DNA of 64,000 nt from Macrocybe gigantea (lineage: Eukaryota; Basidiomycota; Agaricomycetes; Agaricales; Callistosporiaceae). This document shows, one piece after another, positions 1-64,000 of the stretch (within the stretch, counting starts at the first letter, position 1; every line of letters starts with the position of its first letter). The stretch is from contig SJRY01000050.1 of assembly GCA_011319805.1 (NCBI GenBank), positions 248,001 through 312,000 of the forward strand. Direction: 5' to 3'. The notes beneath the pieces are model-generated. The model saw only the letters and a program-made list of their open reading frames with translations, ran no database searches and was not told the origin of the DNA. The translations under genes and the position numbers were made by a program.

Positions 1-2062
1 AATGTGCCTGAAAATTTGCAAGAATGTGGTGTCAACACATAAAGAAGGCGATTCCAAGGAACAGGGTAAATGCCTCGTAAGCCCCGGTGACAACTTCAGT
101 TCTGGAGTTATTTCGTTTCCGTCCTTGTCCAGCGCTTTCGATATTGACAAACTCGCCAACATCGAAGCAAAGGTGATGTAGAGGCTTCCGGATGCTAGAT
201 GCCGGCCTGGACAAATCCTGCCGACAGAAAACCAGATCATAAGCAAGCCAAGCCATGGAAGCAGCGCAGTTCGTACCTGCGGCCGAATCCAAACGGTCCT
301 ATTGGTAGGGGTTCTCCGTCACCCAGTGGCTTTGGAAGGTATCTTTCTGGTCTAAACTTGAATGGGTCTTTGTACACTCGCTCGTCCCAAGTCATGCCCC
401 TGTAAACGTACATGTGATTAATATTCTCTTGCATTGCGAACCAATAGACGGACCTTGTATTAGGTATAATCAAGGAGTCTTTCGGTATGAGCATTCCGTT
501 GTAGACGTCGTCCGCAAGCGTACGATGAGGAACACCTGTTGACTACGGTCATCAACGAATTATCAAACGGAGAGGGTGAATACAAACCAGACGGCACGAT
601 AGGATACCATCTAACTCAGTTAATTAGCTGAGGTGCATCCAAGGAATTTGGGAATTACCGTAGGACTTCGTGAATGATGCAATCAATGTACGGAAGGCTG
701 TCGCGATCATCAAAATCCGGTAGTCGGTCGGTACCAACGCAGGCATCAATTTCGGCCTGGGCCTTTCTTAGACACTCAGGGTTCATGACCATGGCAAAGA
801 CGAAGACGCCAAGAGTAGCCAAAGTCTGGGGACAACCGGTTCAAAATCGCGAGCCCGACGGCCAAGAAAATTGCGTACTGTCTCTGCGCCTCCCACATAC
901 ATGACACTAGCTACACCTTGAATATCGTGAAAGAGTCTTCTCATCGCATTGTCATCAAGACCTGCGAGTTTCGACGCAAGGAAAGAAGAGTCTGCGACAC
1001 CCTCCGCCTGTTATGCAGTTAATGCTGATGCCTATGGATGAGATGCACAGGATTCCCAACCAGCTTCTGAATGACCTGTTCGGCTGGAAACTCGTGAAAT
1101 TTCCGAACTGCCGGTCTATATCGTCGTGCAAGGTTGGCATATGTGGTTCCTGGGAACCAAGATGGGAAATATCGGACTGTAAGACCATGCAGCTCAGCGT
1201 CAGAAGGTTATTCAATTAGGAAGAAATAGAACGGATTCACGGAATGGGAAAAGGTCAACAGCCGAAGTCCCCGCTGAGGTAGACTCGGAAATCGAGTGAC
1301 ATGCCTCTTCCGCAATTTGGAGATAGGGATCTTTCTCAGATCTGACCTCATGACCGAACGCTATCTGCACTATGACACTCGCAGAGAACCTGCATGCGGA
1401 GTCTTCAAGTCAGCGACACCGGCCAAAGGTTACTGTAGGACGAACATTGAAAAGAAGAAATTGTAACGCTCGGGTTCCGTGATTAGATTCCGCAGCAGCT
1501 TACGAGCCTCTCGAGTCTGAATTGGTCGATAATCCTCGCATCGCCTTTTTGATAAGAAGTCTTGGAGCAACTTTCGATGCAATCGGAATTGCGGTCCATA
1601 TCTTAGGAATGTCAAAGCTGAACTCCAGCCCATGCTAATAGAAAACCTCAGAAATTACTTAACCGCTCTTCGAGGACAAGGGGTACGCACAGCTCAAAAA
1701 CAGGAAAAGCTGGTCGGTCGCTGTAGTTGTGGCCCCGTTTGTCGAGAAGGTCGACGGCAATTTGTGCATTATTCACGACGATGAACGTCTGCCCCGGAGT
1801 CCGCAGAGGCATGATGTCGCCTAGCAAACCATCTCCAGTCTAGAAAAGCCAGGTCGGAGAGAAAGAGGGCATCACCATATTTCTTCCTCAGTTCATAGAA
1901 ACCGATTTCCGGGTATTCTGAAGGAAACGAAAAGACATGCCCCAAGATAGGCAGTGCAGGTGGACTGGGAGGGAGGGGCAACTTTCTCCGGGACCGTTCT
2001 CTGAACAAGACGAGAGCGAACAGGAGAGCGCAGAACAAGACAGTGTAATAAGAGTCAACCAT
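1..2062 (-). CDS. Cytochrome P450 monooxygenase, 3' end beyond the left edge
   Basis: Membrane-anchored haem-thiolate monooxygenase; substrate unknown. From the ATG at 2062-2060 the protein opens with a hydrophobic anchor, a basic patch and a Pro-rich hinge (PLPPSPPALPILGH). Spliced exons then give SDRP (about 1715), an I-helix GGAET (about 885-900), the K-helix ExxR as EVLR (about 660-675), and the haem loop. The loop FGFGRR-ICPGR is split by an intron at about 216-268, so the Cys ligand is only seen after splicing. Introns are about 50 nt with GT..AG ends. No in-frame stop or frameshift was needed, and the tail is still open at base 1. The start lies about 200 bp from the giant transposon, which now occupies its upstream region. 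The P450 call is firm; the CYP family cannot be named. Confidence 0.9.
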
Positions 2063-2264
2063 GCAGGAGGGTTGGAAAACTGGAGATGTGATGTCCTAGA
2101 GCGAGGTTTTCATACAATCTGGGCATCCGAGCCAAGCAAATTTTGTCCAAAAAGAGAAGTTTCGTTGGATTTCTGATCATGCAGCGACCGTGACAGACAT
2201 TGACACTTAAAGAAGCCGAGCGGCGAGAACTGATGGGAATGGACGTGGAGTAGAAAGGCAAGTT

Positions 2265-2682
2265 CACTGCTGCGGCTGGTAGCGGGAACCGTGGAAAAAA
2301 CCAATTAAGTTACATGTCTACTTTTTATTCGGGTTTTTCCACAAGAGCAACCCTAGAAAAATAAAACATTGTTTTAGGGGATAAATGTAGGAGAAATAAA
2401 AATTGTCATGAAAATTTTTCCCAAGAAAAAATATGATATTGATTAATAGGTCAGGATATGCAATAAATGTTTGACAGTAAAAGTAGATATAATGCCGGTT
2501 TCTACCTTAGCTTATTCTAGAAGAAAAATGAGTAAATAAATAGATCCTTTTTCTGCGCGAAAAATAGAATAAAAAAAATGACTACATTATCTGCGCGATA
2601 CAGCTCAAGATAAAGAAATCGCATCACTCATCGCGTCGATGGAAGGCGCGATGAGCATCTCCCAAGCGAGTCGATGAGCGTT
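2265..2682 (+). repeat. Left terminal inverted repeat of the giant CACTA element
   Basis: An AT-rich stretch whose sequence matches the reverse complement of 31748-32167 along its length. Identity is exact over the first 16 bases and imperfect inside. Shared blocks include GGAACCGT, TTACATGTCT, GCGCGATACAGC and TCATCGCGTCGA. The inner 100 bp carries repeated CGATGAGC/GCTCATCG and CTGCGCGA words, the kind of subterminal repeat that CACTA transposases bind. Confidence 0.85.
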
Positions 2683-3004
2683 GCTTGCCTTGCCATGCAA
2701 GCGGCTGAGGGTCTCTGTCAGCGCTTCCTTTCTAAATGCTATCGTGCAGCGCGCATGTGCATCAGTCGTCTATGCGCGCGCAGCTGGGGGCATATCAATA
2801 GGTAGACAGCTGTAGGAATAATTATACCGTCGGTAGGCGCCCCTTCCTAGCATGTGACTCTGCCAAGATGCGCGACGGTAGGGCATGCCAGTTTTGGAGA
2901 TAGTGACCATTTAAGTTAGTTTAATTCCCATCTTGGGTTGTCGGAAACGTAGACGCGCATGACTTGAACTCATTGCTGTGGCCGCTTTTCTGATTCCTGA
3001 TCCC
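2683..3004. other. No gene seen; inner flank of the left terminus
   Basis: Short GC-alternating words (GCGCGC, TGCATG) and no credible reading frame. It probably holds the promoter of the Cys-cluster gene that starts at 3005. Confidence 0.4.
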
Positions 3005-4294
3005 ATGTCATCTGCGCTCGAGCGTCGTTTCAAATCAGTTTTATGGAAATTTGATGAACACAATACCTCCGAGGGGAAGTCAAAAGCAGAGCTCGAAAGT
3101 ATAGGAAAAGCTCTGATTGAAATTTTAGTGCATCGTCTATTCTATTCTATTTCTTATTAGAAAGCGCGTCTGATGTATCATTTGATAGCATGAGCAAGAG
3201 GAAATGTCATACGAACGGTCTGAAGATGATGAAGTGCGTCTGAAAGAAGTTTTTGACACGTTTGACAACAATGGGGAGGATGATTGGTTGGAATGGGCTG
3301 GCGCCCTGATGCCGAAGCGGAACGCACTCGTGCAGGACTTGTACGGAGAGATCACGGCTGTCGAACAGGCATTGCTGAAGACCAGAGGAACGAAGATGCA
3401 GGGGCATGCATCGGGGCGACCGCGGGCGCATCCTTGGACAGCGATATCAGTCAAGAGGAAGCCAGTCCACATGTCTCAGCTGCAGACCAGGAAGGTCATT
3501 TTTCGACAGAGGATGAGATAGAAGGGACGAAGAATGATGAGGACGTTTCTCAGGATTCACCGGAACAAACCTCCAAGGTGATAAGGGTATTTATCATCAT
3601 CATAAGCCGTTTATTTATTATCTCATCTATCAGCGAACTCTTCATCCCCGGAAAAAATCAGGAAGCAAGAAGGATGAATGGCACGTTCTAACCAGTCATG
3701 ACAGGAGCAAAAAAAGACACAGGAAGGATGCCGCTGAAGATCTCGACTCTGATACCAACACAATGCGCGGTACTGTTCCAATCATGCTCCGCGGTCGGGA
3801 TGTGGAGTCGGTATCTCTCGATGGCGTTAATGGCTTCATTGTTTCTCCTTCACAAGCTGTGAGCCCAGTTTTCTTTTGGCCCTATGTTCTACATATTTCA
3901 GTATAGTGCACACGTTGCCAATCTTCCCGCAAAGCCCAAAATTGTTTCTTTGAAAATGGCAAGATTCGGTGCTCACCATGCCACGCAAAACATCACGTCT
4001 GCAAGTTCCCACCTGGCATGTCAGCTGAAGGCAATGCGAGCAGTGGTGCATCCACGAAGCGGCCTGCCGTGGCCATCAACCCACTATTCCGGACAAAAAA
4101 CAGCTCCCAATTGCTCCAGTTGCAAATGCATCGCTCAACACCCTGAATGCGCAGCTTCTGGGGCCCAGTCACAATTCTATTTTTGGCGAAGTATGATGGA
4201 GATGGCGGAGAGGGCTTGTCTTGAGGCGAAGAAAAGATATGATGAGGTCGCAGTGAAAATTGCAGGCAGTGAATACGACGAGTTGAATGAGTAG
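3005..4294 (+). CDS. Cys-cluster protein A, transposon cargo, frame broken twice
   Basis: Function unknown. The first exon starts at ATG 3005; an intron follows near 3130-3190. The second exon carries a Trp/Leu motif LEWAGALMP (about 3291-3318), then an acidic linker. After an intron ending TATAG at about 3906 comes a cysteine cluster, C-x2-C-x8-C-x8-C-x2-C-x6-C (3907-4002), rich in Lys/Arg/His and therefore a plausible zinc-binding or nucleic-acid-binding module. A short helical tail follows (MMEMAERACLEAKKRY). The same layout recurs at 5092-6303, so the two are paralogues inside one transposon. The frame breaks near 4091 and 4191; one added base at each restores it. This may be decay or homopolymer error. 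The Zn2Cys6-like reading is inference; the spacing does not fit the classic Gal4 type. Confidence 0.55.
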
Positions 4295-5091
4295 GAAGGA
4301 GGCACCAGATCTCGAACCGCAATGACTAAACGATATCATTTGACTTATTTACACGATAAGTAAATACCATATATTTTGATGAAGTTGAAGAGGGGATGAA
4401 CAACGGGAAAACGCACGAATGGATAGTGGCAGCCTAGCTTGAAGCATCCGGTGGTTATGTCCTGTCCAATGTCCTGGCGCCTGTCGCCGAACACGCTCAT
4501 GTCAGCATCAGCGAGCCAGTCTTCCTGACCATTCCAAAGGGATCGACATTTTAAATGAAGTCCATAAATGCACCCCGGGTACGACAATGATGAACATGCC
4601 TTCAAGGAAGAAAGGGCGAGTCGAACTTTGCCTAGCTGCACGAGATTGGGATCGAAGGAATTGGGATTAAAAATGTATGGTGACGTCATACCTCTTCTGC
4701 CTTTACGGGCAACGAGATGGAATTTGATCGGGATCGAAGGTTATGATCGCATCAAGTGCAATGGATGCGAGACATAGCCGCATGCTAAGATACAGCGGAT
4801 CACATGATCCTAGGATGCGTCGTTGACCGTGGCGTGGCTCGCTGCTTATTGAATTCTTCACCACGAAGTGTCAGTTCGTGAAGGACTTGCAAATAAGCAG
4901 TACACCATAGGGCGATTCTAGTCTGGGCTTTGGGGGTGCTGAATCTGGACAGCTCGGGTGTTTGGAACTGTGTTGAAACTGTGGGTGCAATTAACTTTTT
5001 TACGTGATGTGTGACAGAGTCACTCACCGTCTTTTCTTCATGTCCGCTTCGTCAGTTCTTACATGCCAACTCACAGAGCCATCTCAACGCA
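4295..5091. other. No gene recognised between the two Cys-cluster genes
   Basis: Several open frames of about 70-115 codons exist on both strands, but none has exon signals, a family motif or a sensible composition. The last 100 bp likely carry the promoter of the downstream paralogue. Confidence 0.4.
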
Positions 5092-6303
5092 ATGGAAGGC
5101 GCTCAAGAACTCAATTCAAAGCAGAAAAAGACCATGCAACGCACAGTTGGAGCTCTGGAGGACTTGATGATGTCGCTCCCCGAAGGCATCGCTGACGATG
5201 AAGACTATGTTATCTGGGGAAAAAAATTCTTGGAACATCTGGTGAGCCTTGAATTAATCACAAGCAGGGGAAGCTGAACTCTCTCAAGGACACCTATGAC
5301 AGTGTAATGGAGACGCGAGACGCAAGGGTCCTTGAAATGCTGAACGAGGCTCGGGCAACCTTCGACAGAAAGGGATCCGAGTCCTGGCTTGAATGGGGCG
5401 AAGAACTCATGCCGAATATTGTCAAGCTACGTTCGCAGAGAAAGGAAACGCAAGAAGAGTCTGCCGTGAATCAGAAGCATGACAAGAACAAACAGCAGGC
5501 GAAGCCGAAGGTCCGTCAGTACAAGAAGGTCGCGAATGGATCGAAGGCCGATGCCGAACAAGACACGAAACCTACGGATAAACGATAGGTAGAGTTGCAG
5601 CCCATTTAGAAAGCAAAAATTAATGTGAATTAGATGAATCTAATCGACTTTGACGATGATATTGAAATGACTGAGCCAAAGGAAGCACGCAAAATGTGTG
5701 TCTCGCCAGACACATTTGGCATGGATCAATCAGACGAAGAGCCGGCAAGAAAGAAAACGAAAATATTGCCGGAAATAGTTATACCTGCGAAGCGCGGATG
5801 CAGGGCAAGGTCGAAGGCTGAGACTCTACTTTTAACAGGAACTGATCGAGTCCGTTCATTCTCTTCTGTGGTGAAATGCTCTGACATTGCCATCAGTGTA
5901 CTTGTTGCCAGAAATTGAAGGGCCGCGAATGTCTGCAAGTACACCGTTGGGACAGCAAGATGCGATGCATGCAAATCCCGTCACCAAAGGTGCTCCTTGG
6001 CTCCACCCGGGAAGAAGGACGATGATGACAATGAACAGCCGAAGAAGATGGTCACTCGAGCGGCTACAAATGCCCGGAAACTCAAGGATGCCATAGCCCA
6101 AGAGCCGGCTCCCTCGCACGATGATTATGAATCTGTCTATTCGCACATTCGCTCAGAGCTTTTTCGCATGAAAAGCAGGTTGCGTGTAGAGCATGCCATC
6201 GTCAATGTGCTGCAGCAGCAGTTATGGGAACTAGATGACATGGGTTATGACGATCAGGAGGAGGACATGATTGAAGCTGTGATCAGATATTTTGTGGGAT
6301 TCA
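5092..6303 (+). CDS. Cys-cluster protein B, paralogue of A, probably broken
   Basis: Function unknown. Start chosen at ATG 5092 (MEGAQELNSK). An intron of about 50 nt ends near 5269, and the second exon has LEWGEELMP (about 5388-5414), matching LEWAGALMP in protein A. A Lys-rich linker and a second acidic segment (MNLIDFDDDIEM) lead to the cysteine cluster at 5897-5993 (CTCC...C...CDACKSRHQRC). A helical C-terminus follows (ELFRMKSRLRVEHAIVNVLQ). The cluster is split between two frames near TGTCTGC at about 5925, and the exon joining before it is unclear. The end is uncertain; the open frame runs on to 6419. Gene order and shared motifs support a tandem duplication within the element. Confidence 0.5.
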
Positions 6304-6541
6304 ACAGCCATATTCGCATATATAATTTCGTCTTGTACAAATCAGCGTCAATTAAAAATCAATTCATATGTCCGAGCAACGTAGTTTCGTTCATTCCCTG
6401 TCTACGACGCCCATCATGAGCATTAGTCTCAGTAGAGAAGAGGCATATAATGGGAGTCTCTGTCTATTTATTTTTAGTACACATGGAAAACAGCATCGCA
6501 TAGTTTCACGCAAGTACTGCATTCATATTCAATCACCATAT

Positions 6542-9500
6542 TTAAATCCTGATCAAGTTGAGATCCAGAATAACCATATTGTTCTGTGCACCCAGAGTCG
6601 TGCGCATCATATGGCTCAAGTTCGCATACCAAGCACAGTCGTAAAAGTTTTTGGGCATTTCTGCCAGAGGTCGCTTTGTGCTTACGGCGCCTTGAAGATG
6701 AATTCGCGCCCGCCGTGAGGGACCTGGCTTCCTATTTCTGTATTTGCTCTTGTCCTTGCGATGTTCGTCGATAAATTGGACGATTGTATTCACTGTGTCA
6801 GAGTGCCATTCTCTGCGCTTTATAATGAGTTGGTCAGTCTCGCCGTCGCTTTCATCAGAGCTCATTCCATCAAGCCCCAGAGTCTCCACAACTTTCGCGA
6901 GCTGTCCCCATCCTGACTTCTTCATAGGGGATGCAATGTCGTACGTTTCTAAACAGGTTTGAAGCCTGTCATCATATTTCTGAAGTCCTGCAGTCAATAG
7001 ATTTTACTTGCATGAACAGAAATACAAATACCTTTCCACGGCATGTGTCACGCCTGCTAGCTTTCAGCTTGGTCGCCACCACTCTAGTAGCACGCTGGTC
7101 GGCCTGTTCCAGAGTTTCTTGCCCATGGGGAGAGCGACACTTTAATTTCTTATTTAGTGTCGCGATGCGGCCGATAAAACCAGCCGAGAGTTGTTCATCC
7201 GAAGCTGTGAGGTCCGGGTGTTTGTCACGTAAGGCATCTACGAATATCTGAGACAAGTGAATATTCCATGGTGAGCTTGGCACGTCCCAGTAGATTCGCA
7301 GTGGGGTAAGCATTGGGTCCCGCCAGCCATTATGTCCTGGATTTTCATCGCCTTCGTTGTCACTCCCGTGGTCCCCATTGCCGATTTCACCATTCGTGAA
7401 AGCAGTCGCTTCAGCCGTGCTGACCAGCATAGTAGACGTCAAGACCAGAATATCATTATCGTACTTGATTTTAAGAAGTTCGTTCATATAAGCGTGAAGT
7501 AATTTCTACAAGCAGAGCGCTTTAGTCAAATCCACAAGAATGTAGTGATCGACAACTCACAACTTCCCCATTAGGTAGCATGCCTTTCTTTTATGCTTGG
7601 AGGGTGACTTGGAAAGCACATTCTTAAGACACGACAGACGTCTTGGCGGTGAAGATGATTCCTCCCGGAGCTCTCGTATTTCATGCCGTGTGGCTCTGAG
7701 TTCGCGAATGATCCGTTCAGAAAATGAGATATCGTTGGTGTCACCACTGCTTTCATTGTCAGACATAATTTCGGCAGCCAAGACATCTGACTCCAACTTG
7801 CTGTCAGATGAGGGATCAATCGGCGTATCATGATGCCGACTGCGAACCCGATGTGTTGACGCATTGGTTATAGCGGGTGGCCGCAGCGTAATTGAATGCT
7901 GAGGATCAGCTACAACGTCCCTATTAACGACGCATTGTATCTTGGAGAGTGGGAACGCACTGGCTCGCCGAGTGCTAGAAGTTTCTGCAACTCGAGGGAT
8001 ATCGTTATCTGATGTACTGACAATGGGTGCTGTATTCGTTGGACCGAAAGCAACGTGCCGCATCTCCCTCAACCGTTGCAACGTCGTGAGGGATGGCGTT
8101 GTCCCACGCTGAATGTATTTATCAGTATGACGCGAAAAATAATACGCAATTTGAGCGCACAGCAATGGAGGAATGGCGTAAATTATCGCCAACAGATTGC
8201 GCCTGCCCATTTATTAAATATGTTAAGATGAGGAAAGACAGCACTGACGACGTCGGTAGCGTTCCTTGTACCGTTTGCTTCATGTGATCCACTTCCTGAA
8301 TCAGTATCCATGTCGTCGGACGTCAATGCAGAAGAAGGATTGACTGCATTGTTGGCGTTGGAACGGACGGCCTGAGTGGCTTCATCTACAGCATCTTTAA
8401 TTGCGCTTGTGTGCAACGATATAACACGGTGTAAGAGATTTCGGCTCTCAGCTGTGAGACTCAGAAAAGATGCTTCGAAATTCGAAGTGCGTCGGTCGTT
8501 TGACTGAAGTGTAGATAATAGTGCATGGTGCAATTGGGTCTATCAAAGATAGGTATGATCAGGAATGGCTTCCGTGAAAAAATCATTCACTCACCATTTC
8601 AGCTTCAAGTTCAGAGGATTGCAACTTCATATCATCAATCTCCTTGAGCATTCATTCCTGCTTCTGAAGATATTCTTGGCCTTGCCGATCGCAACTATTT
8701 GTTGCGTCAAGGAGGTCCTTCCGCGCGCTTTGCAACACAGCCGACAAATTGGACTTCGCCTCCTTGACCACCTCCTTATCGGCCTCGCACTTCTGCAGCT
8801 TCTCTCACGTAAGACCGAGATCCCTGGCCAGCTTTCCGGTAAGGATCTGCTTGGTGTCGACTCGCTCTCGTAGAATACATAAATCTTCAGAATGGCGATC
8901 TTTAATTTGTTGAATCTTTGACGTGTGGTCCTACAGAGTGCAGGAAGTCAACTGTGAGAGCTTGTGTGACAAAACATTCCAAGCATACCTTCTCCAGCTC
9001 ATTTATGATTGTCGCATTTTGGCTCTCGAGTTTCGATATCTTGGAAGTAAATTCGTCGGCCATAGCCCGCAGCTCATCAGTGAGTGCAACACTCTTGGAC
9101 TGCTCTTTGTCAGCACGCACATTGGCTTTGTCGTGAGCCTCGCCTACATCGCCGATGGTAGATTTCAGGGCCTTGACCTCGGCTTCAAAATGTTCAACTT
9201 CATTTCCAGAGTCGGCCAGATCCTTCCGCAATTCAGAGATATTGAGTTTAAGCGCATCTAGTTCTCCCCGAGAAGCGTCAAGGTCCCGTCCATAGTCATC
9301 GCGAGCCTCCTGTGCCTGTAAAAGTGCAGTTCGCAATGACTGGATCTCGTCATGTGCACTTTGGAGATGCTGGTTCGATTCCTCGCGGGTGCCGCGTAGC
9401 TCTGATATGGTCGAATTGAGAACTCGGATGTCATTTTCTGCATGTTCAAGATCTTCAGCCAGCCTATCATTTGGATGAAGCAAGATGTCCCTCTCGACTG

Positions 9501-10765
9501 CCTGTATCTCCTCAAACTCCTTCAATTTAGTTCGTAGCTCTTCTGTGACCTGTGTGGAGTCCTCGAGTGTGCCTTGCAAGGACGCAATTTCTTCCCGTGC
9601 AGTCAACGTGTCGCGCTCAGCGCTGTCCGCATGCATACATTGCATGGTTATAGTTTCACTAGCGTCTGTCAAGCGATCTTCTAGCGCTTTCACTTGCCGA
9701 TGTAAATCGACCTCCGTCGATACATAGTCAGCCTTCTCAGCTTCAGATGATCGTAAAGCCATGACCATCTCGTCTCGTTCTTTAGATAGCTGTGGGTTGG
9801 TTATTAATGCTAATGTCACAAGCCAAGAAGCTTGAAACCATACCATCGCCATGGCTTCTACGAGGTTAGCTCGCTCCTCGTTTCGTTTTGTGAGCAAGGC
9901 ATTTGCAGTCACCAATTGCTCAGATTGCTGCAAGATCAACGCATTCGCGGCTTTCAAATCTTCCTTTGTCCTTTCAATCTGGTACACCGCAATGATTAAT
10001 CGCTCATAGCAACCGTGAAAATGTCTTCCTCACCGTGGCCTCCATATCTGCAATCTTTTTTTGACTTTCTACAATTCGAATCTTCGAAACATACACGGTC
10101 TAATAACCATCCGTGAAAACACTGATGTTTCGAAACAGGAAAAAAAAACTTACACCTTTGTCATTCCATCTAAGATTTTGTCCATCAGCAGTAGATCCAT
10201 CTTCTGCAAGTATATTGTCGTGCTTATTTTCATCATCATCAAATGTTTCTTTGGCGCGGCGCTTCTAATTCACGTCATGAAGGTTATTATAATTCACATG
10301 TAGAAAAAAAAAAGTAAAGCTCACTCCGTATGAATGTGTAGGAACGACAGCTGCTGGCTCTCTAAAGATCTGCATGATCCAGGGGTTATGGCCTTGGAGA
10401 TAATATGGTAACCGTAAATCAGTGCAGCCCCGGGCATTCAAGTTGACGTGTTCTGCAGGAAGTGGGGTAGTCACGCACGGCGTCGTCACGTCCTCGTCAC
10501 CTTCATCGCATGTGTGATATTGGGCACTGCTTTGATCCAAATCCATGTTCGACGAAGGCATCTCACTTTCAATGTTGGACGGTGAAGAAGTGTCGATGTC
10601 GCTAGCGGATCCCGCGCTACTGCCACCCTCAAACTCCGTGAATGACGTGGAAGTGCTTCCTGGAATATCAGATGGTGATGGGGTAGGAGTTTCACCACCG
10701 CGTCCATCACTACTTTCCTGTTCCAAATCCGTGGATGAAGCGAAAGACTGAAATTGCCCGGGCAT
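6542..10765 (-). pseudogene. Long coiled-coil protein, transposon cargo, with stops and frame breaks
   Basis: Role unknown; the protein would be over 1,000 residues. It starts at ATG 10765 with a Ser/Pro/Glu-rich acidic region. After small exons (about 10250 to 10030) it becomes a long heptad-rich coiled coil (about 9990 to 8600, for example DLKAANALILQQSEQL and ELRKDLADSGNEVEHFEAEV). It continues through a Ser/Asp-rich region (8533-7560) to a C-terminal domain (7487-6542: MNELLKIKYDNDILVL, LRIYWDVPSSPW, WYANLSHMM). Two in-frame TGA codons lie in the coiled coil, near 8814 and 8669. The frame shifts near 7583, and a splice junction near 7031 also needs one base. Such coiled coils could scaffold a complex, but nothing here proves that. 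The single-gene model is my inference from consistent exon phases. Confidence 0.55.
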
Positions 10766-11592
10766 CAGGTGTCGTGAGCGTCACAGTTGCGCCTTATTGG
10801 TGATAAATTGAGCAAAATGTTTAAATGTTTAAATCGACTAGGCTGAACAAACTGGTGGAGTTGAAGCACTTTCCGTGCGTTCGGATTTCTTGCATTTTGG
10901 CATATTGTGACGACTAGCAGGCAGAGCGGGACTGCTCTAGCTATTGTGGGATGGATTTGCTTGCTCCGGGCATATGAGTATCCTACAGAACACTTCAACT
11001 GACATGGACCAGATCAGGAGACCTGATATACGAGAGGGACAAAGTAGTGTGAAGGCGTAGCACAGGTGAGCAGATGTAGAAATTGCTAAACCGCCTTTCA
11101 TGAATACTTTGCTTTGAAGGCGCGCAATATGGTGCGCGCAGTCGCAGATCTGGACTACATTATGCTATGGTGCTTTGTGAGACAAAGCAACATACCAGTG
11201 AGGGTTTGCGGATCTGCAGGACAGCCTGTCATTCTTTCAAAGGACATGTGACAGACAGAAAGCAAGAAAGGCAGAGTTTCTTCCTCCGTCCGCTGTATCT
11301 GGCTGTCAGACAATGCAAATGTATTAACAGGTGGTCATGAAGTTGCCAGCAGCGAAGGAAAGGCGATCGCCTTTCTTATAGCCACCTGTGGCATGCGACG
11401 CGATGTCATGCACAAAGAGATGCTCGTGTCCCTGGCAGTCCATTGGGATGATACGCGACTTTCAAACAAAGAGCCTTTCATCGCCACGGAAGCTTATGGC
11501 AGCGGCCGATAAACCGACGACCTTATTTGTATCTGTCTACTCGTGAAATCACGCTCAACATCTTCACATTGAACCACCCAACTCGAAAGGAA
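10766..11592. other. Divergent intergenic region, no gene recognised
   Basis: Lies between the start of the coiled-coil gene (minus) and the RING gene (plus), so it holds both promoters. No motif was picked out with confidence. Confidence 0.4.
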
Positions 11593-12808
11593 ATGCCTAG
11601 GACAAATGTCAAGAAGAATTACACTTCGGAAGGGAGTTTGCATGAACTATGGAGGTAAGAATTAACAATTCTCCACAGTGATGGCGCAGTTGAACATGTT
11701 CTGATAAGGCGCCATGAGATTATGCTCTCAAGGGCATCAAGTGACAATGGACAGATGGTCCAAACTGTCGCATGCACAAGTGCCGAACTGGCTGGGTATG
11801 CTAGGCACGAAAAAGTAAGCAGCCTATACCTTGGTACACACAGGCTCAGAGGTAGCAGTTGCGCTCTTCCAACCTCACAACCTTGCAACTGAAGCGGGAA
11901 CATTCTAAAGTTCAGCGGGATTTGAATGATGTATGTATCATGCACGCCTTCTGACTCCACATCTGATTGTCCCACAGCGCCTTACCAGCGTGGAGGCAGA
12001 GGTCGCACTGTACAAGGCTGAAATTTCAGACCTGAAGGAACAACTGGAATCATACTCCTCAGTGAGTTATTGCATATAATGTGGTTTTTGAGTTGCCACA
12101 TGCCATGTCAGAGATGCAATAAGCTCATGAAGGAAACTGAAATGTTGTTCGAAATGAACAACGGCCTTGTCAAGGTATAATGATGGGCATCATTTCCGAC
12201 TTTTCCTATTGAAGGGAGCCAACTCCAGGACCGCAGCAACCTGGAGGAAGAAGTGGACAAACGTATCAGCGATTACGACGCCGTAATATCACTTCATGTC
12301 TTGTCGTCACTACCATTAAATGTCTTGTGATATAGGTTGTACATGACGCATCGCTTAAGCAGTTAGAATTTGACAAATTTCGAGACGAAGTGCAGCGGCA
12401 GCGACAGCGTCATGGCGAGGTACGATTCAGAGCTTTGCGTGAACCTCATTAAACTCATCGCCGAAAGTTCAGGCCTCTGAGCAGATGGAGCGTCTCCTGA
12501 TTTGCCCAATTTGTCAAGGACAACTGACAGATCCCGTCGCGTCAGTGACTAGCCATGTTCATTCAAGTGCTGAAAATGAATTCTCCCACAGGACGTTATG
12601 CGGCCACATATTCTGTAAAGCGTGCATAACACATTGGCTTCAGCCAAGTACGAGAGGGGGATGTGGGAAAGAGCGTTGCCCTAACTGCCATCGTAATGTG
12701 AGCAAAAGCAAGTCAAACCCGATTATCGAGATTATTGGCCTAGGCGATGTCATATCTTTGGCGGCATCACTTAATGATGCCATCAAATCGAATTCGAATG
12801 TTGCGTAG
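11593..12808 (+). CDS. Coiled-coil RING-finger protein (putative E3 ubiquitin ligase), transposon cargo
   Basis: Starts at ATG 11593 (MPRTNVKKNY). At least seven small exons joined by introns of about 25-65 nt give a coiled coil (for example RLTSVEAEVALYKAEISDL near 11978). The last exons encode a C3HC4 RING. CPIC (about 12506) and LCGHIFCKACI (about 12597) are brought together by an intron at 12540-12591. CPNC follows at about 12680, then a hydrophobic C-terminal helix and a stop at 12806-12808. The spacing C-x2-C-x11-C-x-H-x2-C-x2-C-x17-C-x2-C fits a zinc-coordinating RING. No internal stop was found, so unlike its neighbours this gene looks intact. It probably transfers ubiquitin to an unknown target; the RING call is firm, the ligase role is inferred. 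Confidence 0.75.
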
Positions 12809-12855
12809 AGGATTGATATCAATTCTGACATCTCAGCACTGTCCGTTACCTACCT

Positions 12856-13414
12856 ATGGCATTGAGAAACAGATGTACATGCAAAGCATACGACTGCTAC
12901 AGTATCGTGGATCGCAAAACTGGCGAATGAGGCCAATTGCTCAATGATCGCCAGTATCAAACACATCTTCGCAGAGAACGGCAAGAGGCACTGCTCAATA
13001 CGATCAATTCCTCGCATGCGCAGATTGTCGACTCGCTCACACAGAGTATGCAAAACATTTCACTAATGGATGCTACCCAGCCATTGCCAGCTGCGACATC
13101 AAAAAGAGGAACAATCGCGAATGATCAAGCGCTAATTTCCAACGAACTTTCTCGCCTTCAAAAGCGGACGGATCGCCTGCGAAGGCTGAGCGACACCGAA
13201 CTTACTTGCAATCATAAGGTGCTGAATACTACGTCAGCTATGGAGCGCATCGCCCATATCAGTGGACTGATGCACAAAGCGGACACCATTACACTCAAAT
13301 TGGACGCTCTTCGTGTTGGTGCGGTGCATGCAAAGCATAAGAGCAGCTGGAAGATGTTGCGGTCAGACTTGGATAAAATCAAGTGCCATCTTGCAGCAGC
13401 AGAGGGAATGTGGC
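12856..13414 (+). pseudogene. CACTA (Plavaka-type) transposase, N-terminal part, cut by hAT insertion
   Basis: ATG at 12856 (MALRNRCTCKAYDCYS) opens a short Cys motif of the type seen at the N-terminus of basidiomycete Plavaka-type transposases. A TGA interrupts the frame at about 12929, within KTGE-stop-GQLLNDRQ. The frame then runs through a helical region to EGMW at 13413, where the hAT element begins. Removing the hAT and one 8-bp duplication joins this frame directly, in phase, to the sequence after 20599. It is therefore the 5' part of the gene that continues at 20600-23841. Confidence 0.75.
13407..13414 (+). repeat. Left 8-bp target duplication of the nested hAT (AATGTGGC)
   Basis: Identical to 20592-20599 on the far side of the hAT element. 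An 8-bp duplication is the hallmark of hAT insertion. Confidence 0.93.
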
Positions 13415-13575
13415 TAGTGTTGCCGCGGCTCCAACTCGGAACCGACTAAGAACCGGAGCCGAGTTGGGGCCAAGCCGAAGCCGAGCCGGATCGGCAATAA
13501 CCGCTAACGTCGGCTCAGGGGAACCGAACAGCCGCGGCTCGTTTGCCAAGTCGGTTGGAGTCGACTACAGCCGCT
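13415..13575. repeat. Left terminal and subterminal repeat region of the hAT
   Basis: After the 17-bp terminal repeat come several copies of GAGCCG or CGGCTC (for example GGAGCCGAG, AAGCCGAGCCGG, CGGCTCAGG, GCGGCTCG). The right end at about 20440-20591 is built the same way. Confidence 0.75.
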
Positions 13576-13712
13576 GAACTGATGGAGCTGGGCATTCCAG
13601 AGAAGAAAAAGTAAAAATGCACATTAGATTACGTGTATACTTCCAAGAATTATGGTAATACTAAATGTCGTGGTATCGTAGTCCTAGAAATTAGATGTAG
13701 TATTGACAGCTA

Positions 13713-16215
13713 TTATTTGGCACGTAACTTTCGAGCTTCGGTGCGCATTGCCTGCATAAGTCCATCGTTAATCTTTTTTTGCTCTGGCGTCTCGTAACCC
13801 TGGCATAAGTCTGCAGAAGTCAACTCGACTATCTCTCCTGACAGGCTGTCCTCGCCGCTCTCGTCTCGGTTCATGACGGCGCACCGGATGATTGCCGTGT
13901 CATCATCATACCGGTGATGGATGCGACGCACGTATTTACCTCGGTGCTCGCCTCTCACGACCACTAAAAGACCGTTGTCGCGAGTTGGATGAGCCGGTTC
14001 AACTGTAACCCATTGCGTTGGGATATTTTCCGACATTTTGTAGTGCTGGTGTCGCAGAGAGACATTGCCGTTTTCATCGGATACAATTGAGATTGCCAGC
14101 TTCTTGTTGTATCCGCCGCCGTTCACCTTGACCCGTACCATACGACCGACAAGACGTGGATCGAGCAAAAAATGCTGCGCCTCGGATTGTTGGCTTGTGG
14201 AACTGGGATGCAGGCTGGGAGCAGGTTGTCGCGGAGTCAGTGCAGGGAGAGGTGAATAGGGCATCCACGCGCTGGGATTCCAGGCTGGGCTCGACAAGCC
14301 AAAGTTTGGCATCGGTGTTTGACCACCTGTCATCCCAAGTGTGGGTGGGGCCAGTGAATGAGAAGAGCTTGATGCCTCGGGGTGATTGCGAGGCTTAAAT
14401 CGAGGATTGCCATGTGGAAGGCAGGTGAAAAGTTTTTGACCGGACCTGTTAGATTCGAATCAGCAAGGACTTATGCCAATGCAACCAGAACTTACGGTGG
14501 ATCAACCACGTCGTCATAATCGAACATGTAGTTTTGAAATGGGGCGGCGGGATTGAAGCGCAGAAGTTGGACAACTAATTTGATGCCGCTTGCAGTAGAT
14601 TCATCGCATATGACGTCCTGGACCATAGCGCGAGCGCCCTTCATGGAGTGGTGCTGCTTCGTTATCAACACCTCACGTCCCCTCCATGGAATGTACTCTC
14701 GGTCCTGTGTTTCGCACGGCGGTGGCGGGTTTAGCAGATTTTCTGGCTCAATAATCCTTAGGCAATTGATGTGCATGGAATACGACTGGGAAAGATATCA
14801 GAAATAGTGATAGAAATATCGCAGGCGTCCTTACAACTAAGTTGCTCCCCATGGATTGTGCCAGGCCATCCGGCTGCTCAAGAAGGTGCACAGTTGTATC
14901 AACCACGCCCACGACCCACGCCTTTTGGCCTATACGTGGTCCGCCCGTCATTTCAACGAAATTTCCTGCCACAATCGCTTTGCGAAGATCACGCCAGGGA
15001 ACGTTGACCAAGCCCTCCCCATTTTCCAAATCTACTTCAACGCCATTCTCAGAAAGAGAGCGAATAGTTCCTCGCTTGCCTGAGGATGTGACGTCGACAA
15101 TTTCCTGCTCTGCAAATTTCCACTCTGCGGGACATATGAACTTGGCAGTCTGGACCGCCGGATGACCGCTGACATGGTATGTCAGAAACGCCTCACTGGA
15201 CAAGTGAACGTCAGCACGAGTCACGGAATGAGAGTCGAAGTCCTTCAACAGGAGTCCGTGTTCCAAATTCACACCACAAAGCTGGAATACTTGATCCTCC
15301 TCCATGTGCCTGAGCCGAAGGTGTAAGCGTTCGGGGAGAGCGGAGGGATCGAATAGCTTGGGGACGGGAGGAATAGTTGATCGTTTCCTCTTCTTCGGGT
15401 GGGGCGGATCGTTGAAAGTCAGGCGAGGTATCAGCAAGACACCTACGAAGGGGCCGGCACAGTTGCGGATTAAGCCTACGTCACCCTTGTACCGGCCCCG
15501 GAGAACCCTCACCCATGACCCGACTGTAGGAGTATCCACAGGCTCCAATACCGTCAAGGTCCGCTGCCAATCCTTTACGTCGATCTGCTTTGCGTTGATT
15601 TCCAGGGTACGATGAGAAACACCTGGGATTATTTTGAGGAGCTGGCGGAGGGCTTGATTCATCGTTGCTTCTACATAGATGGAGCCGCGAGGTAGACCCC
15701 TATGGAAAGCAGCACGGAGTTGATGCTCAGGTTTGGCTGCCAGGAATAACGACATCAACGCCTGATCCTCCACGCCAATCTACACAGAGAACGTTAGTAG
15801 CCATCGAAATGCTTAAGGTCCACTTACGCGGCAAGGAATACGCCATAATGGATAGTCATCGTCTTTCAATATGCCCTCCAACGGAACGCCCACACTGATT
15901 TCTTCGTCCAGCGGACACAGAGACGTATTTCGAGGTTGATGCGCGTACTGTGCGATGCGCGACAGCAGGCTTTCAAAGCCGTCCTCGTTTTCATTGTCCT
16001 CCGGTAACCGGCGTGCGGAGGGACCAGTTTGCACATCAGGGATCGTATCGTCTATGAAGTCGTCTGGAGATAGAATAGTTATCTTGTGTCATTTCACAGA
16101 GTCAGTCCAGCTCACCAAGATCGTCCTCCTCCTCATCATCACTGTCATTTTGGTCGTCCACCTCCGCCTCAACGTCGAAGAATCGTAAAGCTGCGTCTGA
16201 AACGTATCGGGGCAT
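13713..16215 (-). CDS. SPT5-like transcription elongation factor carried by the hAT
   Basis: Spt5, with Spt4, clamps RNA polymerase II and aids elongation. From ATG 16215 (MPRYVSDAALRFFDVEAEVD) the protein has a short acidic N-terminus (DDEEEDD). An NGN-like domain follows (PLWRIPCR joined by splicing to a segment with RGSIYVEA, about 15860-15640), then several KOW-type segments. These include VGSWVRVLRGRYKGDVGLI (about 15520), FVEMTGGPRIGQKAWVVGV (about 14940) and DNGLLVVVRGEHRGKYVRR (about 13970). It ends at 13713. At about 800 residues it is shorter than host Spt5 and I see no C-terminal repeat domain. No stop or frame break was noticed. It lies wholly within the hAT boundaries, facing away from the transposase. 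The domain call is good; a role in elongation for this copy is inference. Confidence 0.75.
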
Positions 16216-16457
16216 TGCGGCAACTTTGAGTGCGGCGTAGAGGCTAAGAATCATTATCAGCATCCTGCCGCACGAAACCGATGGGTAAAACGACGGCAAT
16301 GATCATTGCGAACGACGCGTACGTCGTGCAATGACTGATTTCACGCGTTCTTCTTTGCCTTTCATTTTTTTTCTCACTCATTTTCATTGCAATAACTATT
16401 TACTGACTACTAGAACGAACGTTGACTTACCGGGAGTGGACGACCACACCACGAAGG

Positions 16458-16670
16458 GGGATGGTAGTAGTAGCGGACGAGGAGTGGAAGCGTGCGAAAG
16501 CGGAGTTGGGCGGCATCATAGGGTAGTGGGAAGTTGAAACGTCGGGTATTGCCCGGGACCGAGTTCCCGACTCGGGCAATACCCGACATTTCAACTTCCC
16601 ACTACCCTATGATGCCGCCCAACTCCGCTTTCGCACGCTTCCACTCCTCGTCCGCTACCACCACCATCCC
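16458..16670. repeat. Near-perfect palindrome with 98-bp arms and 17-bp loop
   Basis: Bases 16458-16555 are the reverse complement of 16573-16670 with about three mismatches, around a loop at 16556-16572. It lies between the divergent SPT5-like and hAT transposase genes, inside the hAT. It would form a strong hairpin as DNA or RNA. It could be a fold-back element, two head-to-head copies of a short repeat, or a bidirectional regulatory region. Confidence 0.9.
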
Positions 16671-17077
16671 TCCTCATAGTGTACCAAGTTGCCATCCCAT
16701 TGTAGTTAGGCGTCGATTTACATTAGATAGTACCTGAGTAACTTGAATGTCATGAAATGAAGTGACTGTCTGAGAAGTTAACGGACAATGAGGAGGATAA
16801 ATGGGTCAATGACGCCCAAGTAGGTCAGATAACCCGAACGCATGATGATAAAGCACCACCATACATGCAGCTTAGGGAGGACCTCGAGGAGGGGAACATT
16901 CAAGTACGTCCCTTGCCAGCATACTCTCTAAACGTAATCGAGCCTCTTATCTTTGCCATGCAGGATGTAGCATGCATACCGCATTCAATCCCTCCCGTCC
17001 GCGTCATCAGGTGGCATGTTCCACCTTATATGACCAGGCGAGCGTTTCGGACTTGTGCCATCTCCACCCAGTCAGTA

Positions 17078-20000
17078 ATGCCTCGCAAACCACGACGCCA
17101 AGCGACTACAGAGCCATCGACGGATGCTCCACCAACAGTTCCCATCGATTCTACACCCGAACCTTACACTCCGGAAACTGAAGGTGGCGCTGGAATAAAG
17201 ACAAGGAGACAGCGGGCTATCCCTTCACGGCCAACTCACCCCACCACTCGTCTGGCAGCCCAGCAGTCTGCTCCACATTCTCTCCAGCCTTCTACGATTT
17301 CCTCAGCGGATCCCACTCCGCGTCCTATTCCGCCTGAGATCTTTCCGCCTCAGACCCTTCTGCTGCCTCGTCCCACTAGACGCCAAGCTGCATCTCCCCC
17401 CGACCTTTCCTCTGGTGAGGAGTTCGACTATGGAGGCGTTGATGGCCAGCGGTACAGCGACGATGAAGGTTCTACTAATGCGCCACCACCGTCAGAGAGT
17501 CTGGCAACCGAAGCCGGCTCTTCACCCCTTCCAGTCGTCAATTTCACGGGCCCTGCGAAGTCCAAAGGACGAAATATCGCCTACGATATACAACACTTCT
17601 TCGATAAATCGGACAAGACCGTAGGCACCGTGTGCCTTTTGTGCAAGTAAGTCGATCTCAATAGCCCTGAATTCATCTCCCTAATGCTTGCCATATTGTA
17701 GGAAGAACGGAATCAACAAGGTCTTTAGTTCCACGACTTCGAACTCTCCCCTTCGCGACCACTTGTTCAGCAAGCACCGGGACGAGTACCTCAATGTTTG
17801 CGCAAGTAAGGGATGGAAAGTTCAGAGTGCCGATACAAGGAACGCTCCAGCCTTATCAGCACTAGACGCCAACAGACTACCTTTCACGCTCGAGAGGTTT
17901 CATGAGTATCTCGTCAGATTCATCGTCGTCGATGATCAGGTAGGCCCATAGTTTGTACATGACAGCCTGACACTGACTGTTATTCCCGTTTAGTCCATCA
18001 GCGTCGTTGAATGCCCAGAGTTCCGGACGCTGCTCCTCCTTCTGCGGGAAGCACTGCGCGATGCGGACATTCCTCATCGGACAAAGATAAGGGAATCGAT
18101 TATGCAGTGAGTACACCGTCTTCTACCTGAATTAAGGCAGAACTTTGCGGTTTGTTTTTGATTTACATATTTCCGTCTTGTTATTCATCAGATTTTTCAG
18201 AACGCTCCCGGAAAAGTGAACTTCACGATGGATATTTGGTCCTCGTCATCTTTACGCCCGTTCTTGGCTATCACAGCGCATTGGATAAGCCGCGACAGTG
18301 ACAGTCGTGCTCTCAGTCTCGAGTGTTCCCTGATTGCTTTTCATCACCTGTGTGGCACACACTCCGGAGAACGTCTTGCTAGAGTCGTCCTCCCTCTTTT
18401 GGACCGCGTCGGAGTAACCGTCAAGGTAATGCCATTTTACATACAAGAAGTGCTAGCTCTAACATTTAAGTAGGTTGGACTTTTCACTCTTGACAACGCG
18501 TCCAACAACGTGACTACTCTTCAACATCTCGAGTCCCTCCTCCGACAACGCGATATCCCATTTCACCACCGAGAGAATCGTATACGATGCTTTCCTCATG
18601 TTGTGCACATTTGTGTGACACATGTCATTAAGATGTTCTCGAGCAAACCAGAAGAACGCGCCAACATTTGTATTGAACCGTCAACATCCGATGCTTTTAC
18701 CATTCCCCTTGACGCATCCGCGATCCCGAACGTTTTCTTGGATACCTCAGATCCAAGTAACGACCAAGATTTCGATGAGAGTATTCTGCACTCCATTCCA
18801 CCCCCTCCTAGCTGGGATAACGAAGCTCGTCAAACGTATGAGGAAGCCGTGGCTCGTAATCCGCTCGCCTTGGTCCGGAATGTTTGCTGTGCTGTGCGTT
18901 CATCTGGTCAACGAAAAGAAGCGTTCTTTCAAGTCATTCAAGATGGCATCGCACGCGGAAGATTCAAGGACGACGAAGGCCTATTATTAACCGTCTACGA
19001 GCTTCTCCTCGATGTCAGGACACGATGGGATTCAACGTTCCTAATGGTTGAGCGATTCCTTTATCTCCGTCAGGTATGTATTACCAATCCAACTTGGTCA
19101 CGGATTCACAGTCTTACAATGAATCCCAAATAGCCGATCGAAGTCTTTTTGTCGTTGCCGGAACAGAAAGCTCTTCACAAACTACGTTTAACGTCATGTG
19201 AATGGCAGGTTTTGGTCGATATTAAGAGCATCCTCGAGGTATTGTAGCTGGAGCATTCTATTAACAGACTTTTTTCATTTATTCCTCCTTAGGTGCCACA
19301 TAACGTGTACAATGTCTTATCGTTTGAGCGGGTACCTACACTATGTGATACAATCCCTGCCATAGAGACATTCATGACTCTCTGGGAAGAGCTCCGCGAG
19401 AAGAAACCGCATCTTGGTCCTTTCATTGATGTCGGTTTGGACTACGCTATCAAGTACTACCGAAAAATCGACGATACCCGAGCCTATGCAATCGCATTAT
19501 GTGAGTAGCCCATTGTGACGTGGACATTTACTGACAGCATTGTCTAGTTCTAAATCCGACTGTGCGGATGTCGTGGTTTCGAGTCCACTGGGAACGGGAA
19601 TACGCTGACGAGGCTGAGAAAGCGATCAAGGAAACAGTACGTTCGGTTGTGTTTCTATTTGATCGACTGCTGATATTCAAGTAGATGATGGAATATCGGC
19701 GTAATCAACCAGTCACGCGGATCGCGAGCAATGCCCCTGCTGAGCCACGTCGCGTCACTCCACGACAACTCGCCTGGCAGAAACTGACGTTGAAGGTGAC
19801 AGAAGGACGTGGCATCTCGACCGGAACCCAGAGCATCGAGGAAGAATTTCAACGGTACGTCATGGGCCCATTGCATAATATAGGTGAAATTGTTCCACTT
19901 CGATTTTGGCAGGTAAGTTGATAAATATTGAATATTCGAATGACCTCTCATGAATTTATCCAGGCGAACGAAACGGTCTTTCCTACCCTTTACGCTATGG

Positions 20001-20314
20001 CACTCGACTATCTCTCTGTACCCGCCTCAGCTGTTCCGTCAGAGCGAATATTCTCATCGGCCAGCGAAACGGACACAAAAAAACGCAATCGCATTCATCC
20101 AGCGCTTATGGAAGCCCTTCAGTTACTCAAATTCGCATACAAGAAGGATCGCATCAATTTCACGCAAGGCCTCCTTACTCCGATTTCGGACTTGATGCCT
20201 AGTGACGGCGATTTGCTTGCCAGACTGGCTGGTGATGCTGATTCATCGATCATGGATGACATTTTACGAATGACGGGGCAGTATTATGACGAGGAGATGA
20301 ACGAAACAAACTAA
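17078..20314 (+). CDS. hAT-family transposase, apparently intact
   Basis: Cut-and-paste transposase. Start set at ATG 17078 (MPRKPRRQ); the frame is open further upstream, so an earlier start is possible. A Pro-rich N-terminus leads to a BED zinc finger: CLLC at the end of exon 1 (about 17633-17647) and H-x4-H in exon 2 (HLFSKH, about 17760). Catalytic-core features include MDIW (about 18228), LDNASNN (about 18490) and a Cys/His motif (RCFPHVVHICVTHVI, about 18580). The hAT dimerisation domain is in the last exon: ALDYLSVPASAVPSERIFS (about 20000-20055). About ten exons join in phase with no stop. Terminal repeats and target duplication fit the family, so the copy could be functional. Confidence 0.88.
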
Positions 20315-20439
20315 TATTGTCTATTTAACACGAATGAAATACAGGTTACTTTTTCTACACTACACCAGCACATTTCGACTCCCCACATAAGCCGAACGAT
20401 GACGACGCATGTGCCTCAACAGCATTTTGCTGTCGCTGA

Positions 20440-20591
20440 ACAGGTCCGAGAGCCGGCTTGGTGACCAGTTTAGTCGGCCCAAACAGGCTTAGCTGAATAA
20501 ATCGGCTCGGCTTTACCCGCTGAGCCGAGTCAGACCCGAAGTCGCGGCTCACCAGAGCCGACTTGCGGTTAGCCGAGCCGTGGCAACACTA
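20440..20591. repeat. Right terminal and subterminal repeat region of the hAT
   Basis: Inverted 17-bp terminus at 20575-20591 with repeated CGGCTC/GAGCCG words just inside, matching the left end in style. Confidence 0.75.
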
Positions 20592-20599
20592 AATGTGGC
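20592..20599 (+). repeat. Right 8-bp target duplication of the nested hAT (AATGTGGC)
   Basis: Perfect copy of 13407-13414. Confidence 0.93.
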
Positions 20600-23500
20600 G
20601 TATTATCTGGTGACGATATGAGCTTGAACGGGAGGATATTCAAAAGACTGCAGCATTGACGTATGCATCAGGTACTGTGATGAACGAGAAATTGTCGATG
20701 TTCTACTGACGAACTGGTTGATGCAAGATCATCATTTTGACTCTATCCTCAATGGAGTAGAGAGACTGGTTCAGGTCATCGCTTTCATGGTCGTGGTGGC
20801 CCATGTCCTGTTCAAATTACCACGGCGTGGCTGTGCGTGGCTTTTCGCCATAGTTGCGTACATTGTTGAAATCATTGCGGAAATCTGTCCTCCCTTCCAA
20901 CGGCCGCTAGGCAGATTTCGAAATCTTCTGCCAAAGGATGTCGAAATGGCAACAGCACAGTTTCAGTTGGACACAAAAGCTACAATCTACGCGGCTTGTC
21001 CTGCATGCCATTCACTCTATGGTGCCAATTCCGATGGTGCCTACCCACGTCGTTGCTCCGCGAAGAAATATGGGTTTCAATGCAAGGCGAAGTTGCTTTG
21101 AAAAACAGAGCCCGGAGGGCGAAAAACACGTGTGCCAATAAAGCCATTTGTTTCTTTCAGTTTTAAGGACTGGCTTGCCGGCATGCTTTCGCAGACTGGC
21201 TATGAAGTCATCATGGATAGTGCATGGCACCACGTCGAATCCTCTTCGGCTGACATTTGCGACATATTCGAAGGTCGAAATATCAAGTCGTTCCTTGGAA
21301 AAGATGGCCTTCATTTCAGTGTTAGTGGTGGCGAAGACGCAGGTCGATATACCTTTACACTGAACTTTGATTTCTTTAACCCTGGCCGCAATATTGCAAA
21401 TGGGAAGAAGCAATCTATCGGCATACTATCGCTTACCTGTCTTAATCTTCCCATCGAATCACGCCATAAGCCAGAAAATGTCTTCCTCACTGCGATCATT
21501 CCTGGCCCGACCGAGCCGCCACTGGAAGCAATTAATGCATACATGAAGCCTCTCATCGACGAAATGTTGGAGTTCTGGGACGGCATATGGTTTACTCGTA
21601 CAGGCCTTTGACCATTTGGCCGCTTGATTTTGTGTGCTATTGTCGCTATTGTATGTGATTTACCAGCAGCGCGTAAAATCTCCGGGAGCGCCTCATATGC
21701 CCACAGGCTGTACTGTAATTTGTGCACTTGCCACAAGCCTGATAAACCAGGTGCGGTAGACTTCGGGTTCAACAATTATGACATAAAAGCCTGGACGCTG
21801 CGAACGAGAAAGGCCATTGCAGATGCCGCGGAAGCACATCGCATCGCACCCACATCAGGCGCTGCACAGCATTTATTTGACACGAATGGCATTCGTTGGT
21901 CAGAGCTATTCCGCCTGCCGTACTACAATCCAATGACCTTCATTGTCGTTGATCCAATGCACAACTTATTTTTAGACCTTATAAAGGAACACTTTCAGGG
22001 TATACTTGGTATGCGCAAGAAGCGCGACGGTGATGCCCTTGATCGAGCACCACGAAATCTCATTCTCAGTATTGCACCCACTCCCGAAAACCCACTTCCA
22101 GGCACAGATAAAGGCCAACGTGATGCGCAAAAATTAATCAACTACCTTCAGGAGCCAGTCGATGTTTTACCCAATGACAAATCATCCAAGGCGATCAAAA
22201 CCAGATGGGCGAACAACATCAGTAAGCCGGCCTTACTGTTTGTCGTTAATGCTCTACACTGCGGACGCGAAGGCGAGAATCAATCCTCCTGTACCAAATT
22301 TGAGCTAGCTGAGCGCTTGTGGGAATGGGTGAGTTGTTATCGGTCCTTTGTGTGCTAACTTAACCACTGGCCTTAGAAAGTGAAAGAAATTCGTCAGTTA
22401 GTGGATGTTCCGGAGTCTCTGTATGATGGAATCAAGTACGGCAATATTCTCACTGATAGTGACCTCAAAGAGTTTCAACGCGATGTGAACCGTCTTGTCA
22501 AACCTTCATGGGTGACTTCGGTTCCACCCATGTTTATGGCCTACGGCCCAAAATTGAAGGCTGATCAGTGGTGAACAGTCACTCAGATATATGCTCCAAT
22601 TACCCTAGTCTGCATCTGGTGGGCCAATGATGATGGAACCTTGGATTGCGCCGCTCTCCTTCGACTCGCTCTGCTCAATCTGACTGTTGCCCTTCTTGGC
22701 TCTGTATCGTTCGCGACGTTGCGAATTACATCTTGGCTGCATGCGCAAAGTGCTCATGGATACATGCTCAGATATCGCAAAAGTCTCCAGGAGCTATTCC
22801 CATCATATAAATGCCATGTCAACCATCATATGGTGCTTTATCTTCCTACATTCCTGCTCCTACATGGACCAGTGCATGGTTGGTGGGCTTATACTCAGGA
22901 GCGCATGATAGGAATCATGCAAAGAATATCTACGAATTTCAAGCCAGGTATGATGGTTTACATTATTGCTGCCTTTCTTTCATAGTAGTGTTTGAAATGC
23001 GTTGATGCGAAAAATAGGCGAATATGAAGAGACAATTGGGAGATCTTGGCATCGCACCTCCAATTTCCGCGCGATCTTTCTGAAGCCATCATGTCCCGAA
23101 GTTATTCAAAAATGCAGCCCACTGTTTGAAAAATTCCTGGGAGCACCTGTTCGTGATTCTCTCGACACGGATACTCTTTTCCCAGTCAATACCCATGACA
23201 GCAATGTCAGTGAAGACAGGAATTTGCAATCATCCGAGAAGGTTATACAAATCTCGCCCGATATTAGAGCGGCATTGTCAAAGCGCATGGGTCAGACTCA
23301 AGTGCCATATCGCACGAAGACTTTGGCTGCAATCTCGCATCATGGAATTTTATACAACACAAAAACCCGTCATGAAGGAAACAGCTGCGTTTTTCTTAAA
23401 GGATCGCCTATCCCTTGCATCATCGAACAGATTCTCATTATTTCCGAAAAATCGGGTGAGGAAGCAACCTGGGTGATTGTGCGCGAACATCTTCCTGCAA

Positions 23501-23841
23501 AGCTTCATTTCGACCCATACAAAGCATATCCTGTGCTCCGGGCGCAGCTCTGGAGTGCCGAGTTTGAGCCACAGTTGAAGGCAATGCCTCTGCAGGATGT
23601 CGATTGCCATTATGCAAAATGTCCCATGAACTGGGAAAGTCGTGATTATGTGGTCATTATTTCACTGTCGAAAGTGGGTATTGAATTCCGTTATGCCAAT
23701 CGCTCTGATGCAGTATTAGGTTTTCGATGCGACGCGAATTGCCAAGGAGGGAGATGGTTCACCGTTTGTCACCCCCGGCATGATGAGCTTTATGCCAGAC
23801 ATGTAAATCTCGCTTTGTCAGGTTCAGGCAGAGTAGTCTGA
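20600..23841 (+). pseudogene. CACTA (Plavaka-type) transposase, catalytic and C-terminal part, decayed
   Basis: Continues the frame that stops at 13414. Recognisable transposase segments follow: VVVAHVLFKLPRRGCAWLF (about 20790), a CPACHSLY motif (about 21000), VCDLPAARKISG (about 21650), HRLYCNLCTCHKPD (about 21705), and an Asp-containing block FIVVDPMHNLFLDLIKEHF (about 21940) typical of CACTA/Plavaka enzymes. The late block LHGPVHGWWAYTQERMIGI (about 22865) follows, and the gene ends at 23841. Premature TGA codons lie near 20620, 21099, 21609 and 22572, and one base is needed near 20671. With the hAT inside it, this copy cannot make transposase; movement would need another copy in the genome. 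Confidence 0.82.
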
Positions 23842-24556
23842 TATGGCCATAATGATAAAAACAATTGATTAATAGTCACGACAGTGTGGGATGCCGGGGC
23901 TGTGTTACTGAATCCATCAGGAGGCTAGCAGATGGAGAGACTACTGAGGTCCAGATACACTACCATGCTCCTTCGATCGTTTTATGTGAGCGCAATCTAG
24001 GTTTTAGTGTGGCTATTTTAAGAATGATTTCGATAACTACATGGATGTTATTCATATCTATCACGTCGCTCGTGCCTACATGTGACAATGTGCACGATGA
24101 AAGCTCTACGGCAAGAGGCACTGCAGGCAAGACACGTGTATGTGTCTTCATGAGCACCAGGTACTCCTCGTGTGATTCATCGAGAGTGGTGAAGGGGTTG
24201 TGGCATGATTCTATTTCCTCAGCCATGCATGTCACAAGTAAAATATGCGCGATAGCGATGCGCCAGCAAAGCATTAATGCGATCACTAGGCTCATTGAGA
24301 GCGATCTCATTTACAACAGTAGTCAGACATGAGCTCAGTGAGTTCCATTGCTACATGATATAACTCAAGGTCCAAGTGCACGATTGCAAATGATCAACTG
24401 TAATGGACGATATATGCTCAGCATTGCGACAGAGGTTTACATTCTGTGTTTGGATTCTGGAAGGAATGTAGCTACATTTGAAGCTGTCCGCGAACTCAAA
24501 ATTTATTTCCAAGTCGTTTGCTTGCTATGAACAAAGATCTACAGGAACTCCTCACA
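23842..24556. other. No gene recognised
   Basis: Tail-to-tail gap between the transposase and the minus-strand WPVR gene. A minus-strand open frame at 23960-24310 starts with a hydrophobic stretch, but it has no recognisable family or exon signals. Confidence 0.4.
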
Positions 24557-25508
24557 TCAGTCTTCTGACTCCAAACTCGACTCCCTCAGAGCAGCCTCGA
24601 TACGTATGTTCCTCTGTCGAGTATTTTGCCGATGCGTCGCTTCTGATCTATACTTGAGGACCAGCTTCAGGGCGCTTCGAACAGGCCAGCAATCATCGTA
24701 GTGCCGTAATGTAGGCCATCTGGTCTCTTCCATCATCTATTAGTCCGGCTATCAGTATTATGGACAATTTCAGTCACACACTCAGGTACCTTTTCACATA
24801 GTCGACCAATTGCACGCTTGTCTTGACTTCGAAACGACATTGTCATATTAAGGACTTTCTTCGCTTCTGATCGTATTTCATTCTGATGCTCTCAGTTAGG
24901 ATATCGCGCAAACACCAGCATGGCTGACATACCATCAAACAGTCTACATCTTCTTTAGACCACTTGTATGTATCGACGAGGATGGTCTCCAGGCCAAACC
25001 CACCTGACCCAGGGCGACCAGGCTCCCCAGGTGGTTTCGGAATCTTTTTAAGCTCTGTATCTCCGTGTGATGGGCGGGCCATGCCAAGCGGTGGCCTAGC
25101 GTTTCCGTTCCCATCCTCACAACTCGGATGGTGATTGCTTGGTCCCCCATTATCAAGTGGCTCGGGTCGTCCGAGAATAGTAGAGTCTGTGAACTTGATG
25201 CATGACGTCGTAATCGGCATAGGCGGGTCGGCTGATGGCATAAACTCTATGCGCGACGTTAGTAGAGGATAGTGTCGCTGAATGTAATATGCCATATTCT
25301 TTGGCACACTCTTGTCACGTTTCATCTCTTTATATGTCCTCAAAACACGTCGCATAATCGCATGCGACCGTAGCATAAACAATGAAAACCATAAATGCAA
25401 ATGTTGGCCCACCTGGCACAAACTGATAAAGGAGGCTGGCAGGTGTATAAGTTGCACCTTTGTCTCGGCATATAAGCTACGACATCGAGCAGGTGAAAGG
25501 GTCTGCAT
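24557..25508 (-). CDS. Orphan WPVR-motif protein, transposon cargo
   Basis: Function unknown. The main exon (to about 24933) carries RRVLRTYKEMKRDKSVPKN, a Pro/Gly-rich linker (PKPPGEPGRPGSGGFGLET) and DTYKWSKEDVD. A middle exon (EIRSEAKKVLNMTMSFR, about 24880) follows. The last exon (about 24735 to 24557) contains DDCWPVRSALKLVLKYRSE and a basic, Gln/Arg-rich tail. Exons join by GT..AG introns without stops. I recall similar WPVR-x(3)-LK-x(2)-LKYRS endings among hypothetical proteins of mushroom genomes, but cannot name a domain. The true start may be an internal Met near 25370, since the first 45 residues are not distinctive. It is divergent from the WD40 gene at 25738. Confidence 0.55.
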
Positions 25509-25737
25509 AACAGGATAGGAGCATCATGAAAGAAAGGAAGAAAGGCGTTGCCACTTGTCCGACTTGCTTGATGTATCTTTCAGTCTCAAACCGACATTCT
25601 TTATCAAGAGGCGCATAAAAGCCCGGCATTTATGGAATGCTCTTGGCACAAATTACTGCACTCAACACATATCGTTGTTTAACGGGTATGTCACCATTCA
25701 AGGAATCTTCCTTCGACTAAAACGCTATTCGCGCTAG

Positions 25738-27724
25738 ATGGCTGCATACACATTTCGAGGTGAATTGAAAGGTTCGCAAGGTGGTGTAAATGCATTATTA
25801 TTTTTCAAAGATGGGTGATCATTGCTCAGTGGTGGTATGTTAAATGTTGTGCACACATCGGATGCACTGATATCATGACAAACTAGGTGATGACGGTACC
25901 TCTGGGTCTGGGACCTTGAGGATCTGAAGTGTATACAGCATTTGTGGAGCAGAGAATGGGGTCAAATCGCAATGCTGAGCTGGATCGAGACCGGGCGCTC
26001 TTTTTTGTGCATAGGATCCGTGAGAGGGGTCATTACTATAGCACCGGTCAAGACGGACCTGAATGTGAGTTGAACAGCATGTCGCCTCTATGATCGACGT
26101 GTTAATCACATGTCGGCAGCCGATTTCGACAGATTATAAGCACTATCATGCCTTTGACTTCAACGACATTGTCGAATCTGTAGCCTTTGACGATGCAAAC
26201 CATCGCCTTGCTGTTGCTAGTCATGCAGGTATTCTGAAGCTGTTCGAAGTGGACCCCAGAGGCAGTACCAATCACATCAGTACTTTCTATATTTTTCTAA
26301 CATTGCAAATACAGGTTCGCTCTCTGCGCTCTGGACAAGTAATTTAGATTGCGCTATACCATGCAGAGTGCTTTTCTATGGTCCTGAAAATGAGAATATT
26401 GTCATGCATTCCTTGGAAAATGGAGAAATGTTAGTTCGCATAATCAAACTGTTCCCTGTGCCTCTTTTATGCGTTCGCAGCACATGCAAGGATGCTATTA
26501 CCTTGAATGACCTCTGGAAGCAGTCAGTTATAGGGGGGATGTAAGTCGAACTATTTCATGCTCTGCCCTTATTCACAGTTACGCCTAGAGGAGACGCGAC
26601 TCTATCTCCTGATGGAAGCAAACTCGCTGTTCACAATCTGAAGGCCGGACATTTCGACATCTACCACTTCCTAACCATAAAGTTAATGATGTCAGTCAAA
26701 CTCGGCGACACACGGCGTTTCACCTGTCAATGTGTTTTCGCTGAAGACATGGTGGTGCTTGTTTGCGGAAGCACTCTCAATAAGGTCCATGTTGTTGACC
26801 TTGCAACAGGAGTGTTGCAGCAAACGCTAGAGGCAACGGACGGTAAACCCTCTACACCCTTTCATCTACTATCTAATCAAATACTGTGTGCTAGATGGAG
26901 GGAGGATGCACTGCGTCGCAGCAATGGCGATTCCGGGTGTAAAGCATATAATTGTGGGCGCCTCAACATCAGAAAGACCGTCTCTTTACTTATGGGAGAA
27001 AAAGGTGACATCTATTTCTTTATCTGCGATGTACGTGCTAACCAGAATTCATCTCAGTCATGCTCTGAAGTCGCATTGCGCGATAGAGGTCAAAATCGCG
27101 AAGACAAAGCCCTTAAAGTGGGGGACCATATCCATGCGCAGTGGATATTTAATGCCATTGTTATGTTTATTGTGATCCTGGCGAGTTACTCAAATTGGGC
27201 GCCATTATTTTGGAAGGTAGCGTAAAATTTATATCTTGATTCAAGTTGCTTACACGACCATCCAGGTTTTCGGACATCCACCGGTTGTGCCTTCGTCCAG
27301 GGATACTGAGGCGTTGTTCTCTTCGAATCGCGATGCGCCAGATATCGAGTACATGCAAGATACACAGCGTCTTATCGCATTGGCATCTGAATCGCAGGAA
27401 GACCTGCCTCGCAGGTACCACAGGGCAATTGCCCTCATCAGAGCGAGGGAGAGTGCCGATGATTTTGACATACGCGACACTGATACATTCACATGGACGA
27501 ATCAAAAATGGCTAGGCAACCACCATGCGACTTCCCGGCATGATGGTCAACCCTCAAACGACGGTGTAATTTCGTCTGGCTCCAGAGCAGCTCCAAGCAA
27601 TGAGGGCGCTCACAGTCATGAATTCACTTCCATTTCCGAGGTACCAGCCCTATATGAAACAGGATCGAGTCGGGTGGAAGAGGTTTTCAAAGTCGATACT
27701 ACTGCATCCATTGCTGCCAGTTGA
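25738..27724 (+). CDS. WD40 beta-propeller protein, transposon cargo, one stop and one frame break
   Basis: Starts at ATG 25738 (MAAYTFRGELKGSQGGVNAL). Exons carry WD40-like blades: FKDG-stop-SLLSGG then DDGT; VWDLEDLKCIQHLW (about 25905); NDIVESVAFDDANHRLAVAS (about 26165); DATLSPDGSKLAVHNL (about 26590); VVLVCGSTLNKVHVVDLATG (about 26750); and HIIVGASTSERPSLYLWEKK (about 26950). A hydrophobic segment near 27160-27200 (VMFIVILASYSNWAPLFW) and an acidic tail follow, ending at 27724. A TGA stands where an Arg is common (about 25812), and one base is missing near 25904. WD40 proteins are protein-binding platforms; a scaffold role with the other cargo proteins is possible but unproven. Confidence 0.65.
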
Positions 27725-30700
27725 AGTATTACACCCTTCATCGTTGCATGATAGTCTTACTTGTCCATTTACTGTTTCGAGTGTAACTATCACCACAAGA
27801 CAATACCGTACATTTGCAATGATCAGCCCATGTTCTTAGTTATATCAGTAGTGTAGCAAGGGCACTCGCCTTGCAACATGTCTAGCCATCTGTGCCAACC
27901 ATCTGTTGAGGCTATGCGATTGTGAGTGCATGGATGTGACCAATGGCGACCAGGCATTCTGAATACCCCCCTCAGAAGCATTTTGCACTAAGCTATGCAT
28001 AATACAGGAGACAAGTGAAAATGTGAACGATACGATGCGATCGCAGGGATGGGTCAAGGTGACAGCACGTGTGAGTGTCAGGGGACATCCTGTTTTCTGC
28101 ACTCAAGTCCCCTCGACAACGCGATGCGAGCGCGCACAACGTGAAGCGCACGAGCCGATGCCCCTCAGTTAGTCGCTCGCATGCGATTTCGTGTTGCGTG
28201 CGTGTCGCATCACTCCGCATCCAAACAAGCTCATTTACGCGCCTCGCTCCCACCTCATGTCCTCCACGTGTCCATCTCGTATATTATAATATATAGCTAG
28301 ATAGCACCCTAGCACACTAGAGGGGATCCTTAGAGTGTTCTCTTAGGTTTCCCCTCTAGGTAAGTCGGTGTACATACTAGGCTACCAATACATGCTTAGG
28401 TTTCCCCTCTAGGTTCACCCCTCGCACGTATCACGCATCACGTCCAGGTCATCCTCAGCGGTTGCCCTAACAGAGTTCATGTATTTAGGGACGACGTTGT
28501 ACAGCTAAAGTGGGATTGGGCGCCTTGCTGTACTATTGACAAATGTCTGCATGCAGCATAACATAATAATCAATAGGCATCACAAGTGTAACAAAGTGAT
28601 TGGACATGTGATCTCACATGTGACAGTGCGTGATTTGGTGATGCGAATGGGGAGTATCCACCAAGCAGAGCTAATCGTCTGCTTGTGTGTGCCTTCTGTA
28701 TGGCAACCTCGCGCATATCGCATATCGGCCATGCCGCTACCTTCAAAAACTGTGCATGCAAGCGATTTGTCAGCCCAGAATTTTTCTAGCGTAGTATCCG
28801 TTACACAATGTTCATCATATTGTATATATCGAAATGCTTGTGTATACATTGGGGTTCTGCTCTTCCATTAAGCATGCGACGTATGTACCTCATATTCGAG
28901 TGGCCTTTACTTCATTGTCTCAATTGTCATGTGTTTCTAGTCAGAAGATGTGCCGAAGATTCAGTTTCTGATATGCATCCGCTGACACGCTATTCGAGAC
29001 GCGTGCTCATGATAAGGGGCCAGCTACATGTCACGTGCGCTATGGGAAAGCATCGAGCATCGAGTCGCTGCTAAACTGGCTTCAGATACATCTGTGCTTC
29101 CCGCATTTGGTGCGGACCGCATCAGACGCAGGAGCAGCACTGCTTGAACGAAAGTCGCGATGCGCTCTGCCATTTCATTTCTGGTCAATCTGGCTTCAGA
29201 GGAATCGTGCGGGTAGGGTCAGTCTTCGCACTGTCATAGATAGGTGCAGCACAAGGTTAGATTTCAATAGTCCACGTCTCTGTCAAGCACTAACAATGAT
29301 CCTGTGTTTCGTTTTCCGTATTATTTCTCTTGCACGATTGAAGTGATGAATAAAGGTCAGCAGCCAGAAGATGAGCGTCCACTAGAGCGCAGTTCGGAGC
29401 AGTAGGAGAGTGCTCCTTGACCACATAATCGTCTAAGAATAATGTCCACCATGTGTCTTCATTTCAGCTTTGAACCTATCCCGGAATGGGGCGTACGATG
29501 CGAAGCACGCATTCGCCGTTATGACCTTGCACTTGCCTACAGACCATGTCTTATTGTGAGTCAAAGTTATGTCTCTAGCATTTTCGATTATGTCTTGGAC
29601 CGCTTATACCATCCATAGACCTTGGCACCACATTCATCTCAACCGGCTCGTCATAGTGTTCAGTGAGGAGCCAAGACGCCGTCAGCGCAACTCGTGCATG
29701 CAAGCACGTGGATCAAGGGACTGACGATGTCATCGCCGTTCCTGTCTATCTTGAAGTAGTGACTAACATCTCTAGCAGGATTGTGAATTTCGCCTGAGAG
29801 AGGACTGGCGAGTGGAGTATGATGATGACAGTTCCATATGTGTCGCCGAACATTCGAGCTGGTGCACATCATGGACTTCGAGTTAAGTTCGCTTATCTGA
29901 AGCACGAAGCACGTTCCTTTTCTTTCAATGAATGCTGATTTATCTTTTTCCGACACCCAGATTACGACTGAATCCTCATCATTGACTGGCAGGGCAACAC
30001 GCGGAAAAGCTACCGCACGAGCCTGCACCACATGGAAATAGCACCAGCTCAAGCGTCGCGTCGAGCAGGTCGCACTTCAACTTGGAGCGCTCGTCCTTAT
30101 TACTTTATGTGCCGTGATCGGTGCCTGTGCCACTGCAATGCATGGAAGTGTCGGCAGACTACTCTTAGCCCTTCCACTGCTGCCATCAACTGATCACAAC
30201 CACTCATATAGGCCTCGAAGTATGGACAGCGCGCTGCTTGTACGCATGACTGACAACTCTGGTCACAGCAGATAGGCATCTGAGTGGTTCATCTACTAGG
30301 CTTCGCTATTCTGTGTGTGTTGCGACACTGGGAAAGCAGAGGCCCATGCCGCGATGCGCATCAGGCTCTGGACGTATGTGTATTGCATGTTGCTGTCCTT
30401 TTCACCATCGCAATGACGAAATCGACACGCTCTTTGTCTTATTCTTGGTCATCAGCTCCGCCTATGCCCATGGTTATAGATACAGCCATGACTGTGTATA
30501 GGACGATGCGTATGAATATGCCTATGGCTACCGGAGCTCCGAAAACGATGCTGGACCCGCCGCTGACCATCCCAGTGCATTTGCCCCAACTGCCGCGCCT
30601 GCTGCATAGTGGCGATGATGATGTATGCTGCGGTGTCGCATCCAGTGAGATCCTGTTCGTCCACAAACATAGCTTCGTTTCTATTCCCCGACGTTCCCTC

Positions 30701-31747
30701 CTCAGAGTTGTAGTGACATTCAAGTCGGGCTCACCATCCCCGCTGGAATGCGATAATAATAACTTTCATATTCCCCAACAATGCCTATCGCGCGCCAGTA
30801 CACACCTGTTTGGCGGTTTGATGCTCTTGTTATTGCGAACGCATCCACCAATGGATCGCACGCCATTCCAGTGCGTGCGATGAACTTCCGAAGCGCGGTT
30901 AATTGGAATTGACACGCGCGACATTTTATGGCACAGTCATTCTCACTATTGCTGGTTCAGTCCTGCGGTGCGCATCATCCTTATTGTCCCATTTCAAAGT
31001 ACATTGCACATTTCATATACATTCATAGTGCGCCCTTTACGTCCCCACTTTTTTCCTCCGTTAAAAAAGCACTCGGTGTCCTGTCCCGCAGGATAAACAT
31101 GAAGTGTCACCCACGCATGACCGTTGACGAATCCTCGCACAGTCCAGTGCCATGCGTTCCCTCTAGACCAGTGCAGCGCGCCCCTTAAGGTAGGCGATTT
31201 ATCTTGCAATTGATATTATAAAAAGTGAAAGTCACTTACATGACCACCCAGTCGACGCACTCCAAATTGAAATGAATGGAAATCGCTTCCCCGTGCGTCT
31301 CTAGCGCTTCAATTACCCTGTCGTGCGTTTCATCGCGTTGGCTTCCAGGGATTTCGTCGAAGTAGAAAATTTGCATTGAGAGCGCATTGTGAGTTTGAGC
31401 GTGTCTTTTGTGGTTTGCAGGATGTGACGATGGACGATGGACGATGACTCGCAATCTGACCACCCACACAGGCAGCAGAAACCAGTTCACAAGGAGGCGC
31501 GCGGCGGTCGTTTCCTCTCGTTTTACTACCTGGCCTCATCACGGCACGATGACACCGAGGGTGCACTACCAACCCCTCCACAGGCCGGTGCTGCCTTGTC
31601 GCCACTCTGCTCTAGCATAGGCTCACTCCCGAGCACGTCTCCGCCCATCGCAGCCCCAACCCCAGGCTCTTTGCGCCACATGTCTTCGCCTTCTCACCGA
31701 CTATTATGCGCGCACTACTAAATCAAGGATGTTCAGAGCGCTGGCGA
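27725..31747. other. Four kilobases of the giant element with no recognisable gene
   Basis: Open frames of up to about 200 codons exist (for example 30284-30883 plus, 29660-30052 minus), but none shows a family motif or coherent exon phases. The stretch 30430-30680 reads as a hydrophobic, Ala/Pro-rich region in more than one frame and may be a dead gene. Short repeats at 28342-28413 and GC-rich words around 28030-28210 and 31500-31700 stand out. Confidence 0.4.
28342..28413 (+). repeat. 19-bp direct repeat pair
   Basis: CTTAGGTTTCCCCTCTAGG occurs at 28342-28360 and again at 28395-28413. The partly complementary CTAGAGGGGATCC precedes it at 28317. Purpose unknown; it may be part of a small inserted element. 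Confidence 0.7.
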
Positions 31748-32167
31748 ATGCGCAGTCATCACCTCGCTGGGTAGGCGCTCATCAGGCGATGCTTCGACGC
31801 GATGAGCGACGCGATTGGTATATTCTGCGCTGTATCGCGCGGATAAATTATTCATTTATTTAGTTGATTTTTCGCATGCAAAAACAGTATATTTCTATAT
31901 TCATTTTTCACAGGAATAAGGCTGAGATAGAACTGTGCAGTATATGTTATTTTTAAAATGAAATGTTTATTACACATCTCTACCCATGTATAAATATTAC
32001 ATTTTTCATGCAGAAAAATTTGTGGATAGGTATTGTTTTCTTTGTATTTTTCCACTGGATCAATATATCATTTGCTTTAGATTGCTCCTATTGAAAATTT
32101 TAAAAAAAAAGAAGACATGTAATTTAATTAGTTTTTATAACGGTTCCAGTGACCAGCCGCAGCAGTG
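31748..32167 (-). repeat. Right terminal inverted repeat of the giant CACTA element
   Basis: Mirror copy of the left end. Reading the minus strand inward from 32167 gives CACTGCTGCGGCTGGT, then GGAACCGT, TTACATGTCT, and after an AT-rich middle GCGCGATACAGCG and TCATCGCGTCGA. It stops 113 bp short of the ATG of the gene at 32280. Alignment with the left end was done by eye, so the inner limit is approximate. Confidence 0.85.
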
Positions 32168-32279
32168 GTTGGATCCATCGGAGTGTTGTCACATTTGGCG
32201 GACATAGCGCAGCCAAACAAACATCATCACGGTGTGCTACCGACAACGCCGCCTCAGCCATTCTTCATGTCCTTCATCG

Positions 32280-34298
32280 ATGAGTTCTGCCGACCATTCT
32301 ACGGCAGTTTCTGATTTGACTCACAAAGGAAAGGGACGCGCCCAAATTCTGGTGAATGAGCATACACCGCTACTCCACAATGTTGGGTCTTCAACTTACA
32401 CTGAAGCGGAAGGCACCGCAGTTACCCCCAACATAACACATCGGAGATTGCGCTCCAGGCTCACATTCGTCTTTCTGGCATCGCTTGCCTTCTGTATCTC
32501 GTTGGTCCTGATTGTGGCCTTTCTGGGATGGTCATATGCTGCCAAAGTATCATCAACATCTCCTGAACAGATTGTTCGCGAAGCTCTCGTAGTCCGAGGT
32601 CCGGACCAAGTAGATATCGTCAAAGTCACTTCAAACGGCGCGCTGCTCATCGATTTCGACCTTCGGTTGGGCTTGGACGCTGGGGCAGTCATAGGTGTCA
32701 ACAAAGCTCCCGATGATGGAGTGCTTTACGCGCTTTGGAAGGCCATCGGTAGGTGGGGCATACGCAGGATGGGCAAGACCTCTGTGACGCTTTCCTCAAT
32801 CGAGGTGGTGGACACGCATTCCTCATCGTCACTGATGTCTGCCCTCGTTCAACCTATTGACCTTCCCCTGACGGTCAATCCGCCACCTGAGAAGTCTTGG
32901 TTGACGAGAATGACTGTCACGTCCCTTATACTGCCAACCAATAATGCAGACGAGATAACACATTTTCTACGCCACTCCTGGCGGACTGGTTATATTGATG
33001 TTCGGGCCAGCGTTGACGACGTCCATGTGCAAGGCGGTTCTTTAGATGAAGCAAGTTGGCGGATCAGGTTTAAGCAGAACTTCCGGAACATACGAATGCC
33101 TTTTCGTGTCCTCAGTGCGTCATGCTTTTCCTTGGCTCTTTTTGACGGTTCTTGACAAGTTGCCAGTCCCCTCTTTGCCAGGTTTGCCGTCGCCGGGCCA
33201 AAATACATCGCTTCCTCCTGTCTCGGAGTTAGTCACACTACAATCGTTTAACATATGTAGCAAACTGGACCGCCTTTCTATCCAGGCAAACGCAACCGTC
33301 ATAAATCCCGTACCGCTTGATTTGAGTGTCACCATGCCATCGTCACCATTTATTATCGCGCTACCCCTCGATGATTCAAATTCGCCTTCAGCCGTTCCTG
33401 TTGCATCGGTTCAGACTGCTCCCTTTTCCCTTACCCATCCTAACATAACCCTCCAACTATCTGGAGAAGTTCTGCCAATCAATTCCACCTCAACAAGCGT
33501 GCTTTCTACGTTCCTCAGTCGTTTCCTCTCTGGCGAAGTCAACCCCGTAGCCATCTCCTCACGTTTGCTTCCCCAGTTCTCCGTCGAAGCCATGTTTCCT
33601 GGACCTAAACCGAAACCACAAGTGTTGCGAAACGTGACCATCCGTGATATGAAGATCAAGCCCGGGACGCCATTCCTAGCAAGCGGAACAATTCTTGCCC
33701 GGATTGTTCTCCCGAAAGGGATCAACGTCGACTTGGACATATCTCGCGTATTTCCAGATGTGCTTGTGTTTGATGGAGAAGTTCCAGAAGACTTCAGCCC
33801 TGGGGCATCAGCTTCCATGTCACATCCAACCACGATGTCGTCTTCGCCTCCATCACCACCGCCGCTTCCGGACCCTCTGCCCGAACGCGCGTTCGGTCAT
33901 ATTAAGCCGGATGACTGGTTACGCTCTTTGAGCCTGCCTGCGGAATCGGAGGAAGGCGAAGGTTCTGCATTTGCTGTCACTGCGCGAATAGTGGACATTC
34001 CTTTGGAGGTCTTGCCAGGTAGAGAAAAAGAGTTTAGCAATTTTGTCGGAAAGGTCTGCTTTGCGTTTTTCACCCCTTCTTATTCTTCTGGGCATAATCA
34101 TCTAACGTTTCCTTGTTGGAATCTTTTTGTCGGCAGGTGATATTTGGCTCAGGGGCATTGGCTGGCATTTCTGGATTCACGGCCGTCGCCGTCAAGGTGC
34201 ATGGTTTGCCAATTCCAGGTCCGGGCGATGGTCATGAGATGGAGTTGAGCGGCCTTCCGTTCAAAGGAAGCGTTATAGTGGGAAAGAAGACATTCTGA
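32280..34298 (+). CDS. Tag1-like vacuolar membrane protein with LEA-2-like repeats
   Basis: Start chosen at ATG 32280 (MSSADHST). A basic/Ser-rich cytosolic N-terminus (NEHTPLL) precedes one transmembrane helix at about residues 60-85 (FVFLASLAFCISLVLIVAFL). A large lumenal part with beta-sandwich-like repeats follows (for example VTSNGALLIDFDLRLGLDAG and SIQANATVINPVPLDLSV). Introns fall near 33113-33181 and 34053-34138. The layout of one N-terminal helix plus LEA-2-like domains matches fungal Tag1, a vacuolar protein needed to end autophagy; basidiomycete members are often mislabelled pre-rRNA-processing proteins. The giant transposon ends only 113 bp upstream of the ATG. The membrane topology is clear; the Tag1 assignment is moderate. 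Confidence 0.62.
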
Positions 34299-34614
34299 TC
34301 GTCGTGGACCAATGGCCATTGTGGAATTTTGCATTCTTTTTCTAGAATGGTTCTTAGAGGTGCGAGTCGTAGATGATCGCCAGTCATCTGCCGGCGCTGC
34401 TGCAATCCTCTACCGGTCGTTTTCTTCAGCGTTGTATATTCTATCATTGACGGACGCTTTCATGTACATACAGAGAAATGTGTAATCTGGATTCTAATGC
34501 TGCATTGAAATGGCCCCCTCTGATTAGATGGAGGGCTCAGAGAAAAGCGTCAGCGCCATTCAGTTTGAAAGGTATCGGTACATTGCATAATACAGAAGCG
34601 CAGTAACACGAGTA
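34299..34614. other. Convergent intergenic region, no gene
   Basis: Between two genes that end toward each other; presumably 3' untranslated and termination sequence. Confidence 0.5.
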
Positions 34615-36246
34615 TCAGTTGTAATGCTTGACCAAGACGCCGTTGATCATTTCTTCCTCGACGCCCTTCTCCGCGGCTTTCTTCAACTCTGTCTGCCCAT
34701 ATGCGCTCGTCCTGCTCCTTCTCCACTGCTCCATGGTAGGTGCCTCCTCGTCGGAAAATCGCCTGTTTATCCCGACGCGTTGCAGAACCGGGCTTTCGGC
34801 GAACGGCTTGAGCTTTACGTCGTCGTCGCATAAGCAGAAGTAAAACGCGCCCAAGCGCGTGTGGTTTCGCTGGTCTGGAGGCGGTTGGACGACCCTGTGA
34901 CAGAAACGGGTCAAGGATCAGGGGCATTTAAGGAGCAATGTATTGATTACCTGTGAATGGTTGCGCGGTAGAATCCCCCTGACAGAAATTCCATCGCGTC
35001 GCCAGCGTTGATGACCTTTGTAGGGTACTTTATTGAAAAGATCGCAAGGATGTTCGTTTGAAATTACGTACCAATGCGTTATTGATGTGCTTCACCCATT
35101 TCCACGTCCCATCTCGGGCAAGGATCTGCAACGCAGTGACAGGCTGACTGTACAGAACGGTGATAGTACCGAAATCTATCAGATATCATTGGCATCGCCG
35201 TTCAAATGACGAGAGAACCGATGAGAAGGTGCACCAGTATGGCCTTTCAACCAGACGTTCTTGGTCTTCTGTTCTTCATCTTCAGTCCGAGGGTAGCTGT
35301 TCTCCTCGTGAACTTCATCTACACCCGGTTGAAAGGGTTGATCGACGCTCACTATTTCATGAACCGAGCTTTTCACAATGAGTTTCGGCAAACTGCAAAT
35401 CTAAAGAGGGTCAAGTATCTCACTGTAGGTCTCCCCTACGGCATCGAAGCCATGAATATCGACAAATGTCTCTTCCGGAAGCTCCAGACCCAATGCAAGG
35501 AGCCTAGACCGAGCAGGTCAGCTTTCTGGAACGAACAGATTCACGGATTCGACCTCAAGATCGGATGCAACACGTTGAAATGGTTGTGTCTGGCGAACGC
35601 GGCAAGCTCGGGTAGAAAAGGCCGCAAGGCCTGGGGATGTTCTCGCTTGTTGACGTCGCGATTGACTACGGAATTAGATGCGCGTGTCGTTCCAAGACAA
35701 TGCTTACGCTCGACGCACTGTTGTAATGCTCCAATTGGTCTTGGACCCCGTTGTCGATGTGCTGGTCGAACGTTCACTTCCGCTTTGACAGGCGATTCGG
35801 CACTCACCCAGTATTGACGCAGCTTGTACCCTTGGTACGAGCCAGTTTGCTTCATTTTGCCGGCATAGAGCTGCTTTTCCTCCGCGGAAACGCCAGCAAA
35901 GAGAACATCGGCAATGTCAACAATCCTTTCTACCTAGAAGTAGCAACCTAAGATTACAGAGAGAGCAGCATGGGACGATGTGACATACTTGGGAGGAAGT
36001 TAGTCCATGGTTGATGACGAAGAAGAACCCAACATTGGTCATGGCATCGCGGACTTCGACGGCGAGCTGCGCTCTGCCATCCGGTGTAGTGGCTTTCTCG
36101 AGGTCGATGATGGGGAGATCCGCATAGTCCACTGGCAAGTCTCAGTTTGTCTTCTCAACAGGACCGATCAAGGAACACATACGATTGGCCGCAGTTGGTT
36201 TAGCTGGAATGTAATGAGGCACAGGCGGCAATGTGAGGCTGGGCAT
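34615..36246 (-). CDS. 2-oxoglutarate/Fe(II)-dependent dioxygenase (isopenicillin N synthase-like)
   Basis: Non-haem iron oxygenase using 2-oxoglutarate; substrate unknown. Starts at ATG 36246 (MPSLTLPPVPHYIPA), is spliced to DYADLPIIDLEKA and then the DIOX_N motif VGFFFVINHG (about 36030). Downstream exons give the iron site H-x-D as HT-DFGTI, formed across an intron at about 35160-35215. ALQILARDGTWKWV (about 35130), the distal His in ATIHRVVQPPP (about 34960) and FYFCLCDDD follow, ending at VKHYN and the stop at 34615. Length and motif order fit the fungal family, which acts in secondary metabolism or detoxification. About eight exons join without a frame break. Confidence 0.85.
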
Positions 36247-37042
36247 CGTGAAAAAAAAAGAACAGTCAAATTCCTGAATCCTCTGCGGAGGACCGACGTT
36301 GGGGCTTTTAATTCCCTGTGAGAGGTTTGCTATTCATTGTCCCGGATTGCGCGATGGCCAAGTGGTCAGGTGGACACGGTCTGCTCGTTGCGGTCACGTC
36401 GCTCAAAGGCTTCGATGGCGGACACTTCACGGTCGACGAGTCCAACATTCTCCGCATCTCTCCGGCCTCTTTAGAGTTGACCGACTCGCTTGACAAGTCT
36501 AGTCTCCTGCGGCACGTTCGGAAAAAGGGCTCGCTCTATCTTGGCGGCCGAACCAAAGTAGGCGTCGGAAGTCAATTGCGGCAACAGCTGGCGCCCCTGG
36601 ACATGAAAAAAAAAAAGAAATGGCATCCAGCTTTCGTGGTCCGCCTGGGTATTGCAGAGAGACGGGCTGTGACAAGTCTGTCGTAATATGGCCGTGTCAA
36701 TGGTGGGCCGGCCTTACATCTTCAAGCAACTGGTTTGCAATTGGCGGGCATCCTGGATAGAGAGACGGCCAAAATTTTCCGCAGCGGCAAATTCTCCGTT
36801 GATTCAATTTGGGGTGCTTATTCGGAACTGGCCCATCTTTAAGCCCAACTTACGTTGTTGACTAATTCAGTGCCGTGCTTCTAGCCTCGTTGCAGAAAAA
36901 TTTGCTCGCTAACCCTGCTGGACGAAATGTTATAAAAGCTGACAAGGTCTCCTCAGTCTGTTTCCTCATCCTAAGCAACTCAGCTTTTCTACTTCACTCG
37001 CAGTCGTCGAACCCAGTCTCTCCTTTACCAATCATTCTCAAC
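36247..37042. other. Intergenic region upstream of the hydrophobin
   Basis: Contains open frames at 36318-36686 (plus) and 36308-36496 (minus) that overlap each other and resemble no family. The right half holds the hydrophobin promoter with a TATA box at 36931. Confidence 0.45.
36931..36936 (+). promoter_or_regulatory. TATA box of the hydrophobin gene
   Basis: TATAAA 112 bp before the hydrophobin ATG, followed by a pyrimidine-rich leader. A clear TATA box suits a highly expressed secreted-protein gene. Confidence 0.6.
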
Positions 37043-37483
37043 ATGTTCTCCAAAGCCGCTCTTTTCGTCGCCGCCACCATGGCCGCCTTTGTTGCTGCCT
37101 CTCCCATCCCCGATGCTGCTGGTCAATGCAACACTGGTTCCATCCAGTGTTGCCAGCAGGTTCATGACTCCAAGTCGAACGCCGCCACTGCGATTCTGTC
37201 CCTCCTTGGCATTGACGCTAGCAACATCACTGGCCAAGTCGGCTTGACTTGCTCTCCCATTACCGGTGTCGGCATCGGCGGCGGTGCGAAATGGTATGTT
37301 AAAGTCTACTTGGAGTATTAATTGGTTTTGATTTGACCATACTTTAGCACTCAAGCACCCATGTGCTGCAGCAACAACCACTACAGTAAGTTCAGCTGTT
37401 TATCGCTTTGTTGCTGTTCTAATTGTCTTTTTCTAGACGGCCTTGTCGTCGTCGGCTGCACTCCCATCAACATCAGTCTTTGA
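37043..37483 (+). CDS. Class I hydrophobin
   Basis: Small secreted amphipathic protein that coats aerial hyphae and fruiting bodies. ATG 37043 begins a signal peptide (MFSKAALFVAATMAAFVAAS). The mature part has the eight-Cys pattern: C-x6-CC (CNTGSIQCC), a long gap to LTC, then C-x5-CC (CTQAPMCC) and VVVGC near the end. Two introns (about 37294-37347 and 37391-37437) place the last Cys residues in small exons, as is usual for the family. Stop at 37481-37483. Spacing between Cys 3 and Cys 4 and the hydrophobic character indicate class I. Confidence 0.93.
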
Positions 37484-37602
37484 GTTATTGGGGTGAAGAA
37501 GGGTTGTTGAGCTGTGTGGTTGATTTTGTTGATACGTCGCTTTCAACCAGTACCACAACCTACAATCATTTAATGGATTTTTCGTTGCCGTATTATGAGT
37601 GA

Positions 37603-40600
37603 TTAGCATAATAAATGAGTGATTGCATTGTTACTACTGAGGTGAGATGTTGAAGAACATAAGAGGAGAATTGGTGGATATGTGTCATGTTGCCATTTGT
37701 TCAGAATTTTGCAGATGGAGAGCATTGGCACGCTTAGATTTCTTTGGTTTTGGCTTCTTTTTCTTTTTGTCGGACGGGATGGTGCGCAGCTTGAGGTTCT
37801 AATGGCTTGTTCAGCTGCTAAGAACTTCACTTCCTCCTGGCTGGCTTGGCCACGATACTCTTCTGTATGTCGAGTCTCCTCGATGCCGTCCACCGTCACT
37901 ATACAAGTTACTTTCCCACCCTCCTTCTCGATCTTGTACTCGATCTCCCTGTCGTGTTGCTGCGCCCAAAGTGACATCCTCGAAACCGGATGGAGAACAT
38001 CAATGTCTTCCGTAACAATTCGCTCCAAAAGGGGCAGAATGCCTAAACGCCGTGCGACCGATCTCGGCGCCTCAAAATCGCCTTCGGAGTCGAGGTAGAC
38101 AGCGCCGAGAACAGCCTCAACGATGTCGCTTAAAAACTTGGGCGCCTGGAGCCGCGTCAGTTCCGCCCAGGGGAACAGTCGGTCGCTCAACGCCGCTTCT
38201 ATGTCCCCGCGCCTGCGTTTGAACCGCGCAAAGGTGTTGTTCTGGTCGTCGAGGACGCGCGAGCTGGAGTGCAGAAGACACTGCCAGAGGTGTACCTCCT
38301 GTGTGTCAGGCAGAAGTACGATCCCAGCCTCCGTTCTTCCAGGCATGGATGCGTCCACTCGCATCGAGCAGCTGAGGCAGAAATAAGCCAAATGTGGGCG
38401 TTCACTACCGCCGAACGGCGGATATGGATCTTCCCGGGGCTGTAGTTATTGGGGGCATGATATAGATAGTCCGTCACGATCATGTCCAGCACAGAGTCTC
38501 CAAGGAATTCCAGCCTTTCATACGACGGTGTGTACTGGTTCTGCTCATAGCTCGCATGCGTGAGGGCCTCCAGCAACAGCATCTTTCGCTTGAAGGTATA
38601 CCCAAGCATCTGCTCCACGTAGCCCAGCTGAGGCGGAATGTCTATGTCGTTGGACACGCGCGACAAGACGGCTTCGATTCGCTGCTGTAGCGGCTCCCAC
38701 TTCAATCCGAGGTCAAAGAATTTGGCGCATTCGTAACCCAAATGAAATGATCCATGTAGATACGCAGCTCCGATGAGGGACTCGACGACATCCGCGAGCA
38801 CTGTAAACCCATACTTGGGTAAGGACGATCACAAAGCACGTAATTTTCTTACATTTTGTAGATAGCTCCTGACGCTTCAAGCCGGCGGGCTGTTTCTCTT
38901 TCTGATCGTCGGGCGGCAGATCATTCGAGACAGGGCTCGGCTTCGTGAAATAACTAGGTTTCCACTTCTTGCCTAGCAATCGATCTAAAAGCCATCATTA
39001 TGTTGAGATTTCTTATTTCAGAGTGGATTTACATACCACGGATGATCCAGCGGTAAAGACCTTTCTTCACGTCCTCTTTGGCCAAACGACCGTTAGAAAC
39101 CGCATGGTCTTTCCTGCGCGTCAGATATCCCTCATGCCAAAGAGGGTACTCGGCCAGGAGTTGGATGCTGACGACAAATTTGAGGACAGTATCACCAAGC
39201 GTTTCGAGGCGCTGATAATTCACCCGTTCTTGAGAAGAAGAGGCGGTCGTCGCGAGGTTGATCAATTCCAAAGGTATGTTGTATAATAATGAATCGCGAA
39301 ACAGTGTGTCACGGAGCGAGTGAGCGGTCAAGCACATCTGGATGTGGCGGAAGACGGATGGCAAGATGAATGCATAGTCAACGTCCATTGCAGAGAGCAG
39401 CGTCACAGACGACAGGCGCGGAAGGAAGTGACGTATCCTTGCAGGAGAGTGGCTTTCGCCGCTCGGCGGCTGAGGAGATAGCGGAAATAAGAAATTGGTC
39501 CTAGGAGGAAACTGTTCAGCCGCTATGAGAGGATAAGTGATTTCTAGGTCCGTTATACGAGAATTACCCCTGCGGAATTCTTCCTCTTCCTCAGGCGACA
39601 ACTGCTCGTACCGCCACCGGAGGAAACGATAACCTCTTCCAAAGTCGAAACCTCTCCGAACCGCGACGATATCGGTCGGATAGGCAAATTCCCGACCAAA
39701 CACTTCCGCATTCGCGTAAAACTCGTGTTCCGGCGGCCGATCGTGAAGCTGATTCAATTTCGAAAGCCACGACCGCCGAGCAGCCCATTCCGCGTCCTGC
39801 GATTGGTCCACAGGCAAAACCAGATAGGAGAAGTTGAGGTCTTCCCAAGTCATGCGATGGCTGCAAAAGCACCAAAATAGCCTTCGGGTGTACAAGCGCG
39901 CCTCCTGCAGTCTTGCGTCTGACGATAGAACAGGACCGGTAGGGTGCATTGTCGTGATCATAGGTTCGCTGCCTCGACGGTACAGCACTGCATCAGGTAG
40001 GATGACAGATTCCGAGCGCGTAAAGACAAAAAGCGGCGGAAGCTTTCCAATTGTGAGCTCGTATGACCACCACGTTTCCTGCTCTTGGTCCGCAGGCTCA
40101 GGAGCCCAAGGGTCCATCTGGAGAGAGACGTTCGCCATACCCGCCCGTTTCTCCACGTCCATCAGCATCTGCTGAACTTCCTCTTCCAAATGCGGCTCGA
40201 TGACGCTGCTTATCGGAAGCAGGTATTCGTTCAGCAATTCCGCCTCGTACAGCGCCATGTACGCTCTGAACGCGGCACGTCGATGCGCAGAGATCCGGGC
40301 TCGGTATATCCGCTCTGTCGCGAACTCTCGGATTGGAAGCGGCAAACATTTGGGCAAGGTGACTTTCGACCCGAACGGTCCTGGATATGGGACAATTGAC
40401 TGTTTGACGTCGAAGGTGTGCCAAGCTTCGGGCATAGCAGGCGGGTCTGTGTCGTACAGAGGCCGATTGTCTACGTGAGACGTATTGGGAATGACAGCGC
40501 AGAAATGAGCCAGATGTGAGATCGCAGAGTGCAGCGTCAGACATGCTCTGCGAACGGCATGAACGATACGACCACAAGCATATTCTAAAAAAAAAAATCA

Positions 40601-42463
40601 AACGTACCCTGTGGAGGGGATTCGGAATTCCAAGTTTTCCTCTTCCTCGATCAAGGACTCGTCTACAGTTTGCATGAGCTCTCGCGTTGGGTCCGTGTAT
40701 AAAGCAACCATCGTGCGCTCGAGCTCTTCCCATTTAGATACGGCTTGCTGCTGTACGCTACCCCGCTCAAACATGAGTGTGAAAGTACTCCGACGCCGGC
40801 GCGCTCGTCCCCGACTCTGCGCCCAGCTTGCCATATTGGGAGGAGGATCCCAGCGAATGACACTTCCGCAAGCCTGGATATCAATCCCCTCCTCCGCAAC
40901 GGCCGTCGACACGATGACGTTTTTTTCGCCAATCCTAAAGTCCGCGAGCGTGTCGTCTTGGGAATCTTTCGTGAGTGTGCGGGTGATGTCTAGGAAGGAG
41001 CGTCTTTGGGCATTATCAGACATTCCGACCATGCTACCGATGCGAAAGTGGTCTTTCGTCACGGGATGGTGGGTTAGGAGTTCCGCCAGTGCGATCACCG
41101 TATCACGGCGTTGGACAAAGATAAGAGAGCTGTAGATTTCATCCGCAGCTTCTGCATCCTCCTTCTCCTGAAGCAAACAGCGGATAAGGGCACGGACCTT
41201 TGACGAAGCGTCATCGACAATGTCGTCTGGGTAGTATGAGGGTGGCATCGCCGCTACGCGATTGAGCGTTGACATCAAATATGCCTTTTCCTCGTTTTTC
41301 CAGTTGACAATGATATTGTTGTAGGGATTATCGGCACGCTTTGCCTGCTGCAACACGGCATGTACGTACCAATCTGCTGCCCATGCGCCGAGATCGATAA
41401 GTATGTCGTATGCGGCCCTAGCAAAGTCGCGCAGGCCTTTGTGAGTGTACGAGTCCTGCTTGAGGATCGTCTTTGAGAGCTTCTGATCGATCCTGAAATA
41501 ATCCGAGCTTCCATATGCCGTCTTTGCGAGTTGCATGCGCAAAGACTGGACGTAGGGGTCGTCTTCAATATCCAATCCCTGCAAAACCGCGTTCAAAGAA
41601 GCCAAGTTTGTCGAGAATGGTGGATCGGACTCGTCCAATGGATCATACATGACATGCTTGAAAACTGGTCGATGCACATGTTCCGCCAATTCCGTTCGGT
41701 GCCGACGGGGTGAACGAATGATAGAGTCCAAGTTTTTCTCAATGATCCTAGGTAAAAGTAAGATACAAACGAAACAGCGAGAACCGCGCATCACGTTTAC
41801 CGGAAGGCTTCCACTACATTTCCTCCAAAAATAGGGCTCGCTGTCAGACCTAAGACTCGAGGTCGTGAGACAAACTTCGACTCGTCTAAGCGGTATCCTT
41901 CTCTGGGTATAGGGTGATAGAACTCTAACATAATTCTATTGTATGGGTGGTTATCAGCGGCGTGATGTGCTTCATCGAAGATGAGGAGGCTTATGTCTCT
42001 TCCTAGAACGACATAGCCGTGTCGAAGAGCATCCAAGAGGACCTGGGGTGTCGTGACAACGATCCGGTGGATAGAAAGGACCTTGATCCAAAGCTCGGAA
42101 TTCTTCCATTGCTCGGGTTCCGACGCGCCAGATATGAGGCCTACTGAAACTGGAATCGCCGTCTGGATGACATTGCGTTGCTGCGCGCAGAGCGTAACGG
42201 TAGGTGCCAGGAACCACGAGATCTGGGAGAGCCAATATCACACGCTCCAACAGAGCATTCGGCCATAATGAACTGGGTCATACCTTGTCAGGCTGCCGCT
42301 CTAGTTCCGTCTTCATCCTGAGGACTGCTATATGCGTCTTGCCCGACCCAGTGTCCATTGCGATGATGATGTTCTTCTGAAGGCTCTCCTCGAACATCTC
42401 CTGCTGGTAGTTCCGGGTGGTGGGTGTGGAACGAGCATCGAGCTGGCTATTCGGGTCCATGCT
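37603..42463 (-). CDS. Dicer-like endoribonuclease
   Basis: Cuts double-stranded RNA into small RNAs for silencing. From ATG 42463 ([20 protein letters not shown]) the domains are in Dicer order. The helicase has [13 protein letters not shown] (about 42350), the DEAH box LLIFDEAHH (about 41970) and LGLTASP. Its second lobe has [18 protein letters not shown] (about 40890) and [10 protein letters not shown] Dicer dimerisation segment follows ([13 protein letters not shown], about 40530). RNase IIIa carries [15 protein letters not shown] (about 39190) and [14 protein letters not shown] (about 38790). RNase IIIb carries [16 protein letters not shown] (about 38500) and [20 protein letters not shown] (about 38110). 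A degenerate dsRNA-binding-like tail ends at 37603. The acidic residues of both RNase III centres are visible. Introns are short, and no stops or frame breaks were found. Confidence 0.92.
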
Positions 42464-43243
42464 GTAATCGCGAAGGGCTAGGTGTAGCGAGGGGGGCGGC
42501 CGAATCGAAAGTAGGGCGTACCTCAATAGTTTACGGACAAGGCCTTTAATCTGGTGAGCAGGAGTACGACTGCGTGCGATGATCTGAAAGCTAGGCTTCT
42601 AGCAAAGGTCTTTGGCGCCCAGTGCGTGAACTGACGGCAGCTGATCTGGAATCAGATCAAAGCGCAGTCAATCCAATGACCTCCCTACGACTGCGATGCG
42701 CGAACAAGGAATATGAAAGAAAGCAAAAGAGCGACTGCTTATACAGTCACGCGGTGCTCAAAGCAGAGAGGAGTATTAATTGCCACAATGACGCGGATGG
42801 CATCCTCAACGAGAAAGGGAGATCAATTGTTGGTTCAGATATCAACGATTTCAACGACTGGCTGCACGTTGATACGCAGTTTTCGAAACAAAGGAATAAG
42901 GAACAAGTACAGTCTGGCGACGCTTCTTCAGGAACAAAAAGGTCAGCTCAGTTGTTGTCTTCAACCTTCCGGTTCGGAGTTTCGGAGTTTGAGGGCTTCG
43001 CTCGACCACCATATACCACTACTCATGTTTAGAAAGCAGGCTTCATCGATTTGATCGATGTAGAAACGACAATTCAGCGGTGTTTCTCCTAACAGAAGAC
43101 TCGCAAATGGTGAACCATCCATGGACCATGGTGTCTAGGACCGGACGTTGTTCATGTGTTTGTTCTGGTTCAGTTCCTTGTGGGTCTCGTGACCTGATAT
43201 ACCGTATCTGCATTCGACACTGAAACGTTATCGCTAAAATATT
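42464..43243. other. Intergenic region between Dicer-like and AA9 genes
   Basis: A 136-codon plus-strand open frame at 42622-43032 has no start context, exon or family evidence and is not called. The left part should hold the Dicer-like promoter. Confidence 0.45.
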
Positions 43244-44439
43244 TCAAGTCAAGCCAGGATAGACTGGTCCCCCAGGTGGGATGTATGCCTGTAGTTTGAT
43301 TATCAGCTAAACACATAAAAGTGCCGAGTTGCTCAGATTACAGACCTTGTTCGCAGCATCCCCTTGATACACGTTGAACAAGACACCTGGATCGGTCGCC
43401 TGAATCCAAAATTAGCAATTCTCTTGTGCGACGTCAAGTCCTTTCCTATACTTTGTAAGTTCCCGGGAAGCTGAGTCCCGAGGGATTGAGCGATCCGCCA
43501 CCCGTCACGGTAAGTTGGACGCAGACTATCCAATGAGTGCGGAGCCTGTGCAAATTTGTTGCAAGAGGTAACATACCTGGGTAGAATTGCGCACCACCGA
43601 GGCTCGATGCACCGTGCAAGGCCAGATTCTCGTGGCGAAGAAGCTGCGTGACCATTTTCAGTGTGTACAACAAGGAATCGAGCAGGGCTAAACAACGAAC
43701 ATAAGCACCAGGAGCAATATTGCTCGGTATCTTCACGACGTAGCTGTGGTTATTGTTGGCGAGAACGTCCGAAGCCCAAACGCCATTGGAGTAACCGTCT
43801 TGTTGGATCTGGGGACACAATTCAACATGCGAGTCAGCTCTCGGGGTTGGGGCGAAACTACCTTAAACCACGGAGAACCTGTGTCCCCCTTGAAGGTAGA
43901 ACAATCGTTGGTTGAGCATCTAGCCATATAATTCAGGACGGGTCCATAATGGCCCAACGGCCAGGTGTTCCAGAGCATGGTGACTGTCTGGCCAGCAGCG
44001 ACGGTTGCCTGGATCGGACCCTACATGTGCAGTCAGTGTACAAATTGTATTAGCTATGTTTCAATTGAAGCCTTGGGCGGATGATTTACGGGAGGGAGAT
44101 GCGAGTTTCCTATGGAACAAGTGATATCTCCAGATGTAGGGTCAGCGATGTAGCCGCTATCAGGCTTAGTGGGGCGGACAACCCTCAACGGCTGCACAGA
44201 AAGACGTCAAAGTCAGGCCAGACACAGCAGGCAGGACGTACTTGAGGGGTAACATAAGGATCTAGCGTAATAATTCAAACAGAGGTCTTTCCAATCAAAA
44301 GGGAATAAAAATACACACCCGTATTCACATTCCAGCCAGCTATATACTGGTTACCTATCTTGACTTGTGCAACATACCCGTGTGCATGGACATTGGCTGC
44401 TAAAGCCACCAGAGTGAAAAGAAGCGACGAGACTAACAT
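43244..44439 (-). CDS. AA9 lytic polysaccharide monooxygenase
   Basis: Secreted copper enzyme that cleaves cellulose or related glucans oxidatively. ATG 44439 gives a signal peptide ([19 protein letters not shown]) with the cut just before HGYV, leaving the N-terminal His of the copper brace. The second His is in [14 protein letters not shown] (about 43960). The C-terminal signature is [20 protein letters not shown] (about 43640-43585), with the buried Tyr. It continues [16 protein letters not shown] and ends [12 protein letters not shown], stop at 43244. About eight small exons. Nothing like a cellulose-binding module follows. The frame is intact, and the gene indicates a plant-biomass-degrading lifestyle. 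Confidence 0.92.
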
Positions 44440-45314
44440 GTCGCCGACAGAGAGCAGAGCTGGTTGGAGCAAACCGATTATCGCTTGCCCTATATACACC
44501 GCTTCGTCGGCCTCGGACGTCGAGAGCAAGTCCACGGGCCGCTCGCTCCCGTTCAGCAGGACAGACAGGCTTCCAATTGCCAGAGCAATAGGCTTGGCAC
44601 AGCAAGGAAACCGAAAAATAGCCGCTGACACAGCTTGAGAAAGGCAAACCCGGGGAAGCGGGGGGAGGGTAAATCTCGGGTCGAAAATGCCATCAGGACA
44701 GGGGACGGGGGCAACGCGGTCACGATTGATCTGTGAAAGTGGGGAAATAGAATGTGGACGCTGCTCATGATGACGGTGATCTGCTTCCCCGTTCCTCAGG
44801 AAGGAAAAAGAGGAAACAGGTCCGACATCGTTTGCCAGTACATAGTAGACAGTCGTCTTGTAGCCGATTTGGCGGACCGCTGGTGAAGCTCTCCAATTGT
44901 TGAAAACAGCGCATCTTCGTGGATACGGCATAAGGACCAAAATGCCCGACAGCAGCCACTGAGTGAAAGCGTGCATTATCTAGCCCTTTTCTAGTCAGGT
45001 AGTTGCAACAAAAAGGCCCTAAAATCCAAGGACATACTTCACCGTGTGCATCAACCATCGTCTCAGCGGCATCACCCTCACCTGCACACACAAGTCGCGA
45101 GCGGCGGCGTTTTGCAAGTGGCATCATGGTGCTGTCGTACTAGCGTTGTTGTATAGGTTATGTGTGTGCAGGACATGTGCATGAAATAGTACATGAGAAA
45201 AAATAGAATGATCCTGATAGTCATGTCCTCGTCGGAAATGAGAAATCTCTATGCGGTCGCAGTGTCGTAATTCGTAGACGTGGGCAAAGCGGGAAACCAA
45301 ACACACACCACCTT
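44440..45314. other. Intergenic region upstream of the AA9 gene
   Basis: Long minus-strand open frames here are in-frame extensions of the AA9 first exon or shadows; no separate gene is supported. It should hold the AA9 promoter and the 3' end of the F-box gene. Confidence 0.45.
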
Positions 45315-47794
45315 CTACTCAGCCCCTGTCCACTTCTTGACCGCAGCCAAAATGCCCACTCCCACAATCGGCGAATACAACCACCACTTCCACCTGCTAC
45401 CAATGCTCCCCGACGACGAAAAGGACGGCAGATGGCCAGCTTGGCCCCCTGCCGCCATATTTCCAACCGTGATGTTGTTCGCGTCGCCGGCGTCTTGATC
45501 CGCATTCGAAGATGAAGACGTGAGAGACAGCACCGACGATGAGGAGAGGGAGGAAGAGGACGAATCCATAGACGACGCGCCATCGCCAGAGGACGTGGAG
45601 CCCCTCGTATCCGGAAAAACGATCGTCCGTCTGTGCTCCTCGAACTTGAGCCTCCCATATCGTCCTTCGATTCCAACACCAGCAGGACTAGCCCACGACG
45701 CCGACGCACGTTGCGACTCTTGAACCCCCTCTCGCTCAGAGTGCACAGGATGCCCGCTGGGCACGACCCTTCCCACCGCGCTCCGCACCGGCCTGTCCAA
45801 TACGTCCCATATCCGATCTCCACCTCTCTCAGGCCCTCACACCTCCTCAAGAGCGCGTCTTCCACAAACCCTATTGCGAGCTGGCGCTGCTCCTCACCCG
45901 TCTGTGTACGTTGAACCACAGTCGTCTGAATCCGCTGGCCCTCCTCGCTCCGCATCACCAAGCCTGGAACGCCCGAAACGCGTCGCCTTCGCAGTCGGAA
46001 GAGCGGGGTAGGGGAATGAATTTGGGTCTGGGAAGGTCTTTGGTTGGCCTTGGAAGAAGTGAATGGGACGAGAGTCGTGGTAGTAACGGTCTTCGTTGGT
46101 GGATGGAGTTTTGTCTGCAGCCGAACGGTGGTAAGAGTCTTTGGAAGGTTGTCCGCACGGGACGAGATCAACGTGTATAACCCCTGTATGCACGTTCGGT
46201 AAGTCGAGTGCTCCTTCAGGACATCCGCAAAGTGGACTCACCTCGATTGTTCCCTTCTTTTGAGTTTCAGCGTGCCCATACGCTGGATGGTGGTCATCCC
46301 CATCGAGACTTTCAATTCCTAGATGCTTCAGCTGGCAAAATCCGCCGATGGCCTCCACAAGTCCCTCGGTGACCTTCCCCAACGACAATTCCAGGGTCTC
46401 GAGACATGTCGACAGCGGTCCCAGCCCGCCCAACGTCTTCAAAACCTCGACCATCTCCTCGTCTCCACTTAATGATTCTCTCAACCCCCACACCCTCGCT
46501 CTCCTTATCGCCGCCCTTCGCTTCGACGCGCCACCAACGAAGCTCTGAAGAAGCACGTATGGACCCGAGTAGACCTCTAGCACCTGAAGCGCCACGCTAG
46601 GCAACCGCGCGTGCACCAACCTAACCGATTCCTTTTGGGCTACAAGCTGCGAGATCTGGATCGGAGCGAACGACGGGGACGCATCGCCTATTACAGAGTC
46701 TTGATTTGGGATCGAGATCAGGAATGGCGTCAGTGAGGTCGGAGTCGTAGGCGGGAATACGCAGAGTTCGCGGAGTGACGAGCAACAGGCGAGCGCATCG
46801 ACGAAGCCGGAGTCCGCAATGACGAAGTATGGCACACGCAGCGTACGAAGCCCGTTAACTGCCCCGACATCTGCAAGGGCGGCCGAGCAAGAGATAACAT
46901 AGACATCAAGTGCGCTGCAGTGTCTTCCCTCGGCACCGACACATGCTCCGTCGTCGTCGGGCTGAAGATGAGCGGGAAAACGTCGGCCGAGACACCCGTA
47001 CTTCGCTCTTCGTGTATCGAAACATGGTTCGTGACCTGGCCTTCCCATGCCCACTGGTCGAGGTCAAGGTGACGTACGCCCCCCATGAGCGGCGGGCTCT
47101 GCATCTCTCCGTCCCACTCTGCGTCGGCAGCACCCCGGTCCGAGTCCCACTTGACCGTGCACGCATTCAGCCAGACGCGCTCTATCCCCCGCAGGGAGCA
47201 AAAGCGGTCCCACCACCGCCTCTCCAGGTCCAGACAGTGCCACGAGATGCGTCTGAGAGAGGTGAAGACGGTAATATGCTCCATGAGGGCGTCGACGACG
47301 AGAGCGGGGTCGAGGTAATCGCGCGGGCTGCGCGGAAGGAATTTGCCCGAGCGAGTGTACGGCGAGACCCATATGTGCGTAACGAGTGGAGCGATGTGCG
47401 GCGTGGAGGCATAGAACGCGAGCCGCGCGACCGTGCGGTCTAGGTACTTGCGTGGGCGGAGCGTTAGGCGGCGGATGTTGCCGTTACTGATGACGTCCTC
47501 AGGATTGTCACCCGGGATGGGAACAACATTGGCGTTGTCAGAGGAGTACGAGAGGAAGAAGGGAGAGACGTCGAAGACAGAGAAGAGGAGCGGCTGCGAG
47601 AGGCGAAGGAAGAGCTACAGGTGAGCGTCACGGCTTGCAAGTCCGAGTTGGACAGCAATGGAAAGATCCGCAGCCAGATTTCTGGCGGGAGACGCCGGTC
47701 GTAGCGCACGGCGGGCGTGCTCGCCATTGTTGCCATCGTTGTCGACAACTGTGACGATGAGGAGGAAGGTGGGATCACCGTGGCAGACGACATG
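45315..47794 (-). CDS. F-box protein with leucine-rich region and C-terminal membrane helix; three frame breaks
   Basis: F-box proteins pick substrates for SCF ubiquitin ligases. ATG 47794 (MSSATVIPPSSSS) is followed by the F-box LPPEIWLRIFPLLSNSDL (about 47690). A region with LRR-like repeats follows (for example LRTLRVPYFVI, LETLELSLGKV, LKHLGIESLDGDD), and an intron at about 46190-46245 joins TIE to GLYTLISSRADN. The C-terminus is Ser-rich and ends in a likely tail anchor (WWLYSPIVGVGILAAVKKW), stop at 45315. The frame shifts near 47615, 46927 and 45692. Each is closed by one extra base at a C (minus-strand G), and the three repaired segments read as one coherent protein. Assembly error is therefore a likely reason, but a dying gene is not excluded. 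Confidence 0.65.
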
Positions 47795-47951
47795 GTTGAC
47801 AAGATCAGGGGACTTTGACAGACTCAATCACAAGACCTCGGTGCTAATGTAATAACTACTATATCCGGCAATTTATGCTCCCAATATGGCAAACACCCCA
47901 CGTGCCTCTTCGATCTCCGACCCGAGGCTTATTTCTGCGGTTTGGGGCCGC

Positions 47952-50900
47952 TACAGTTCCGGACAAGCAAAGACAACCAATTTGATATCTTGTGAATGCG
48001 AATTTTTCTGGCCAAACCGACATCAGATTTCAAACCAGAATCTTTGAAAACGTCGAAAACAACACCTCCGGTAATTTTCCCATGACATTTTGTGTGCGCC
48101 AAAATTTTTTGGTCTTTGAGAGCTATATTTCGGTGGAGAAATCAACTAACTACAGTCGAGATACTTTAAGGCTGTCTCGGAAATCTTCCGGTGCTGTTTC
48201 TGCTCACGGACTGCCCACTCAGCTGCCTTTCCTGTTAGACCATTTCGGTATGCATCCATAAATCTCCACGTTCGGTTGATGAAACGGCGGATGATGTCCA
48301 CTGAACATGCATCAAGGTACCGAATAGCAGCATCTTTCGCATCCTGGAATGTCTTTTTGTCAGCTTCTCGGTACCGGTATTTCACCCAACCCCAATACTG
48401 AGTAGCTTCATCAGCAAACCTGGCTTTAAAGACCAGGACAATGAACATACCATTTCAATAGGATTGAGCTCGCAATGGAACTTCGGTAAGAATATACAGT
48501 AATGACCAGCTTTTGTAATGAAATCTTCGAGCATTGAGCGTTGTTTCATGAAGTCATCTTGCTGACTCAGAAGACGAGCCATGCAGCAATCCCGGCTCTC
48601 GAAAGGACACACAGGTGAGCATTTTGCATGTAAATGAGAGACTTTGAATCCGCGCTCTTCCAACACACGTTTTAAACCTTTCGGCTGTCCATTATCCAAT
48701 GTCATCTTTTGAGGTATTCTGCGAAGTGAGGCCGTGGGATTGTTATCTGGAATGATCGTGTCGCACTGAATGCGCTGTTTTCCGCCATCTGACTTGTTCA
48801 TATCGAAAGCCTTCAAAGCGTCGGGGGGAAGTGATGCATGGGCTGAAGATTGATCAAAAATGAACAGTGCTTTCTTGCCTGGATGAGCAGCCTCGAAGAT
48901 TTCAACAGCATCCTTCATCTGATCAATAAGCTGTCCGCAATCCCACCAATCGTCGTTATTCTTTCCTGGAAAGATTATTTTGCAGCTGTCACGGATGACC
49001 TGGCCATGTTCATTTGTCAGAATCAACCGTCCTGTTGCTGGAGTGATGAAGTCTGAGACGTGGATTGCTCGACCCTTTCCCTTCTGCCGGAGCAGTTGTT
49101 CACCCTTTTGTAACCTTTATATATTGCATGAGCCCTGACATGAATGCCCAAAATCAGTACTCACCATGCATCCTGAGCATTGTCATTATGATGGAAAATG
49201 CTCTCATCATGAAAGCAGGGTATAACCTCCTCACGACCTTGAAGGTTTGGCTCGACTCGTTCCAGTCCCGGACCATCATAATGAACCATCCGTGCCTCAT
49301 ACTCTGCCATGGCAGGGAGAAAAACCTCATTGCGATACTTGACGACATCCTCTCTCTCGTGACCATCCATATATACACTCTTCTTGATGCGAGTCCGTCG
49401 CCAGCCCAGCTTGATCAACCAACGACGAGCAGTTCTCTCTGAGAGTGGATTCTTTGGCCGTATCCCGAGATCAGGAAAGATGACCTGATTCATGGCTGAT
49501 TGGAGGGTCTTGGGAGTGACTTTTCCCGTTGGCAAGCTTGTCAGATATTCTCGTGCACACTTCTCAACATTTTCATCTGCAAGCCAAGAGTGCGCATTCT
49601 TTCGCCCACCCCGGCGCTGCCTCGGAAGTTGCTCGAAGGTTTGGTAATGTCTTGCCAATGCACGCACACGTCGTGCGAACCAAATACCCTGCCCTTCATG
49701 CCATTGCCTTGCAATCTCCATGCTGGCTTGGATACGTGAAGAACCCTTGAGTCGGAGTGTCGCGAAGTTGGAGAGGATCATAAGCTGGTTGACTTGGCTC
49801 AAAGGTAGTGTCTTGCTCTTCTTTTTCAACTCGGATTTTATTCTTTCACGGAGTACGTCCCAGCCTTTGATCTCGATAGATGTGTCTTGAATTTGATCCT
49901 CCAGCTCCTCCTCCCAACTCTCCATCTCTCGTGAGTCCTCAGACAGCCCCAGAGCCTCTACTCGGACTTGATCATCATCGTTGTTTCCATCCTCGCTCAT
50001 CGAATCGGCATCCACAGGGATCTCCAAGTCCGAGTTAGCTACTGGAGGTGCTGTCACCACTGTGGCAGTGGATGCGCCTTCGACCAACATGCCATCGGCT
50101 GCTGCTGTGGCAACTGACGTGACGTCGACGGGAACAACGTCGATCTCTTGATCCTCGGTCTCCGATGCAAGCCGAACGCGCGGGACAATGGGCTCAGAGG
50201 TTCGAGCTTCCATATCTGGCCTGGCAACCACTGAAAACCCAAATCCATCGAGGCGTTGCTGGTTTTTCCAGGCTTTGGCATATCGTTGTTGTGTGCGTCT
50301 TGACTTGCTCATGACGTCTGGACCTTTGCCATAAGTTGATGGGCGTTCTGAAGCATGGTATGAACTCCGAGCCTCCACTATATGCCACTGACAAGGCTCT
50401 TACCTTTTGGTTCAGCCACTTTTCATCGCAGATTGGGCGGAATCCAGTCTGCATCACTTGGATCATCTGTGACCACCATATCTGCCATCCTTGCACCGAA
50501 TTCTACGGCCCCGATCAGCGTGTCATCCCACTCATCAAGCTCCTCGACATCTGAGTCTTCTTCGACCAGTTCCCCATCAGGCCCGCGGCTTTGCTCATTT
50601 TCACCCGACTCCGAGGCAGAACCAGGTTCGGAATCATTGGCGTCGCTCAGGGATGCGGTATTTGCGGAAGCTGAGGATTTCTTTGCGCCTTGGTTGCGGA
50701 GACCTGAAGTATTTTTGGCTTTCTTTCGAGGACGACCTGCAGGCATTGGCCCTTTTTTTTAGCTGGTCGCCGATGGATGTTTTGCTGATTTTTTCACTCA
50801 ATCAGTCTCCAATCAATCAGAGGATGCTGAATTTGAATTTTCCGTGAATTTTCCTATTTTTTTCCACTGTGCGCCAAAATTTTAGGGTACAAAAACAAAA

Positions 50901-51048
50901 AGGTCATCTAAATAGGAATCTGCTCGAGCAAAACTCGCCCTCCTGATGAAATACGTCTATTCCGACGGTTTTCGTGGGGTTGGCTCAGTGTTTGGTCCCT
51001 ACAAAATTGAGTCTACAAATTTGTTGTCTTTGCTTGACCGGAACTGTA
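47952..51048. mobile_element. Tc1/mariner-superfamily transposon between TA dinucleotides
   Basis: The ends read CAGTTCCGG(A/T)CAAGCAAAG inward from 47954 and from 51046, and similarity runs on through about 30 bp. TA lies directly outside both (47952-47953 and 51047-51048), as expected for Tc1/mariner/pogo elements. The 16-bp word TGTGCGCCAAAATTTT occurs near both ends (48093-48108 and 50868-50883), both on the plus strand. A transposase gene fills the interior. It sits 158 bp upstream of the F-box start codon. Confidence 0.88.
48146..50746 (-). CDS. DDE transposase, Tc1/mariner-like, one in-frame stop
   Basis: ATG 50746 (MPAGRPRKKAKNTSG) starts an AT-hook-like and acidic N-terminus. An intron near 50350-50405 joins EPK to ERPSTYGKGPD. 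A helix-turn-helix-like region follows (SERTARRWLIKLGWRRTRIK, about 49430). The catalytic core has CFHDES (about 49190), LFIFDQSSAH (about 48860) and LPKFHCELNPIEM (about 48460), fitting a D-D-E/D pattern. A TGA interrupts exon 1 at about 50428 (NLR-stop-KVAEPK). The junction near 49103 needs one extra base. A later Met (MSKSRRTQ, about 50312) could still give a shorter protein. The rest is open to 48146. Confidence 0.78.
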
Positions 51049-52334
51049 GAGCCAACGGTTGGGCGGTCCTTTTTTGCATTCGGGTTGGGAGTAAGAGTGC
51101 CGAGGGGTTCCGGCGATAATAGTGAGTTCATTCTGCAACTGTCAAGTATAGGTTTGCTGGTGGAGTATTTTATAGGCATGGATGAAGCAAGTTGAATGCT
51201 ACGCATGGTCAGCGGCCTTTTTCAACTTTAAGAAGAACAACACTTGCCCGGTTTCATTCGATACGTATGCGTGAGATGTAGACACGAGTTAACAAAAAAA
51301 AAAGGCGTTCTTAATTGTCTCTCCTCTCTTCTCGACCATGGCTCTTTATAGACCGTCTGCGAGAAAAGGGTCCGAACGTTGAACAGCCACCCAGCATAAG
51401 CGCTGTGCTGTCAAACGACGCCGAATTCAATTCAATGTGGGGGCTTCCCCGTTTCATACGGCTCGAACTGGTTTGTCCATTTTTGAATTAGACACTGAGG
51501 ATCGGCTTTGCGAGACATGAGGCAAAGTCGTGGTGCCGATGTCTGAATGCTCGTTCATCTGTTCATTCATTCATCGTCAGTTCCCATACCCTAGACATGC
51601 TGTTCTTAATCGCGCTTGATCAGGCCTTCTTTAGCTTTCCAAGAACAGATGGAGAAGATGCAAATGATCGGGGGAGGATGGACATCTGGATGCACAGAAA
51701 ATGAACCCATTTACGTCTCCTTAGCCGTAACAGCACCATTCTGTCCTCCATATTGACTTGGTTAGTCCATCAGATAAAACATGGGATCTTATCGCACGAT
51801 TAATCGATGGACTCGGATTGGAAGACAAAGATATCGATGAGCACAACTTGAACGTTGCACTCAACTGCATTATGTTTCTCATCATCGGGTTTCTTATCCC
51901 CCTGTGCCCAATTTAGCTTCCCAGAAATGCATTCATCGCTCTCATCCCCATTATACGTCAAGTATCATAATATGTTCCGCGCGCGTCAAATGGTCAGCGA
52001 ACAATAACGAGGACCACAGCACCAATGGCTCACACAGGATGCTCTGTACTCCTGTATTTTTTTTGTCTTCAACAGACTGAATGGGATCTCGGAGTCGCCT
52101 CTTCCGCTCATCGGGCACATGTGCGGCTCAGAAAAGTTGATTTTTTTTTCTCTTACGCCAACAGCCACACACGTTGTCAGGGACCTGTTGACCCATATGG
52201 ATGTCGATTTGTGTTCATGATGTCATTACGATCATCGCTCGATCGACTACGAATATGCTTCACTTTCGCATCCTTCATCCTGCAATAGACCACAGTGCCA
52301 ACCCATTCTAGTTTGTCATAACTGCGGTGTACGG
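51049..52334. other. Intergenic region, no gene recognised
   Basis: AT-rich with several homopolymers and no supported gene. The right end holds the promoter of the calcium uniporter gene. Confidence 0.5.
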
Positions 52335-53897
52335 ATGTTCAAGAGGACCTTGGTATCCTTTCCAGCGCTAGCTGTGCCAACGCGTCAACACGTGTTTTTG
52401 TTCACCTGTTCCGCAGTATTACACCCCATGTTCGGAATTAATCCATTCAGAGCACCGCATGGCCAGATGAGCACGACTGTTCATGCTGTGTCCCCAACAC
52501 CGTCACCATCATCAATGGCAACTGACTCGATCTCGACAGCAGATGCTGATACCACAAACATCGGACACGCAGGATTTCTGGCAAAGGCCGCATCTGGTGC
52601 AAAATGGAAAGGTGAGAAAAAAGGCAAGGCGGAAAAGGTGGTGCGCTCGCACAATGTCGCTGGCCATTGCACTGATGATGAAATCGAGTGGGATGGGGAT
52701 GACCTGGCAGATGTTGTGGAGGGAAAAGGTACTCTTTTCCCTCGAAAATCGAAAAGAAATCTAACATACAGTATGATACACACAGGAAAACTCTCCCCGA
52801 CGTCATCGCACCTCTTCAAGCTTGTCCTATCCCTCGGTTATCTGAGCCTGGTTAAACCAGCATTGAAACCAGCTTCAATGGCAGATGCGCATCAAACAAA
52901 CATCAAGGGGGACAATTTCACTGACCCACCGACCATGTTCCTGCTGCACCCTTCTCAGCCTCTATCTCACGTGAGCCGGCTCATCGCATCCTCTCTCATT
53001 ACATCGACCACCCCTGGTGCGACGACGACGGCATGCCCCTCTACTGCCTCCGGTAATTCACCAGACTCAAGTTTTCAAAGGCCAACATTCCCAAAGTCCG
53101 TGACGGTCTCGTTCAGGAACAGGACGCCAACGGGCCAGACAGTCCAGTGGCCGACTCTACTGACGTAGGCGACTTTATCCGCGACGCGGCGCGCGTGGCG
53201 CGGTTCGAGATCTGCATCCGGTGTGAGTACGCATCAAGACCTACCCGAGGACAACAAGATGAAGACAAAGACAGGGCAGCAGACCACATCATCTGCGTGC
53301 AAGTTCCGACCTTTGCTTCACGAACGATCTACCTGCGCCGGCGGCTGCAGATCCTGCAGACGCGGCTCCGCGAACTGGAGTCGATCAAGCACAAGTGCGA
53401 TGCAGAGGCGCACCGTGGTGCGAGGCGGGTCGCAATGGGTGGTTTCGGCATGCTGCTCACATACTGGGCAGCCGTTGCCCGTCTCACGTTCTGGGACTAC
53501 GGGTGGGACGTTATGGAACCCATCACGTACCTATCTGGGTTGTCGACTGTCATATGCGGCTACCTCTGGTGCGTGCTTGCGATCCTGTCATGCGAAAAGA
53601 GCAGACGCTGAGATGATAGCGCATATGTCCAGGTTTCTCTATCAGGGGAGGGAAGTTTCATATTCCTCTGTGCTATACCGCTCCGTTTCTTCCCGAAGAC
53701 AGGTGCTTTACAACAAAAAGGGTTTTGATGCAGACAGGTGGCAGGGGATCCACGCCGAGGTGAACAAGCTGAAGAAAGAGATTGAAATGATTGCAGAGGA
53801 TTACGACGAGCGTGTCGAGCATGATCAGGAGGCAGCTAATGATAAGGACACCATCGAAAATGGATCCAGGAGGACAAAAAATATTGAGGAACCATAG
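52335..53897 (+). CDS. Mitochondrial calcium uniporter (MCU family)
   Basis: Pore protein for calcium entry into the mitochondrial matrix. ATG 52335 begins a basic/hydrophobic leader (MFKRTLVSFPALAVPTRQHV) suited to mitochondrial import. The matrix domain includes LSPTSSHLFKLVL, MFLLHPSQPLSHVSRLI (about 52935-52985) and DSTDVGDFIRDAARVARF (about 53150). After a coiled coil (YLRRRLQILQTRLRELESI) comes the first membrane helix (GFGMLLTYWAAVARLTFW). The selectivity motif WDVMEP (about 53505) and the second helix (ITYLSGLSTVICGYLW) follow. An intron then leads to FLYQGREVSYSSVLYRS. One base appears missing at 53149-53150, between VQW and DSTD. The family call is firm. Confidence 0.88.
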
Positions 53898-54066
53898 TTA
53901 CATACCCACGAGCATGCTATCCAAAATAATGGCGTCGTGCATAGTCAAAAAGTCAATATTACATCAAGACTTACATGACAATCCAAAATGTAGGTCCATT
54001 CCAAGAGGCTGTCCAGTTATGCTCCACATGACCATGAGTGAGAACCAAGAGTCCGGTAATCTGCGA

Positions 54067-54452
54067 TCAGCCTCGAACGACGCTCGACTTCAGAACACCG
54101 GCTTTCACCACACCGCCCGCAACGGGACGATTCAGGCGATTCTCCCCATTCTTGACCACGAACTGCACGCTCATGAAACCATCCAGGTTCGCATTTTCTG
54201 TCAAGATGGTGTAAGGCAACGAAACTGAGTGAGGATAGCTTGAACTCAACTTGTGTTGTTCATGGCATAATACGATGCCACCAATGTGTTTGGATCCATT
54301 GTGAGGGTGAAGAATCTTCTGTATGATCCCTCGCTCCATTGCAAATCTTCATTGACATCAACCGACACACGAGAAATCGCGTCCGCGGCTTCTGGTGATG
54401 TTTGACCCAAAATGGGAACCCGAACTAACCATTGTGCCCGCGAATGGAACAA
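54067..54452 (-). CDS. Possible Pcc1-like (EKC/KEOPS subunit) fragment
   Basis: The upstream exon reads VRVPILGQTSPEAADAIS, then SVDVNEDLQW and FTLTMDPNTLVASYYA. This resembles the N-terminal half of fungal Pcc1, a small dimerising subunit of the tRNA t6A-modifying KEOPS complex. The second part (SLPYTILTENANLDGF) is in another frame, and I could not find a convincing intron or a start ATG. It could be a real small gene with an upstream exon, a broken copy, or chance. It lies tail-to-tail with the calcium uniporter gene. Confidence 0.35.
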
Positions 54453-55185
54453 TTCACTACACTAGAGTTGAACGTCGAACATCGGATGGTTATCGAAGCA
54501 TCCTTAAGGCGACGCGCGTGTCATTCGATTTTCGAGGCAACTCGTATCGACGACGACACAATAAATACCCTACTAATACTCAAAACGAACTCTATAATAA
54601 TTTAATAAAGCCAAGAGACGAACGACCCAATGGCTTTTCCAATGAACATGATATCGCTAGACCCAATGGAAAAGAGAATAGCGTATATGCATTTATGAGC
54701 GTATTCAAGGTCTATGAAACGATAGCAAAGGGGGCCCGTGACAGTCGTAGTTCACATGAATATGGTGGTGAGTCAAAGGTGCAGGACAAATTAAGGAACG
54801 AAAACGAGAAAAACCTGACGTTCGTGTCAGGCATTTTGAATGAAGGGATACGAGCGCAATAGGTGAAGGGAACAGAAGACAAATAAATAGAAAAAACGGT
54901 ATATTAAGCAGACCATCAAGAAGGATACGATGGTGGTAGGCAAAGATGTTAAGGATATGGTATGGAGGTGGTGTATCGACGAAGCTTTGGGACACTGGCT
55001 GAGGTGCGTCGTGGGCGTGACACATACAAATGGCATGCTAGGCAACTGGGTGTCGTTCGTAAAGCAGATTAATTTGAATCTTGAATGAGATGAAGCCGTA
55101 TGATGGGTGATGAAGAAAAGATGAACGAAGATGGTCCGAAGTCTTGCGATAAGCGGAAGCTGAAGCGCACGTTTCCGGTGGAGGG
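54453..55185. other. No gene recognised
   Basis: A plus-strand frame of 155 codons (54395-54862) and overlapping minus frames exist, but composition and lack of motifs make them poor candidates. Confidence 0.4.
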
Positions 55186-57226
55186 CTAACGCCCTGGAAC
55201 TGACATAGCGATAGGAGTCGAGGACGGTCTGACGGACAAGCCCGAGTCCGGCGTTGCAGCTCCAGTGCGGTGGCCCTCCACCTTTCGTCGCCACCACCCT
55301 CGCACTCCCTTCTTCCCTGCAGGGTCATCGTCATCCTCCACCGCACCCCTATCCCCAGTGTCCAGGCTACCCTCACCCGACGAAGTAGACGTGGACACCG
55401 TGCTGGGAGTCACGGAGACCTCGCCCTGGCTCAGCTGGCGTCTGCCACCTCCCACTGGGATCGATTTGTGCACAGTGGACTGCTGCCCAGGAGTGCCGTT
55501 GACCACACCGGGTCTGCTACCGGGCCGGCCACTATCCACTCCCACTCCAATGCCCATTCCAATGCCCATGCCCAACCCCAGCCCCATAATGCCCAACCCA
55601 GCTCCGATCCCAGACCCGCCCCGCACAGGTGGTGGCGGGCGTCGGGGAATGCTCGTTTTGCCCATCTTTGCCGAGTCCGATCTGTCAACCATATTTGGCG
55701 ACGAGTGGTACCCAAATTCGACATATCTCGGTTGGGGGGCAACAGGCTGAGAGACTTTCGCAGGCTCGATGTAGATCGTGAAGGGACTCTCTTTCTCCTT
55801 CTTTGTAGTCGGTAACGGATTGAAAATGGCTTCTATCAAGGTTTCTGTCGTCGCGGGGCCGTATGCCAGAGGAAGCCTCTCGATATTGAACACTGGCTTG
55901 TTCGGCGTTTGCCTTCCTGGCGGAGCTGATGTCGCTCCGTCGCTTGACTGCACGGACCCTTCGCCGTTTAGTTGATCATAATAAGATCCGTAGAAATCCA
56001 AGGCTGTGGGCCTCGACCTGTACACGTCATTCTCAAGAATGCCAGTGATACCGCTCAGGATTTCGGTCTTCGGGAGAGGAGGAGCATAGAAAGTGGTCGG
56101 ACCACTGATATGATCTAATTCTAGGGTAGTCTGTTGGGAAGATAGATCTCTGCTCAACACATAATATCCTCGGAGGAAAACAAAGCAATACCTTGAGTAC
56201 TGCATTTATCTTGCTATCTTGGAGTAAATATCTCCTCTGAACCTCTCCTTTGCACGCGAATTCAGCCAAGTTGAGATAGACTGCGCCCAGGCGCGGATTA
56301 CGCGTCGAACCAGGATCATCTGGGTCGACGCGCTGCATCACTACTAGCTTAAGCAGACTGGGATGTAGCATAGTCGTGTCGCGGTCGATATCCATGCGCA
56401 CCACGACGTCGACGCCATGCTCCCAGGTCACGTTATGGTCTTTAAGTTTGACGTAGTGGGTCTGGCCGCGGGCAGAAGTGGTGAATGGTTCTGAATGTAC
56501 GTGCGAAACCGTAAGGGGTTGTGACAACGCTTGAGAGTTGGACTTTGTTCCACTGGCAGATGCACTCGGTGTTGATGGAAGACGCGTCGAAGTGGAGGAA
56601 GATGATGTGTTTAATAGACCAGAAAAACGACCACCAGAAGAACTAGTAGATCTCGTGGATGCGCTCGAGCTGATACTAGGGGCATGATTGGTACCTTTAG
56701 CACGGTGGTCTTCGTAATATATCGAAGGCGCTTCTGTGCTCCCGAAGCTTTCTGAATCACCTTCGTCATCTTTCATCTTGCCCTTTCCTTTTGCTCCGCT
56801 TCCTCCCGGGGCGTGCGCCAGAGTCGGAGTCGACGGCATAGAAGTCGATCCCCCAACCCCGTTTGTCTTCGACCTCCCCTTTCCGATGCCCAGAAAGCCG
56901 GACTTTGTCCCTGGGGCGGAATGCACGTTCTTGAATTTCCAGCGGACGCAGAACTCACCGCTGACGAGCGGGATGTTGGTGACTTCGTGAATTTGAAGAT
57001 GGACGCGGAAGAATGCGTGGCGGGGCAAGAGGTGTTGCAAGTGGGCGCGGAAGACCCCGGCGCTACTCGGGGTGAGCGGTCTGGACGGCCCATCCTCTGG
57101 GTCATCATCTGCGTTTGTGAATGGGTTATTGAGAACGAGACGTGGATGGTGGTATGTCGTGAATGGTGTCGGCGACTTTAGGGTAGATCCAGAGCCCGAA
57201 GGGCCCACAGCCAGCGTCGATGCCAT
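55186..57226 (-). CDS. NT-C2 domain protein (EEIG1/EHBP1-type C2)
   Basis: ATG 57226 (MASTLAVGPSGSGS). The N-terminal C2-like domain starts with HAFFRVHLQIHEVTNIPLVS and GEFCVRWKFKN (about 57015-56920). It is interrupted by a long Ser/Gly-rich insertion, then resumes with VTWEHGVDVVVRMDIDRD, LHPSLLKLVVMQRV and LGAVYLNLAEFACKGEVQRRYLL (about 56430-56220). One intron of about 55 nt near 56190 joins NAVLK to TTLELDHISGPTTFYAPPL. The C-terminal half is low complexity, with a Gly/Met-rich run at about 55545-55610. NT-C2 proteins bind membranes and link to trafficking or actin. The frame is intact. Confidence 0.75.
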
Positions 57227-59470
57227 GGCAGAAGGGCGATGAGCTTCAAAAGTACAGTGTTAGAGGTCCGGAGGAGCGAACATGCATAGTGGCTGTCGGC
57301 GTCTGTGAGTAACAGTGGTCTGAGAAATGTTGTGACCGCTTTCACGTACCCACTCGCCACTCCGGCATAAGTACTCGGTGACCGCCCCAAACAACCCCTC
57401 CCGGCCCCAACCTTTGTTTCACGTCAGCCACAGCATCGCCGCAAAGACAAAGCCAGCGCGATGGCGGACGAAAAGACACTCCGAAACCCTGGACCAGACG
57501 CGCGATCATCGTCGGTTGCGACCTTGCAACGTGTTCCTCACCCCGTACAAATGCAGTGATGTACTGATGACCTTGACATCGGATGCAGAATCTTGCGCAT
57601 TATTCTTCACGGTTGCCTTTCGTCTTCTTGTAGTGCAAGAAGGGCGATGAAGATCACGAATAATCAGAAACGTGCGCCCCAATGATCTTTGCGCGTCTAT
57701 ATGTCGAGCCATCCTTGCCTTGGTGCTATATATACCCCCAGCAATGCTGCAAACCATCACGAATAGTTATAATGCCCTGGCAAATGCTATCTACGCCAAG
57801 ACTATCGGCTTTCCAGCAATGTTGACAGGCATGCTTCGCTTTCTTGGCCTTTTAAGCTTGATCAACTTTTTTGCTCGAGCCTGCGGCGGATTTCATAGAC
57901 GCCCAGCTGGACCATGAGCAGCGCACGCAACCTGGATATCTCATACATTCCGCACAAGGTCATGACATGACGCCACTCTTCTATGCTCTGTCGTCGATTT
58001 TGGTGTATCCCTCTTTTCGAATGTTTGCGACGAGGGTGACTGATATAATTCAGAAACTGGCGATTACGCATGGTCGCCAATTCTAGTGGTTCTGCCACAA
58101 GGTTTGCTTCCGCGCCAGAGTTAAACGAAATCGACGAAGCCTACTACTCTTCGTTTGTGCAATAATGACGTCGCCCCGGGTACTTCGAAGGCAACGTGAG
58201 GCCTTTCTCTTTTCGTCCCTCTTGGAGCGATTGGAAATAACATGTCATTGATCATCGACAGATTCTGTCACGCACTGCTAGCCATCATCGATGTAGCTTT
58301 AGCTGTTCTCTCAAGTGATGGCCCTTCCCTTCAGACAGTAAAAGCTTTGATTCCAACGACAGACGTGTGATGCCGATATCCTGGTCCCTCCCCGCCTCGC
58401 CCGTAATTTGATGCCTCGTGGTCGTTGCTTGCCTTCGATTAGATTTCATCCGCCAATTCCCCAGTGCTATTGTTCTCATCTATTTGGTCCCTCCCCCATT
58501 ACCCCGAGCATTACCCGTGGTTTCTCCTGTCACGCTTTGCTCTACGAATCATGGGGGTGGCATCACAACATGCGCTGACGGCGGTGATGCTTGGCATCTC
58601 GGAACGCAGTATGGCCCATGTCCATACTCAGACTAGAATGGTGCAGAAGAGACATCGCGATTATCCGTCGGTCAAGATCTGGAGTTTCTGTCGGACACTA
58701 ACCTTCAGACTTAGATGTTCTCTATCGAAAATTATATCCCTGCTCTAAGCTGGCTTTCTGCGACTCGCCATATCACTGCTATCTAAGTAACGGATCTGCG
58801 CAATCGACTACGAGCGTTTCCATACACCATAACCAAGAAACATAGTCATTTCGATCCATATGTGCACTGGCGTAGACACGCTGTGTTGCTTTCTCGGACA
58901 TGAAGATCACGCCTAGCGAAATAGAGGACGCAGAGGCGACGCTGACTCCACATTACGATAGCCATTGTGTTCTACAACATTTTTTATTCATCTTCAATCA
59001 ATTTCTGTGGACAGCCGAAATATTTTTTGTCATCGAGAGGATAGTGAGGAGAAAATCGAGGGCAACCGTCGCTGCTTCGAGATCAGGACGCAACAAACTT
59101 GAGCCAACAAGGGAAGCGATTTTTGCAGACTCTTACCTGAATTGCTTGTTGGGCATAACTTCTTCCCAAGCGTTGTGATTCTGCCTTCCGGTGACATTGT
59201 TCTCAACGCCATCGTTTAACCAGGGCAGGCTTTTTGAACCTCGGCGTTAAGAGAGAAGCGTGCGCGCTGTCAGCGCGAAAGCAGCGATTTGTTCTGAAAA
59301 CCCAACTCCCTCCACTTCCCATATAGGGCGCTTCACGAGATCCTTAGCCATGACGGGTTTCTGATGCGCAACGTAGCAGACCCTTCTTATATCCGAGCAC
59401 AACGCGGTCGAAGCGGTCCGCTTGCACTGTGCCACGCGTATACATAAATGCGCACGTCGCTCCACTAGAA
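57227..59470. other. 2.2-kb region without a supportable gene
   Basis: Open frames of 60-95 codons occur on both strands. The one at 57672-57917 has a hydrophobic stretch (AILALVLYIPPAML, LRFLGLLSLINFFARA) and could be a small membrane protein, but exon and family evidence is lacking. Promoters of the flanking divergent genes (NT-C2 and GH31) must lie here. Confidence 0.45.
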
Positions 59471-62400
59471 ATGCTTGGCCTGCTCACCATGCTCGGTAAC
59501 GTCCTGCACCTGCTAGCGGCGACAAGTAACTTCGTGGTTGGCGACAACTCCTCATACTTCCAGCCGAATTCAACAGGGATCAAGCTACAGAATGGGTTCG
59601 AACGCGTCTACATCCAGGTATGCCCTGAACTTTGTGTACAAGTACCATGCTTGACAGTGCTCCTGACGTGTTCGTCAGCCTTTTGGGAAACATGGATTAC
59701 GCGTTCGTGCGAGCCTTTTGAGGGATCCCACAGGAAACGAGCCTTCAGCGCTGTTAGATCCTCCCATCGAAGGTCCAGGCGGAAATCAGGGTCTAGCGCA
59801 TGACATCACCCTACCATTCCAAGGCAGCGCGTCTATACGAAACGGCAACATCATTGCTCAGGTGTCCAAAGGTGCACTTGCCTTCTTACGCGTTGAACCA
59901 AACGGTACCACGACTTTGGTGACTTCCGAATACCTCGACACCAAGGCGCTCCCGGCCCGGTACTACGCTCAGGATTTCAGATCTTCATCGTTCTCTGCGC
60001 AGTTCTCGTTCAGCTCCACGCCAGACGAACAGTTCTACGGAGGTGGGCAGCAGGCATGCTGCAATGACCATTCTGTGAACAAGAAGGGCCAGGTCATCGA
60101 CCTCATCAATTACAATTCACATGTAACATTGCCAGTTTATATGTCTAACAAGGCGAGTGAACTTGATATATGCGGTTATTATCGACCTGACATGTCTGTC
60201 GCTAGGGGTATCTGCAATTTTTCAATATGCCTGGTGAAGGGCGCTTAGGTACGCACGGTGTGCGACTTTTCGGCTCGTGCTTCAGCTTCTTCGCAGAATT
60301 TGGGTCGCTTCGGACCCGTTTTGAGGCAAAGGAAGCGACCGTAGTTGACTATTATATGTAAGAACAATTCAGTGACCCGTCATATATGCACAGCTGGTGT
60401 ATCGTTCTATCCAATAGAACAGTCGCAGCTCCTGGTGATTATGATGCCCTGCAAGAGCAGTATACCGCAGTTACAGGTGCTTTTTTCTTGCGTTTGTCGT
60501 CGGTCCTTTGTTCTTGTAATTATGTGTTCCACCTCTAGGTCGTCAGCCTACGCCCCCAGATTTCATGTTAGGTTATCAGCAATCGAAACTGCGGTATTAT
60601 AACCAGACCCAAGTCCTAAAGCTGGCCCAACGATTTCATGACGAGAAAGTCAGGGTCTCTCTCATAGTTGTCGGTAAGTGACGGCCTCCGTTAGTGTCCT
60701 CTACCTGTTGACCTATGGGGGCTAGATTTCTTCGCTTGGAAATTCCAAGGAGATTGGCATGACTCGGTGGTTTCTTCCAGCCAGCTTGCTACTAATTCAC
60801 GTTGTTATCCCTTAGGTCGTTCGATCCGGAGTTCTTCCCTGATCCTGCTGGAATGGCAGCCGAAGTGAAACGGCTGACTGGTGCGGAAATGATGGTATCA
60901 ATGTGGCCGAGCGTCGAGGACTTGTCGGAGAACTACTTGGCTCTTCAAGAGGACGGTCTCTTGGCTACTACTCGTGACGGTCCTGGCATACAAGACTCGT
61001 TTGAGGGAGTTTATACTCGTCTAGGTAAATATATACGGTCGTGCCAGCCTGACCTACAGTACGTATATTGATGTCGAACCTATCGAAGTCGATTCAACGA
61101 ATCCGGCTGCACGGGAATTCATATGTATCACAGTATCTCATCTTTGGTCTGCTACTTTCCTTGACGCATTTCATAGGGAGGCGCCTCAATGCCAGTTATT
61201 TCTCCAAGGGGATTCACAACTTCTGGATTGACCAAGCCGATGGTATATGCTTCCTTTGACTTCCCATTTCTATTCATTTACCCAGATCGGCTAGGCGGAA
61301 CGTTAGGCGAACCTTTCGAAAACAGTGAGCAAAACCCGACCGTTCGTAATTAATTAATCCACCTAATTCCTTTGTTAGATGGACAAGTCATCTCTCCCAT
61401 ACCCTATGCTCGGGCTTTTACTCAGTACTTCATTGGCACGCAAGAAGCGAGCGGCAAAATGTATCCGTGGCTGCATCAACAGGCTATCGAGGAAGGCCTT
61501 CGCAACTTGACTGGCGCCGATGAGCATGCTACTTCGTGCCAGTACATGTCACTGACGAGAAGCACGTTTGCTGGTGGCCAGCGCTTCTGCTCTTATCTAT
61601 GGAGCGGGACACAGATTCTAGATTCGATGTTTTGTTGCAGCAAATCACGTCTGGCGTTTCGTGGCTGCGTCGGGGATATCGTCGTGGACGCTCGACATAG
61701 GCGGCTTTGCTGGGTTAAACATCGACGATCCATCTGTATGCCATTCTCCCAGTTTGCTCATTGCTCTCCCTTGCACACATAGAATTTCTCAGAACCAGGA
61801 GCTGTTCGTCCGTTGGTTTGCTATGGGTGTATTCCTTCCATACGTAAAATTCATCTGCTCGCCATCGGTAACGATTGTTTGCTGACAGCACGCCACTTTC
61901 TAGACACGAGTACATGGGTAACTCTTCATGTTTGCTGTTATTTCTTACGGCTCATTTGTTCCGAAGAACGCGAAGCTGCAATATCACAAGAGAACCCCGA
62001 CCCCCGCATGCTAACCCATGCGGAAATGAAGTTCGTCCTATTTCATGATCCCTATTTCCGAAGCTTATCATCTGAAAGCCATGGTCCTACGGAGAAGCCA
62101 ACTTTGAGATCATTAAAAAGGTGATCCGATCGATTGATGTGGAGGCATCCATCTGAAATCATTCCGGTCGTTAGTACATTGACTTGCGATATGAACTCAT
62201 CCCCTACGTGAAGCACCTCTTCAAGATGCTGCAGAAAACGGGACGCACTATTATGCGGCCGTTATATTACGATTTCTTTGTCTCAGATTCTTTCGTGGTC
62301 AAAGGGACGGCTATGAATGAACCTTTCATTGTGCATCAGTACATGTTTGGTGAGATTTCGTTGGCGTTGTCCTGCACTGCGATGCCTGGCTAAAACATGT

Positions 62401-62688
62401 CCTTCAGGACCACGAATTCTAGTTGCCCCCGTGGGAGAACCCAATGCAAAGGTAAAAGAGGTCTACCTGCCTTGCCTTCCGGAAGATCGTGCCCCCAGCG
62501 ACATGGTCTGGACTCACTGGTAGGTTTTCGTTGGGCTGCATGACAAGCCATGCTTAAACCCTGTTCTCAGGTGGTCGGAACAGAAATTCGGGCGTGGTGG
62601 AAAATTTGTGAACGTCAGTGCGCCTTTGGATCAGATTCCGATATTCTATCTTGGCAGAAAGGAGGATATTTTGCAAGGGAATCTTTGA
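59471..62688 (+). CDS. Secreted GH31 family glycoside hydrolase (alpha-glucosidase/xylosidase type)
   Basis: ATG 59471 starts a signal peptide (MLGLLTMLGNVLHLLAATSN). Exons give the N-terminal beta-sandwich (DEQFYGGGQQACC, about 60025), the barrel with PPDFMLGYQQSKLRYYNQTQ (about 60555) and the nucleophile region NFWIDQADG (about 61225). The acid/base region SGISSWTLDIGGFAG (about 61670) follows, then ELIPYVKHL, RPLYYDF, GPRILVAPVGEPNAKV (about 62408) and a closing IPIFYLGRKED, stop at 62688. Both catalytic Asp residues are visible. The gene has about a dozen exons. The frame breaks at 61606-61608 (WSG to DTDSRF) and near 61662 (GVS to AASG), each closed by one extra G. Substrate specificity cannot be read from sequence alone; alpha-xylosidase is an alternative. 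Confidence 0.87.
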
Positions 62689-63300
62689 TTGTACAGTACT
62701 TAGATTTCTGTTTGAAACGGGCGCGTTTATGATATCGTCTTTGATGATTGTATAACAATATTTATTTTGTGCTTACGCGTCACGTGTGCCTTTACACTGT
62801 CGTTGTGGTCGTGCAGGTTTCTCTGCATTCTTCATCATTTTCGAGCTCCCACCACGTCCTACGAGTGGCAAACTTCTCCCTGGCATGGCATCTTCTGGCG
62901 ACGTAAATTATACTACTCTACGCGACTCCAATGATAGGGTGAACAAAGCACGGCCTTCGTGGTCAAAGCGATATATTTGCTGGTCCTAGGGGAAAAAGCT
63001 TTCATGGGCCCGCTGCATTTGCCCAGAACACGTTTTCCTGACATCAAGCACGCAGTTACCTCGATGGATGGATGCAACGAAGGTGGCCTACTGGAACCGT
63101 GCATGTGCATTCTGGCCAAGCGGGGCACCATTGGGCCATTGTCTGAGCCTTAAAAGAGCTGCACAACCGAGACTTGTCGCCTTGCCTCAGTGCACTCTTC
63201 TGCTACACTCTCGTTGCTAACGCTCTGTTACGGCCTATTTTTATCACGTTCATTTCTGACGGCATCTTCCCTTCGATTTCGTTCGCTTTCTCTTTGACTC
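62689..63300. other. Intergenic region, no gene recognised
   Basis: Short open frames on both strands without motifs. A pyrimidine-rich stretch from about 63170 to 63300 looks like the core promoter and leader of the next gene. Confidence 0.5.
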
Positions 63301-64000
63301 ATGTCCAACTCGAACTATAACGGTTTAGGCCGTGCGCAGGATCGTGGACCTCCGCATCCGAGTCAAGCGCGGATAGTCCCTTCCTCAAACCATGTCGCAC
63401 GGAATTGTCGACTTCAGCGGCTTCACCGAATCCCTCGACAGTCCCGAGCCCAGGTCCATCAAGAGCACGGCATTGACGCGCAACGTTATTGGGCTAATCA
63501 TCACGAGTCTCAGCGCCTCTACGCGTTGCAATATCATCAAGCGAATCCGGAATCCTCAGCATATTCACATCATAACGACCTCGTACATCCTGAGCGCATG
63601 CCACCCAGGCCAGTTAATCACGACTGTCATGATCAAGACCCTCAACGACATCACGGCCCACCACATTTTTATCTCGATCATCATGCATCCCAAGGCGCTC
63701 TTGGGACACCTGCAGGAGACAATCAAAATCATGATCCACAACACATACATAGGCGCGGTCCAAGCGGTCGATATCGCCCCGAGCAATTACCCGTTATTCG
63801 TTCTGGGATACAGTCTTCTTTCGCTAGAGCAGCTCAAGGAGTCCCGAGCATGCAGCATGGTCGCTTAGCGCCGACAACCGCTGTTCCCTTCTGCTCGCTG
63901 GCATATCAGTGGATCAATATGGCTCGATTAACGCTGTCCGACCTTCCCCTGGACTGGAGCAAAGCGTGGACCCTCGTTCTAACGTCACTCATCGAAGGCA
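63301..64000 (+). CDS. Gln/His-rich protein, N-terminal part, cut by the window edge
   Basis: From ATG 63301 (MSNSNYNGLGRAQDRGPPHP) one frame stays open for 233 codons to the right edge. It is rich in Gln, His, Pro and Arg (for example RLYALQYHQANPESSAYSHH and DQDPQRHHGPPHFYLDHH). Near the edge it becomes more ordered (AYQWINMARLTLSDLPLDWS). Such composition is common in fungal transcription or RNA-binding regulators, but no domain is in view. A 158-codon frame at 63392-63868 overlaps in another phase and is likely its shadow. Confidence 0.6.
   Translation, partial: MSNSNYNGLGRAQDRGPPHPSQARIVPSSNHVARNCRLQRLHRIPRQSRAQVHQEHGIDAQRYWANHHESQRLYALQYHQANPESSAYSHHNDLVHPERMPPRPVNHDCHDQDPQRHHGPPHFYLDHHASQGALGTPAGDNQNHDPQHIHRRGPSGRYRPEQLPVIRSGIQSSFARAAQGVPSMQHGRLAPTTAVPFCSLAYQWINMARLTLSDLPLDWSKAWTLVLTSLIEG

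Follow-up and report, generated by a model that had tools for sequence, protein, structure and literature searches.

The question raised by this locus is what kind of mobile DNA fills roughly 30 kb of the window (the whole 64,000-nucleotide stretch analysed, positions 248001–312000 of contig C50), and whether it represents a single giant transposon. The answer reached here, in which we place high confidence, is that the window contains a 22,725-bp CACTA/EnSpm DNA transposon, an older copy decayed at CpG sites and later hit by a 7,170-bp hAT element.

The sequence CACTGCTGCGGCTGGT starts at position 2265 and an exact inverted copy finishes at 32167, such that the terminal 16 bases are identical and the end-to-end interval is 29,903 bp. 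GTT can be read directly on both outer sides (2262–2264 and 32168–32170). The terminal inverted repeats (2265–2677 on the plus strand; 31756–32167 on the minus strand, finishing CAGTG) match each other at 71% identity over ∼412 bp (E 3.8e-43), far beyond chance. An earlier note on this DNA had described 16 identical terminal bases with CACTG, GTT on either side, and about 420 bp of imperfect inverted repeat; direct reading bears out the first two, and the third is a fair figure for the length computed here. Inverted repeats with a CAC start (CACTA or CACTG), a 3-bp target duplication and a tnp2-type transposase (Transposase_21) are features of CACTA/EnSpm elements. All three were found, namely CACTGCTGCGGCTGGT at both termini, equal triplets at every insertion for which both flanks are available, three in all (GTT for C50, AGA for C177/C317, TAA for C265/C193), and a Transposase_21 match (PF02992, E 1.3e-10) that exceeds the curated cut-off. 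Elements of this superfamily also have short motifs, repeated near both ends, that serve as binding sites of the TNPA type. Candidates for such motifs here are GATGAGCG, which occurs twice in each end and is absent from 13,988 bp of interior sequence, and GAAAAAT, which occurs four to five times in each end, both having been picked after looking.

The Transposase_21 match lies in a reading frame at 20628–22358 (plus strand), which contains two TGA stops in the window copy. The domain is also matched in four other copies, with the corresponding 576-aa frame open in two of them (C22 and C139), interrupted by two stops in a third (C255) and split in the fourth (C254). Named relatives of the transposase are from Mycena and Gymnopilus. 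For CACTA/EnSpm transposases, DDE-type catalytic residues accompanied by C(2)C and H(3-4)H motifs have been described (PMC12730594), and conserved D and C-x2-C columns are seen in the tnp2 alignment. A candidate H-x3-H followed by E can be picked out by eye in the next frame, where the alignment is uninformative. The downstream transposase frames (22575–23841, plus strand) give a weak DUF4218 match (PF13960, E 5.5e-04) that falls below the cut-off.

Could this instead belong to Plavaka or elsewhere in the CMCT group, and not to CACTA/EnSpm proper? Plavaka is a related transposase group in mushrooms, with 2- or 3-bp duplications like those of the element here, and the transposases of fungal EnSpm and Plavaka are related (PMC12730594); a weak PF18759 match (E 0.11) is present in the same protein. 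However, the Transposase_21 match is far better, and Plavaka ends are TGT..ACA or CATCA..TGATG (PMC12730594), whereas those of the element here are CACTG..CAGTG with a 3-bp duplication. These data make membership in Plavaka or its allies improbable and favor CACTA/EnSpm.

Nested within the CACTA element, at 13415–20584 (plus strand), is a second transposon of 7,170 bp with termini TAGTGTTGCC/GGCAACACTA. Its assignment to hAT follows from the short inverted TAGTGTTGCC ends, two copies of the 8-bp sequence AATGTGGC read at the insertion junctions (13407–13414 and 20585–20592), and a hAT transposase dimerisation domain (19925–20314, plus strand; PF05699, E 8.8e-13). Subtracting the hAT element and one copy of its duplication (13415–20592, 7,178 bp) from 29,903 bp leaves 22,725 bp of the CACTA element's own sequence (2265–13414 plus 20593–32167). 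Because the reading frame from 12931 to 13414 (plus strand) looks, on visual comparison, like the N-terminus of tnp2 relatives, and is hence the probable N-terminal exon of the transposase gene, the hAT element probably splits that gene. Further full-length hAT copies are found in the assembly, ten among the matches listed at 99–100% identity and two at 96%. Reading frames at 13713–16088 (minus strand) of the hAT are KOW/Spt5-like (PF00467 KOW, E 2.3e-07; Spt5-NGN, E 0.023, below the cut-off), and the same gene, a possible host capture, is present in ten other full-length, near-identical hAT copies. A 74% match at C40:479154–481678 covers this KOW/Spt5-like part.

The earlier note took the whole 30 kb to have moved as a unit, and in this respect it does not hold. 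Two observations lend the idea some support. The outer GTT duplication encloses the hAT as well, and an LTR-like insert common to two other copies (C121 and C255, see below) could mean that composite copies move. On the other hand, four other copies (C22, C139, C254 and C255) extend across element position 11,150, where the hAT sits, and none contains it; the hAT is also far less decayed than the CACTA sequence around it. The window hAT differs from a sister copy on C322 by 18 substitutions in 7,169 aligned bases, compared to 162 private substitutions in the left 8,980 bp of the C50 CACTA copy, at similar CpG densities (69 and 68 per kb). These data speak against the 30 kb as a single moved unit, making entry of the full 29.9 kb, hAT included, highly improbable, and they indicate that the hAT arrived after most of the CACTA decay. 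The decay probably took place at the present site, not before a later move. Of the 162 private substitutions, 159 are C>T or G>A, 150 of these falling at CpG; the right 3,850 bp has 69, including 63 CpG transitions. Base loss in the window copy is, in other words, almost exclusively C-to-T at CpG, the pattern that methylation decay or a RIP-like process would produce. More generally, the locus illustrates how one element nested in another can make a transposon look about a third larger than it really is.

For other copies of the 22,725-bp CACTA element, we turned to the assembly (41.2 Mb, 333 contigs). The left end occurs six times at 99–100% identity, with outer triplets GTT (C50), AGT (C22), AAA (C142), TAA (C265), AGA (C177) and ATC (C121). 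The right end likewise occurs six times at 99–100%, with outer triplets GTT (C50), TAT (C255), TAT (C254), AGA (C317), GTT (C139) and TAA (C193); additional matches comprise a 95% relic on C314 and a 90% partial on C3. With C254 and C255 counted as one site, based on their common flank, and relics omitted, there are eight insertion sites (C50, C22, C142, C177/C317, C265/C193, C121, C139 and C254/C255). The window copy is the only one assembled end to end, the remainder stopping at contig ends. The ends thus recur with different 3-bp flanks, and their co-occurrence at the right spacing on one contig is seen only in the window.

The flanks of all eight sites were then used to look for uninterrupted versions in the same assembly, and such versions were found for six, two of which have both flanks known. 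On C107, the left flank of C177 and the right flank of C317 are joined with a single AGA; on C285, the left flank of C265 and the right flank of C193 are joined with a single TAA. From these joined flanks we infer that C177/C317 and C265/C193 each represent both ends of one insertion. For the other four, one flank is followed by the uninterrupted version up to the CACTG end, where the two diverge: C208 tracks the left flank of C22, C264 the left flank of C142 (a run of A allowing a few bases of slack), C111 the right flank of C139, and C60 the right flank of C254. C60 adds a third version to those on C254 and C255, which makes its allelism less sure. In this assembly, the flanks of the window's own C50 site matched only themselves, yielding no empty version, and no spanning empty version was found for C121, whose flank is partly in a repeat. 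The left-only sites (C22, C142, C121) do not share triplets with the right-only sites (C139, C254/C255), and no flank of another site is found on the far side of C208, C264, C111 or C60, so that the two sets do not pair. Heterozygosity of these insertions, in an assembly that combines portions of two haplotypes, is the most economical interpretation.

Collectively, the recurrent ends, the other 3-bp flanks, the two joined empty sites with a single triplet (at insertions other than the window's, for which the earlier note had predicted a single GTT), and the copies without the hAT support the original assignment of 2265–32167 (plus strand) to a CACTA/EnSpm element with a 3-bp duplication. That the repeats arose by segmental duplication with no transposition, an idea to which the truncation of most copies by contig ends lends some appeal, has a negligible chance of being correct, as similarity between copies stops at CACTG, flanks of different sites are unrelated (the C254/C255 pair excepted), and the joined single-triplet sites on C107 and C285 contradict it.

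Over ∼8,980 bp of the CACTA element, C22 and C142 show no differences, C177 is 0.15% from them, C121 0.7%, and C50 2.1%. Judged from sequence comparison, the near-identical copies and uninterrupted sites point to recent movement. Some copies carry inserts of their own. The LTR-like insert mentioned above lies at element position 9,951–9,955, with the same sequence and position in C121 and C255, and the outer triplets of these two copies are unequal (ATC versus TAT). Possible explanations are a mobile composite copy shared by two sites, recombination, and misassembly. The C139 copy has a 1.1-kb insert at element position 25,881–25,885. On C314, a region dense in the same LTR-like sequence as in C121 and C255 also contains fragments of an older element copy. 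Outside the element, in the right flank of the window (39029–40597), there is a Dicer-like gene, a 522-aa frame with a best relative 60% identical; named relatives are from Desarmillaria and Hypholoma. Since these, like the Mycena and Gymnopilus relatives of the transposase, are mushroom-forming fungi, an agaricomycete is the probable host.

Besides the transposase, the element contains three other genes. A coiled-coil reading frame of 375 aa (8902–10029, minus strand) occupies the same relative position in a second, diverged family described below, and its product has no relative at E 1e-3 among 7,999 candidates scored from a large protein set. A RING-finger reading frame (12443–12808, plus strand; PF00097, E 3.5e-08) has relatives in C56, C151 and C306. 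Propeller-like reading frames (26069–27225, plus strand) also have second-family relatives, and match PF23414 below the cut-off in the C255 copy (E 0.0032). Pfam scans of the frames of the C22 and C255 copies (all except the L030 minus strand) add only RING, a weak coiled coil and a weak beta-propeller; in the same scanned frames there is neither recognisable host cargo nor a tyrosine recombinase of the type that serves as the Starship captain.

Ends of the second family are ∼65–70% alike to those here, with the same first bases, and are found on C143, C151, C155, C95, C310, C56, C306 and others. C151, C306 and C56 share with the first family the order of the coiled-coil (reverse), RING, tnp2 and propeller-like genes, the start of the contig truncating the coiled-coil match on C56. 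Because this order recurs in a diverged family, the four look, on the strength of their arrangement, like genes of the element itself, and random host cargo can be set aside. Compared to C22, second-family tnp2 is 69–72% identical (dN/dS 0.05–0.07) and the coiled-coil protein 36–39% identical (dN/dS ∼0.3), these ratios being rough given nearly saturated synonymous sites. For C151 versus C306, which are close copies, dN/dS is high (0.71 for tnp2, 0.43 for the coiled coil), and hence there is little sign of present constraint in these copies. The C306 element, a complete one, extends from 177,716 to 213,870 (36,155 bp), and since its outer triplets differ (CTT versus TTG), it may be old, rearranged or enlarged. 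On C143, second-family end sequences lie ∼17 kb apart (443725 to about 461003) and there is no tnp2 match on the contig; this unit is possibly a non-autonomous derivative. In the C143 sequence examined, the far terminus of the element was not located.

How might the element move? Most likely, the tnp2-type transposase recognises the CACTG ends and excises the element. By analogy with the superfamily, it is expected to cleave at CACTG/CAGTG and to insert the element at a 3-bp staggered break, generating the 3-bp target duplication, and the joined empty sites agree with such staggered insertion. Cut-and-paste transposition by this tnp2 transposase, and recent activity of the element, would be in line with this scheme. 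The window copy would first have gathered C-to-T changes at CpG and then taken the hAT insertion, which probably landed in the first part of the transposase gene. Given the stops and the hAT in the probable transposase gene, we infer that the window copy is mobile only with the help of other copies. As guesses, the coiled-coil protein may have a TNPA-like binding or regulatory role and the RING protein may act in removal of a host factor.

A wider proposal, which we regard as plausible and advance tentatively, is that there exists in mushroom-forming fungi a giant CACTA lineage with a fixed four-gene core (orphan coiled-coil, RING, tnp2 and propeller-like) and families of 22.7 kb and up to 36 kb, which continues to move from nucleus to nucleus within one strain and whose extra genes serve transposition or escape from silencing. 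With readable empty versions and conserved extra genes, the system makes it possible to test why so large a CACTA element retains genes other than that for the transposase.

Among known systems, fungal EnSpm/CACTA elements (Kojima 2025, PMC12730594) have CAC..GTG ends, a 3-bp duplication and a tnp2-related transposase, all in common with the element here. A superfamily with the same ends and 3-bp duplications is therefore already known in fungi, and the element does not found a new one. The families of that study were selected for a TET/JBP gene, and none was recognised in the frames scanned here; conversely, the sections considered here make no mention of coiled-coil, RING or propeller-like genes. 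Large CACTA elements have been reported from other kingdoms, including those of the red alga Chondrus (16–20 kb, 4–5 ORFs; PMC6431247) and one of 20.5 kb in soybean (PMC2613891). These belong to the same superfamily and are near 20 kb, with several frames in Chondrus. No fungal CACTA element >20 kb is named in the titles or abstract openings of the literature searched, which is not to claim that none is in print. The new features are the conserved four-gene core and, on the evidence of this literature, the large size for a fungus. The element exceeds the 20-kb threshold that one review sets for large elements (PMC6431247), and it does so as a member of a cut-and-paste class with transposase frames open in some copies.

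The earlier note likened the element to Starships in scale and placed it in a different superfamily. Both are indeed large mobile units of fungi, and the likeness is confined to size. Starships are recognised by their captain, a tyrosine-recombinase gene (PMC13066641), in contrast to the tnp2-type transposase here, where the frames scanned contain no recognisable host cargo; the tnp2 transposase, and scanned frames free of a tyrosine recombinase, exclude membership. Should the wider proposal prove true, Starships would not be the only path by which fungi come to carry giant mobile DNA; CACTA elements would be a second one, in which the extra genes are not passive cargo.
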